A stretch of DNA of 64,000 nt. Origin: Anaerolineae bacterium (GTDB lineage Bacteria > Chloroflexota > Anaerolineae > Aggregatilineales > UBA3940). Below the pieces are notes generated by a model that saw only the letters and a program-made list of their open reading frames with translations, was not told where the DNA came from and did no database searches. The stretch lies in NCBI GenBank assembly GCA_016926255.1, contig JAFGOY010000011.1:62001-126000 (forward strand), read 5' to 3'. This document shows, piece by piece, positions 1 through 64,000 of the stretch. The translations under genes were made by a program, and so were the position numbers. The stretch's first letter is position 1. The number at the start of each line of letters is the position of its first letter.

Positions 1-3000
1 GAAGGAAGTAACTCCGATGAGGGAACCATTAATAATGAAGAAGCCGCTGGTAGCGACGACGAAGAAGATGCCGCAGAGAACGAAGAAGAAACTGCTGATG
101 AGGAAGAAAATGCCGGTGAAGAACTCGGCCCTGACTTGGCCGAACCGGTACCGGTCGAGCCAGACCCGTATGTCACCCATAATGGCAGCAAGCACAGCTT
201 CACTAAAATACAGGATGCGGTTGATTTCGCTGACGATCACGAACCGGACGATGGCGTCATCTATATCGAGGGCGGCACTTTCAATGAAGATGTCATCATC
301 GATAATTTTTCCGACCTGACACTTGAAGGCGGCGTCAATGGCGAAGAGACAATCGTTAATGGCACCTTCACTATTTGTAACTCAATAAACATTCTCCTCA
401 ACAATATCACCTTCCTCGGCGATTTGTTCATTTCGGACTCATCAAATATTTCCATCAAGGGCACCGTCGATGATGACAAGATCACGGCTAACCTGGGCGG
501 AAACGTCGACAACCTGACGATTGATGGTGGAGATGGCAGTGACGATGTGACGATCAATTTGAACGGCACATCAAACAGCGCCAGAGCCCACGACAGCGGG
601 CGTTCGCCACCCGACAACGATACGCTGACAATCAACGCCACTGCTGCCAATGAGACGATCTATGTCGCCAACAATACGGTAACGGTTGGCACCGAGTCGG
701 TGGCTTACAATGGCGTCGAAACAGTTGCGGTCAACGGCATGGCCGGTGACGACCTGCTCGATATCGATTTCGACTCCGGCAACCCTATCCCGGTCGGTGG
801 GCTGGCTTATGATGGCGGGGATGGCTTCGATACTCTTGCCTCGCATGGTGGCAATTTCTTTGAAACGATCTACCGAGCCACTTCCGCCAGCTCCGGCTCG
901 ATCAGCTACGACGACTCGCTCGTCACTTACGCCAACATCGAACCGGCGACCTTTGATGGCCCCGGCGGATCGCTGATACTTGACCTGGACGACGGTGGAG
1001 CAGGTGATACCGATACCGTCGACAATGTGACGGTCAGCGATGACAACACCGAATACGTGACCGTCACCGGCACCGGCTTCGAGAATGTCAGCTTCAAGGA
1101 TTACACCTCGGTCACGATCAATACCAATATCGACGACGATAGCGTAGATATAAACTTCGACCAGGCGTTTGGCATGACCTCGCTGACCATCGAGTTGGGT
1201 GATGGCGACGACACGCTGACGCTGACCAGTGTTGCGGCTGGCGTTGACTATCTGTTTGATGGTGGCGCTGGCAGCGAGTCGCTGACGCTCGACCTGGATG
1301 GCGTGCTCGACGATGACGGCACCCCCGATGTCGATACTGTGACAGTAGGCGACGATGATACTGCGTGGGTGACGGTCACCGGCACCGGCTTTATCGATAC
1401 GTACGTTGCCAATATTGAGACGGTTACCGTCCAGACAGCAGACGAAATCGACGTTGTCGAGGTGGATTTCGATCAGGCGTTCGGCATGACCTCGCTGACC
1501 ATTGAGTTGGGTGATGGTGACGAGACACTGACGCTGACCAGCCTCTCGGCTGGCGTCGATTATCTGTTTGACGGCGGTGCTGGCAGTGAGTCTCTGACGC
1601 TCGACCTGGATGGTGTGTTCGACGATGATGGCACTGCCGACAGCGATGTTGTGACAATCGGCAGCGACGCGACCTGGGTATCGGTCACCGGCACCGGCTT
1701 TGTCGATACTTATATTGCCAATATCGAGACGGTCACCATCGATACAGGGGCCAACGCCGATACGGTTACCCTGAACTTCACCAACCGCCATGGAATGACC
1801 AATCTGGTCATTAATACCGGTACTGGTAACGATACGATTGACATCACCGATACACCGTCCGGGATGACCAGCATTACGGCCAACGCGGGGGCAGGCAGCG
1901 ATAGACTCTTCGGCCCGGCACTGGCTTCTACATTTACGATCAGCAGCCTGACCCTGTCCGGCGGTGGGCTGGGCAGCCCGGTTATCTGGTCGGGGATCGA
2001 AGTTCTCAACGGCGGCGCGGGCGGCGACACCTTCATTATAGATGCCAGCTTTACCGGTACGCTCTACGGCAACGGCGGAGCCGATATTTTCGACTTTGCC
2101 AACGGCGTTACCCTGACCGGCAGTCTGAATGGCGGTGCAGGCGGCGACCGGATCGACGCGGCGGATGTGGCAGCAGCGGCTACCGTCAACTTGAGCAGTG
2201 TGGGAGCCAATGGCTACACCGGCACGGTGGGCTTCATTACCGGCGGGTTCAGCAACATCGGCCAGTTTATCGCCAACGCAGCCCAGGCAGCGACCAACGC
2301 GCTGAACAGTGCGATCAACGCTGTAGCGACCTGGGTAGTTGACGCGACTCCGCAGTTAAATATTGCCGGGGTCCTGCTGGACTTCTCCAACTTCGGTAAC
2401 CTGGGCGGCGGCCCTGGCAGCGACACCTTCGATATCAACGGGGTGACCCTCGCAGGCAGCGTATCGGGCGGCGCGGGCACCAACGTGCTCGATCTGGCCG
2501 GTGCTACAGCGGCGCTCGCCATCGTGCTGACCGGGCTGGGTGCCAACACGGGCTTTGGCGGTACCGTCCCATCGGTGATCGCCGGTGGTTTCGATGACAT
2601 CAACGAGATTGTTGGGCGGGCAGCAGGCGGCGACTCGCTCACCGGGCGTGACGCGGCTGCCGGGTGGGTGCTGAACACCGCCTCGACCTATACCGATAAC
2701 GGACGGACGCTTACCTTCTCTGGATTCGATACCCTCAACGGCGGCGGTGGAGCCGATACATTCACGATTAATGGTGGAACATTTGACGCGGTTGATGGCG
2801 GCGGCGGTAACGATGTCTTTGGTATCAACGCCGGGACGATCACGACCCTTACCGGCGATACCGGGGCTGACACATTCCACTTCCTGGGTGGGACGATCAC
2901 CACCGCTTCGGGCGGTGATAACAACGACACCTTTAACCTGAACGTCGACTCGGCGGTCGCCACCGCGATCAGCGGCGACGCCGGGGATGACGATTTCAAT

Positions 3001-6000
3001 ATTAACGGCGTGAATTACCTTGCCAACCTGAACGGCGGTCTCGGTAACGACGACTTCATTTTCGACGCCGATGGTTCGCTGACTGGCAGCGTGACCGGCA
3101 GCGTGGGCACCAACGTGCTCAACCTCGCCAGCCAGACAGCGGCGCTCGCCGTCGTGCTGACCGGCCTTGGCGCTGGCACAAACACGGGCTTCAACGGCAC
3201 TGTTTCACCTGTTAGCGGTGGCTTCAACGATATCAACGAGATTATCGGGCGGGCGGCGGGCGGCGACACGCTCACCGGGCGCAACGCAACCGCCAACTGG
3301 GTGCTGAACGCTTCCTCGACCTACACCGACACCGCGCATATTGTGACCTTCTCCGGCTTCGATACCCTCAACGGCGGCAGTGGGGCCGATACCTACACGT
3401 TGAACGGTGGGACCTTCACGGCGGTCAACGGCAACGGCGGCAACGATGTCTTTGGCCTCAACGCTGGGACGATCACAGCCATTACCGGCAGCACCGGGGC
3501 CGATACATTCCACTTCCAGGGTGGGACGATCACCACTGCTTCGGGCGGTGCCGATAACGATACCTTCAATCTGAACGTCGACTCGGCGGTCGCCACCGCG
3601 ATCAGCGGCGACGCCGGGGCCGACACTTTCAATATTAATGGCGAATTGGCCGATGTTGCTTTCCTGGCCGACCTCAACGGCGGCGCGGGCAATGACAGTT
3701 TTGTCTTCGATGCCGACGGCGAGCTGACCGGCAGCATCCTTGGCGGCACCGGCATCGACACGCTGAATTATGCCGCATCCTCAAAGGGGCCGATCACCGT
3801 CGACACGATCTCGAACACCGCGTCGCTGGTATCAGGCAGTGTGGATCAGGTCGAGAACGTCACCGGCACCGGTGAGAACGACATCGTGTATTATGATGCC
3901 GACGATGGTGTCAACGGTTACTTCGATCCGAACGGCGGGGATGATACGATGGTGGTCTATGGCACGGCAGCCAGCGATACGTTCTTCGTCAGCGGGGCCG
4001 GGCCGGTCAACGTCAATGCCCTGAGCTATTCCTGGGCCAGCGGTGAGCTTGAAGTTCTCTACATGCTTGGCGACAACGGCAATGACAGTTTTACCATCGA
4101 CCAGGTTCAGTACCAGGTCTGGTATATCTGGGTAGAAGGACAGGGTGACGATGACACATTCAGTGTTACGCCTACCTTTGGGGGAGATCATATCTATCTG
4201 CGCGGCGGCGGCGGCGATGACTATGCGACCATCGACGCGATGGGCGAGGAAATCGACCGCGCCCCGCTGACCAGCCTCAGTCTTTTCTGGTACTCCGATG
4301 TCAACTACAACGACGCCACGTTGGAGCGCATCCGGATATTCGACTTCGACGTCGAGATGGACGAAGACTACGAGGAATCACGGCTGGTCGACGGGCTGGC
4401 CGGGCTGGCCGCCTCCGGTGCCTGGGCTTCCGACCTGATGGGGTATGACCTGTTCGCCTCCACGCTGCCCGCGATGGAATACTCGATGGGTTCGGCGCTG
4501 GGCCTGACGGAAATCATGCAGCTTCTCAGCACCTGGATCGACGATTGGGGCGACTGGGATGATCCCTGGATCGGCGAGGCACACCCAATGGCCAGCGATC
4601 TCGACGACTGGCTCGACGGATTCAACCGGACCGTCAACAGCGCCGACCCGTATTACGTGTTGAACACCTGGGCCGACAATGTCAGCCACGACATGTTGAT
4701 CGGCCATGAGGGTGCGGTTTCAAACTGGTGGTCTGACCTGCGCTATACCTTCGACCTGAAGGCGACGCGTACCCAGAATACCAACCTCGACATGGGAACT
4801 GCCGGTGCCGAGGCAAAGCTGGCCTTTGACGACCAGGCCAATTTCAACTTTACAACCAGCATGCTGGCCGATAACATGATGATCGCCGCCCGGCACAATG
4901 TCAACGGCGCGAACGGGTTCGGCATGGGCTACGATGCGATCCACGCCTGGATCGATCACCGCGAAAACAACTTCGACTTCGGCCTGCTGATCGGGCCGCT
5001 GGAGACGAATGTCGTCAATGGTATCTATGACCTCAATGCCTATGTGCTTGTCCAGCAGGTAACGGCTGGTCTGTCGCAAGGCGACGATTTCTGGCGCTAT
5101 GCCGACCTGAGCGCAGGGGCAACCAAGCCCATCAGTGAACTGGCGACAGTGTCGGTTGACAGCACCTTTACCCCTCCCGCCGGTTTCCCCGTGCCTGCCG
5201 AGTCACCGGCTGTCAACGGGCGCGATTATTTCTACGCATTCTTCCCGATCAACGTACTGCAGGACGGCCTCGACCTGTTTACCTACCAGTACTTTGAAAA
5301 CGTAGCGCCCGGCGCTTACGGTTCAGGCGATTATCTCCACGCTGACGAAGATACCAGTGTTTTCAGCAATCTGCCGCTCCTGCTCGACACCAACCCGTTC
5401 GACCTGATCGATTTTGGCCGCCTGACGATCCAGGATGTGACCCAACTGCTGGCCGAACTCGGTGCCTGGTTCGCCGACCTGAACGACACCGATATGTTGA
5501 GTTACATGGTTCCCTTTGCCCAGGACGTGTCGCTCAACGATGTGTTCAACTATGGATTGGCCTTCCTCGAAGATTTTCTGCGCCCGGTGCTGCTCTCCGA
5601 TGACCCCATCGACCTGAGCGGTAACGAGAACGGCCAGACGGTGAGTTTCGCCATCGAATTGTACAAGACTCACCTTGTTGGCAACCCGCCGGATGAGGAT
5701 TTTCTCCAGAAGATCGACATCTTTACCCTCAACTATAACTGCACCTTCGGTGCCAACATTTCCGACACTGCCGGGCTGCTGTCCGCGTTGAATGCCGCGC
5801 TGGACATCACCGTCACAGAGGCATATGACCCGGACTATACCGAAGACGACACGACATGGAACTGGAACGAGGTGCTGGCCTTCGGTACGATTACGGTCAA
5901 CGGCAACACCTACCTGACGCTAACCACGCTCACCAATTACGAATACGAAGTTATAGAAATCCCGATCTACGATCCCGCCGATCTGACCAATCCTGAGGGC

Positions 6001-9000
6001 TACGAAGAACACCGCGTCAACCAGTGGATTAATTATTTCAGTGTGTCCAATACCAGCAGTGCCGCCCGCACAGTCACCGGGATGGCGGCGCTGTCGTCCA
6101 GCGAGAGCCAGGCTACCGGCTACGAGTCGCTCCAGAGGGTCGCCATTATCCTGTCGTCGCTGCTGCCGATGACGGTCGCCGTCCATTATGACAATACCCA
6201 GCAGAAGATTTACTTCGGCACCGCCACTGATATCCCCGGTGGAGACGACGCGACCGAGGCCCTGAACTGGACGCACCAGATCGAGATCGACACCCTGCTT
6301 GACCTGTCGCTCGACCTGGATGCCTTCTACCAACTGACCGGCAGCACCGACTTGACGCTAACCTCTGACCTGACCTTCAATCTGCTGCCCGGCATCGACC
6401 TGAACCCGACCCCTACCCTGTCGATCGAAGTCGCGCCCGGTGTCGTGCAGTACGACAGCAATGTTTACCCGGTCAACTCGATCTACAACGGCCAGGTAGC
6501 CGAAACCCTCTCCTTCCAGCTTGTCGCGGTTGAAGACGATGCCGGAACGAAGACCAGCCATTCGATCAGCGTGACTGTCACACCAACAACGGTGACGGGA
6601 CACCCGGAATACGCGCTGATCGATCTCTCCGACAACGTCACCAACGCCGACCTGCTGGCCGATGTCCAGGCCGCGCTCAAGCGGGCGCTAGAAAACGCCA
6701 AAGACGCCGACGGTAACTCGCTGGGCTACGACGAAAACGATATCACCGTTGCCTTTGGCTCCAACACAACCGCCGAATACATCGAACTGGTTTTCACCGC
6801 CGCAGGTGACCCGATTGATGGGGTTTCCCTGTATGGTTATTACGAACAGCCCTCACCGCTGCCGCTTGACGGCGTGCTGGGCGATACGCTGGACTTCACG
6901 CTGATCCTTGACGGCACGGCGCATTCGATCAGTGTTGCCAGCGATGGAACGAATGTCAATCTCGAAAACCTGCGGGCCGACATCGAATCCGCACTGGATG
7001 CGGCACTGGGTGTCGACATCGTCGATGTGAATATTCATAATGAAGATGATGTCAAGGGCTATGTGACCTTCACTACCGATCTGGCGAAGCTGCCCAATAC
7101 CACCTACCTGGCAACCGGATCGCTGCTGCGCAAGAAAGTCGAAGTGACCGGGCAAACAGCACTCACCGGACAGATCGCCGATGGCGACTCGCTCGAATTT
7201 TCGGTCAGTGTCTACATTTATAACAGCGACAAGGCCGAACAGGTTTACCAGGCACTCGATATTACGATTGTGGGCGGCGCACTTGGCCCGACGACCGACA
7301 ACACCACCTTTGACGACCTGATAGCCGATATCCAGACTGAAATCAACGCGGCGCTGGCGTTGATCGATGCCGAATCGGAGTACTCGGTTGATGCCAGCGA
7401 CGTGGTCGCACGGGGAACGCTGGTCAATTACGCCTCACTTTCCTTTGAAGCAGCCCCCGGCGCATATACGATGGTGCTGGTTCCCCAGAATGAGAGCGAC
7501 CCGTTTGTCACCGAATTGGGCTATATCCCCTCGGCTACAGCCGGGTACGCCTTCTCCCCGGCGGTTGTCTCTCCGTCATACGGGCACGGTGTCGATACCT
7601 ACCAACTGACCGGCGACACGACTTTTACCCTCGTCGTTGACGGGGTGGATGTCCCCGTGACCGTCACCCAGGCATCGACTTCCACCAACACCGACATTTA
7701 CGATCTGATCCTCGATATCCAGGCGGCGGTCAACACGGCGCTGGTCGGCCAGGGGTTCAATGCCTACGATGTAGTCGTTGAGCTGACCGGCGAGTCGGGC
7801 GGCTACGAGCAGGTAGGCTTTTCCTACGGTGCGACGGCAGGAAATACTGCCCCGGCGCTGCATCTGCGGGACGTGGTCGATACCGACCCGATGTATACCG
7901 ATCTGGGTTACGCTGACCGCGACCAGGTCGCCAAGACATACACTACAGACCTGTTCATTATAACCCCTCCCAGCGAGAGCACCCTGAGCGGCAGCTTCAC
8001 GGCATCGGTGCCGGGCGGCGGCGTGGTCGACCTGGGGACGGCGCGCTACGGCTTCCTCGGTTTCGATATCGGCTTTGATGCCGACAGCGACCTCGACATT
8101 CAGGGCAACAGCGCCCTGACGCTTGATGGTGGAGAAGCCTATCTCACCAACCTGCAACACGAACTGGAACGCGGCGATATTGAGGCAATCACGGCGGCGG
8201 TTGTCGAAGGCTACGGCGAGATCGTCATCAGCCAGATTACCAACGTCGACGAAGGTCTGGTAGCCGACAATACCGTCGAGATCACCTTCCGCGTGCCGGA
8301 AACGGGCCAGATCGACTGGACAGGCGATGCGGTACCGGCTCTCTACGCGTCCGATCCGAACAACCCACCGCTCGGTTCCGGCCCATCGGTGACTGTCACC
8401 GGCAGCGGCAGCGGCCCATCGATCTTCGAGCACTTCACTGGCTTCGACGCTGATACAATCGTGATTGGCCTCGACGCGGTTTCTGACGTCTATTTCAAGG
8501 GGTTGGAGAACGGCGCAGCAGGCACCAGTATCCTGACTTCCGGACTGCCCTTCATCGAGCAAAGTGTGGTCGATCTGCTTGGCCTTCGTGACAACTTCAT
8601 CCCGATTTTGCAGGAGATCGCCAGTAAAGAGAACCTGACGCTTGGTGCGCTCAGTGCCAACATGCGCGGCCTCTTCGGTGATGCCAATGTCGCTTTCTCC
8701 TATGATGGCGGCGGTGCTGGCTCTCTGCCTGCCCTTATGCTCAATCTGGCCTACCGGGTCATTGACGATATCAGCATCCCGCTCGACGTTTACCTCGAAA
8801 AGATGGTCAACCTCTCCCCGACCCCCGGTCTGGAGAATCTGGCGGAGATCGAACGGCTGATCGGCGTCAACAGCGCCGGGGATGTCAACATCCACGTCAA
8901 CGCGCTGCTCGACCTGGTCTTCGGCATCCAGTTCGAGGATGACTACAACGGCGATGGGAGCGCCACCACCGACGACACCGATTACGCGCCCTTCCTTTAT

Positions 9001-12000
9001 ACGGGTGCCGGGGGCAGCAAGCTTACCGCCGACGTCAATATCACCGGTTCCGACCTTGACTTCATGGCCCAGATGGGGGCGATGACGATCACGGTGCAGG
9101 ATGGTTCGGCCACGCTGAACGCCTCCTTCGAAACGACCCTCTCCGACGGCGATGACGAGCGGGTGTACCTGCTCGACCGGGGTGCGGGAACCGTCGAAGA
9201 CCCTTACCGGTATGGCATCGACGGCTCTCCTGACTACGCTGCCTTCTGGGGCGAGATCACCTCTCAGAACGATGCGGTATCGGTCACCGGCACACCAAGC
9301 GCCTACCTGCACATGTTCAACAGCAGCGGCGAAGATATCGGTGAGTTGGAGATCGAGATCAGCAGTCTGGAAAACTACCTGAACAATGCCAGCCCGGCGG
9401 TCTCATTCCCAACCAACACTGTCGATAGAGACGCTCTTTCAGCCGGTATCAGCGTGCTGACGCTGCTGATGAACGGCGACGTGGTAATCGACGGGCTGGA
9501 ACTGCTGCTCGACTATTATCAGCAGGCATTGAACGAGGTAGTCTACTATCCCGATGGCCGCGACCTGATCCCGATCATCGGCAATGCGCTGCTGACCGAG
9601 CAGATCGCACAGTTCGTCGAGAACTTCAAGGACGACCTGCTGGCCTATCTCTCATACCTCTTGCCCGGCGCGGAGGAAACCACCGTCGTCGATATCGTCA
9701 AGGATACGCTGTGGCGCGTGTTTGGCGACAGCAACCTCACCTACAACGACGGTTTGGGTGGAATTTACGGCGACCTCAACATCCTGGGAGACACCGACGG
9801 CGATGGCGGCATCGACACCGACGACGTCCAGGTTTACGGTGACGGCGGACTGGGCGTCTGCCAGGCTGGCGACGATGCCTGCTATTATGAGATGCTGCTC
9901 GAAGGCGCAATGACCGTGCTGATCCCCTTCGACCTGGGTATTCCGTCGCTGAAGATCACCGATTTCACGCAGTCGAGCAGCGATACGGCAGACCCGCTGT
10001 GGGTGGCGCTTGAGTTCTCCTGGGCGCTGCTGTTCAGCTTCGGGGTGAGCATTACCGACGGCTTCTTCGTCAATACCCATACCGACGATATTTCCTCTGC
10101 CAACCATACCGACGATGACGAGATCAATATCGAAGTCCGCGCCTATATTTTCGAAGCGGGAATGACCTGGGCCAACCTCGATCCGGATGATGCCGGGAAG
10201 ACCGGCGTCGACCTGGCCACTCAGCCTGCCGGGGCGAAAATGTGGGTGATTCCCTGCCGCGTTGACTTCTCGCTGGGGCCCAATTACAGCTATACGATTT
10301 TGAGCGAGGGCGAACGGACGAACGTCCCGATCCTCGATTACCCGTATTACGCCGCTACCGGCATCCTCACGACTGAAAACAACGAGAACAACATGCCCGG
10401 CGGCTGGGACGATATGCCCGACGACCCGGACGACGAAGTAAACGCCGACGACGACTCGCCCGGCACCTACCTCTACATCAACTGGTCGGTCGACCTGGTC
10501 GACCCCAGCGGCGAAGGTCAACTGACCTTCACCGAACTGTTGTCAAAGTCAACCGAGGCTGAAGACCTGGTGCATGTGACGATGAGCGATGGCTCAGGCG
10601 TCCGCATCAAGTTCGATATTCAGACAGCGGTCGACTACTTTGTACAGTATCTCGGTCTCGACCCCGACACCCCGCTCATCCCGGCGATGGGTATGTCGAT
10701 GTTCATCACCTGGGACCTCGACCCGAACCATGACGTTTTTGTTCAGGCATACCATGCTTACGTCGATGTTGGTTCGTTTATATCCGACCTGATCGGGCCG
10801 TTCTTCTCCGTTTTCAGCAATGTCCTCCAGGCATTCGACTGGCTGCTCAAGCCCACCGAACCTGACCAGGGTCTGTTATACCTGCCGCTCCCCATTATTT
10901 CGGATTTCATGGGTGAAGATTACAGCCTGATCGACCTGATCCTGGAATTCGACATCGATCCACGCATCACGCTGGCGATTAAAGCGATTGACCTGATCAA
11001 CCGGTTGGCCTGGACGGTACTCGATACCGTGCGCACGGATGAAACCACCGGTACGATGCGCTTCTACTACGGGCATTTTGACCTGTTAGGCGTGACGACT
11101 GCCGCAAAAGGCACCTACGACGCCAGTCAAAAAGTCAATGAGAGCAGCAAGTCGATGCAATCTGCTGATATGGAGGGTTCGCCCGACGGCAAACCCTCGA
11201 CGTCAGAAGTAATCGATATGCTGCTTACGGCGGCGTCTTGGGTCAGTTTCCCGATTCTTCAAGACCCCAATACGCTGATCTACCTGTTGATGGGCGATTA
11301 CGAGAAGATCACGATGCTCTCGGTCAACCTGCCGAAGCTCGAATTTGACTTCATGTTCGGCGGCGAGTTTGCCATCTTCCCGCCGCTGTATGTCGACCTG
11401 CACCTCGGTTTTGGCGCGGCAATCGAAATGGGCTGGGGGTACGATGCCTACGGGCTGGTCAAGATGGTGCAGTCCGGCAACCCGCTTGACCTTATCGACT
11501 GCTTCTTCTTATACGATGTGAATCCTGAAACCGGCGAAGACCGGCCCGAACTGACGCTTTATGGCGAGTTGGTCGCCGGAGCGTCGCTCGACGTGGTCGT
11601 AGCGAAAGCGGGGGTCGAAGGTGGTCTGGTCACCGAGGTTGAATTCAACCTGTACGACCCCGACGGTGACGGTCGGGTGCGCATGTCCGACTTTATTTAC
11701 ATCATAGAGGAGTCGGCCAGCCTCTTCGACGTGTCGTTCACCGGGCGCTGGTACTTCAAAGCATACATTGAAGTCCTGTGGGGCCTGTGGAGTGAAGAGC
11801 TTTACCTGGGCGAAGGCACACTGTTCGAACTGGAACTTGAGCAGTCGCCGGTACCGTTCCTGGCTACCCTGAACGAAGATACCGGCGAGCTGCGGCTCAA
11901 CATCGGCACCAATGCCTCCGACCGCGTTTACTACAACATTGACGATGGTGACGAGCGCTACTACCTGACCCAGTCCGGTGGCACGATTACAATCTGGTAC

Positions 12001-15000
12001 GACGGCAACAACGATGGTGACCTTGACGATAACCTCCAGGACGACTTCCACCGCGAATATACCGGCGTGACCAACATTGTCGGCTATGCCGGTAACGGCA
12101 ACGATATTGTCCGGGCGGACGGGATCGGGCCGGATGGCGTCACCTTGCTGGGCGGTGCGGTCACCGTGCCGTTCGAACTGCGCGGCGGCCTGGGCAATGA
12201 TATCCTGATCGGAGGGAGCGGCGACGACGAGATTTACGGCGATCCGGGCAATGACGAAATTTACGGATCGGATGGTGCCGATTCCCTGTACGGCAACGAG
12301 GGCAACGATACGCTGTACGGTAACGCTGGACATGACGTGCTGTATGGACATTCCGGAAATGACTCCGTAAGCGGCGGTGTCGGTGATGACACCATCAACG
12401 GTGGTGAGAACAACGACCTGCTGTACGGCGGTGACGGTGATGATACGTTCGAGTTTGACGCCAACTGGGGCTACGACAAAGTCGACGATGACGGCGGCAC
12501 CGACATCTGGGACTTCTCCTCGCTGCGGGCCGATATCAACGTGTTCGTCGACAATGACTCCGGCGGCGTGGCCCGTACGGTTGCGGCACAGCTGTCCTCA
12601 CCGATTGCCGATGAATCAACCCCGCCGACCCCGGTCGATCCTGACCCCGGTGACAGCACCTCGTTCCTGGCAGCTACCCCGGCCAGCCCGTTGAGCGGCG
12701 TATCGCTGCCGTTGAACTACGTCTGGTACGAACAGCTTGGGGCCGCGCCCGGCGCAGATGGCTTCCATATCGAAAAGTTCGTGGGCGGCTACGGCTCCGA
12801 CAGCTTCCACATTAGCTACGAAAATACCGTCGATCAGGCTACCGGCCTGCCCCAGACGATGACCGTCACGCTGGATGGCTACAAAGGGTCAGATGACTAC
12901 ATCGTCCACTTCAACGAAAATGCCCTGGTCGCGACGTTCAACGTCGTGATCAACGATACCGGCAACATCTGGAACCACGACGTAGCGATTGCCTACGGCA
13001 CCGATCTTGACGACGATGCAGCCAACAACCGTATCATCAATCTGACCGAGCAGCAGGTCTGGATGGACATCCAGGCGTTTACGTACTCACAGAACCCGCC
13101 CGGCAGCGGAGACCCGGCAACCATCGAAGCGGTTGAAGTCTACGGGCAGGACGGCGACGACGATATCTACGTCCACAGCACCTATGGACGGCTGGCCGTC
13201 AACGGCGATCCCGCCCCAGAGAAGATCATCAATGCGCTGGTGTGCGGCGAAAACGGCAGCGACCTGGTATGGGTCGGGCAGCAGTATCCCAGCTACACCC
13301 CCGGCAGCCCGCCCAACAACATCCCGTCAGCAGCATCTGATGACAGCGCGATCACACTCGACGACATCAACAGCCAGCTTGTTGTCCGCGATGGTGGTAC
13401 CGATGTGGGCAGCGACGACTGGCTGATTATCGATGACAGCGGTGACATAAACGGCACCGAGCAGCCCGGCGAACTGACCGATACCTGGCTCACCGGCCTG
13501 GAATTGGACTACGGCATCAATTACAACGGGCAGGAAAACATCGAACTGCGGATGGGGCCGAGCGCCGACGTGCTCGACGTGACCCGCACACATGACGGCG
13601 ACACGCTGATTTACGGCGGCTGGGGTGCTGACATTATCCGGCTGGCCGATGCCGTTACGCTGCGCGGTTTCATCGACGGGGCCGATCACAGCGATACAGT
13701 CGACGGGGCCGGTAACGCCAACGACAACGATACACTTGACTACAGCGCCTACACGACGCCGCTGCACTTCTATCTCGATGATATCAGCATGCTGGCGGGT
13801 GGTACCGTTCAGAACGGCTTCTACGGACGTGAGGTCGGCTTCCCTGGCTTCGGCTACACCCTCGACGAGGCGACGCTCCAGGGCTGGGACGACGCGGCCA
13901 TGACCGCTTTCGAAGGGTTCTTTACCCACATTAATACGCTGATCGGCGGTGCGGTCGATATGACGACTGGCCTGCTTCACGCCGATACGCTCACCATTGA
14001 CCGTGACCTGAAAGATACCGCCACCGGTGACGACCGCGCGGCGGCGATCTGGGCAATCCAGCAGGTAATCGACGGTGTCGATGTGATGGCCTCGACCTTC
14101 AATACATACAGCCACCTGGACGATGCTCGTCTCATCGACCAGATACTCGCTTTCCTCAAGATCGAGACGATTGAGGCCGGTGACGAGGACGACACATTCA
14201 CCCTCACCGGCACGCAGGCAGGCAATATCTACGGCAATGCCGACGACGACGCCTTCCGATTCAATGATGGCGCGACCTTCGACGGCCTGCTTGACGGCTC
14301 CGGCGGTGGTAACACGCTCAACTTCAAGCCATACACCACGCCAATCGAGGTTGATCTGACCACCGGCACCGCGCTGGCGGGTGGCGTTACGACTGTGGTT
14401 GCCAATATCCTGGCGATTGTCGGCGGCCTGGCAGATGACGTCCTCACCGGCGACAACGGCGATAACATTATCATCGGCAACGGCGGCAGCGACATCATGA
14501 CCGGCGGCACCGGGGCCGATATCTACGGTTTCGAAGATGGCTGGGGCATCAACGATCAAGTCATCGAAGCGACCTTCGGCGATGGTGATACATTTGACTT
14601 CTCGGCACAGTACGCCGCGCTGACCTTCGACCTGCAAAGCCTTGACGGTACGTTCGCCAACTTCCAGGCAGCGGCGGTGGCGGTGGTCTTCACGATTTAC
14701 ACGGTGGGCAGCGCGTTGGTCGCCACCGACTCGACCAATACGGTCACCCACAACGGCATCAACGTCGAAAACCTGATCGGCGGCACGGGAGACGACGACT
14801 TCATCTTCCGCACTGACGGCGTTTTAGGCGGCACCATTCAGGGCTTCACCGGGCACGATACGCTCGATTACTCAGCTTACGATACCGCGCGCCTGCTGCA
14901 TCTGACAGGGATCGGCACCAACGATGGATTCATGGGGCTTGACGAGACGTTGAGCGGGGCCAGCACCACCGGTTTCGACGACATCGACGAAATTGTCGGC

Positions 15001-18000
15001 ACCGCCGAATACGACCGTCTGACCGGTCTTGACGAAATAGCTACCTGGACAGTCGATGGGACGAATACCTACGAAAGCAGCACACGCGATCTTGATTTCT
15101 CGGCCATTGACGAACTGTTCGGCGGCAACCAGGTTGATACTTTCATCGTTGACGGTGATCAGACGGAAGACCTGCGCGGTGGCCTGAATGCCGACATCTT
15201 CGTCTTCATGGACGACTCGCACCTGACCGGCAATGTCGATGGCAATTCAGGTGCCGACTGGCTTGACTTCTCCGACTACAACGACGACCTGACCGTCGTC
15301 CTGTGGACGGGTGAAGCCTACCAGACAACCGGCCCGGTCGGCGTGATCAACGACGGCAGCCCCGGCGGGTTCACCAATATCATGAACCTGATCGGCGGCC
15401 AGGGTGATGACATCCTGACCGGTGATGTGTGGAATAACATCATCGAGGGCCAGGGCGGAGCCGACCAGATCAACGGTATGGAAGGCAATGACACGCTGAT
15501 CGGCGGCGATGGCGACGACACCTACCACTTCCGGCCCGACTGGGGCGATGACGTGGTCACCGAAGCAGCAGGCGGCGGGAATGATACGCTCGACCTGTCG
15601 CTGATCGACGACCCTCTGACCTTCGAAATCTACGCAGGCCAGATATTTGTCAGCGACACGCTCGGCAACAGCATCGACCATACCCGCGCACCGCCCGAAA
15701 TCGAGAACCTGATCGGTGGCCCGCAGGACGATACCTTCGTCTTCGTCGATGACGACCCCAACGCACGGATCACCGGCACGATAGACGGTCGCGGTCACGT
15801 TCTGGGCGATACGCTCGATTACGTGAATTACACTACCACTGCCGTGACAGTCGACCTCTCCACCGGGGCAGCGACCCGCACCGGCGGCATTATCCTCGAC
15901 AGTGTTGAAAACATTATAGGCGGCGACCAGAACGATACGCTCACCGGCGATGATCGAGACAACGTGATCACCGGCGGCCCCGGCGATGACAGTATCGACG
16001 GGCTCCTGGGCAGCGATACCTTCGACGAGAGTGCGGCCACCGGCCTCGACATGGTGGTGAACCTGATCACCGGCACCTCGACCGGGAACGGCTCGGATAC
16101 CCTCGCCAGCATTGAGAACGTCATCACCAGCGATGGCAGTGACCAGATTACCGGCGACGACAACGACAACACGCTGAACGGCGGCGCGGGCGACGATACC
16201 TACTTCTTCTACGACAACTTCGGCACCGACAGCATTGTCGAGGCAGTCGGCGGCGGCAACGATACGCTGAATTTCAGCAATTACACCACCGCCGGGGCGC
16301 TCGAATTTGCGATTGGAAACGGCACCATCGACGTCAGCGATACGCTGGGCAATAGCCTGGGCGGTGCGGTCGGCAACTTCGAGAACCTGGTCGGTAGCCA
16401 GACCGATGACCTGTTCGACTTTGGGCCGAATTCGGCGCTGACCGGCATGCTCGACGGCGCGGACGGCCACGACCGGTTCGATTACGCCGACTACCACACC
16501 GCGATTACGGTCAATCTGGAAGACTCCTCGGCGACCGGTATTAACGGTGGGCTGGCGAACGGCTTCTTTAATATGGAAGGGCTGATCGGAACCACCGCCT
16601 ACGACGACGAATTGATCGGTGAGAATATCGACACCCAGTGGACACAGACTGCACTCGATACGGGCACGCTCGACAGCGCCACCTACACCGCTTTCGATTA
16701 CACTGACATCGAGAACCTGACCAGCGGCAGCGCCGACGATACCCTTACCTTCTCCGGCTTCGCCACGCCGCGCAATGTTCTGATCTATGGTGCGGGCACG
16801 GTCGATGGCTATCGCGGTACCGAAACCAGCATCTCCGGCCAGTTCGACAACATGGACACCGTCGACGCCGACAGCACCGACGACCTCCTGGTTGGTGAGG
16901 ACACAGACAACGTGTGGACGATCACCGGGGTGAATGAGGGTGATCTCAACGGTGTCGCATTCTTCGGTATGGAGCACCTCCTGGGCGGCAGCCTGACCGA
17001 CCGCTTCTTCTTCCAGAACGACGCGGCAGAGATTACCGGCACCATCACCGGTGGCGACGGTACCGACACGCTCGATTACGGCGGCACGGTCGCGGACGGC
17101 GTCACCTTTGACGTGACGATCAGCCTGGAAGACTTCTCGGCGACGGCGATCAACGGCGGGCTGGCGAATGGCTTCTCCGATATCGAGTATTTCTATGGCG
17201 GCGATGCCGACGACACGCTCATCAGCGCCAACGTATTTAACCAGTGGTACGTTTATGACACCGGGAGAGGGTCCGTTGCGGGGACAGTCTTCTGGTCGAT
17301 TGAGAACCTGGTCGGCGGCACTGACAGGGACGATCTCCGGTTTGAATATTACGGCTCCGGGCGTGACTTTGTCTTAACCGATTTTGGTACCGTCGACGGC
17401 TTCCAGGGCAATGTTCCGGGCACACTGACCAGCTTCGATAACATGAACACGTTGATGGGCACCCTGTTTGACGACACCATCACCGGTGTAGACGCCGCCG
17501 TCAGCGCGACGACCCTCTGGAGCATCCAGCCGGGCGCTGTTGGCAATATTGCGTACACGGCAGGCCCCCGCTGGTTCGTCGTCAATGGTGTCGAGAACCT
17601 GACCGGTGGCAGCGCCGACGACCGTTTCGTCATTGACGAAGGTGGGAGCCTCGCTGGTGTCATCGACGGCGGTGCGGGCTACGATACACTCGCCTATGCC
17701 TTCAACGCGACCCCGGTTACCGTCGATCTGGGAGCGGGCACAGCGACCGCCACGGGCGGCATTGTCAGCGCCAGCCTCGAAAGCGTAAGCGGCGGCTCGC
17801 TGCCCACCGACACGCTGGTCGGCCCGAACGATGCCAACGACTGGCACATTACCGCAAACAATGCGGGTGACATCGACGGCGCGGGCGTGTTTGACTTCAC
17901 CAGCTTCGAGAACCTGACCGGCGGCACGGATGCCGACAGCTTCATCTTCAGCGATGGCTTCGGGGTGACGGGTATCATCGATCCGGGCGCGGGTTACGAT

Positions 18001-21000
18001 ACACTGGATTACAGCGATTACTCGACCGGTGTGACGGTTGACCTGGACCTGTTGGCGGGTACGGCGACCGCTACCGGCGGGCTGGTTTCCGCTAACCTCG
18101 AAAACCTGATCGGCAGCCCGACCGACGACGACCACCTGATCGGCTCTGACGTAAATGCCGACTGGCATATCACCGCCAATGATGCGGGCGATATCGGCGG
18201 GGCGGGCGTGTTCGACTTTACCGATGTCGAGAACCTGACCGGCAGCAGTGCCGATGATACGTTCAGCTTCACCGATATGATCGTGCTGACCGGCGCGGTC
18301 GATGGCGGCGCGGGCTACGATACGCTCGACATGACCGGCTATGTGACTGCCTGGCTGGTCTTCACCCTCGACGCAGAAGGCAGCCTCGGCGACAGTGGCT
18401 ACGCCGGAACGGTGCGCCAGTACGTCGAAGCGACCGGGCCGCTGGTAATGGAAAGCTTCGACAACGTCGACGCGCTGCTCGGCAGCAGCCACCCGACCCA
18501 CGACGAGTTGATCGCCAGCATCGGCAACAGCCACTGGACAATCCAGGCACCGCCGCATCGCTACCAGTTAGACGGATCGGCCAGCACGCTAGACTTCAAC
18601 TTCATCGAGGAAGTCAAGAGCCGCCTGGCCTCGGTCGATGTCTTTACCATCACCGGCAACCTGACCGGCACGCCGATTGAACTGTACGGCGGCCCCGGCA
18701 TCGACCACTTTATTTTCAACGACGGCGCAATCCTGGAAGGCCAGGCGGTCGGCCAGGGTGGTGACGATATCCTCGACTTCAGCGCGTTCAGCGCCGCCAA
18801 CCCGGTTACCGTCGACCTGTTCAACAAGAGCTCGTCGCAGGTGATCGGCACGGTCGACATGTTCCACACCGTGATCGGCGGCGATGGCGACGACATACTC
18901 ATCGGCGACAACAGCTCGAACCGGCTGGTCGGCGGCCCCGGCGATGACCTGCTGGCCGGGCGTGAAGGCTCCGACGTCTACGCCTTCGACGATGGCTGGA
19001 GCACGGCGGCTGGCGATGTTATCGACGAGACGCTTGAACTGGTCGGTGGTGACACGCTCGACTTCTCGGCGGTGGATGCCGGGAACGACCTGCTGTTCGA
19101 CTTCCAGCCGACGAATATGACGGTCACCTCGACGGGCGGCAGCCTGCTCACCTACAACGGTACGCTGATCGAAAACATGATCGGCGGCGCGGGCGACGAT
19201 ACTTTCGCCTTCACCGGGACGGCAGCCATCGCCGGCATGATCTACGGTCGCGGCCACACTGCCGGGATCGGCGATACGCTCGATTACACGGCCTACGGGA
19301 GCGGCGTCACCGTCAACCTGACCACCGGCACGGCGACCGGCACCGGCGGCATCAGCGAGATCGAAAACGTGCTTGGCTCTGCCCAGTCCGATACGATTAC
19401 CGGTGACGGCAGCGACAACGATCTCGACGGCGGTGCAGGCGACGATACCTACATCTTCCTGAATAACTGGGGCATCGACGAGGTCATCGAGGCGGCTGGC
19501 GGCGGCAACGACACGCTCGACTTCAGCGCGGTGACGCTCCACAACCTCGATGCGGTCATCGGCGTCGATCAACTGCTGATCACCGGCGACGCCAACAGCG
19601 TGACCCACAACGGCACCCCGGCAACCGCCATCTACGTCGAGAACCTGATCGGCGGCGCGGGCAATGACCGCTTCGCACTGCTCGACGGGGCGACGCTGGC
19701 CGGAACTATCGACGCGCAGGGCGGCACCGATACGCTCGATTACACCGATTACTCGACCGGCGTGACGGCCAATCTGCTCACCCGCACGGGCGATCATATT
19801 AACGGCGGCGCGGCGGATGGCGTGGTCGGTTTCGAAAACCTCTACGGCGGCCAGGGCAGCGATACGCTGACCGGTGACAATGGCAACAACGTTCTGCGTG
19901 GCGGTGCAGGCGACGACACCATCAACGGCGGCCTGGGCACCGATACCTTCGACGAATCGACCGTTGCCACCACTATTATCGTCGACCTGACCCTGCCTGC
20001 GGGCCAGGCAACCGGCATTGACATCGGCACGGACGACCTGATCAGCATCGAGAACGTCACCACCGGTTCGGGCAATGACACGATCACCGGGAACGTCGGC
20101 GCGAACGTACTGACGGGCGGCGCTGGCGACGACACCTACATTTTCATCGCTAACTGGGGCAGCGACACGCTAGTCGAACTGGCGGGCGGCGGCGACGATA
20201 CCTTCGACTTCTCGGCGGCGGGCGGCGCGACCTTTGCCTTCAGCCCGACCGCGCTGGCCGTCACCGGCACGGGCGGATCGCTCAACGTGGCTGGTCTGAC
20301 GATTGAAAACCTGCTCGGCGGCGACAATTTCGACACGATTACCTTCGCCGGTTACACGAACGATATCGAAGCCTCGCTGCTGGCAACCAGCCCCAACCCC
20401 GATGGCTTTGAGGGCACCATCACCGATGCGCTGATCGCGTTCTCCGTCGACTTCTTCGACATCGAGCGGCTGATCGGCGGGCCGGGCTACGATACGCTCA
20501 ACCTGATGGCCGCTGGCGGCTCGGTAACCACCGGCACGCCTTACAACGTGTACGATTACGACGCCGCCGGGACGATGTACACGCTCCAGTTCGCCGACTT
20601 CGAGAACATGGTTGGCGGTGCGGTGAACATCTTCGACATCATCGGCAACATGGTCGGCGATATCGTCGGCGGCAGCGGCATCGACATTTTCCGCTTCCAC
20701 AATAACGCCACGCTCGACGGCTCGATCTTCGGCGGCGGCGGCTACGATCAGATCGATCTGCACCTGTACACCACTGCCCGAGAAGTGTTCATCGACGCGC
20801 TGAGCGTGCCGTCCGGCTTCTCCGGGCGTATCGCCGATATCCTGAACGGGACCTTCGATCAGATCGAGGAAATCCTCGGCAGTGCCTCCGGCGCCGACAT
20901 CATTCACGGCATGAACGAGGCGGCTGACTGGTTCATCGACGGCACTGATACCTATACTCACGCCGGAACGGGCCGCGTCCTCAACTTCAGCAGCTTCGAG

Positions 21001-24000
21001 AACCTGATCGGCGGCAGCGACGACGATACGTTCAGCTTCGCCGATGGCTCGTTCGTCAGCAGCGTCAACGGTGGGGTCGGTGCGGGCTACGATACGCTCA
21101 ACCTGTCACTTTCGAACGCGGTGCTGGCCTTCATCCTGACCGCCCTCGGCACCGACAACGGCTTCGCGGGGACTGTCAACGGGATGGCCTTCAACAACCT
21201 GAACGCCGCACAGGGCGGCCTGTCGGTTGATGACAGCCTGACCGGTATGAACGCGGCAGCCGAGTGGTGGATCGACGCCATCAACCAGTACCGCAGCGGC
21301 GGGCGCACGCTTGACTTTGTCGACATCGAAGACCTGATCGGTAATGCCAACGACGATATGTTCACCTTCGCCGACGGTGCCTCGACCACCGGCAGCATCG
21401 ACGGGCGCGGGCACGTTCTGGGCGATACGCTGAACTACGAAAATTACACCGCCATCAACCCGGTTACGGTCGATCTGAGCACCGGGCTGGCAACCGGTGT
21501 TCCGGGCGGCGTGGTGCTGCTCGGTGTCGAGCACCTGATCGGCGGGCTGGGCAATGACATCCTGACCGGCGACAACCGCACCAACCAGATCACCGGCGGC
21601 CCCGGCGACGATACGCTGACCGGGCTGGGCGGCAATGATACTTACTTCTTTGACGATGGCTTCGCCGGTGCGGTCGTGGGAGATACGATCATCGAGGCGG
21701 CGGGCGGCGGCACCGACACGCTCGACTTCTCAGCCGTCGACGCGGTTACCAGCCTGCTGTTCGCACTGGGCAGCGCATCGCTGGCCGTGACCGGCGGCGG
21801 GAGCCTGGCCGGACACGCGGGAACCTTTATCGAGAACCTGATCGGCGGCCAGGGCGACGACATATTCGATTTCGGCGACGGCGCAGTGATTACCGGTAAC
21901 ATCGATGGGCAGGGCGGCAGCGATACGCTCGACTATGCCGACTACAGCACCGGGCGAACGGTCACCCTGACCGGTGCGGGCAGCATCGACGGCTTTACCG
22001 GCACCGAAGCGACCACCATCGGCGGAACATTCGACAACATTGACGATCTGGTCGGCAGCGCCGACGTCGCTGCGGTCGATACGCTCAACGGACGCAGCTT
22101 CACCTCGACCTGGCGCTTCGACTCGGTGGCTGGCGACAGCTACACCGACGAAACGATCGGGCGCACGATTGCCTTCCAGTTGTTCGACCAACTCAACGGC
22201 GGCAGCGCGGTCGATACCTTCGCCTTCCTGAATGCGGGCACGACCGATGCCAACCTCAACGGCGGCGGCGGGATTGATATACTCGACTACAGCGGCTACG
22301 GCAGTGATGTAACGGTCACGCTGACCGGCCTGGGTGCGGGCAGCACCTTCATCGGCGCGGGCAGCACTTTTGTTGCGGGCGCAACCTTCAACAATATCGA
22401 GCGGCTCCAGGGCAGCCCCAACAACGACACCATCGCCGGGATGAATACGGCCACCACCTGGACGGTCACCGCCCCGGCAAGCACCGTCGCCAGCGGCGGT
22501 CGCACGCTGACCATCGACGCGGCGGTTGAGAATTTCCAGGGCGGCACGGCGGTCGACACCTTCAACATCACCAGCAATACCAGCGCCAACCTGTTCGGCG
22601 GCGCAGGCAACGATGCCTTTGTCTTCTCGAACGGCGTTACCCTCGACGGCGACATCGACGGCGAGACGGGCGACGACCTGCTCAACTTCGCGGCTTTCAC
22701 CACGCCGCGCAACATCCAGCTTGCCGCCGTCGGCGGCACCGATGGCTACCAGGGCACCGAAGCCGCCCTGACCGGCAGCTTCACGAATATCAACATTGTG
22801 CGCGGTCGAACCGGCAACGGCGACACGCTGTTCGGTATCGACGCCAACTCAACCTGGCTCCCGTTCGAGCGTACCTACAACCTCGATACTGCGCCGGGTA
22901 CGCTGCTCACCTACCAGAACATCGACAACCTGCAAGGTGGCACGGCAGTCGATACCTTCGAAATCAACGGCGCGGCGGGGGGCAATCTCTACGGCGGCAG
23001 CGGCGACGACATCTTCGACTTCGCCAACGGCGCGAGCGTCACCGGCCTGATCGACGGCGAAGCAGGGAATGACCGGCTCGACTTCACGAATTACCTGACC
23101 GGGCGCACCTGGACGATCATCGGGGCCGATGCCGATGGCTTCGCCGGGACGAACGCCCAGATCGGCGGCGGCTTCGACGGAATCTTTGTGCTGCGGGGCA
23201 GCGCCACCGCCACCAATGACCGGCTGAATGGTGCCAACGAGGTCGCGCAGTGGATGTTCGACGCCGACCATCGCTACAGCATTTCCGGGCAAATACTGCT
23301 GTTCGAGAACATCGAAGACCTGCACGGCGCTGACGAGGTCGACAACTTCGACCTGGTGAACGGGGTTCACACGCTCAACCTGTTCGGCGGGCTGAATGAC
23401 GATACCTTCACCTTCTGGAACACGGCGCAGCTTGTTGGTGTCATCAGCGGCGAGGCACATGTCCTCTACGACACGCTCGACTTCAGCAATTACGCCACCG
23501 GTGTGATCGTCAACACCGCTGCCGGAACCGCGAATACGATCACCGGCTCCTTCAACACGATTGAGCGAATCATCGGCTCCGACTTCGACGACGACATCAC
23601 TGCCGACGATGGCCCGAATACCATCGAGGGTGGCCTCGGTGACGATACGCTCAATGGCGCTGGCGGTGATGACATTTACATCTTCCGCGATAACTGGGGC
23701 AATGACACCATCATCGAGCAGGTGGGCGGCGGCAATGACACGTTCGACTTCAGCGCGGTGACGGCGGCCTTCGATCTCGACTTCGACATCGAAACCGACC
23801 TTCTCTACGTCGAGGACGGCGCGGGGAGCACCGTCACCCACAACGGGCTTGCGTTCCCGGCGGCGATCTATATCGAGAACCTGATCGGCGGCCAGGGCAA
23901 CGACACCTTCAACTTCGAAGATACCGCTATATTAGCCGGTACGATTGACGGTCAGGGCGGCACCGCCGATCACCTGAATTACAACGGCACGCCCGGCTTC

Positions 24001-27000
24001 ACCGGCTACACCACCAGCGTCACGGTCGATCTGAGCACCGGCGAGGCGACCGGGATCAACGGCGCGGCGGTGGGCGGCGTCACCGGCATCGAGAATATTA
24101 CCGGCGGCAGCGCCGATGACTTATTGACCGGCGACGCGCAGCCCAACGTCATCAATGGAGCGGAGGGCAGCGATACGCTGACCGGCCTGGGTGGTGACGA
24201 TACCTATCTCTTCGAGAATAATTACGGCGTCGACACGATTGTCGAGGTGGCCGGTGAGGGCGACGATACGCTCGACTTCCACCTGGTGACCGACGCGCTG
24301 ACCTTCACCGTCGACCTGGCCCGCGTATTCGTCGACGACGGGGCGGGGAACACCGCCACCCACGACGGCGACCTGCTCGTCCCGGCGATCTACGTCGAGA
24401 ACCTGATCGGCGGCACGAACGACGATCGGTTCGTCTTCACCGACAATGCCACCATCGGCGGGAACCTCGACGGACAGGGCGGCCACGACGTTCTGGACCT
24501 CTCGGCCTACGGCACCTTCCGCGACGTGCTGCTCACCGATACTGGCACCATCGACGGCTTCCAGGGCACCGAACTGTCCATCGGCGGCGCGTTCGACAAC
24601 GTCGATGAAATCATCGCCAGCGCGACGGCCAGCGGTGACCGCCTGACCGGGCGCAACGCCGACGCCGACTGGAATCTCGACCTCACACCACAGTATGTCA
24701 GCGTCAACATGCTTGATTTCGCCAACTTCGAGGAACTGCATGGCGGCACGGCTGACGATACCTTCAACATTGACGACGATGTCGTCTACGACCTGTACGG
24801 CGGCGACGGCCTCGATACCTTCGTCTTCGACGATGCCCGCACACTGACCGGCAGCATCGACGGCGAGGCCGGGGACGATACGCTCACTTATGCCGGTTAC
24901 AGCAGCGGGCGCACCGTCACATTGACGGGCACCGGCTCATCTGACGGCTTCGACGGTGTCGAAGGAGGGACGATCAGCGGCACATTCGCCAACATCGACC
25001 TGCTGTACGGCAGCACCGACAACGACGACATCCTCAACGGCCTGGATGCCAATGCTAACTGGGAGATCAACGTCGGCGACGATATCTATACCAGCACTAA
25101 CGACCTGACCTTCGCCGGGTTCGAAGACCTGTACGGCGGCACCGCCAGCGATACCTTCGTCTTCGAAGATACTGCCACCCACAGCGGCACGCTCTTCGGC
25201 GAGGAAGGCAGCGATACGCTCGATTTCAGCGCCTACAGCACCGGGCGCAGCGTTACGCTCAACAATGTGGGCACGGTCGACGGCTTCGAAGGTGACGAGG
25301 GCAGCATCATCCCGACCGATTGGGCCTTCGGCTTCACCGGCATCGACCAGGCACTTGGCAGCGCGGACCCGGCAGCGGTCGATACATTGACCGGGTGCAA
25401 CGCCGACGCTATCTGGCTTCTCGACGCCACGCCGCAGTACGAGAGCGTCAACACGCTCGACTTCGCCAACTTCGAAGTGCTCCAGGGCGGCACGGCGAAC
25501 GATACCTTCAATATTGACGATAACGTTGCTTACGACCTTTACGGCGGCAGCGGTCTTGATACCTTCGCCTTCGGCGATGGCTTCACGCTGACCGGCAGCA
25601 TCGATGGGCAGGCTGACGACGACACGCTCGATTTCTCCGTTTACACGAGCGCCCGCACCGTCACGCTGACGGGTACCGGCTCAGCCGATGGCTTCACCGG
25701 CATCGAACCGGCGGCTATCCTCGGCGGGACGTTCACCAATATCGACGTATTGATCGGCAGCAGCGACTCCGGTGCCGACGACTCGCTGACCGGGCGTAAC
25801 GCCCCCGCTGCCTGGACGCTCGGCGCGGTTCACGAATACACCAGCGGCGGCAACCTGCTGACCTTCAGTAGCTTCGAAGACCTGCACGGCGGCAGCGATG
25901 TCGATATGTTCGTGGTCAATACCGACCAGGCGCTCGACCTGTTCGGCGGCGCAGGTAACGATACCTTCGACTTCAACAACGACGTGACGCTGACCGGCAC
26001 AGTCGACGGCGAGTTGGGCAGCGATACGCTCGACTTCGCCAACTTCGCCACCGGCGTCAGCCTCGCGCTGACCGGCACCGGAACTACCGACGAATACCAG
26101 GGCACGGTCGGGGCAATTACCGGCGGCTTCGACAATATCGGCCATGCGGTTGGGTCGAGCAGCGCCGGAGACGACGCGCTCACCGGCTACAACGAAGATG
26201 CCGTCTGGACGATCAACGCAGTCAACGGCGGCACCTACAGCGGCGCGGGCATCTTCGACTTCACCGATTTCGACGAACTCTACGGCAACGTCGGTGTGGA
26301 TACCTTCCAGATTAACGTCGCCGGGGCCGACTTCGATCTGTACGGCGGCGACAACGCCGACAGCTTCACCTTCGCCAACGGTGCGACGCTGATCGGCAGC
26401 CTCGACGGGCAAGCTGGTAGCGATACGCTCAACTACAATGCCTACAGCACCGGGCGCACCTTCACACTCAGCGATGTCGGCGCGACCGACGGCTTCACCG
26501 GCACCGAAACCGGGACGATCAGCGGCACCTTCACCAATATCGACGTGCTGGTCGGCAGCAGCAGCGCCGCTAATGACCGGCTGATTGGCCGCGAAGCCGA
26601 CACGACCTGGATTTTCTGGGTGGGGGCCGACCCGCAGTATGTTTCGGGCAATACGCTGACCTTCCGGCAGGTTGAAGACCTTCAGGGCGGCACTTATTCC
26701 GACACCTTCGTCTTTGACTACGTCGGCGGCGTTGGCGCACGCTGGAACGGCACCATCGACGGCGGCATCGACACCAACGGCGTCGACACCTTCGATTTCA
26801 CCGCCTACGACCACCGCATTACCGTCAACCTCGGCGCGGGCACCGGCATAGACCTTGACGAAGGCGGCACGCCTGACCTCGTCAGCGGCGGTTATGCCGA
26901 CATTGAGAACGTCTTTGGCGGCAGCGACGATGATACGCTCACCGGCAGCGATGAGAACAACATCATCGATGGTGGCCCCGGCTTCGATATTATGACCGGC

Positions 27001-30000
27001 GGCGCAGGCAATGATACCTATCGCTTCCGCGATGGCTGGGAAACCGACCGTGTGATCGAGGTGGCGGGTGAAGGCGACGATACGCTCGACTTCAGCCTGG
27101 TAACGCTCGACAATATCACCGCCAATATCGACAGCCTGGAACAGGTGCAGGTAACCTCAGCCCCCAACGGCTACGGTATCCTCAACGCCGGTGCGGGCGT
27201 CTGGGTGCCTAACCTTGAGAACATCATCGGCACGCAGCTTGACGACGACTTTATCTTCACCAATAACGGTGTGCTGCCCGGCTACATCAGCGGGCGCGAG
27301 GGCTACGATACGCTCGATTGGAGCGCTTACACCTCACCACGCCAGATCGTCCTGACCGCACCCGGCGACCCCGACGGCTTCGCCGGTTACGACGACGAGG
27401 GCAGCATCGGTCTGACCTTCGACGGCATTAATAACCTGATCGGTTCCGAATCCATCGAACCCGACTGGCTGACCGGTGCCAACATCGACAACGACTGGCT
27501 GATCAGCAGCGACAACGATGGGTATGTCGAGCATACCGCTGCTTACCATACCGATTTCGTCAGCTTCGAGAACCTGAACGGCGGCAGCGCCGACGACTAC
27601 TTCACCTTTGCCGACGATCAGGAACTGAGCGGCGCGCTCGACGGTAAGGGCGGCAATGACACGCTCGACTTTACCGGCTGGAGCACATCGCTTGGCGTGC
27701 AGATGGGTGCTGGCATCGTCTACCGCCTGCCCGTCCCGCCGCCGCCTACCGCCCCCGATCGTGTTATCGAAGATGGCTTCACCGATATCGAGAACGTGTT
27801 TGGCCCACTGGTCGGCGGCAACGTCATCTACGGCGACGAGTTCGACAACATCCTGGTCGGCAGCCCGTTCGATGACGAAATCTATGGCCTGGGTGGTAAT
27901 GACATCCTTGACGGCGGCTCCGGCGGCAACGACATCCTGCACGGCGGCACGGGCAGCGACACCTTCCGCACCACCGTCGACAGCGATTGGGTGGTCGATC
28001 TGAACGCGGGTACCGCTACTACCGGCACGCGCACGATTATCTTTGACGGCATCGAAAATGCCACTACCGCAGGCGGCAATGACGAAATCTACGGTACGGC
28101 AGGCAGCAATATTATCACCGGCGGCGCAGGCGACGATCTACTCGAAGGCCGTGGTGGTGACGACATCTACATTATCGAAGATGGCTGGGGCAGCGACACG
28201 ATTGTCGAGGCGGCGGGTGGCGGTGATGACCTGATCGACGCTTCGGCAGTGACGACTGCGCTCGACGGGCAGGTCAATACCACCACGCTGGAAATCACCA
28301 GCGGCACCAACCGCATCTGGCACGACGGTACGACCGGCGTCTACATCGAAAGCATTATCAGCGGCAGCGGCGGCGATACCTTTACCTTCGCCAACAACGC
28401 TGTGATTGACGGGTATCTCGACCTGCGCGGTGGGCACGACACGATTGACCTCTCGGCCTACACCACGCCACGCCAGTTCCAGCTTGACGACACCGGCAGC
28501 ATCAACGGCTTCGACGGCGGTGAGTTCAGCATCACGCTCGGCTTCATGAATATCGACGAGATCATCGGCAGTGCGACCTCTTCGCTCGATTATCTGGGCG
28601 GCATCAACGAGATCGCGGCCTGGACGCTCGACGAGTTCAACGTCGACGGCCCGAACACCTACGTTGTCGGCACTTACACGCTGGTCTTCGACAACATCGA
28701 GCAGCACTACGGCGGCAGCGAGGCCGATACCTTCACCCTCAAGCCAGGAACACAGGTCGGCCTGATCGTCTCCGGTGCGGGTGATGACACGGTGATCTTC
28801 GAAGATGGTGCAGCGATCAGCGGCAGGATCGACGGCCAGGGTGGTCACGACACGCTGAACTTTGCAGCCTACAGCACCAGCCAGACCGTCACGCTGACCG
28901 GCATGGGCCTCACCGATGGCTACAACGGCAACAACGCGCTGATCGGTGTGGCGGGCAGCTCCTTCCTCAATATCGACGCGGTAGTCGGCAGCAGCAACGA
29001 CCCGACCAATACGCTGGTCGGTACTGACCGGGTCACCGAGTGGCGGATGACCGAACACGGTTCCGGCCATGACGAAGGCACCGTCACCGACGTGCTGACC
29101 GCCCACAACCTCGACTTTGTCGACTTCGAGTACCTGGTTGGCGGCAGCGATTACGATACATTGACCTTCGAAGAGATCAGCGACCCGGTTCACCTCGAAC
29201 TGACCGGTCACGGGACGAAGGACGGATTCTCCGGCATCGAAACCAGCACGACCCCCGTTCCGGTTATCACCGGCAGCTACACCAACATGAACTACCTGCG
29301 CGGCACCGACGCCGCCGGGTCGGACTCGCTGACCGGTCTGGACGAGAACGCGACCTGGACGGCCAACTGGCCGACCGTCAAGGCCCAGTACAATACCGAC
29401 GCCGCGCCCGGCATCGTGCTTGACTTCACCCACATCGAAGATTATATCGGCGGCAGCGCCTACGATACGCTGACCTTCGCCGCGCTCGCTGCCTCAATAG
29501 AAGTCTACCTGACCGATTTCGGTACGGTCGACGGCTTCGCCGGTGACGAGACGACCGGCGTCCTGGGCACGTTCGACAACATGAAGCGCGTCGAAGGCTC
29601 GGCGACCGGCACCACAGACGAACTGCACGGCCTCGACGCAGCGATCAGCGCGTTGAGCGACTGGTTTATTAACCCCGGCGACGACCAGTACAGCAGCGGC
29701 GGACGCACGCTCGACTTCGTCAACTTCGAGGAACTGTTCGGCGGCGACGGCGAGGACTGGCTCGACTATCACAATTACCCGAACACGACACCGGTCACCG
29801 TCGATCTCAGCAGCAGCCAGGCCGATTTCCTGGGCCAGCTTGCGGTCGGCTTCGTGATCGGCTTCGAGAACATCTTCGGCGGTCAGGGCAATGACACGCT
29901 CACCGGCGACAACAACGCCAACGTGATCGCCGGTTCCGGCGGCGATGATCTGCTCACCGGCCTGGGCGGTGACGATACTTACCTGTTCGGCCCGAACTGG

Positions 30001-33000
30001 GGCAGCGACACGATCGTCGAGACCGCCGCAGGCGGCAATGACACGCTGACCTTCGCCGCGACGCTCGGCTCACATACGGTCGATGTCGGCACGGCGCTGC
30101 TCGTCGAAATTTACAGCGACCATCTCGACGTGACCGCCGGTGCCAACAGCGTCACCGAACTGGGCGACGCGGGCCTGTCGGATGTCGAGAACGTCTACGG
30201 CGGCGATGGCGACGACATCTTCCGCTTCCGCGAAAATGGCGCGGCGCTGGCCGGTATTATCGACGGGCAGGCAGGCAGCGATACGCTCGACTACAGCGGC
30301 TACAGCACGCCGGTCTTTGCCAACCTCGAAACGCTGGCTACCACCGGTGCGAACGGCGGCGCAGCAGGCGGCTTTGCCAGCTTCGAGGCGATGATCGGCG
30401 GCAGCGCCTCCGATACGCTCACCGGCGAGGATAACGACAATACCTGGACGGTGGCGGGCGTGGCCCAGGGCGATGTCGACGGCTTCGCCTTCCAGAGCGT
30501 CGAGAACCTGATCGGCGGCGATGCCTACGATACGCTCGACTTCACAACCAACGCGGTCGACCAGACGATCAACATTACCGGGATGGGCACGGGCGACGGC
30601 TTTGCCGGTGACGTGGCGACCACACTCGACAGCTTCGACAATATGAACGGCCTGGCGGCCAACCCCGCAGTCGACACCACGCTGACCGGGCGCGATGCCA
30701 ATGCGACCTGGGATATCGACGGGACGAACCAGTACCAGAGCGGCGGGCGGGCATTCGATTTCACCGACGTCGACAACCTGACCGGCGGCAGCGGCGACGA
30801 TACCTTCGTCTTTGCCGATACTATCACCGTCTCCGGCGTCATCGACGGCGGCGCGGGCTGGGATACATTCGATTACAGCGATTACTCGACCGCACGGCAT
30901 ATCACGCTGACCGCAGTCGGCGGCATCGATGGCTTCGACGGGGTGGAGAACAACGGCAGCATCGGCGGCGGCTTCCTGAACATGAACGGCTTCACCGGCA
31001 GCCACGCCGTCGCCCCCGATCAACTGACCGGCGCTCCGGTCGACAATACCTGGGTACAGTCCGGCTCGAACCGGGGCACGATCAACGGCAGCTTCGCTTA
31101 CCAGTCGGTCGAACGGCTCGAAGGCGGCGCGGCCCAGGATACGCTCAGTTACGAGGGTTACGGCACCCCGGTGAACGTCAACCTTGCGACCGGTGTCGCC
31201 ACCGATATCTCGGCGGGCTTCGTGGTACCGAGCTTCGAGAATGCACGCGGCGGCAACGCCGACGATACGCTGACCGGCAACGATTTCGACAACATCCTCG
31301 AAGGCGGCCCCGGCGATGATCTGCTGACCGGCGCTGGCGGCGATGATACCTACTACTTCCGCGATGGCTACGGCGGCGCGGCAGGTGATACGGTTGTGGA
31401 ACTGGCTGGTGAAGGCACCGATATGCTCGACTTCAGCGGTGTATCCAACGTCACCGACCTGCTGTTCGACATCCAATCTGATACAGTCACCGTGACCGGC
31501 GGCGCAAGCCCGGTAGTTCATACCGGCGATACACTGCCCACACCGGCCATCTACATCGAGAGCCTGATCGGTGGGCAGGGCAATGACGTATTTGACTTTG
31601 CCAATACCGCTTCCGTCAGCGGCCTGATCGACGGGCAGCTTGGTTCCGATACGCTCGATTACGCCGACTACACCACCGCCCGCCATCTCGTAGTGAGCGG
31701 CCCCGGAACGCTTGACGGCGTCCAGGGCAGCGAGGCAGATACCATCGGCCTGACCTTCGACAATATCGACGTCTACACCGGCAGCAGCACCGTCGGCCAG
31801 CTTGACCAGATCACCGGTGCTGACCTGCCCGCCACCTGGACGGTTGGGCCGGGCATGCACGTCTACACCGACGACGGCACCGGACAGACGCTTATCCTCA
31901 ACGATGTCGAGGTCTACAACGGCGGCGGCGATGTCGATACTTTCAATATTGACGGCGCGCAGACCGTCGACCTGAACGGCGGGGCGGGTGACGATCACTT
32001 CCTGATGTGGAACGCGGGCACGATCAACGGCACCGCGCCGCGCATCGATGGGCAGCTTGGCAGCGATACGCTCAACTACTCCAACTACGGCAGCGCGATC
32101 TCGGCCAACCTTGCGACCGGCTCCGGCACCGGCATCAACGGCGGGGCGGTGGGCGGCTTTGCCAGCATCGAAGTGCTGATCGGCAGCCCGTTCGGCAACC
32201 TGATCGAAGGCAGCCCCGGCCCCGATACGATTTACGGCACCGGAGCCAACGACACGATCTACGGCTACGGCGGTGACGACATCATCTATGGCAGCGGCGG
32301 CAACGATACGATTTACGGCGGCACCGGCACCGATACCATCAATTACAGCAATGCGACGGCAGCCGTCACCGTCAACCTGGGCACGGGACAGGCGACCGGT
32401 GTGAGCATCGACACCGATACGCTCGACAGCATTGAGAATATCGTCGGGTCGCCGTTTGACGATACGTTGACCGGCAGCAGTGCCGCCAACCGCATCGAGG
32501 GCGGTGAAGGCAACGATACGCTGATCGGCAGCGGCGGCAACGATACCTACGTCTTTTCCGGCGACTGGGGCGACGACACCTTCTCGACCACCGTCACCCC
32601 CGACGACGGCACCGACACGCTCAACTTCAGCGGGGTGAGCGCGGCGGTCAACTACGACGTCACGCCGGGCGGCATCGACGTGACGAGCGGCACCAATTCG
32701 CTGACCTACACCGGCACCGATATCGAACTTGTGCGCGGCGGCACGGGCATCGACACCATTAACTTCAACGGTTTCGCGGGCGCTGTGGACGTTCAGCTAA
32801 CCGCGCTTGGCACCAATGACGGCTTCGCCGGGACGGAACTCAACAGCGGGCTGTCCTTCGATAACACCGACGTGCTCAATGTCGGCGGGGCGGTGACCAG
32901 CGATACGCTGCGCGGCATGAATGCAGATGCGACCTGGGACATTTCGGCTGGCACTTACACCAACGATGCCAGCACCCGCGTTCTGACCTTCACCGGCTTC

Positions 33001-36000
33001 GACGACCTGTACGGCGGCAGCGCGGTCGACACCTTCAACGTCGACGCGGCAGCCACCGCCGATATTTTTACCGGTGCGGGCAATGACGTGCTGAACATCG
33101 ACCTGAATGGCAGCCTGACCGGGAGCGTGGCCTTCGGTTTGGGCACCGACACGCTCGATTACAGCGGCTACACCGCAGGCGGCGCGGCGGTCAGCCTCCA
33201 GACGATGACGGCGACCGGCATCAGCGGCGGCTTCACCGGGCTTGAGAACTTCGTCGGATCGGCGGCTGGCGACCAATTAGAGGCAGCCGACGGCAACCAC
33301 ACCTGGACGATCAGCGGCGTGGCCCAGGGCGACCTTGATGGCTTCACCTTCAGCAGCGTCGAAACGCTGGTCGGGCGCGATGGCGACAACGTGCTCGACT
33401 TCGGCGCGCTGGCCGGGCCGCTCGACGTGCTGCTGACCGGGTCGAGCAATCACGGGTTCATAGGCACCGAGACCACCTACGGGGTTGCCTTCCAGCGCAT
33501 CGACGAGATCGTCGGCTCGACTTCAACCACCGACGTGCTGACCGGCACGAACAACCCATCGACCTGGACATTCAATACTACCGAACAGTACACGGCCTAC
33601 ACCCTGGGCGGCGATCACAGCCTCGATTTCTCGGACTTCGAGGTATTGAACGGCGGCAGCGGTGCTGACGAGTTTGTCTTCTTCAACGGTGCGACCTTCA
33701 ACGGCGATATCGACGGGCAGGACGGCGACAACACGCTCGACCTGAGCAACATGACCACCGCCCGCACCGTCACCCTGAGCGGCCCCGGCGTTGGCTTCAA
33801 TGGTTTCGACGGTACCGAGAACGGCCTCGGCGTTGGCTTCGCCCACATCGATACGCTGCTTGGCACCACGCTCAACGATACGCTGGTCGGCGCAGATATC
33901 GCCGCCGAGTGGCAGGTTCAGGACGCCACGACCGTTATTTACACCGACACGGTGAACACGATCACCGCCAGCGATTTCGACATCCTGACCGGCGGCAGTA
34001 CCGCCGATACGCTCAGCTTTGCGGCGCTGGCCGGGCCGATTGAAGTCCAACTGACGGCAGCAGGCAGCATCGCAGGCGATGGGCTGGCCGGGACCGAGAC
34101 TTCGACTGGCTACATTTTCGACAATATGGATAGCTTCGTCGGTTCGGCGGCTGTCGACGACCGGATCGTCGGGCCTAACTGGGCCACCACCTGGACCATC
34201 GGTACGCCATCGACGGTTGCAATCGGCGCGAATGATGCCGAGTTCGATGGGGCCAACCTCGAACTGATTATCGGTGGCAGCGGTGCTGACACCTTCATCG
34301 TCAACGGTGCGACCACCCTCAGCCTGTTCGGTATGGCCGGTGACGATACCTTCACATTCAACGGCGCAGCCTCGGTGACCGACGTATTCGGCGGCACTGG
34401 CACCGACCGGTTCGATTATTCCGGCTACGGCAGCGCGGTGACGGTCGATCTCGGTGCGGCGACGGCTACGGGCCTGACTGGTACGTTTGACGGCATCGAG
34501 GGCATGATCGGCAGCCTGGGCTTTGACGATCAACTGACCGGCCCCAATGCCAATACCACCTGGCGGCAGACCGGGCTGGACAGCGGCCAGCTTACCGGCG
34601 GTGGAATCACCTTCACCTACACCGACGTCGAGACACTGGTCGGAACGGCCAATGTAGATACGCTCGACTTCTCGGCCTTCACCACCGGGCGCAATATCGA
34701 ACTTTTCGGTGCGGGCACCGTCGACGGCTACCAGGGCACCGAGACATCGATCAGCAACCAGTTCGACAATATGAACATTCTGGTTGGCTCACCCGCCGCA
34801 GATACGCTGACCGGCAGCGCCAACCCGACGGCCTTTGCCATCACCGGTACACGCGCCGGTTCGGTCGACGGCCTGCTGAACTTCAGCGCGATTGAGAACC
34901 TGGTCGGCGCAAGCGGTGCCGATGCCCTGTCCTATGCTGCGTACAGCGCACCGCTCACCGTCACATTGACCGGCTTCACCGGCGGCGGTGTGGATGGCGG
35001 CGACAATCTCTCCGGGATGACCTTCGCTGGTATCGATACGCTCACGGGCGGCACCGGCAGCGATACGCTGGTCGGGGTGAACGCAGATGCGACCTGGACG
35101 GTCGGCGCGGGAATCAACGTGACTTACGCAGCCGGTACGGCAGGGCTGAACAGCTTCGAGACGCTCCAGGGTGGCAGCGGCGTCGATACCTTCAATATCG
35201 ACGGCACTCCGGCAGCCAATCTGCGCGGCGGCGCGGGCGACGACACCTTCAACTTCCTGACCAACACCACCCAGATCACGGGCAGCATCGACGGGCAGGA
35301 TGGCATCGATACGCTCGATTACAGCGCCCTGACTGTCCCGGTGACCGTCAACCTGGCTACGCGCAGCGCCGACGGCGTGACCGGCACCGTCGACCGCATC
35401 GAGCGCGTCATCGGTGGGTCGGGAGACGACACAATCACCGGCACGGGCGGCGATGATACAATTGATGGCGGCGCAGGCGACGACACGATCAACGGCGGTG
35501 GAGGCAATGACATCCTCACCGGCGGCGCGGGCGACGACACGATTTATGGTGGCAACGGCACCGACACGATCACCGGCGGACAGGGCAGCGATACCCTTTA
35601 CGGCGGCAATGGTGACGATACCTACCTGTATTCCGGTAACGACTGGGGCGAGGATCATATCCATGAGTACGCGGGTGGCGGCAGCGACACGGTCGATACC
35701 TCGGCGGTGACCAACCCGCTCGCCACCACCTTCGGCGTTGGCCTGATCATCATGCAGGATACAGTCGTCCCGACTAATATCATCTACCTGCATGACGATG
35801 GCCTCGAATTCGTCACCGGCACGCCGGGCGATGACACCTTCACCTTTGCCGATGGAGCGACCACCACGTCAACGATACGCGGACTGGGTGGTCATGACAT
35901 ACTCGACCTGTCGGCCTACACGAGTGCGCTCGACGTGCTGCTTACCGCGCTGGGCACCAACGACGGCTTCGCCGGGATCGAGCGGAACAACGGTATCAAC

Positions 36001-39000
36001 TTCGACGATATCGATGAGTTCATCGCCGGAACCGTCCCCGGCATCGTCGACATGATCACCGGTATGAATGTCGCCAGCACCTGGACTATCGATGATGGCG
36101 GCTACGATTACTCGGCGGACGGGTTCGCCAACACGCTCGACTTCGCCAACTTTGAAGAGGCATACGGCGGCTCCGGTGACGACACCTTCAACGTCCGCAA
36201 TACCCCCACGCTCGACCTGTTCGGCGGCGCGGGTGACGACACCTTCGACTTTGACGCAGCGGCAGACCTGACCGGCAGCATCGACGGCGGCGCGGATGTC
36301 GATACGCTCGATTACGCCGGGTTCACGGCAAGCGGTGTGACGGTCGATCTCTCGACCGGCTCCGCCACGAACGTCAACGGCGGCGCTGTGGGCAGCGTCA
36401 CCGGCGTCGAGGACGTAACCGGCAGCGCACAGGATGACACGATCACCGGTGATGGGAATGCCAACCGCCTCGAAGGTCTGGCAGGCGAAGACACGATCTT
36501 CGGCCTGGGCGGTGACGACACACTCGTCGGCGGCGCAGACGACGATCACCTGTTCGGCGGCACCGGTAACGATACTTACGAGTACGCCGATAACTGGGGC
36601 CAGGACGATGTCAACGAGGCAGCGGGTGAAGGCAGCGACACGCTGGACCTCACCGGCGCACTGATCGGGCTGACCATCGACCTGTACACTGCCAGCTTGC
36701 AGATTATCCAGGGCCTGAACACGATTGATTACATTGGCAATGCCCTGGAGAACATTACCGGCGGCAGTGGTAACGATGTCGTCAACTTCAACGACGACGG
36801 CTGCGGCATCATCGGCCTGCTCGACGGGCACAGCGGCAGCGACACGCTCAATTACGCCGCCGGGTACACGTCACCGGTCACCGGCAACCTGGAAACGGCA
36901 GCGGCCACCGGCACGGGCGGCATCGCCAACTTCGAGAGCATGGTCGGCGGCAGCGGCTCTGATACGCTCATCGGCCAGGATATTGCAAACAACTGGGCCG
37001 TCACCGCCAACGACGCGGGCACCCTGAACGGCACCTTCGCCTTTGCCTCGGTCGAGAACCTGATTGGCGGCGCGGTGGATGATCACTTTGCCTTCTCCGA
37101 TGGCGTCAGAGTTTCCGGCCTGGTCGATGGACTGGACGGCACCGACACGCTCGACTATGCTCTGTTCACCTTCGCCAATCCGGTAAATATCAAGCTGGAC
37201 GGCGTGGGCACGGTCGATGGTTACCAGGGTGAAACGACCGTCTCCGGCGTGATCTACACCCTCTTTGACAACATCGATGCCGTGATCGGCGGCGCGGGCA
37301 GCGACTCGCTCGAAGGCCCGCCCATGGACAACGTCTGGCATCTGACCGGCCCGAATACAGGGACGCTAAATGGCGATTTCTCCTTTACCTCGATTGAGAA
37401 CCTGACCGGTAATGCCCTGTCTGATACCTTCATCGTCGACCCCGGTGCGTCGGTTGACGGCGCGATTAACGGTATCGGCGGCGGTGACACCATCGACTTC
37501 AGCGGCTACAACGTGCCGATTTATGTCGATCTTGGTACGGGCCTGGTGCTGATCAATGGCAATCCGGGCGCAATCCCCGGCGGCCTCTCGAACTTTGCGA
37601 ATGTCATCGGCGGCAGCGCCAACGATACGCTGATTGGCAACAGCAGCGATAACTCTCTGTACGGCGGTGCGGGCGACGATATCCTGAGCGGTCTGGGCGG
37701 TAATGATATCCTCGACGGCGGTGAAGGCAACGATACCATCGACGAACACACCGCAACCAACCCGGTGAACATCAACCTGACGACCGGCACCGCGTCCGGC
37801 ATCGACATTGGCAACGACACGCTCTCCAACCTGGAGAACATCATCGGCGGCAGTGGCAACGATACGCTGATCGGCGATGACGGCGACAACTGGATCACCG
37901 GCAACGAGGGTAGCGATCTGATCGACGGACGCGGCGGGAACGACACCTTCGACGAACACAACACTACCCAGGGTATGAACGTCAATCTGCCGGGCGGCAC
38001 GGCGACCACGACCAGCGGCGCGGCTTACACTGACACGCTGCTGAGCATCGAGAATGCTTTCACCGGTTCTGGCAATGATACGCTGATCGGCGATGATGGC
38101 GACAACATCCTGGGCAGCGGCAACGGCAACGACAGCGTCGACGGCGGCGCAGGCAGCGATACCTACGATCAGCGCTTCGTGACGCTCGATATGTTCGTCG
38201 ACCTGATGTTCGGTGCCAACCAGTCGCAGTTTGGGGCGTACGTCGATCAGCTTTCGAATATTGAGAACGTTACGACCGGCTCCGGCAATGACCAGGTTTA
38301 CGGTGACGATGGTCCGAACGGACTCAACGGCGGACCCGGTAACGACAGTCTCTATGGGCGTGGCGGCGACGACACCTACTATTTCTGGAACGACTTTGGC
38401 ACCGATTGGGTATACGAGACTACCGGATCGGATACGATGAACTTCACCGGTGTCACTTCCAACCTGACTGTTATCCTGAACAACAATGTCCAGGGTGGCT
38501 ATGGTGCCAACACTGCCACTCATCCAGACGACCTGATCGAGGTTGTGATCGGCGGTCAGGGTGACGATACCTTCCAGTTTGGCAGTGACGGGGCCACGTT
38601 TGCCGGAGGTATCGGCCTGCTCAACGGATATGAGGGCAGCGACACCATCGACTATTCGATATACACCACTTCGATAAACGTGAACCTTGAGACCGGCAGT
38701 GCAACCGGACTCGGCGGTATCATCAGTATCGAGAACGCCATTGGCGGCAGTGGCGCTGATACCTTTACCTCCAATGCATTGCTCAATACATTGGACGGCG
38801 GCCCTGGCTATGACCGTGCCTACTGCGTTGACTGCGGTATCGACAATCTGATCAATATCGAGTGGTGGCAGTGCCTGGGCGTTGGCGGTGGCGGTGGTAA
38901 AGTTTCCGGTGTCGAAACGATTGCACTGGTCGACGCACCTGCTCTGCCCTGGATTGTCATCGGCGGCGAGGTCTTTATTCCGCTCAGCCCACTCAGCCCG

Positions 39001-39936: not shown

Positions 39937-39964
39937 ATGCCGACAATCACATTATGAAAATCGA

Positions 39965-39988
39965 CGAGGCGCAACAGCGCCTCGTTTT
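39965..39988 (+). terminator. Intrinsic terminator of the giant gene
   Basis: A perfect 8-bp stem, CGAGGCGC / GCGCCTCG, with an AACA loop is followed by TTTT, 29 bases after the giant gene's stop. Four A residues precede it on the other side (39957-39960), so it may also stop transcription from the convergent recombinase gene. Confidence 0.9.
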
Positions 39989-40078
39989 AATTCCCCTCTA
40001 TGAATATCTCTCGCTGCTCTCTCACAGTTCACCAGGGCCGTTTTAAGGCGGTTTTGCCCGCTTCGGGTAATCTGGGGC

Positions 40079-41155
40079 TTAAAAGCCTTTGACCCCCTTG
40101 TTGGCAACCTTCGAATCTTCGACATAGCGGCGCGGCATGGTCAGGCTGTTCCATCCGCCCGCTTCCTGCAAGGCGAAGGGGTCGGTGCCGCTTCGGGCGG
40201 CGTGGGTGGCCCAGTAGTGTCGACAGTCGTGGGCGCTCAACCCCGCGATGCCGATCTGCTTTCCCAGGTAGCGCACCCGCTTGGTGATCGCCCGCTCGGT
40301 CATCCCGGCACTGGTCAGTTCCCCGCCTTTTCGACTGCTGCGCAGCAGCGGGCCTTTGTCGGGCGCATCTCCGCCCATCATATAGGCATAGGCGGTCCGG
40401 AGCGTGTTGGCGGTCAGGGTGTGAACCTGCTCCTTGTCAACCTTTGGACGGTAAAAGCGCAGTTCACCGGTTTTTAGATCGATGTTCTCTACCTTGATCA
40501 GCGCGACCTCACCGCAGCGGAGACCGTGTTCGAGCAGCAGGCACATCAGCAGCGCGTCACGCCGTCCCTGGGGCGTATCGGGCTGTTCGCGTAACTGCAC
40601 AGCTTGTTCGTGTGACAGGCGGGTCGGCTCTGACTTCTTATCACCAACACGGGTGACCCGCCGTTTCTGGTCGACGCGCTTGCTTTCTTTGTGGCTGAAC
40701 CCGGTGACCGTTCTGATCATGGCGTGTTCGGAGCCATCAATTGCCCCGGCCTTGAACGCCAGCCCTGCATATGTCTTGACGGTCGACAGGCGAACATTGA
40801 CGCTGCCGACCGCGTAGCCGCCGGAGAGCATCCAGCGCTTGAAGCCCTCGACGATGCCCCAGGTCATCCCGTTCCAGGCATCGGGATCGGTTTGCAGTGC
40901 ATCTGAATTGATCGGCACCCCGGCGTCGTTGAGAAAATCGGCAAACAGGCGGAGATCGGCTTTCTGGCGGCGGAGCGTGTTTTCGGCGCGACGGCTGACG
41001 TAGTCGGCGAAAACGCCCTGCGCGGCGGCGAAGTTGGCCGCACGCCCGGCCTGGTGCAGCGCGAAGTTCTCGTATGGGGTCGCCGTGGCGAGCGACTTTT
41101 CCTCTTCGACGATTTCTCCGTGTATGATCATGTCATCGGATGGTGAAGTGGTCAT
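40079..41155 (-). CDS. Tyrosine recombinase (XerC/D-like integrase)
   Basis: The 358-residue protein has an N-terminal SAM-like core-binding domain (about 45-140) and a C-terminal catalytic domain with the complete active site: Arg213 (GLRCGE), Lys238, His309 and Arg312 (HDCRH), Trp335 in the second His/Trp position, and the nucleophile Tyr344 (RRYVED). It should therefore be catalytically competent for site-specific strand exchange. A TTGACA-17-TAATAT promoter lies 63-91 bases upstream. No Shine-Dalgarno is evident before the ATG. It converges on the giant gene and diverges from nurA. No attachment-site duplication, tRNA or excisionase was found, so this may be a resident recombinase rather than a prophage integrase; its target is unknown. 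Confidence 0.92.
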   Translation of the reverse strand: MTTSPSDDMIIHGEIVEEEKSLATATPYENFALHQAGRAANFAAAQGVFADYVSRRAENTLRRQKADLRLFADFLNDAGVPINSDALQTDPDAWNGMTWGIVEGFKRWMLSGGYAVGSVNVRLSTVKTYAGLAFKAGAIDGSEHAMIRTVTGFSHKESKRVDQKRRVTRVGDKKSEPTRLSHEQAVQLREQPDTPQGRRDALLMCLLLEHGLRCGEVALIKVENIDLKTGELRFYRPKVDKEQVHTLTANTLRTAYAYMMGGDAPDKGPLLRSSRKGGELTSAGMTERAITKRVRYLGKQIGIAGLSAHDCRHYWATHAARSGTDPFALQEAGGWNSLTMPRRYVEDSKVANKGVKGF

Positions 41156-41217
41156 AAAAAGGCGCTTTCTGCTGGAAATTGGATTTTGGTTCCGATTTGT
41201 TTAAATAATCAGCACTG

Positions 41218-41246
41218 ATATTATTACGATACAATCAGGTTGTCAA
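41218..41246 (-). promoter_or_regulatory. Promoter of the tyrosine recombinase gene
   Basis: On the minus strand, TTGACA (41246-41241), a 17-bp spacer and TAATAT (41223-41218) make a near-consensus sigma-70-type promoter. Transcription would start near 41211, giving a leader of about 55 bases. Confidence 0.75.
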
Positions 41247-41269
41247 GCGCATATTTTCGTCCGGGCGGC

Positions 41270-41298
41270 TTGCCAGCTTAGAACGCGCGTGCTATCCT
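41270..41298 (+). promoter_or_regulatory. Promoter of the nurA cassette
   Basis: TTGCCA (41270-41275), a 17-bp spacer and TATCCT (41293-41298) lie upstream of nurA. The predicted start near 41305 falls at the beginning of the palindromic element, so the mRNA would begin with that hairpin. Confidence 0.55.
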
Positions 41299-41302
41299 AA
41301 GA

Positions 41303-41340
41303 TTCTATCCGTAAACTCGCTTCGCTCGTTTCGGATAGAA
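41303..41340 (+). repeat. Palindromic element, copy 1 (nurA leader)
   Basis: The arms TTCTATCCG and CGGATAGAA (9 bp, perfect) and the inner arms AAAC/GTTT enclose TCGCTTCGCTC. A related element lies at 61423-61463 with the same core, AACTCGCTKCGCTCRTT. It is not followed by a T-tract, so it is a leader hairpin or dispersed repeat rather than a plain terminator. Confidence 0.75.
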
Positions 41341-41369
41341 GATCGATATGGGAAGACAGGGAGATTGCT

Positions 41370-42593
41370 GTGACACTTGAATTTCACAAACTGACTCCAC
41401 AGATCGAGCGTATGGGGGAATACTTCATCGGGCAGGAGGAAGACACGCGAGATAAACTTGCCCTGGCGCTGGAACTGCTGGCCCAGTATACCGATGGTTC
41501 GCTTCTGCCGATGATCCACGAGCGCGTACAGGACGCGGTTAATAAAGACGCAGGATATCGCGGCGCAAAACCCCTCGACGAGCCGATTGCCGACGCATAC
41601 AATCCGGCCCTGCTCCCCGAATCGGCGACCATCGTGGCGACTGACGGTTCCCAGGTTCCGCCCGACCGGCATGGTGCGGCAGAATATTACGTGATCAACA
41701 CTGGGACGATTGTTGTCTGTCATGGAACTGGCGAGCCGCCGATCATTTCCAGCGATCCGCACCTGTTCTACGAAAATGAATATATGCGCATAGAAGGCTG
41801 GGGAGCTACCAATGCATCGACCGTCGCGGCGCGGCGAACGGTCGCCGAGATGGCGGCACTGGCAGAAGGAACCTGGGGGCAGCGCAGCGAACCACGCCCG
41901 CTGATCGCGCTGCTCGACAACCCACTGCTGTTGATCGGTATGGGGGTCGAAGTGCCCGACCGCGATCAACTAAAGGCGCTTTACTTCGATGCGATGACCC
42001 GGCTGCTCGATGTCGGTGCCGGGCTTGCCGGATACACCGACCGACCGCGCAGCCGGTACGTGGTCGGTTTGCTGCACCTGATGGACCTTCACAACCGGTC
42101 GGTCGATATCACACGGAAGGTGCTGTCCAATGATGGCCGGTTGGAGGGATTGTTCGATACGGCAATTTACAGCACAATCCTTCCGCCGGGGACTCGTTCG
42201 GCGTTGTTCGTGCAGATGTCACCACTTAACAAGGAATTCAAGTACAGCGGCGGCGATACGCACGAGATCGCCTTCTTTTACATGAATGTTGCAGCCGAAG
42301 GACGTCCGCCAAAACTGGCGCGAGTCGAGGTGCCAATGTGGGTTGCAGAGAATCGCGGGTTGATCGCCGAGATGCAGGTATTGATCTACCATCAATGCGG
42401 GCAGGTCGTCTCGCGCTACCCGTATGTACTGACCCGTGCGCATGAACTGGCGATCATCAAGCACGACGAAGCTATCCAACTCGACACAATGGTGCGGGTG
42501 ACCCTGACACGCTGCGGCCTGGAAGCCACCGAAAGCGAGAAGCAGTCGGGGAAGAACGCTGTATCGGGGAAAAAGACCCGGTTTGAACTCTAA
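41370..42593 (+). CDS. nurA: NurA-domain 5'-3' nuclease
   Basis: The 407-residue protein matches the NurA nuclease pattern. There is an Asp-Gly-Ser motif at residues 92-94 (ATDGSQ), a second acidic motif at Asp183 (LIALLDNPLLL), and the C-terminal block YPYVLTRAHE from residue 350. In characterised archaeal systems NurA works with the HerA translocase to resect DNA ends. The start is a GTG at 41370 preceded by AGGGAG. It is the first gene of a same-strand cassette: 19 bases to the next gene, then 11 bases to herA. The leader carries a palindromic hairpin. The family call is firm; whether the cassette serves repair or anti-phage defence cannot be told from the sequence. Confidence 0.88.
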   Translation: MTLEFHKLTPQIERMGEYFIGQEEDTRDKLALALELLAQYTDGSLLPMIHERVQDAVNKDAGYRGAKPLDEPIADAYNPALLPESATIVATDGSQVPPDRHGAAEYYVINTGTIVVCHGTGEPPIISSDPHLFYENEYMRIEGWGATNASTVAARRTVAEMAALAEGTWGQRSEPRPLIALLDNPLLLIGMGVEVPDRDQLKALYFDAMTRLLDVGAGLAGYTDRPRSRYVVGLLHLMDLHNRSVDITRKVLSNDGRLEGLFDTAIYSTILPPGTRSALFVQMSPLNKEFKYSGGDTHEIAFFYMNVAAEGRPPKLARVEVPMWVAENRGLIAEMQVLIYHQCGQVVSRYPYVLTRAHELAIIKHDEAIQLDTMVRVTLTRCGLEATESEKQSGKNAVSGKKTRFEL

Positions 42594-42612
42594 GGTGTGA
42601 AAGGGAACACAT

Positions 42613-43221
42613 ATGGCTGACGAATGGGACAATCCGATCGGATATGTGCTGCGGGCCAGCACCGCCGGGTTTTCCGCCGGGGCGCGGGTTTTGGATATCG
42701 ATAAACCGGCTTTTGGCATGATCGTGCAGACTCGACCCTCCCCGGCCAACCGTGAGGTTGTTTACGGGTTGATGTACGACATTCACATCGACGACGACCC
42801 GCTGATCAGGCAGCTTGTGCTGGCCGACGCGGTCAGCGCGGAGACGATCAGCGACCAGCGGCATCATCGCATTGTGCCGCTGGAAATGAGTGTTCTGGCG
42901 ATTGGGTTCCGCGATTATGACGACGCGGTGCGCCACGCCCTGCCGCCGCGTCCGCCACTGAGCCTCGATCCGGTTTACGTCTGCACGCCTGACGAAATTC
43001 GCGAGGTGACAGCCCGTTTCGATTTCTTCCGTATGGTGCTGGGTGCGTCACAGGTGCCGGGTGAACAGCTATTAGCGGCCACGCTGTTGATTGCCGCGCA
43101 AACACTGCCTGAAAACGATCAATACAACTTTCTGGTCGAGGCAGGGCGTGAAGCCGCCCGCCTGTTAAGTGGCGACGCGGCCCGGCTCGATTATCTCTTG
43201 AAACTGATCTACCCGGCCTAG
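42613..43221 (+). CDS. Unrecognised protein between nurA and herA
   Basis: The 202-residue protein has no family I can name with certainty. It starts at an ATG behind AAAGGG. The first ~100 residues (IGYVLRASTAGFSAGARV, then FGMIVQTR) look like the small beta-barrel (HAS-barrel) found at the N terminus of HerA-type ATPases. The remaining ~100 residues are mainly helical. No catalytic motif, signal peptide or membrane segment is seen. Its position, tightly packed between the nuclease and the translocase genes, suggests a third subunit or adaptor of the HerA-NurA complex; this is inference from context. Confidence 0.8.
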   Translation: MADEWDNPIGYVLRASTAGFSAGARVLDIDKPAFGMIVQTRPSPANREVVYGLMYDIHIDDDPLIRQLVLADAVSAETISDQRHHRIVPLEMSVLAIGFRDYDDAVRHALPPRPPLSLDPVYVCTPDEIREVTARFDFFRMVLGASQVPGEQLLAATLLIAAQTLPENDQYNFLVEAGREAARLLSGDAARLDYLLKLIYPA

Positions 43222-43232
43222 AGGAAGATGAT

Positions 43233-44891
43233 ATGGCGAAAAAAGCTGCAAATGAACTGGATCAATTTTTCGGGGTGCGCTCGCCGCGATTGGGTGTGGT
43301 CACCGGCGGATCGCTCAACCGGGGGCTGGATGTCCGGCTCGACCCGGATGTCGATGTCGAAATGCTGGCGGTTGGCCGTTACGTGGTCGTCCATGCCCAA
43401 CACAAGCGCTTTTTCTGCATGATCACCGATATCAGCCTGGACAATACCAACGTTCAGATCACGATGACCCCGCCCGATGTGCAGTCGAACCCGTACCTGG
43501 CCGATGTCTACCGGGGAACAACCACCTTTGCCACGATTCACATCGCCCCGATGCTGATCATCGGTGAAAACAACACGGTCGAGCCGGTGCGCACCATTCC
43601 CCCACACTTCCAGGAAGTGTGGACAGCCACCGAGCGCGACATCAACGACGTGTTCGGCGACGAGGACGAGAATCACTTCAACATCGGGTCGCCGCTGGAA
43701 CTGCTCGATACGCAGGTGAACGTCAACCTGAAACGGCTGACCGAGCGCTCGGTGGGGGTTTTCGGCAAGAGCGGCACCGGCAAGAGCTATCTGACCCGCG
43801 TGCTGCTTTCGGGGATTATCGCCCGGAACGCGGCGGTCAACCTCGTCTTCGATATGCACAACGACTACGGCTGGACGGTTTTTAATGAGGAGGGACTGCA
43901 GGACAAGGGTCTCAAGCAGTTATTTATGTCAAAAGTGGCGATTTTCACGCTGGATGAAGAATCTTCGCGGCGAAGACAGGCAAAAACCGATTTCGTCGTC
44001 CAACTGGCATACAGCGATATCGAGCCGCAGGACCTGGCGGCGCTCAGGCAAACAATGGACCTCTCCGATACGATGCTCGACGCGGCTTACCGGCTGCGGC
44101 AGATGTGGGGACGCGGCTGGATTCAACAGCTTCTGACCGCCGAGCCGGACTTGATCGAAGACCTGATTAACACTACGACGATCAACGGCGCGGCCCTGAG
44201 CGCGCTGATCCGCCGCCTGGAACGCTTCAAGCGGTTCGATTTCATCGTGCCGGAAAAAGTCGACGATTCAGTGCAGGCGATTCTCAATATGCTGGAACAG
44301 GGAATGCATGTCATCCTGGAATTCGGGCGCTATGGTAACAACCTGACTGCCTACATCCTGGTCGCCAACTACCTGACACGCCGAATCCGGGAGCGGTACG
44401 TGGAGCGAATCGAGGCATCGCTGGGCGACGAGAGCAAGCAGCCGCCGCAGCTATTGATCACCATCGAGGAGGCGCACAAGTTCCTCGATCCACAGATCGC
44501 CCGGCAGACGATCTTCGGGACGATTGCCCGCGAACTGCGCAAGTACAAAGTGACGCTGCTGGTCGTCGATCAGCGGCCCAGCGCCATCGACGAGGAAGTG
44601 ATGTCGCAGATCGGGACGCGGGTCACGGCGCTGCTCGACAACGAGCGTGACATCAGCGCGGTGCTGATGGGCGTCAGCGGGGCGCAGGGACTGCGCGAGG
44701 TGCTGGCCCGGCTCGATACGCGCCAGCAGGCGATTGTGCTCGGCCACGCCGTGCCGATGCCGGTGGTGATCAAGACCCGGTCGTATGATGCGGCGTTCTA
44801 TGCGGCGATGACCGGGATTATCAAGGGAAAGGGCGTCAAAAAGGGCGGAAAAGCCCTGTATGGCGACGAGGATTTCGAGGGGTTTGACTGA
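43233..44891 (+). CDS. herA: HerA-like DNA translocase/ATPase
   Basis: The 552-residue protein has a HAS-barrel-like N terminus (about 15-90) followed by a RecA/FtsK-superfamily ATPase. Walker A is GKSGTGKS at residues 178-185 and Walker B is LLITIEE at 407-413, followed by the HerA-typical AHKFLD. A C-terminal region contains 'VVDQRPSAIDEEVMSQIGT', as in HerA/VirB4-like ATPases. HerA forms a hexameric ring that translocates DNA and stimulates NurA. GAGGAAG precedes the ATG at 43233. It is the last gene of the cassette; a strong hairpin without a T-tract follows the stop. Confidence 0.9.
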   Translation: MAKKAANELDQFFGVRSPRLGVVTGGSLNRGLDVRLDPDVDVEMLAVGRYVVVHAQHKRFFCMITDISLDNTNVQITMTPPDVQSNPYLADVYRGTTTFATIHIAPMLIIGENNTVEPVRTIPPHFQEVWTATERDINDVFGDEDENHFNIGSPLELLDTQVNVNLKRLTERSVGVFGKSGTGKSYLTRVLLSGIIARNAAVNLVFDMHNDYGWTVFNEEGLQDKGLKQLFMSKVAIFTLDEESSRRRQAKTDFVVQLAYSDIEPQDLAALRQTMDLSDTMLDAAYRLRQMWGRGWIQQLLTAEPDLIEDLINTTTINGAALSALIRRLERFKRFDFIVPEKVDDSVQAILNMLEQGMHVILEFGRYGNNLTAYILVANYLTRRIRERYVERIEASLGDESKQPPQLLITIEEAHKFLDPQIARQTIFGTIARELRKYKVTLLVVDQRPSAIDEEVMSQIGTRVTALLDNERDISAVLMGVSGAQGLREVLARLDTRQQAIVLGHAVPMPVVIKTRSYDAAFYAAMTGIIKGKGVKKGGKALYGDEDFEGFD

Positions 44892-44901
44892 GCAGGCCAA
44901 T

Positions 44902-44921
44902 CCCGGCGCTGAAGCACCGGG
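44902..44921 (+). repeat. Hairpin downstream of herA
   Basis: CCCGG-C-GCT-GA-AGC-A-CCGGG forms an 8-bp interrupted stem directly after herA. There is no run of T after it, so it is either a weak or factor-dependent terminator, an mRNA-stabilising stem or a REP-like repeat. A second near-palindrome, GGATAGCTGTCC, follows at 44930-44941. Confidence 0.5.
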
Positions 44922-44988
44922 CTAAAAATGGATAGCTGTCCGGTGGTGACTGGGATATGAAGCTGTCCAAACTTATGGGAAGTTTTTT

Positions 44989-46140
44989 ATGAAGCTCGTA
45001 TTCTGGCAGGGATTTGATCATTACTGGCAAAAGGAGTCACACCGTCTGAACCGGTTTGGATCGCATGTTTCAAGTGACGAAAGCAATTCAGGCCTGCATC
45101 TTACCTTTACAAGCAGCATGCTGATCGGGCGCTTCCCGCATGACATTGCACATATTTACAGCCTTGTCGATCTGATCGACGTGCCTACCGGCCAACAGAT
45201 CGAGGGTGAAGCCACCTTTGAGGTCGAGGGGAAGCTGGGTAAACTGGCCGAAGTGCGTGGTGAGAAAATCGAGGTGACGCTGCCGGGAAATCTTACCGGT
45301 GCGCCTGTGCTGCGCGGATTCGACATCGAGGCGTTGAATTATCCACACGGCTTTCACACACGGGGATTCGGATTTCTGCTGGATGATATTGAACTCACCG
45401 CCGGATCGGATCAGACGGTCGTATCGTTCGTGCCAAAGATATTCATGCACCCGGCGAAAAGCCCTGATCCCTTTACCGACCCGGATCGCTTCGTGTGGCG
45501 GGTGATGCCGTTCCCCAGGAACATCGAGCCGCATACGCCTTCTGAGTTCAAATACAGGATGACTCTGTACTATGCGGTGATAGCCGCCGATAACGACCAG
45601 GTAAAGATTACTATCCCCGCTGGAGAGCGCCAGGTCAAGCTGGAGCATTACGCCCGTCGAAGATCGCCCCGTGCGGCGGCCTACAATCTTCAGGGGGCGG
45701 GCGGCGGGGAATATCCGATGGCGGCGCTGGGGATTCGTGGCTTCAGGTGGGAACTCCGCGACTGGGAGCGCACGGTTCATAATGGCCGCTACCTGCGGAA
45801 ACTCGGCTGCCTGATCGACGGGTTGAGCTATGGCCCGGACTCCGGCGAGATGAGCTACAACGCCCGGATGGATTTTAGCAACGGGCGGCGCAGGCAGGAT
45901 TCGGAGCCGCGATTCATCTGGGGGCGGGTCGTCCGCGTGTATCGGCGCTTCTCGAACATCGAAAAAGAGGCAAAGCGGCGCACCTATCGCACGAGCTACG
46001 GCTTTCATGCCGTTCACACGCTTTACCCCGTACTGTTCCAGTTCCGGAAAGCAGTTGATCCTGTCTATCCCGTTGCGAGGTTGTATAATCGCATCGACAA
46101 GGCCGTGACCGTGCAAAGTGAAATCATTCTACCGAAATAG
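44989..46140 (+). CDS. Protein of unknown function
   Basis: The 383-residue protein is unrecognised. It starts at an ATG preceded by GGGAAG and ends 11 bases before the next gene. It has no signal peptide or hydrophobic segment. The first ~230 residues alternate short strands and turns, consistent with a beta-sandwich or jelly-roll ('FHTRGFGFLLDDIEL', 'FVWRVMPFPRN'). The C-terminal third is rich in Arg, Lys and Tyr (RRRQDSEPRFIWGRVVRVYR, then EKEAKRRTYRTSYGFHAVH), which could bind nucleic acid or phospholipid. Linked position with the rRNA methyltransferase suggests co-transcription, not necessarily a shared function. Confidence 0.8.
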   Translation: MKLVFWQGFDHYWQKESHRLNRFGSHVSSDESNSGLHLTFTSSMLIGRFPHDIAHIYSLVDLIDVPTGQQIEGEATFEVEGKLGKLAEVRGEKIEVTLPGNLTGAPVLRGFDIEALNYPHGFHTRGFGFLLDDIELTAGSDQTVVSFVPKIFMHPAKSPDPFTDPDRFVWRVMPFPRNIEPHTPSEFKYRMTLYYAVIAADNDQVKITIPAGERQVKLEHYARRRSPRAAAYNLQGAGGGEYPMAALGIRGFRWELRDWERTVHNGRYLRKLGCLIDGLSYGPDSGEMSYNARMDFSNGRRRQDSEPRFIWGRVVRVYRRFSNIEKEAKRRTYRTSYGFHAVHTLYPVLFQFRKAVDPVYPVARLYNRIDKAVTVQSEIILPK

Positions 46141-46151
46141 AGAGAACAAAA

Positions 46152-47366
46152 ATGCCCAAAAGTGGCGTGATCATTCTGAAACAGGGGCGTGAGAAATCGG
46201 CCCTGAACTTCCACCCCTGGATATTCTCCGGAGCAATCGATACCAAACGCACTAATCAGCACGAGATCGAAAACGGTGCACTGGTCGAGGTGCGGGACTA
46301 TCAGGGTCAGTTCGTCGGGCGGGGCATATTCAACATCGATTCGGCGATCCGGGTGCGGCTGTTGAGTTGGGATCAGAACGAGGCAATTGGCCCCGCGTGG
46401 TGGCGGGTGCGGTTGGCGCAGGCGATTGCTGCACGGCAGACACTGGCCGAACGCGACGACCTGAGCACGTATCGATTGGTCAATGCCGAGAGCGACGGGC
46501 TGCCCGGCCTGATCGTCGACCGGTATGGCGATTTTCTGGTGGTACAGTTCCTCACGCTGGGCGTCGAGGTGCGGAAAGAGATGATCATCGAGGCGCTGTC
46601 CGACCTGATCAAGCCGCTGGGAATCTACGAGCGCAGTGATGTCGATGTGCGGCAGAAGGAAGGGTTAGATGAGTCGGTTGGCCTGCTGTGGGGTGACCCC
46701 CTGCCTGAACGGGTCGAGATTGTGGAATACGGTGTGCGTTACCCGGTCGATATCCTCCAGGGGCACAAGACCGGCTTTTACCTCGACCAGCGCGACAGTC
46801 GGCACTGGCTGCTGACCAGCCCGCTGGTCGGAGGGCGGGACGTGCTCAACTGCTTCGCGTTTACGGGCGGATTCGGCGTGTGTGCGGCGCTCAACGGGGC
46901 GGCTTCGGTGGTGAACGTCGACTCGTCGCAGCCCGCGCTCGATATCGCCCGCGAGACGATGTCGATCAATGGATTAGAGAGCGGCGACGCGACATATGTC
47001 AATGCGGATGTGTTTGCCCAACTACGCGAGTACCGGGAGGCAGAACGCGAATTCGACCTGATCATCCTCGATCCGCCGAAGTTCGCCCACAGCGCGAAGC
47101 AGGTCGAAAAAGCCTCGCGCGGGTACAAGGATATCAACATGCTGGCCTTTCAATTATTGAGGCCGGGTGGATTACTGGCGACGTTTTCCTGCTCCGGGCA
47201 GGTGTCGCCGGACTTATTCCAGAAGATCGTATTCGGGGCGAGCGCCGACGCCGGGGTGCAGGCGCAGATCATCAAGTGGCTGGCGCAACCGGAGGACCAC
47301 CCGGTGCTGCTGTCATTCCCGGAAGGGCGTTATTTGAAGGGGTTGATCTGCCGGGTGATGCGGTAA
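46152..47366 (+). CDS. RlmI-like 23S rRNA methyltransferase
   Basis: The 404-residue protein has the architecture of the RlmI family: an N-terminal PUA domain (about 5-75, HPWIFSGAID), a linking EEHEA-like domain with 'DGLPGLIVDRYGDFLVVQ', and a class I SAM-dependent methyltransferase fold. Motif I is NCFAFTGGFG just after Asp230. The catalytic-loop motif is DPPKF at 307-311. 'FSCSG' occurs near the end. The family makes 5-methylcytosine in 23S rRNA; RlmI of E. coli acts at C1962, but the site here is inferred only. AGAGAG lies before the ATG. It ends 8 bases from the convergent MscS gene. Confidence 0.88.
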   Translation: MPKSGVIILKQGREKSALNFHPWIFSGAIDTKRTNQHEIENGALVEVRDYQGQFVGRGIFNIDSAIRVRLLSWDQNEAIGPAWWRVRLAQAIAARQTLAERDDLSTYRLVNAESDGLPGLIVDRYGDFLVVQFLTLGVEVRKEMIIEALSDLIKPLGIYERSDVDVRQKEGLDESVGLLWGDPLPERVEIVEYGVRYPVDILQGHKTGFYLDQRDSRHWLLTSPLVGGRDVLNCFAFTGGFGVCAALNGAASVVNVDSSQPALDIARETMSINGLESGDATYVNADVFAQLREYREAEREFDLIILDPPKFAHSAKQVEKASRGYKDINMLAFQLLRPGGLLATFSCSGQVSPDLFQKIVFGASADAGVQAQIIKWLAQPEDHPVLLSFPEGRYLKGLICRVMR

Positions 47367-47374
47367 GGCAATCA

Positions 47375-48322
47375 TCAATTGCGGTCATCACTCACGGCAG
47401 CTATACGCGCTGGCCTCGGATTATCGCCACCCGGACGGCTCGGCCAGCCTTCCCGCTGCAAGGCCCGATCACCATCTGTTTCTTCCGTCTGATCGTGAAA
47501 GAGCACCTGATAAGTTGTATAGGGCAGGTCAATACCTGCTTCAGTTAACGCCTGAATGACAGCTTCGATGATGTGCGCCTGCATGTTAACCACGTTGCTG
47601 CGAACCGAGGATGTCCACCAGCGGGCGCGAATGTTGATGCTGCTTGACGTTAATTCCCAGACAAATGCTTCTGGCTTCGGCTCCTTCAATGTAAAATCTA
47701 CTTCTTCGATTGTTTTGATAATCAACTGTTTGGCGAGTGAAATATCATCATTACACCCGATCCCGAAATCGTATTGAGAGCGGCGTATGGGGAAGGCCGT
47801 ATTAACCGTCACCGACTGCGTGAACAGGTCGGAATTGGGAATGACAACCAACCGGCCATCGTACATTTTTATCAGAGTCGCGCGGGTCTGAATATCCTGT
47901 ACGGTCCCTTCGTAGTCACGCACTACAATCTGATCACCGATCTTGAACGGCTGCGTAATAAACAGCAGAATCCCAGCCAGGAAATTCTGCAATATATCGC
48001 GGAAGGCAAATCCAATCGCTACGCCGCCTATGCCCAGCGTCTCAATCACTTGGGCAGCGGTAAAATTCGGGTAGATAATCGGCAGTGACACCAGCGCTCC
48101 GATCAGGATGATCACGGCACGTGTCAGGCGGCCCAGGACAAGTGAGGCGGTGGGTGGCATATTGGTCTGTTCTGAAATGCGCTGCACAAGACGTTTCAAC
48201 AGACTGGCTGCGATAAAAAATACGGCAAAGACAATAATTGCAACAATCAGGTTTGGCAGTTGTTCAATGATACTCAGAATCATCGACCTGACTTTATCAA
48301 TAGCCGGTGTAAGATCAAACAT
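47375..48322 (-). CDS. MscS-family mechanosensitive ion channel
   Basis: The 315-residue protein has an N-terminal hydrophobic helix (about 20-42), a second (68-87) and the pore-lining helix with the Gly/Ala-rich signature GIGGVAIGFAFRDILQNFLAG. An MscS beta domain follows (PFKIGDQIVVRDYEGTVQDI, then VVIPNSDLF) and then an alpha/beta cytoplasmic domain. These channels release solutes on hypo-osmotic shock. GGGAG precedes the ATG at 48322. The last ~30 residues are Arg/Pro/Asp-rich and probably disordered. It lies 81 bases downstream of the degenerate recombinase gene on the same strand. Confidence 0.92.
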   Translation of the reverse strand: MFDLTPAIDKVRSMILSIIEQLPNLIVAIIVFAVFFIAASLLKRLVQRISEQTNMPPTASLVLGRLTRAVIILIGALVSLPIIYPNFTAAQVIETLGIGGVAIGFAFRDILQNFLAGILLFITQPFKIGDQIVVRDYEGTVQDIQTRATLIKMYDGRLVVIPNSDLFTQSVTVNTAFPIRRSQYDFGIGCNDDISLAKQLIIKTIEEVDFTLKEPKPEAFVWELTSSSINIRARWWTSSVRSNVVNMQAHIIEAVIQALTEAGIDLPYTTYQVLFHDQTEETDGDRALQREGWPSRPGGDNPRPARIAAVSDDRN

Positions 48323-48403
48323 TATTAGCTCCCTTTTTCTGCTCGATTGAGCAACTATCCCTGTCGTATAGAACTGGAGGTATAGTCCCAGAATGTTGAT
48401 GCC

Positions 48404-49381
48404 CTAATCTTCCAGGGCTTCTTCTTCGGCGGTTTTGGCGAGGCGGGCGAGCTTGGCGCTGGTCTCGCGCCAGGAGATGCGGCTCAGGCCGAGCTTCTGG
48501 CGAAGCTGGTCAGAGGGCATGTCATTCTGAAAATCACGCAGCGCGGATGTCCAGCGCAGGGTTTCAAAGGACATGCGCTCACGACTGACACCCGCCGCGT
48601 CAGCCACATCGCGGAGGACGTACTCCAGGTTGCGAGCGGTGCAGTCGAAGATGCTGCCTTTTGGCTGGCGCTGTTCGAGATACTCGTCGAGAACCTTCAA
48701 CCATTCGGGGGCAACGCTGATCTTTCGCTCCTTATAGCGCATCTTGGGATTAGCGTAGCGAATCCAGATGAAAGGCGATTTTGGATCGGAGCGGTCGATA
48801 TCCCTGAGCGTCAGTTCCATGCATTCGCTCTTTTTGATCCCGGTCTGGAGCAGAAGCGTGAGCAGCAGCAGGGGGCGGGCATCGGGTTTTTCTTTGTCGG
48901 TGCGCATTGACTGCGAGACGAGCAGTGCCTGCTCAACATCTTCGGTGAAAAGAACTTTAGGCAGTGGACTGCTGACCGGCTTCTGGATGATCGCGTCGGC
49001 AGGGTCTTTGGCGATGGCACGTTCTTCATAAAGATAGCTGAAAAAGTTCTTGAGGGTCGTCACCCGGCGGGCGTAGGTTTTCGGGCTGCACGGTTTGCCG
49101 CGTTCGGTGAGCATCCAGTGCAGGAACTTGTTCAGATCGTCGGTTCCCAGCGAGCCGATGGCCCGCTTTTCCCCGGCCCAGGAACCAAGCAGGTTGAGAT
49201 CGCTCTTAAATGCCTTGATCGTATGAGGCGAAGCACCACTGAGTTTCAATGCAACCAGGTGGAACTCGACCGCTTTGGTGAACGGCGTATCCGGGTCAAG
49301 GGGGAGTTCGCCTTCCTGCTTCTCCTCCTCTGGAGCCTGAGGTTTTTCGCCGAACATGGAAAGCTGCGTGAAATCATCCAT
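48404..49381 (-). CDS. Tyrosine-recombinase-fold protein with degraded active site
   Basis: The 325-residue protein has the two-domain layout of Xer recombinases: a core-binding domain (about 33-125, SGASPHTIKAFKSDL and YARRVTTLKNFFSYL) and a catalytic-fold domain. Key residues are lost. The first Arg is Lys183 (TGIKKSE). The HxxR motif is Glu273-x-x-Arg276 with Trp277. The second His is Leu299 (LGLS). No Tyr exists after Tyr254, so there is no nucleophile. It should bind DNA but not cut it. The start is taken as the ATG at 49381, behind AAAGGG, rather than the TTG seven codons earlier. The first 30 residues are acidic and Gln/Pro-rich. The frame is intact, which argues against a decaying pseudogene. 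Confidence 0.82.
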   Translation of the reverse strand: MDDFTQLSMFGEKPQAPEEEKQEGELPLDPDTPFTKAVEFHLVALKLSGASPHTIKAFKSDLNLLGSWAGEKRAIGSLGTDDLNKFLHWMLTERGKPCSPKTYARRVTTLKNFFSYLYEERAIAKDPADAIIQKPVSSPLPKVLFTEDVEQALLVSQSMRTDKEKPDARPLLLLTLLLQTGIKKSECMELTLRDIDRSDPKSPFIWIRYANPKMRYKERKISVAPEWLKVLDEYLEQRQPKGSIFDCTARNLEYVLRDVADAAGVSRERMSFETLRWTSALRDFQNDMPSDQLRQKLGLSRISWRETSAKLARLAKTAEEEALED

Positions 49382-49546
49382 CACGGTGCCCTTTCCCTTC
49401 AAAGTGCATCGAACGCGGTAGAAGAACGCTGGATTTTCGCCGCAAAGGAGATTGATTCCGTTGTGCGCCTGGACAGAAATCGACCGGCTTTACGCCATTC
49501 CGATCTCTATCACTGAGCAGTTTCGTTCAGGGACACTGCCTGCTTT

Positions 49547-50668
49547 CTAGTCTAGCCAGAAAACCTCAGACAGCAAGGTGCTGATCTTATTCGTGTCGGG
49601 GATCAGGACGGAAGCACCTGCCGATGTCGTATACGGGGAGACGTAATCGGAGTTGATCACACCGGAGCGGATATCGTCGCGGGAGATGTCTTCGGCGAGA
49701 AGGGCGAGGCTGACTATTTCTTCAAGGGTCATATTGGTGGTGATGCTGTCACTCATCGTCTGATAAAGCACCGGGGATTTTTCGACGAGGGTTGGCAACA
49801 TCGAAAAGCTGATGACCCGGTCACGGATAGCAAAGAGGATATCCTGCTGACGCTGGGCGCGGTTGAAGTCGCTGTCGGTATAGCGGGTCCGGGCGTATTT
49901 CAACGCCGTTTCGCCATCCAGGTGCTGCTGCCCGGCGGCGATATAAAACGGATCGTATCCATAGTACATATCGGGATAATTCGAGTCGTAAATCTCTCTC
50001 GGTACGTAGATATCGATCCCGCCAATCTCGTCGACAAGGGTGACGAAAGCATCAAATTCAACCAGGACGTAGTAGTTGACGTGCACACCCAGGTTGTACT
50101 GGATCGTCTCGATGGTCAGGTTGCCGCCGCCCAGAGGATAGGCCGTATTGATACGGTTGAGGCCGTAGCCCGGAATATCGACATAAAGATCGCGGGGGAT
50201 GGAAATCACGCCGCCGACTTTTTCTTTGGGATCGACCATCAGCAGCATCATCGAGTCGGTGCGAGGGCGTGCCCCGCCGCGCTCGGACGGACGGGTATCG
50301 GCACCGAGCAGGAGGATCGTCACACGCTCTTCACCCTCCCAGACATGCGCATTGCCGACATCGAGCGTCGGGGCCAGGAATTCGGGGTTGGGTGTGGCAT
50401 TCGGGATGGCGGTCGGGATACCCTCCATTGCGGCGAAGGGGGTAGACCCCACGAGATAACGCAGGAAAAACGCGACAAGCAGACTCAGTGCAATCGTCCC
50501 GGCGAACAGTCCCACCATACCAAAAACCGTGCCGATTGGCCCCAGCTTCGGGATGCGTGTGTGGGCGACTAGCCTGTTCAGGCTCTTAAATGGCCCCTGT
50601 TTAGGCAGCGCAAAGACGGGCCTTCTGGTAGATTTCGTTTCCGGGTGTGCTGGAGTCTGCTGTTCCAT
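49547..50668 (-). CDS. LytR-CpsA-Psr (LCP) family protein
   Basis: The 373-residue protein has a cytoplasmic N-terminal stretch (1-46), one membrane helix (about 47-71, FGMVGLFAGTIALSLLVAFF), a Pro/Asn linker, and the extracellular LCP domain (about 113-310). LCP marks include 'RTDSMMLLMVD', 'SIPRDLYVDIPGYGLNRINTAY' and 'DGETALKYARTRYTDSDFNRAQRQQDIL', which hold the Arg and Asp residues that bind the polyprenyl pyrophosphate. LCP enzymes transfer glycopolymers from lipid carriers to the wall or to other acceptors. It diverges from the acyltransferase gene with a shared promoter region. The acceptor is not predictable from the sequence. Confidence 0.93.
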   Translation of the reverse strand: MEQQTPAHPETKSTRRPVFALPKQGPFKSLNRLVAHTRIPKLGPIGTVFGMVGLFAGTIALSLLVAFFLRYLVGSTPFAAMEGIPTAIPNATPNPEFLAPTLDVGNAHVWEGEERVTILLLGADTRPSERGGARPRTDSMMLLMVDPKEKVGGVISIPRDLYVDIPGYGLNRINTAYPLGGGNLTIETIQYNLGVHVNYYVLVEFDAFVTLVDEIGGIDIYVPREIYDSNYPDMYYGYDPFYIAAGQQHLDGETALKYARTRYTDSDFNRAQRQQDILFAIRDRVISFSMLPTLVEKSPVLYQTMSDSITTNMTLEEIVSLALLAEDISRDDIRSGVINSDYVSPYTTSAGASVLIPDTNKISTLLSEVFWLD

Positions 50669-50696
50669 ATTCGCTCTTCAATAAGTCTTCACGGCT

Positions 50697-50729
50697 GATT
50701 GTACCCATTTGTCAGGTTTTGATACAATC
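50697..50729. promoter_or_regulatory. Symmetric overlapping divergent promoters (LCP / acyltransferase)
   Basis: The 7-bp inverted repeat GATTGTA...TACAATC serves both strands. Plus strand: TTGTAC (50699-50704), an 18-bp spacer, TACAAT (50723-50728). Minus strand: TTGTAT (50727-50722), an 18-bp spacer, TACAAT (50703-50698). Each -35 overlaps the other promoter's -10, so polymerase could bind in only one direction at a time. Confidence 0.6.
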
Positions 50730-50784
50730 CGCTCGCAGGTTTCAGCCACAGTTTGGATATAAATACCAAATCCGAGGGACAATC

Positions 50785-51645
50785 GTGACAAAAACCGCCC
50801 ACAATTTTGACTCACCGCAGGATTATCCGCGAGCCGACTGGCGGGTGATCATCCACCGGGAAGCCGACGGCCCGCTTAATATGGCCGTCGACGAAGCCAT
50901 CGCCGAAGCGGTTGGGGAGGGTTCGGCTCCGCCGACGCTGCGATTTTATGCCTGGAACCCGGCCTGCCTGTCGCTGGGATACAGCCAGCCTGCCGCCGAT
51001 GTCGATTTTGGGCGGCTGGCGGAGCATGGCTGGGATATCGTTCGGCGGCTGACTGGTGGGCGGGGCATTCTCCACGTTGACGAGCTGACCTATTCGGTTG
51101 CCGCGCCGGAAGATGACCCCCGGGTCGCGGAGGGCGTGGTAGAAAGCTATCGACGCCTGAGCCAGGGCCTCCTTGCCGGATTGGACCGGCTCGGTGCGCC
51201 GGTCAACTCGGAGCGGGCCGATGGAGAAGCGCGAAAGTTCAAAGGGGCAGTGTGTTTCGAGATGCCCTCCGACTACGAATTGACGGTCAACGGACGTAAG
51301 TTGATCGGCAGCGCACAGACTCGGCGCCGGAACCGGGTGGTGATGCAGCACGGCGCGCTGCCCCTGTTCGGCGACCTGGGACGAATCTGCGAGGCGCTGG
51401 CCTTTGAGGGCGAAGCGGAGCGGGAAGAAGCGCGGCGGCGGGTACTGGAACGGGCGATTACACTCGAAGAAGCGCTGGGACGGTTGGTGCCATTTAGTGA
51501 AGTGGTACAGGTGTTGATCGAGGGATTCGGAGAGGCATTGAACCTGGATTTTATCGAGCAGGGGCTGACCGAAAAAGAAAAGTCGCGCGCAGAAGATCTG
51601 CGTGCGACCACGTATGCAGCGGAGGAGTGGACGTTCCGCCACTAA
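50785..51645 (+). CDS. LipM/LplA-family lipoate or octanoate protein transferase
   Basis: The 286-residue protein belongs to the biotin/lipoate A/B ligase fold: 'PLNMAVDEAIAEA' (start of the domain), 'RRLTGGRGILHVDELTYSV', 'CFEMPSDYELTVNGRKLIGSAQTR' in two pieces, and 'QHGALPL'. Cys157 sits where the nucleophile Cys of Bacillus LipM lies (known: Cys150), which favours octanoyl transfer over ATP-dependent lipoate ligation; this is inference. The start is taken as the GTG at 50785 with GAGGGA six bases upstream. The longer frame to 50647 would run through the promoter and overlap the LCP gene. It ends 4 bases from the convergent SH3-type gene. Confidence 0.85.
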   Translation: MTKTAHNFDSPQDYPRADWRVIIHREADGPLNMAVDEAIAEAVGEGSAPPTLRFYAWNPACLSLGYSQPAADVDFGRLAEHGWDIVRRLTGGRGILHVDELTYSVAAPEDDPRVAEGVVESYRRLSQGLLAGLDRLGAPVNSERADGEARKFKGAVCFEMPSDYELTVNGRKLIGSAQTRRRNRVVMQHGALPLFGDLGRICEALAFEGEAEREEARRRVLERAITLEEALGRLVPFSEVVQVLIEGFGEALNLDFIEQGLTEKEKSRAEDLRATTYAAEEWTFRH

Positions 51646-51649
51646 ATAG

Positions 51650-52405
51650 CTATGAGCCGGTGACCTCCATGAAATCTTCGACGGCCCAGCCGGAGCGATC
51701 CTCGTCTTCCGGGTCGACGATGTACCACCAGATGTAGTCGTCCATTACGCGCGGGCCATCCTCGACGGTGTAGGCTTCACCATCGTTAGCGACAAAGAAA
51801 TAGGTATATTCCAGCCCAGGCCCCTGGCGGACGGCCAGCCCAGCCCCTTCGGTGCCATTGATGACAATCCTGTCGCCGACCTGGATCGGCGTACCGGGGC
51901 TTTCATCCACAGTTTCTTCGGTGGGCGGCGTTTCTTCGGTTGGAACCGTCTCGGCGGCTTCCTGTGTGGCGGTTGGCGATTCCGACTCCTCGTCGGGCGC
52001 GGATGCACCGAGCGTCGGGGTGTTGGTGATCACGACAAAGATTGGTGTTGGTGAGGACAGCCCGGTCGAAGCGACCCCCTTGTTAGAAAGTGCCACATAC
52101 CACATGCCGCAGGTGATCGCAGCTACAGCGAGGATTACGATCACAAAGCCCCACCAGGGAACAACCAGCCCTGAACGACCAGAGTCGGGCTGCGATTGCG
52201 ATGATCGGGAAGACCGCGCAGGACGCTGCGTGCTCTTTTTCCCCTTCAGGTCAGGACCAGCCGGGAGATCGGGACGGTGGGTGACCTGAGTCGGCGCTTC
52301 CTCTGGCCGGGTCAGGCTGGGAATACGCTCAGATGGTGGTCGCGCATCGAGCGGCACCTGGCGGCGGGTCTGCTGTGAGGGATCGGGACGGCGTTTTTCG
52401 CTCAT
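51650..52405 (-). CDS. Single-pass membrane protein with extracellular SH3-like domain
   Basis: The 251-residue protein has a basic, Arg/Pro/Ser-rich cytoplasmic N terminus (1-82), a membrane helix (about 83-105, WWGFVIVILAVAAITCGMW), a Thr/Glu/Pro-rich low-complexity linker (110-165), and a C-terminal bacterial SH3-type domain (about 172-248) with 'GLAVRQGPGLEYTY' and 'WWYIVDPEDEDRSGWAVEDFM'. Such domains bind peptidoglycan or wall peptides. It is the third gene of a minus-strand run after polX and the phosphatase (11 bases after the phosphatase stop), so probably co-transcribed. A functional link to them is not evident. Confidence 0.85.
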   Translation of the reverse strand: MSEKRRPDPSQQTRRQVPLDARPPSERIPSLTRPEEAPTQVTHRPDLPAGPDLKGKKSTQRPARSSRSSQSQPDSGRSGLVVPWWGFVIVILAVAAITCGMWYVALSNKGVASTGLSSPTPIFVVITNTPTLGASAPDEESESPTATQEAAETVPTEETPPTEETVDESPGTPIQVGDRIVINGTEGAGLAVRQGPGLEYTYFFVANDGEAYTVEDGPRVMDDYIWWYIVDPEDEDRSGWAVEDFMEVTGS

Positions 52406-52416
52406 AGGGTGTAGTT

Positions 52417-53670
52417 TTATCGTTTTTTGGCGCGAATGACAAGCAGGCTGAAGTCATCGAAGGCTTCGGCGCGTCCGCGATGAGACTGGACGACATTGTA
52501 AATCGTCCGGGCGATCCGGTCGGCATCGTACATTCTTACGCCGCGTACGAGGTTTGCCAGTCCCTCGCTGCCAAACGAGTCCCCTTCCATATTACGCATG
52601 TCGGTAACGCCGTCGCTGTAAATGACGAGCGTATCGCCTGGTTCAAAAACGACCTCCTGCACTTCGAACGGCATGGTCAGTTCGGGCCACAATCCCAGGA
52701 AGCGGCCCTTTCCACTCAGGAATTTGGTCGAGCCATCGTTACGCACCAGCAAAGGCTCGTCGTGCCCGCCGCGAACATAGCGGAAAGTCCTTGTTTCCAG
52801 GTCGATCACGCCGTAGATCGCGGTGACGAACATATCGTAGGCGGAGGATTCGATCAGCCCATTGTGAACGGCGAGCATCACATCGGCGGGATCGGCATTG
52901 TGGCGGCATTCAGTAAAGAAGAGGGTGCGGGCAACGGCCATAAACAGGGCAGCATGGGCGCCCTTGTCGGAAACATCGGCGAGCAGCACGGCGACTTTGC
53001 CATCGTCGAGAATATGTACATCGTAAAAATCGCCGCCTACCTGCCGGGCGGGTTCAAACATAGCCGAGAACTCGAAACCTTCGACGGTTGGCAGGTTGGT
53101 GGGGAGCAGGCTTCGCTGGGCTTTCGCCGCGACTTCAAGCTGGGCTTCGAGCGCGGCTTTTGCGATCCGGTCGGCCTGGGCTGCTTCGAGTTCTGCGTAG
53201 GCTTTGGCCAGCTCCTGATAGCGCTGCTCCAGGTCTTCGATAGCACGCTGGTCGGTTTCCCGCACGATGTCGATCATCGTGTTGAGGATGTTGCGGCCCA
53301 TCGACGGGCTGGAACTGAAGACTTCGTCAAAGTCCTGCTGTGAGACTTCAAGCACATCGGTTTCCACGATGGTGGTGACGGTTGCCGCGCGTGGTTCACC
53401 GGTGATCAGGCCCATCTCGCCGAAATATTCGCCTTCTCCCAGAAACCCCAGCACAAAATCCTCGTCGGTGCCTTCCAGGTCACGGGTCACGGCGACCTTG
53501 CCTTTGGTGATCACGTAGAACTTATCCGCCGCTGCCCCTTTCTCGCATAGAATCGTGTTGGTTGGATAGTTCTTCTTGACAGCAACCGTGCGAAGCATAT
53601 CGACCGCTTCGTTGTCAAGCCCTTTGAATGCTCTCTTGATAATTGCGGTATGGCCGGTTCTGCGTTTCAT
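52417..53670 (-). CDS. cNMP-binding / PP2C (SpoIIE-type) phosphatase
   Basis: The 417-residue protein joins a cyclic-nucleotide-binding domain (about 10-125, with the phosphate-cassette motif FGEMGLITGEPRAATV), a coiled coil (about 135-180, Glu/Ala/Gln-rich), and a SpoIIE-like PP2C phosphatase domain (about 185-415). The metal ligands are visible: GGDFYDV, ADVSDKG, YSDGVTD and FDDFSLLVI. It should act as a Ser/Thr phosphatase, typically of anti-anti-sigma or response proteins, gated by cAMP or another nucleotide. The ATG at 53670 overlaps the polX stop (TGATG), with GAAGGA upstream. The frame extends seven codons further, but the overlapping ATG fits coupling better. Confidence 0.9.
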   Translation of the reverse strand: MKRRTGHTAIIKRAFKGLDNEAVDMLRTVAVKKNYPTNTILCEKGAAADKFYVITKGKVAVTRDLEGTDEDFVLGFLGEGEYFGEMGLITGEPRAATVTTIVETDVLEVSQQDFDEVFSSSPSMGRNILNTMIDIVRETDQRAIEDLEQRYQELAKAYAELEAAQADRIAKAALEAQLEVAAKAQRSLLPTNLPTVEGFEFSAMFEPARQVGGDFYDVHILDDGKVAVLLADVSDKGAHAALFMAVARTLFFTECRHNADPADVMLAVHNGLIESSAYDMFVTAIYGVIDLETRTFRYVRGGHDEPLLVRNDGSTKFLSGKGRFLGLWPELTMPFEVQEVVFEPGDTLVIYSDGVTDMRNMEGDSFGSEGLANLVRGVRMYDADRIARTIYNVVQSHRGRAEAFDDFSLLVIRAKKR

Positions 53671-55403
53671 CACAGTCGTTCCTTCTTCCATTCCATGACC
53701 CGCTCAAGGGGCCAGGTGTTGACCACATCTTTGGCTTCCACCCAGCCGCGCCGGGCGGTTGCCACGCCATAATGCATATTGGATAGACCCGCCGGACTGT
53801 GCGCGTCGGTGCTGATGGTCAGTTTGATGCCCATCTCGACGGCCCGCCGGGCATGCGTATCGTCCAGATCCAACCGGTGAGGGTTTGCGTTGATCTCCAG
53901 GGCGACATTCTCCCCGGCGGCGGCTTCGAAAACGGCGTCCATGTCCAGATCGGCGGGTTCCCGGTCGGGGATCATCTGTCCGCGCGGGTGGCCGATGATG
54001 TCGACGTAGGGATTCTGGATCGCCTTCAGCAATCGATCCGTAATCTTTTCACGCGGCTGGCGCAGGCCGGTATGGAGCGATGCCTGCACGAGATCGAACT
54101 GAGCCAGTACGTTGTCGTCATAGTCTAACGTGCCATCGGCTTTGATCTCAACTTCTACCCCGTGAAGGACGGTGAATGCCCCGCCCAGTTCAGCGTTGAC
54201 CCGGTCGATCTCCGCGCGCTGGGGAGCCACATCCTCCGGGGCAATGCCCTGAGTCACACCCAACCCGTAGCTGTGATCGGTGATCAGAATGTATTTGTAG
54301 CCACGTTCCATCGCTGCTTGGGCCATCGCCATGATACTTACCGCGCCATCGCTCCAGGTGGTGTGCATCTGGAGATCGCCCTGTATATCGCCCAGGGTGA
54401 TCAGATCAGGAAGGCAATCTTCGAATGCAGCGTCGATCTCACCCCGGTCTTCGCGCAGTTCAGGGGGAATATAGGGCAGTCCGAGTGTCGCGTAGACCTG
54501 TTCCTCGGTTTCGCACAGGATTTCCTCGCCACCGCCAATGGGTATGAAGCTGTTTTCGCTGAGTGATAATCCCTGCTTCAAGGCCAGTTCTCGCAGCCGG
54601 ACGTTGTGTTCTTTGCTGCCGGTGAAGTAGGCAAGCAGCGTCCCGTAGCGCTCCGGAGGCAGCACACGCAGATCGACCTGCTGTCCGGAGACGAGTTCGA
54701 CCGAGGACTTGGTTTCTCCCTGGGCCAATACGCGCTGTACTTCCGGCCTGGCGACAAATGCCCGCATGATCGGGGCGGGCGTGGTGCTGGCGATCAGCAG
54801 GTCGATGTCGCCAATCGTGGGGCGATATCGCCGTAGAGACCCGGCAACTTCGCCATGCAATGCCCCCTCGATTTGCAGCAGTGCATCCAGCAGGCGGTGG
54901 GCCACCGGGTAAGCCTCGCCGATGGGGATGCGGTCGGTGCGGCGGGAAAGCGCCTCGATGCCTTCGAGAATGTTCTTCTCGCTGCGTGCGCCCATGCCGG
55001 GAAGTTCGCGCAATTTGCCCGCTTCCGCCGCCTTTTTCAGTGCCTCGACGCTGGTGATATCCAGTTCTTTCCAGAACAGCGCGGCCCGCTTTGGCCCCAG
55101 GCCAGGAACACCGAGCATTTCGACCACGCCGGGTGGGACTTCGGCGGAGAGGCGGCGGTAAAATTCGAGGTCGCCGGTTGTCAGCATTTCCTCGATTTTT
55201 GCGGCCAGCGTTGCGCCGATGTTGGGGAGATCGGTGAGGGTGCCTTCCTCGTAGATGGCGTTCAGATCGCGGGGGAGTTCAGCGATTGTCTCCGAGGCTC
55301 TTCGGTAGGCAAGCACACGGTGGATGCTCTCGCCTTTCAACTCAAGCATATCGGCAATCGTTCCGAAAATGGCGGAAACTTCCCGGTTGGATACCTTGCT
55401 CAT
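53670..55403 (-). CDS. polX: Family X DNA polymerase / PHP phosphoesterase PolX
   Basis: The 577-residue protein has an N-terminal helix-hairpin-helix and family X polymerase core (about 1-315: HRVLAYRRASETI, LPNIGATLAAKIEEML, the GDIDLLI metal-binding Asp pair, a later DLRV Asp). The C-terminal PHP domain (about 335-575) has 'LQMHTTWSDG', 'ITDHSYGLGV' and 'DIIGHPRG', plus 'STDAHSP'. PolX enzymes fill short gaps, and the PHP part supplies 3'-5' exonuclease/AP activity in base-excision repair. The start is taken as the ATG at 55403 with AGGAAA upstream; a 31-codon extension would overlap the promoters and the divergent gene. It is the first gene of the polX-phosphatase-SH3 run. Confidence 0.93.
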   Translation of the reverse strand: MSKVSNREVSAIFGTIADMLELKGESIHRVLAYRRASETIAELPRDLNAIYEEGTLTDLPNIGATLAAKIEEMLTTGDLEFYRRLSAEVPPGVVEMLGVPGLGPKRAALFWKELDITSVEALKKAAEAGKLRELPGMGARSEKNILEGIEALSRRTDRIPIGEAYPVAHRLLDALLQIEGALHGEVAGSLRRYRPTIGDIDLLIASTTPAPIMRAFVARPEVQRVLAQGETKSSVELVSGQQVDLRVLPPERYGTLLAYFTGSKEHNVRLRELALKQGLSLSENSFIPIGGGEEILCETEEQVYATLGLPYIPPELREDRGEIDAAFEDCLPDLITLGDIQGDLQMHTTWSDGAVSIMAMAQAAMERGYKYILITDHSYGLGVTQGIAPEDVAPQRAEIDRVNAELGGAFTVLHGVEVEIKADGTLDYDDNVLAQFDLVQASLHTGLRQPREKITDRLLKAIQNPYVDIIGHPRGQMIPDREPADLDMDAVFEAAAGENVALEINANPHRLDLDDTHARRAVEMGIKLTISTDAHSPAGLSNMHYGVATARRGWVEAKDVVNTWPLERVMEWKKERL

Positions 55404-55434
55404 GTCCGCTTTCCTGTGCCTGTACGTCGGGATC

Positions 55435-55463
55435 AGTATACAGTCTGCGAGAAGGCTTGACAA
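55435..55463 (-). promoter_or_regulatory. polX promoter
   Basis: On the minus strand, TTGTCA (55463-55458), a 17-bp spacer and TATACT (55440-55435) predict a start near 55428 and a leader of about 25 bases. The -35 box overlaps the -35 box of the divergent ATL promoter by five bases. Confidence 0.75.
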
Positions 55464-55485
55464 TACGACTCCAAGACAGTAGATT
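55457..55485 (+). promoter_or_regulatory. Promoter of the alkyltransferase-like gene
   Basis: TTGACA (55457-55462), a 17-bp spacer and TAGATT (55480-55485) predict a start at about 55492, only about three bases before the ATG at 55495. The mRNA would be leaderless or nearly so; no Shine-Dalgarno is present. Confidence 0.7.
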
Positions 55486-55494
55486 GAGATCATC

Positions 55495-55944
55495 ATGTAT
55501 CAGCCACCCGATCCTGAAGCGTTTAACACGCTGGTATGGGAACTCGCCCGGCAGATTCCTGAAGGGTATGTCAGTACATACGGACAGATCGCCTCGATGA
55601 TCCCACCGCCTGATGGGGTCGATCTCCTGACGTACCGGCGACTGCGAGCGCTCTGGGTGGGCCGCTCAATGAGCGCGCTGCCCGATGGAAGCGATGTGCC
55701 CTGGCACCGGGTGATCGGCGGGAAGGGTTCTATCAGCCTGCCGCCGGGGAGCGCCGCCGCCGAAGAACAGCGTTTTCGATTGGCGGCTGAACAGGTACAA
55801 TTCGATGTACAGGGGCGGGTCGATTTCCGGTTGGTTGGATGGGACGGCCCCCATGATCACTGGCTGGCGGCGCGAGGGCTGCTGCCGCCGCAATCACTGA
55901 AACCCGACAAACCAGAAGCTCCGGATCAACCCAGGCTTTTTTAG
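55495..55944 (+). CDS. Alkyltransferase-like protein (ATL), MGMT family without Cys
   Basis: The 149-residue protein matches the O6-alkylguanine-DNA alkyltransferase fold (FNTLVWELARQIPEGYVSTYGQIA, split here as FNTLVWELARQIPEG and YVSTYGQIA; then GRSMSALP). The active-site PCHR motif reads PWHR (Trp70), so it cannot accept an alkyl group. Known: ATL proteins with Trp at this place bind O6-alkylguanine, bend the DNA and hand the lesion to nucleotide excision repair. uvrB lies two genes downstream on the same strand. It appears to be read from a near-leaderless mRNA. The last ~20 residues are a Lys/Pro-rich tail. It diverges from polX. Confidence 0.9.
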   Translation: MYQPPDPEAFNTLVWELARQIPEGYVSTYGQIASMIPPPDGVDLLTYRRLRALWVGRSMSALPDGSDVPWHRVIGGKGSISLPPGSAAAEEQRFRLAAEQVQFDVQGRVDFRLVGWDGPHDHWLAARGLLPPQSLKPDKPEAPDQPRLF

Positions 55945-55962
55945 ATCATACTGGCAAGTGTT

Positions 55963-57042
55963 ATGCAGAAATCGATATACGAATACGTTGGCAATATGCA
56001 CATTCACAGTGTCTACTCGGATGGCGAACTGACCCATGCCGAGATCGCCGAGGCTGCCATCAAAGCCGGGTTGGATTTTGTGATTGTCACCGATCACAAT
56101 GTACTGGTCGAAGGGATGGAAGGCTATTATGGTGATCGCCCTGACCGGCGCGTGCTGCTGCTGGTCAGTGAGGAAATTCACGATCCGCGCCGTACTCAAC
56201 GGGGCAACCATATGCTTGTCTACGGGGCCGAGGGGGAAGTCGCCGCATATGCACCCAACCCCCAGAGAATCATCGACGAAGCGAAGGAACGTGGCGGATT
56301 CTGCTTCCTGGCGCATCCCATCGAACGGGCAGCGCCGCCATTTGACGACTATGCCTATTCCTGGCAGAACTGGGACATCGAGAATTATACCGGGCTGGAA
56401 CTCTGGAACTATATGAGTGAGTTCAAGTCATATCTGACCGGCAAGCTGGCGGCGGTGCGGGCGGCTTTCAATCCGGATAAATACATCAGCGGGCCATACC
56501 CGGAGGCACTCGAACTGTGGGATAATCTGCTCATCTCCGGCAAGCGGACGAGGATCATCGGGGGAGCCGATGCACACGGCACAACCTATTCAATGGGACC
56601 GTTCAAACGGGTGGTATTTCCCTACGATTTTCTGTTCCAGTGTGTGAATACGCATATTGTCAGCGATGAGCCGATGACCGGGGATTTCCAGCACGACAAG
56701 ATGCTGGTGCTTCGGGCGATCCGCGAGGGTGCATCATACGTGGGATACAGCAAGCCCGCATCGGCGCGGGGATTCAGGTTCTCGGCGCAAGGCCACCAGG
56801 CGGCGGCGATCATGGGCGGGCGTATCCGGCTGGGGCACGGAGTGACCCTTCAATTCGTGACGCCACAGGTGGCCGATATGCGGCTGGTGAAGGACGGCAA
56901 AGTGCTGGCCCAGGAGGTCGAAGGGACGCACCGCACCTATATTGCGAGCCAAACGGGAGCCTATCGCGTCGAGGTGTATATCAATTACAAGGGGAAGCCC
57001 CGCGGGTGGATTTTCAGCAACCCAATATTTGTCGTTGACTGA
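55963..57042 (+). CDS. PHP-domain metal-dependent phosphoesterase
   Basis: The 359-residue protein has the four PHP motifs: MHIHSVYSDG (12-21), TDHN (about 44-47), AHP (about 119) and GGADAHG (about 204). These provide the His/Asp metal ligands of a trinuclear phosphoesterase site. It is a stand-alone CehA-like PHP protein without a polymerase part. The C-terminal ~90 residues (after LVLRAIREGASYVGYSKP) are a beta-rich extension. The substrate is not predictable. It lies 18 bases after the ATL gene and ends at a clear terminator, so the two are probably co-transcribed. The site before the ATG has only a weak ribosome-binding sequence. Confidence 0.85.
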   Translation: MQKSIYEYVGNMHIHSVYSDGELTHAEIAEAAIKAGLDFVIVTDHNVLVEGMEGYYGDRPDRRVLLLVSEEIHDPRRTQRGNHMLVYGAEGEVAAYAPNPQRIIDEAKERGGFCFLAHPIERAAPPFDDYAYSWQNWDIENYTGLELWNYMSEFKSYLTGKLAAVRAAFNPDKYISGPYPEALELWDNLLISGKRTRIIGGADAHGTTYSMGPFKRVVFPYDFLFQCVNTHIVSDEPMTGDFQHDKMLVLRAIREGASYVGYSKPASARGFRFSAQGHQAAAIMGGRIRLGHGVTLQFVTPQVADMRLVKDGKVLAQEVEGTHRTYIASQTGAYRVEVYINYKGKPRGWIFSNPIFVVD

Positions 57043-57049
57043 CAAATAG

Positions 57050-57072
57050 CGGGCGCGAGAGCGCCCGTTTTT
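57050..57072 (+). terminator. Intrinsic terminator after the PHP gene
   Basis: CGGGCGC / GCGCCCG, with a GAGA loop and TTTTT, starts 7 bases after the stop codon. It separates the ATL-PHP transcript from uvrB. Confidence 0.92.
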
Positions 57073-57099
57073 CTTTTCGATCACCGGCGGAGAATATGC

Positions 57100-57105
57100 T
57101 ATAAT
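57100..57105 (+). promoter_or_regulatory. uvrB -10 element
   Basis: A perfect TATAAT lies 51 bases before the uvrB start. The -35 region is poor (around TTCGAT at 57077-57082), as expected for an activated or weak but repressible promoter. Confidence 0.6.
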
Positions 57106-57116
57106 CTCAGTTCTTT

Positions 57117-57130
57117 CGAACTATTGTTCT
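57117..57130 (+). promoter_or_regulatory. Candidate LexA (SOS) operator of uvrB
   Basis: CGAAC-TATT-GTTCT matches the Gram-positive-type LexA box (CGAAC-N4-GTTCG) except for the last base. It covers the first transcribed bases, 12 bases downstream of the -10, where a bound repressor would block initiation. Eight fixed bases would occur about once per 65 kb by chance, so the evidence rests on its position before a classic SOS gene. Confidence 0.6.
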
Positions 57131-57155
57131 GAGTGCCATTGAGCGAGGTAGAAGC

Positions 57156-59210
57156 ATGGCCGATTTTCAACTGGTTTCGGATTTTCAACCCACCGGCGAC
57201 CAGCCTGACGCGATCCGGGGGCTGGTCGATGGGCTGAGCAAGGGCTACCGGCATCAAACCCTGCTGGGGGCAACCGGCACCGGGAAAACCTTCGTCGTGG
57301 CGAATATCGTTGCCGAGATCAATCGCCCGACGTTGATCATCGCGCATAACAAGACACTGGCGGCGCAGCTCTACAGCGAGTTCAAGACCTTCTTCCCGCA
57401 CAACGCGGTCGAGTATTTTGTGTCGTACTATGATTACTACCAGCCCGAAGCCTACGTCCCTCAGCATGATCTGTACATCGAGAAAGAGGCAACGATCAAC
57501 GAGGAGATCGACCGGCTGCGGCTGGCGGCGACTGCGGCGGTGGTCAGCCGCCGGGACGTGCTGGTGGTCGCTTCGGTATCGTGCATCTACGGCCTGGGGA
57601 ACCCCCGCACCTGGCTCGATTCGGCGCTGCAATTGCATACCGGGGAAACGATCCGGCGCGGGACGATCCTCCAGCGGTTGGCCGCTATCCAGTACCGGCG
57701 CAACGATGTCGAACTTCAGCCCGGCAACTTCCGGGTGCGCGGCGACACGGTCGAGATCATGCCCGGACACAGCGAAGAAGTGTACCGACTCTCGCTGTGG
57801 GGCGACGATATCGAGCGGATCACGTTGGTCAACGCGCTGACCGGTGAAGTGATCGATGAACTGGACGAGATCATGGTATTCCCGGCCAAGCAGTTCATCG
57901 CCGAGAGTGACATGATGCGGCAGGCTGTCCACGATATCGAGCAGGAACTGGCCGAACGGCTCGAATTCTACAACGGGCAGGAACGCTACCTGGAATCGCA
58001 GCGTATCGAGCAGCGGACGCATTACGACCTGGAAATGCTGCGCGAGATGGGCTACTGCTCCGGGATCGAGAACTATTCACGCCATCTGGATGGCCGCCCG
58101 GTAGGGTCGCCGCCCTGGACGCTGATCGACTATTTCCCGGATGACTACCTGCTGATCATCGACGAGTCGCATATGACCGTTCCCCAGATTCGGGGGATGT
58201 GGCGCGGCGACCGGAGCCGCAAAGAGACGCTGGTCGATCACGGGTTCCGGCTGCCGAGCGCGCTAGACAACCGCCCGCTGAACTTCGACGAAGTGCAGGC
58301 GCGCATCAACCAGGTGATCTACACGAGCGCGACCCCGGCGTCGTTCGAACTGGAACAGAGCGCGCAGGTGGTCGAGCAGATCATCCGACCGACCGGGCTG
58401 GTCGACCCTGAGATCGAGGTCAAGCCGGTCGAGGGGCAGGTCGACGACCTGCTGGGGCTGATCAACGAGCGGGTCGAGCGCGGGGAGCGGGCGCTGGTCA
58501 CGACGCTGACCAAGCGCATGGCCGAGAAGCTCTCCGACTACCTGCTGGAGATGGGATGTAAAGTTCACTACCTGCACAGCGAGATCGACACGCTGGAACG
58601 GATCGAAATTCTGCGTGACCTGCGGCTCGGAGTCTACGACGTAGTCGTCGGGATCAACCTGCTCCGTGAGGGCCTGGACCTGCCGGAAGTGTCGCTGGTC
58701 GCCATCCTCGACGCGGACAAGCAGGGCTTCCTGCGCTCGGATACGGCGCTGATCCAGACGATTGGCCGCGCTGCGCGGCATGTCAATGGGCGGGTGATCA
58801 TGTACGCCTCGAAGATGTCGGATGCAATGAAAACCGCCATCGACGAGACGAACCGCCGCCGCGCCAAGCAGGTTGCTTACAACGAGGAACACGGCATCGT
58901 GCCGACCAGCATCGTTAAGGAAATCCGCGACCTGACCGACCGTGTCCGCTTGGAAGTGGAACAAGCCGCGCCGGGTTACGAAGTGGGCGATATTCCGCGC
59001 GACGAACTGGAGAAGCTGATCGCAGGTCTCGAAAAGGAAATGAAGCAAGCGGCGAAGAACCTGGAATTCGAGAAAGCGGCGATGCTGCGCGATCAGGTTT
59101 TCGAACTGCGCGAACTGGCTGTACTGAAATCGACCGGGCGGCGCGATGTGCCGATCTGGGAGCAGGACCGGGTGATGCCGGTCGCCGATCTGGAAGACAT
59201 AGCCGAGTAA
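57156..59210 (+). CDS. uvrB: UvrABC excinuclease subunit B
   Basis: The 684-residue protein is full length (family about 670). Walker A is GATGTGKT at residues 38-45. The beta-hairpin [12 protein letters not shown] starts near residue 91 and clamps damaged DNA. DESH is at 336-339. Helicase motifs V and VI include '[25 protein letters not shown]' (read in two parts: [14 protein letters not shown] and VAILDADK) and '[12 protein letters not shown]'. The C-terminal UVR motif ([18 protein letters not shown]) binds UvrC. UvrB verifies lesions in nucleotide excision repair. The ATG is preceded by GAGGTAG. A candidate LexA box lies upstream and an intrinsic terminator downstream, so the gene is probably monocistronic. 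Confidence 0.97.
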
Positions 59211-59222
59211 AGCGGAGCGATG

Positions 59223-59252
59223 GGCCGGGCATGGTTCCGGCCTATATTTTTT
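59223..59252 (+). terminator. Intrinsic terminator of uvrB
   Basis: GGCCGG / CCGGCC, an 8-base loop, and a TATATTTTTT tail begin 13 bases after the uvrB stop. Confidence 0.82.
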
Positions 59253-59419
59253 CCTCTAAACTATTACAAGAAGACATACAGATCGTTCTGGTGGGGCGAT
59301 TTATCGTCGATCCGGTAGAAACGGATGGCTTTTGGGAGTAATTGAGAGTCCTTACCTGTAGACTTGTATGCCAGACGGTGACACACCCTTCGGCTGCGGC
59401 CAGGAGTAGGACAATAGTA

Positions 59420-59869
59420 GTGCAAAAAAGGGACAAAAAAAGGCCAATTAGCGTAACCTGGCTGGCTGCTGGTGCGTTTTGTATATCGGTGGGGAACCTG
59501 ATCGGTGTTTATGGAAGCCTGGTGCGCCGGTCGCTTTACGCGGCGCTCGACCTGGCTGTATCGCCCGGCCTGCTGGCCGGGATGCACGGATTGTGGGGCG
59601 TCATCTGGATGACAGCAGCCTGGGGATTGTGGCGATTGAAGCCCTGGGCGCGCCCGGCACTCCTGATCGTTTCCCCCGTTTATGCAGTTTATCATCTTGG
59701 ACAGCAGGTGTTTCTCGCCCAGGCAGGCTATTTCAGGGGGCGGTTGCCGTTTATGGCAGTGATGGCCGCCGTACTGCTGGGCGGAATTTTCTATGTAATG
59801 ACCCGGCCCCGCATCAAAGATGCTTTCGAGATCACAACCGGGGACAGGGACTTGCCGGAGGAACTATGA
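59420..59869 (+). CDS. Small four-helix membrane protein of unknown function
   Basis: The 149-residue protein has four predicted membrane helices (about 14-34, 52-73, 79-103, 111-131), for example [20 protein letters not shown] and [17 protein letters not shown]. No known family is recognised. The start is taken as the GTG at 59420 because AGGAGTAGG lies just upstream; a 26-codon extension to 59342 reads as non-hydrophobic spacer. Its stop overlaps the start of the carboxyltransferase gene (ATGA), so translation is coupled. It is the first gene of the carboxylase operon. The 167 bases between the uvrB terminator and this start hold only a weak promoter candidate (TTGAGA-17-TGTATG). Confidence 0.78.
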
Positions 59870-61422
59870 CGACCAGCCAGAAGATCGACCACCTTCACGA
59901 GATGCGCGAGCAATCAAAACAGGGCGGTGGGGAAGCCCGCATCGAGGCACAGCACGAAAGAGGAAAGATGACCGCCCGTGAGCGGCTCGACGTGCTGCTC
60001 GACCCCGGCAGCTTCCGCGAGTTGGACGCGTTTGTCATTCACCGCGAACGCAACTTCGGGATGGATGCACCGGATAAGCAGTTTCTTGGCGACAGCGTTG
60101 TCACCGGCTGGGGAACCATTCACGGGCGGCTGGTGTACGTCTACTCGCAGGATTTCACGGTGGTCGGCGGCAGCCTCTCCGAAGTCCACGCCAACAAAAT
60201 CTGCAAGATCATGGAGATGGCGACGAAGACCGGCGCACCGCTGATCGGGCTGAACGACTCCGGCGGCGCACGCATTCAGGAGGGGGTCGTTTCACTGGGC
60301 GGCTACGCGGATATTTTCCTGCGTAACACGATGGCGTCGGGGATCATCCCCCAGATTTCGGCAATTATGGGGCCGTGCGCCGGGGGTGCGGTCTATTCAC
60401 CGGCGCTGACCGATTTCATCTTCATGGTCAAGAATTCCAGCTATATGTTCGTCACCGGCCCGGACGTGATCAAGGCGGTGACGCACGAGGAAGTCACCTT
60501 CGAGGAACTGGGTGGCGCAATGACCCACAGTTCGAAATCGGGTGTTTGCCACGTTCCGACCGAGGACGAAACAGACTGTATGATGTTGATCCGCGAACTG
60601 CTGACCTACCTGCCGCAAAACAACATGGAAGACCCGCCCTACGAGCCGAACAGTGACGACCCGCTGCGGAGGGACGCACAGCTAAACGAGATCGTCCCGG
60701 ACGATCCCAGCAAACCTTACGACATCAAAGAAGTGATCCGCATGGTGGTTGACGATGGGCACTTCTACGAAATTCACGAACACTACGCATCGAACATCGT
60801 GGTCGGATTTGCCCGGTTGGGTGGCTACAGCATCGGGATCGTCGCCAACCAGCCCGCCGTACTAGCCGGGGTGCTCGACATCAAAGCATCGGCAAAGGCC
60901 GCGCGCTTTGTGCGCTTCTGTGACTGCTTCAACATTCCGATCATCACCTTCGAGGATGTGCCGGGCTTTATGCCGGGCCTCGATCAGGAACACAGCGGGA
61001 TCATCCGCGAGGGGGCCAAGCTGGTCTTTGCTTACAGCGAAGCGACGGTGCCCAAGATCACGGTGATCACCCGGAAATCATACGGCGGCGCGTACTGCGT
61101 GATGAACAGCAAGCATATTCGCTCCGATCTCAACCTGGCCTGGCCGACGGCGGAGATCGCCGTGATGGGACCGGATGGTGCAGTCAATATCATTTTCCGG
61201 CGGGAACTGGCCGCCGCTGATGATCCGGTCGCCAAGAAAGCGGAACTGGTTCAGGATTACCGAGACCGGTTTGCGAACCCTTATGTGGCGGCGTCGAGGG
61301 GATTTATAGACGACGTGATCGAACCGAAGGAAACGCGCCCACGCCTGATCAATGCGCTCGAAGTGCTGCGTAACAAACGGGCTTCGAACCCGCCCAAGAA
61401 GCACGGCAATATCCCGTTATAG
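59866..61422 (+). CDS. Acyl-CoA carboxylase, carboxyltransferase subunit (PccB-like)
   Basis: The 518-residue protein matches the propionyl/acyl-CoA carboxylase beta family: '[17 protein letters not shown]' early, the N-terminal acyl-CoA site '[13 protein letters not shown]', '[17 protein letters not shown]', and the C-terminal carboxybiotin site with '[15 protein letters not shown]', '[14 protein letters not shown]' and '[19 protein letters not shown]'. It transfers CO2 from carboxybiotin to acyl-CoA. Propionyl-CoA versus acetyl-CoA preference is not certain. The start is taken as the ATG at 59866 behind GGAGGAA; the frame is open further upstream but lies inside the membrane gene. Biotin carboxylase and carrier genes follow. 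Confidence 0.95.
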
Positions 61423-61463
61423 AGCCTATCTATCAACTCGCTGCGCTCATTAGTGGATAGGCT
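61423..61463 (+). repeat. Palindromic element, copy 2
   Basis: The arms AGCCTATC and GATAGGCT (8 bp, perfect) enclose a loop containing CAACTCGCTGCGCTCATTA. Aligned with 41303-41340, about three quarters of the bases match, including AACTCGCTKCGCTCRTT and the CTATC/GATAG arms. It starts right after the carboxyltransferase stop. Confidence 0.7.
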
Positions 61464-61470
61464 TTGTCAG

Positions 61471-61495
61471 TAACTATCCAAATTATGGATAGTTA
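61471..61495 (+). repeat. Perfect 10-bp hairpin before biotin carboxylase
   Basis: TAACTATCCA-AATTA-TGGATAGTTA is a perfect 10-bp stem with a 5-base loop. It ends 8 bases before the AGGAGA ribosome-binding site (from 61503) of the biotin carboxylase gene. It shares the CTATCC/GGATAG core with the neighbouring palindrome. No T-tract follows, so a role in mRNA processing, stability or translation control is likelier than termination. Confidence 0.7.
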
Positions 61496-61515
61496 CTTAG
61501 CAGCAGGAGAAAGCA

Positions 61516-63030
61516 ATGGCCGACGCACCAACCTTATTCCGTAAAGTTTTAATCGCCAACCGGGGTGAAGTCGCCGTCCGGGTGATCCGGGCCTGCCGCG
61601 ACCTGGGCCTGGATACCGTCTCGATCTACTCGGATGTGGATCGGAACGCGATGCATGTCCGCTATGCGAACGAAGCCTACTATCTTGGGCCGCCCCCGGC
61701 GAGGGAAAGCTACCTGTGCATCGACAAAATCCTCGACGTTGCCCGCCGAGCTGGTGCGGATGCCATCCATCCTGGCTACGGCTTCCTGGCCGAACGGGCC
61801 GAATTTGCCCAGGCCTGCGAAGACGAAGGGATCGCTTTCATCGGGCCATCACCAAAAGCGATCAGCACGATGGGCGACAAAGTCATCGCCCGGCGGACGG
61901 TCGCGGCGGCAGGGGTGCCGGTTGTTCCCGGCACCGAACTGAATCTGCCCGACGACGAGTTGATCAATGCCGCCAACACAATCGGCTACCCGATGCTGAT
62001 CAAGGCGACGGCAGGCGGTGGGGGCAAGGGAATGCGCCGCGTCGACGGGCCGGAGGATTTCGAGAGCGCGCTGAACGCAGCTCGCCGTGAAGCGGAGGCG
62101 GCCTTTGGCGATGGTAACGTCTATCTTGAGAAACTGATCGATGGTGCCCGGCATATTGAAATCCAGATCATGGCCGACGAATACGGCGATGTGATCTACC
62201 TGGGCGAGCGCGAATGCTCGATCCAGCGGCGGCACCAGAAGTTGATCGAGGAAGCACCCTCGCCGGTCGTTGACAAGGATTTGCGCCGCCGGATGGGCGA
62301 AGTCGCCGTTGCCGCCGCAAAAGCAGTCAATTACGTTAATGCCTGCACGATTGAATTTCTGGTTGATGAAAATAGCAACTTCTATTTTCTTGAAGCAAAT
62401 ACCCGCTTGCAGGTCGAGCACCCGGTCACCGAACTGATCACTAATTTCGATATCGTCAAAGAGCAGATTCGGGTTGCCCGTGGGCGGCGCTTGAGCCGCA
62501 CCCAGGACGATATAAAACTGGTGGGAGCGGCGGTCGAGTGCCGGATCAATGCTGAAGACCCGCACAACAATTTCATGCCCTCGACGGGGAAGATCACCGC
62601 GATGACCATTCCTTCTGGCCCCGGTGTTCGCGTCGATTCCGGGGTGACGGTCGGTGACGAGATCACCCCTTACTACGATCCGATGATCGCCAAATTGATC
62701 TGCTGGGGCGATACCCGCGCCGCCGCGCTGCTGCGGATGCGCCGTGCCCTGGCCGAATATCGCATTATGGGTGTCAAGACCAATATTCCCTTCCACCAGA
62801 ACATTCTCGACAGCACCCGCTTCCTCGCCGGTCAGTTCGATACGACCTTCGTCGAGGAGCGGTTCTCAATGAACGGTGACTACGAACTGCGCCCGGATAT
62901 CGCGGCAGTCATCGCCACGCTGGTGGCGCATGAAGCCCGCCAGAAAGCGGCGCAGGTGGTCGGCAGGAACGAGCGCGACGTCAGCAACTGGAAGCTGGCC
63001 GGTCGGCGGCAGAACTTGAACAACTGGTAA
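61516..63030 (+). CDS. accC: Biotin carboxylase subunit of acyl-CoA carboxylase
   Basis: The 504-residue protein has the full biotin-carboxylase ATP-grasp fold: 'FRKVLIANRGEVAVRVIRA' at the N terminus, 'GGGGKGMRRVD' in the glycine-rich ATP loop, 'ERECSIQRRHQKLIEEAPSP', 'FYFLEANTRLQVEHPVTE' (metal and catalytic residues), and 'VECRINAEDP'. It carboxylates biotin on the carrier using ATP and bicarbonate. About 45 residues at the C terminus beyond the core (from RPDIAAVIATLVAHEARQKAA) have no known role. AGGAGA precedes the ATG. An unusual pair of hairpins separates it from the carboxyltransferase gene. Confidence 0.96.
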   Translation: MADAPTLFRKVLIANRGEVAVRVIRACRDLGLDTVSIYSDVDRNAMHVRYANEAYYLGPPPARESYLCIDKILDVARRAGADAIHPGYGFLAERAEFAQACEDEGIAFIGPSPKAISTMGDKVIARRTVAAAGVPVVPGTELNLPDDELINAANTIGYPMLIKATAGGGGKGMRRVDGPEDFESALNAARREAEAAFGDGNVYLEKLIDGARHIEIQIMADEYGDVIYLGERECSIQRRHQKLIEEAPSPVVDKDLRRRMGEVAVAAAKAVNYVNACTIEFLVDENSNFYFLEANTRLQVEHPVTELITNFDIVKEQIRVARGRRLSRTQDDIKLVGAAVECRINAEDPHNNFMPSTGKITAMTIPSGPGVRVDSGVTVGDEITPYYDPMIAKLICWGDTRAAALLRMRRALAEYRIMGVKTNIPFHQNILDSTRFLAGQFDTTFVEERFSMNGDYELRPDIAAVIATLVAHEARQKAAQVVGRNERDVSNWKLAGRRQNLNNW

Positions 63031-63062
63031 CCCCGGAACGGGCAGCCACAAGAGGAATCAGC

Positions 63063-63560
63063 ATGAAATACCAGGTTCGTATTGAAGATCACACATTTGA
63101 TGTCAACATTGACCAGGATGGCATCGTCACCGTCGACGGGGAGCCGGTCGCGTTCGATTTTGGCGAAGTGGATGGGATGGGACTGTATTCCCTGCTCGTC
63201 AACAACGAGTCATACGAGGCACTGGTCGAACAGAGCGCCGATGTTTATAAGGTGCTGATGCGTGGTTACATGTACGATGTCCATGTGCTCGACGAACGTT
63301 CACGCATCTTGCAGCGCCGTTCCAACCTGATGGCCCCCGATACCGGCGAGGTCGCCGTGCGCGCGCCGATGCCCGGATTGATCGTTGATGTGCCGGTCGA
63401 GATCGGGCAGGAGGTCGAAGCCGGGCAAAAGGTCGTGATCCTCGAATCAATGAAAATGGAGAACGAACTCAAAACGCCTCGCGCCGGGCGCGTGGAGCGG
63501 ATCAATGTGGCGAAGGGCGACAGTGTCGAGCAGAACGAGGCACTGGTGGTGATTGTGTGA
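63063..63560 (+). CDS. Biotin carboxyl carrier protein
   Basis: The 165-residue protein has a variable N-terminal domain (1-90, beta-rich, YQVRIEDHTFDVNID) and a biotinyl domain (about 95-165). The biotin attachment motif is ESMKMEN with Lys131 as the modified residue, preceded by 'VRAPMPGLIVDVPVEIGQEV'. It swings carboxybiotin between the two catalytic subunits encoded just upstream. GAGGAAT precedes the ATG. It is the last gene of the operon, 32 bases after accC, and is followed by a terminator. Confidence 0.93.
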   Translation: MKYQVRIEDHTFDVNIDQDGIVTVDGEPVAFDFGEVDGMGLYSLLVNNESYEALVEQSADVYKVLMRGYMYDVHVLDERSRILQRRSNLMAPDTGEVAVRAPMPGLIVDVPVEIGQEVEAGQKVVILESMKMENELKTPRAGRVERINVAKGDSVEQNEALVVIV

Positions 63561-63624
63561 TATTTATTCGCCAATTACACTAATTACGCGGATTAGGTGC
63601 TCGCTGCCGCTCGCAAAATACTAC

Positions 63625-63661
63625 AAGGGACATCGGTCGATGAGACAGGATGTCCCTTTTT
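63625..63661 (+). terminator. Intrinsic terminator of the carboxylase operon
   Basis: AAGGGACATC / GATGTCCCTT is a perfect 10-bp stem with a 14-base loop, ending in TTTTT. It sits between the convergent carrier and nth genes. Confidence 0.88.
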
Positions 63662-63666
63662 GATTC

Positions 63667-64000
63667 TTATCCAACGGAATCCTGAAAATAATCACAGGCG
63701 GGTTGCAAAAAACAGGCTCCACAGTTCGGGGTGCGGGCATGACAGACTTCTCGCCCATGCTGGATGATCTGCAAATGGAACGCGTAGAAATCCTCCGGGG
63801 GGACGATGGCTTCTAATTCGTCGTGGGCTTTCTCGCGGCTCGTCTTCTTCCCGATCAACCCCAATCGCCTGGTCACCCGGTGAACGTGTGTATCGACCGG
63901 GAAGGCAGGGCGGTTCAGGGCAAAGAGCAGGATGATCGCCGCCGTTTTCGGGCCGATGCCGTTGATCCCGGTCAGCCAGGCTTTGGCCTCCTCGATGGTC
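63667..64000 (-). CDS. nth: Endonuclease III, 5' truncated by the window
   Basis: The C-terminal 110 residues are visible; the frame runs open to the right edge. They contain the helix-hairpin-helix 'LTGINGIGPKTAA' with the catalytic Lys, the catalytic Asp in 'FPVDTHVHRV', and the Fe-S cluster motif Cys-x6-Cys-x2-Cys-x5-Cys (CHARTPNCGACFLQPAC). This is a bifunctional DNA glycosylase/AP lyase for oxidised pyrimidines. It is convergent with the carboxylase operon. Confidence 0.93.
   Translation of the reverse strand, partial: TIEEAKAWLTGINGIGPKTAAIILLFALNRPAFPVDTHVHRVTRRLGLIGKKTSREKAHDELEAIVPPEDFYAFHLQIIQHGREVCHARTPNCGACFLQPACDYFQDSVG

What the first reader, a model, noticed from the sequence alone, without database searches (positions are those of the whole stretch)
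1..39936. Single open frame of at least 13,311 residues
The frame is unbroken over 39.9 kb and has clear domain zones, an intrinsic terminator and a real C-terminal domain. This is at the extreme end of bacterial protein length, and the start is still outside the window. The uninterrupted frame and repeat-level conservation argue against decay. An RTX-like composition points to an extracellular calcium-stiffened structure. How such a chain is secreted in this organism is unclear, because no secretion genes are linked.
Basis: partly seen in the sequence, partly recalled or inferred. Interest (0 to 1): 0.8.

Follow-up and report, generated by a model that had tools for sequence, protein, structure and literature searches.

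The report
Giant calcium-repeat surface protein gene
A bacterium of the Anaerolineae carries one intact gene for a 13,496-residue protein built mostly of calcium-binding repeats; the protein is probably exported by the ordinary Sec route, and a distant relative has a giant of similar build, so it is a real gene of a known broad kind with an uncatalogued end domain.

Summary
The frame is open over window 1-39936 and continues upstream; the likely ATG lies 554 bases before the window, giving 13,496 residues (1.40 MDa). The chain starts with a Sec-type signal sequence and an acidic Ser-rich linker; residues 4245-13120 are RTX nonapeptides and diverged modules; the last ~330 residues are a separate domain. 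Coding signal is uniform, the 25 longest internal repeat pairs have dN/dS 0.19-0.80, and the longest exact repeat is 49 bp, so decay or repeat collapse is unlikely. Another Anaerolineae family has a homologue of at least 11,412 residues with the same tail.

The secretion puzzle largely dissolves: this genome has no TolC or Omp85 match, and a Sec signal is present. 'Extreme length' is overstated: 39,678 residues are in print for Omnitrophota. The tail domain matches neither Pfam nor NCBIfam; in the loci held it lies at or near (within 35 residues of) the end of 32 of 32 matching Anaerolineae proteins, 16 with an LPxTG-like motif before it, which the giant lacks. The function (calcium-stiffened extracellular fibre or coat) is inferred. 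Known broad kind, variant export route, uncatalogued tail.

The parts
1..39936 (+). giant gene, codons 186 to 13,496 plus stop; the start ATG lies 554 bases upstream of the window (C23:61446)
1..1722 (+). end of the Ser/Asp/Glu-rich linker, then a weak beta-helix-like entry (PF01095, aa 243-329, below cut-off) and an acidic repeat pair (aa ~570-767, 83% over 283 bp)
1723..3855 (+). first block of RTX-like modules (aa ~760-1470), includes the longest close repeat pair (77% over 654 bp)
4063..11985 (+). non-repetitive region (aa ~1540-4180) without a Pfam family above cut-off; no relative found in 40 related genomes
12178..38805 (+). RTX core (aa 4245-13120): PF00353 nonapeptides and ~56/93/130-aa modules in diverged copies
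38953..39933 (+). C-terminal domain with insertions (aa 13,170-13,496), shared with other Anaerolineae proteins, at or near their end
39964..39985 (+). hairpin behind the stop, possible weak intrinsic terminator (listed by the scan on the minus strand only)
40079..41155 (-). tyrosine recombinase (phage integrase family), convergent neighbour; possible but untested link to acquisition of the giant gene

Best explanation
A single intact gene encodes a 13,496-residue, 1.40-MDa acidic extracellular protein of an Anaerolineae bacterium. It is most likely exported by the Sec translocon from a cell without an outer membrane (signal sequence: seen in the sequence; export: inferred). In calcium-containing surroundings the ~8,900-residue RTX core folds module by module into beta-rolls (inferred from the family), which would prevent back-sliding and give a long stiff fibre or sheath. 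The Ser/Asp/Glu linker would span the wall layer, and the tail domain would cap the chain or bind the surface (inferred). Likely role: attachment, aggregation or filament coat (inferred). The gene has one further giant relative (G608) and a third relative of unknown full length (G539), both in another Anaerolineae family. It was probably acquired by this lineage: within its order the tail was found in no other genome sampled, and only weak module matches were seen in 3 of 153 others.
For: Start, signal sequence (...KLFVLLLIIICLSLALPTGRVFA-GDGG...), linker: (aa 14-38 is the most hydrophobic stretch of the chain). Promoter-like TTGACA-17-TATGAT, 11 of 12 (1 found, 0.4 expected in shuffles). RTX core: (26 of the genome's 29 PF00353 matches lie in this gene); a profile of the modules finds an adenylate-cyclase toxin RTX chain in the PDB at 8.6e-5. 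Integrity: no stop, even codon bias (correlation with six neighbouring genes 0.91-0.94 in each of 7 blocks), dN/dS 0.19-0.80 in the 25 longest internal repeat pairs, 25 of 25 below 1, longest exact repeat 49 bp. Relatives: G608:C10, at least 11,412 aa, 32% identity over an alignment of 8,292 columns, same tail; G539:C183, 653-aa end piece with the same modules and tail. Tail in 0 of 40 relatives and, in no other genome of the order among the 13 of 396 that matched. No TolC and no Omp85 in a 96%-complete genome; each control search rang in 7 of 14 named genomes. Two of three small proteins of the same order that match the module profile weakly (G046, G094) also begin with signal-like sequences; the third is cut by a contig end.
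Against: No transcript, peptide or calcium data. The signal sequence was judged by eye and hydropathy, not by a trained predictor; six other places reach 1.6-2.05 in 19-residue hydropathy windows. TolC and Omp85 absence rests on one incomplete genome (not tested in G608 or G539); other T1SS parts were not searched genome-wide. The repeat model has mean pLDDT 56 and no PDB match at E<=0.001 (best 6sus, 0.043); the tail model is useless (pLDDT 35). No recognised anchor: no [LI]PxTG anywhere in the giant, so surface retention is unproven. The N-terminal region of G608 is not detectably similar to our non-repetitive region (BLAST, E up to 0.1), and the long alignment of the two giants runs through repeats, so its register is not certain. 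The repeat pairs used for dN/dS overlap in part and are not independent. Acquisition is inferred from patchy distribution; no flanking repeats longer than 14 bases were found in the stretches compared.
Confidence: 0.62

Rival explanations
1. Type I secreted giant RTX adhesin, as in Gram-negative bacteria, with unlinked transporter genes.
For: RTX repeats are typical of T1SS substrates (recalled); searches find PF00353.
Against: No TolC-type match and no Omp85 match in the genome; an N-terminal Sec-type signal; the tail is a domain also found at the end of proteins of other make-up. ABC and membrane-fusion parts were not searched genome-wide.
Confidence: 0.06
2. Sec-exported giant whose main job is not structural: the non-repetitive region aa 1540-4180 carries an undescribed enzymatic or antibacterial activity and the RTX core is a display stalk.
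For: The non-repetitive 2,600 residues differ from the repeats and from the N-terminal region of G608, as an interchangeable payload would.
Against: No enzyme family above cut-off; the region is near the N terminus, inside the chain, not at the tip.
Confidence: 0.2
3. Degenerate or mis-assembled open frame without a product.
For: An assembly in 82 contigs, read type unknown, and a repetitive gene; no expression data.
Against: Uniform coding signal, dN/dS below 1 in 25 of the 25 longest repeat pairs, longest exact repeat 49 bp, homologous giant in another family.
Confidence: 0.05

Closest known systems
RTX proteins (Pfam PF00353, HemolysinCabind)
   Same: Nonapeptide GGxGxDxUx arrays, acidic, glycine-rich, core nearly free of lysine and cysteine
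   Different: Sec-type signal instead of type I export (recalled as the usual route); a genome without TolC or Omp85 matches; diverged 56-130-residue modules between the nonapeptide blocks; a separate C-terminal domain
Marinomonas ice-binding giant adhesin MpAFP (PMC4083281, start of abstract seen)
   Same: Megadalton size, calcium-related repeats, presumed reach or adhesion
   Different: That protein has about 120 identical 104-residue Ig-like repeats; here the repeats are diverged RTX-type modules (longest exact DNA repeat 49 bp)
Omnitrophota giant ORFs (PMC10066038, passages read)
   Same: Giant single ORFs proposed to form a coat or adhesin
   Different: 39,678 aa with 42 predicted transmembrane helices there; 13,496 aa with one dominant hydrophobic segment (the signal) here
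Giant genes (>5 kb) of Anaerolineae (PMC10608941, passages read)
   Same: Same class, same presumed surface role
   Different: The passages read count such genes; they describe no family, tail domain or export route

Membership tests
RTX protein (PF00353) | Several nonapeptide repeats above Pfam's cut-off | tested here: met
   26 matches in the gene; 51, 87 and 153 bits in the three pieces against a cut-off of 23
RTX protein (PF00353) | Calcium-dependent beta-roll fold | tested here: inconclusive
   AlphaFold2 model pLDDT 56; best PDB match an RTX block, 6sus, but at E 0.043; calcium binding needs the bench
Type I secretion substrate | TolC-type outer-membrane channel in the genome | tested here: not met
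   PF02321: 0 of 1 genome; control rang in 7 of 14 named genomes
Type I secretion substrate | Linked ABC exporter and membrane-fusion protein | tested here: inconclusive
   None among the flanking frames scanned with Pfam (8, 10, 10, one of them twice); not every neighbouring ORF was scanned, and unlinked exporters were not searched
Sec substrate | N-terminal signal: basic start, hydrophobic core, small-residue cut site | tested here: met
   aa 1-42 by inspection and hydropathy; no trained predictor on hand
LPXTG (sortase-anchored) surface protein | LPXTG motif, hydrophobic segment and basic tail at the C terminus | tested here: not met
   No [LI]PxTG in 13,496 aa; the chain ends in a soluble-looking domain, although the genome has 4 sortase matches
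Giant genes of bacteria (>5 kb, surface type) | Single very long ORF with repeats and a surface role | tested here: met
   40.5 kb, repeats; the surface role itself is inferred
Serralysin (PF08548 / NF035945 matches) | M10 protease domain with zinc site | tested here: inconclusive
   NCBIfam best stretches cover only positions 324-367 and 278-367 of 462 and score 27 and 200.6 against a cut-off of 500, i.e. the RTX part; no protease-domain match at E<=0.01; a zinc motif was not looked for

The most novel reading that the evidence does not exclude
The tail domain is a new kind of surface-sorting or capping signal of Anaerolineae: a ~140-residue domain at or near the very C terminus of proteins from 187 to over 13,000 residues, introduced in half of them by an LPxTG-like motif (such as [IVL]PxTGG) where sortase substrates would carry a membrane segment. 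It would hold secreted proteins, giants included, at the cell surface, with or without sortase cutting.
Probability: 0.2. Interest if true: 0.65.

Novelty: new variant of a known kind. Interest (0 to 1): 0.45.

Why it matters
RTX giants are known mainly as type I secretion substrates of double-membrane bacteria (recalled). Here one sits in a genome with no TolC or Omp85 match, apparently as a Sec substrate, and so offers a system for asking how a 13,500-residue chain passes the Sec translocon and whether folding with external calcium pulls it. The tail domain, absent from Pfam and NCBIfam, links small and giant Anaerolineae proteins and can be tested directly. Anaerolineae are described as growing in aggregates and biofilms (PMC10608941, passage), so the family may bear on aggregation.

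Tried and rejected
Decay: rejected. Repeat-driven misassembly: unlikely, longest exact repeat 49 bp. T1SS substrate: disfavoured. LPXTG anchoring of the giant: rejected. Sortase gene beside the tail-domain proteins: none seen with a home-made sortase profile in the stretches held (20 kb at seven places, 12 kb for G539, 43 kb for G608, about 3 kb at most others). That profile was built from three of G000's four sortases and found the fourth at 1e-8, but it is no general model; on C23 it found only the known sortase, about 55 kb downstream of the giant. Its first version used wrong frames for two of four sortases and is discarded. One search read minus-strand loci on the wrong strand; its counts are replaced. 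Integration at tRNA-Leu (C23:58974-59058) with the integrase at the other end: only 12- to 14-base matches were shared between the stretches compared, and the tRNA faces the wrong way (the expected orientation is recalled). The integrase has only weak phage relatives (4 of 50,697 records, at most 26.5% identity). Conserved TPR neighbour: TPR genes lie beside the gene in G000 and G539 (27% identity), but at opposite ends; on the 3' side of G608 none was recognised by eye among frames over 250 aa, and its 5' side is beyond the contig end. Kept only as a remark. The vRNAP_dom_2 and Pectinesterase matches are below cut-off. Reading antisense ORFs of up to 642 aa as genes: rejected, they look like shadows of the codon bias (one antisense frame has only 72 stops).

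Searches without result: non-repetitive region in the named genome collection by exact peptide patterns (finds only close relatives) and in 40 relatives; tail alone in 40 relatives; 16S rRNA not found in the assembly. Papers (listings only): none held Anaerolineae, RTX and calcium-binding together or Anaerolineae, adhesin and RTX; the letters IPVTG gave one paper, on a Salmonella needle complex; RTX, monoderm and Chloroflexi gave four plant or soil papers. That the tail domain is undescribed rests on Pfam, NCBIfam and these searches only.

Full report
WHERE IT LIES. The window is C23:62001-126000 of a 4.61-Mb, 82-contig genome, 96% complete, 2.7% contaminated. Of eight PorA relatives in the named collection, seven are labelled Anaerolineae or Anaerolineales and one Chloroflexi; the best is 66% identical. 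No 16S rRNA was found in the assembly, so the class rests on this.

THE GENE. The frame is open from C23:61389 to the stop at window 39934-39936. Start candidates lie close together (among them TTG 61407, ATG 61410, ATG 61446); from the last the protein has 13,496 residues, 1.40 MDa and a net charge near -1813. It has 62 Lys, 221 Arg and 14 Cys. A promoter-like site TTGACA-17-TATGAT ends 103 bases before the ATG at 61446, and that ATG lies 228 bases behind the stop of a TPR-protein gene on the same strand. Behind the giant's stop a 9-pair hairpin could act as a weak terminator.

INTEGRITY. For this composition the chance of no stop is about 10^-185. GC by codon position keeps the same order (third highest, second lowest) in all 14 blocks of 3 kb, and synonymous codon use correlates 0.91-0.94 with six neighbouring genes in each of 7 blocks. 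The 25 longest internal DNA repeat pairs have dN/dS 0.19-0.80, 25 of 25 below 1 (the pairs overlap in part). The longest exact repeat is 49 bp, shorter than ordinary reads, so collapse of repeats is unlikely. Together with the homologues below, decay and artefact are poor explanations.

ANATOMY. aa 1-42: basic start, most hydrophobic stretch of the chain, VFA-G cut site (my reading). aa ~43-232: Ser/Asp/Glu/Gly linker. aa ~243-329: weak beta-helix resemblance (PF01095, below cut-off). aa ~570-1470: acidic repeats and RTX-like modules. aa ~1540-4180: non-repetitive, no family above cut-off. aa 4245-13120: RTX core with 80 strict nonapeptides (200 shuffles: mean 2.1, maximum 8). A 56-residue profile matches 90 times over the whole chain, many copies partial. 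aa ~13170-13496: tail domain with insertions.

RELATIVES. The module profile (A1) finds, besides G000, 3 of 153 other genomes of the order at E<=1e-6, all weak and in ORFs of 608-890 aa, and 1 of 399 other sampled phylum genomes at E<=1e-10 (G539). The repeat-plus-tail profile (A2) finds 15 of 152 genomes of G539's family at E<=1e-8, G539 included, some by the repeat part and some by the tail. Among them is G608, whose frame of 11,412 residues runs off its contig end; it aligns with ours at 32% over 8,292 columns, with further matches in other registers, and ends with the same domain. G539 has the last 653 residues of a relative of unknown full length before its contig ends (tail-to-tail BLAST 4e-18). 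The first looks are loose and capped, so these counts are lower bounds. With the tail profile (A3) 13 of 396 class genomes match at E<=1e-5: G000, ten of G539's family and two of a third family; the tail alone was found in 0 of 40 other relatives. This suggests acquisition by transfer. The integrase at 40079-41155 is a hint only; only 12- to 14-base matches were shared by the flanks compared.

TAIL DOMAIN. Ten rows from eight further genomes and our own were aligned. None matches a Pfam or NCBIfam family at E<=0.01 (one Pfam match at 0.058), and nothing convincing in the PDB (best 0.27). In all loci held, 32 distinct proteins match (33 rows; L052, a cut copy of the G539 protein, was dropped): 28 of 32 end within 5 residues of the domain end and the other four within 7 to 35. 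Nine of the 32 were used to build the profile. Sixteen of 32 have [LIVFMW]Px[TSA]G at the domain start, 11 of 32 the stricter [IVL]PxTGG; the looser motif occurs in 8 of 781 control windows of the same proteins. G000, G608 and G539 lack it by this pattern, though G539 has a near form (IVPTGG). No sortase was recognised beside these genes in the stretches held, so a sortase link is speculation. In G000 only the giant carries the tail, which speaks against a sorting machine shared by many substrates in this genome.

EXPORT. RTX proteins are classically type I substrates (recalled). This genome has no TolC-type and no Omp85 match, while the same searches each rang in 7 of 14 control genomes; it has four sortase matches and a LytR-CpsA-Psr protein near by. 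With the N-terminal signal, Sec export from a cell without an outer membrane is the best reading. Two of three small proteins that match the module profile (G046, G094) also start with signal-like sequences; the third is cut. Calcium-driven folding outside the cell as a brake against back-sliding is inference from the RTX family.

STRUCTURE. A two-module segment modelled with five window rows is all beta, pLDDT 56; its best PDB match is an RTX block (6sus) at E 0.043, not significant. By sequence the module profile finds an adenylate-cyclase toxin RTX chain at 8.6e-5. The tail folded alone gave pLDDT 35 and is not used.

IN PRINT. Giant genes above 5 kb are comparably more prevalent in Anaerolineae (PMC10608941, passages); Omnitrophota reach 39,678 aa (PMC10066038, passages); UniProt holds over 41,000 proteins of 5,000 aa or more (PMC11573180, start of abstract and passages). 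The finding is therefore a new, well-supported case of a known broad kind, with a variant export route and a tail that the family libraries do not hold.

Noticed in passing
L080, L116, L117, L118, L119, L123 and others; window 38953-39933: A C-terminal domain without a Pfam or NCBIfam match lies within 35 residues of the end of 32 of 32 matching Anaerolineae proteins; 16 of 32 carry an LPxTG-like motif at its start against 8 of 781 control windows.
   Followed up: partly
L007:18989 to L008:1217 (C23:59-61.2 kb); L058:8381-10201: A TPR-repeat protein gene with a hydrophobic N-terminal segment lies beside the giant gene in G000 and in G539, at opposite ends.
   Followed up: partly
L060 and L061 (G046:C37, G094:C86): Small proteins that match the module profile (frames of 793 and 608 aa), same order, start with Sec-type signal sequences.
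   Followed up: no
G000:C21:2165-2461 (L131): The only other RTX matches found in the genome are 3 in a 231-aa frame on another contig.
   Followed up: no
window 571-39228, minus strand: 25 antisense ORFs of 153-642 aa look like shadows of the codon bias: one antisense frame has only 72 stops in 13,496 codons.
   Followed up: yes
window 41370-44891: A NurA-domain gene and a HerA-like helicase gene, a DNA-end processing pair (recalled), lie behind the integrase.
   Followed up: no
L008:1598-2130: The Ser/Asp/Glu linker lies in a low-GC3 stretch (GC3 0.62 in the first 3 kb of the gene against 0.69-0.84 later).
   Followed up: no
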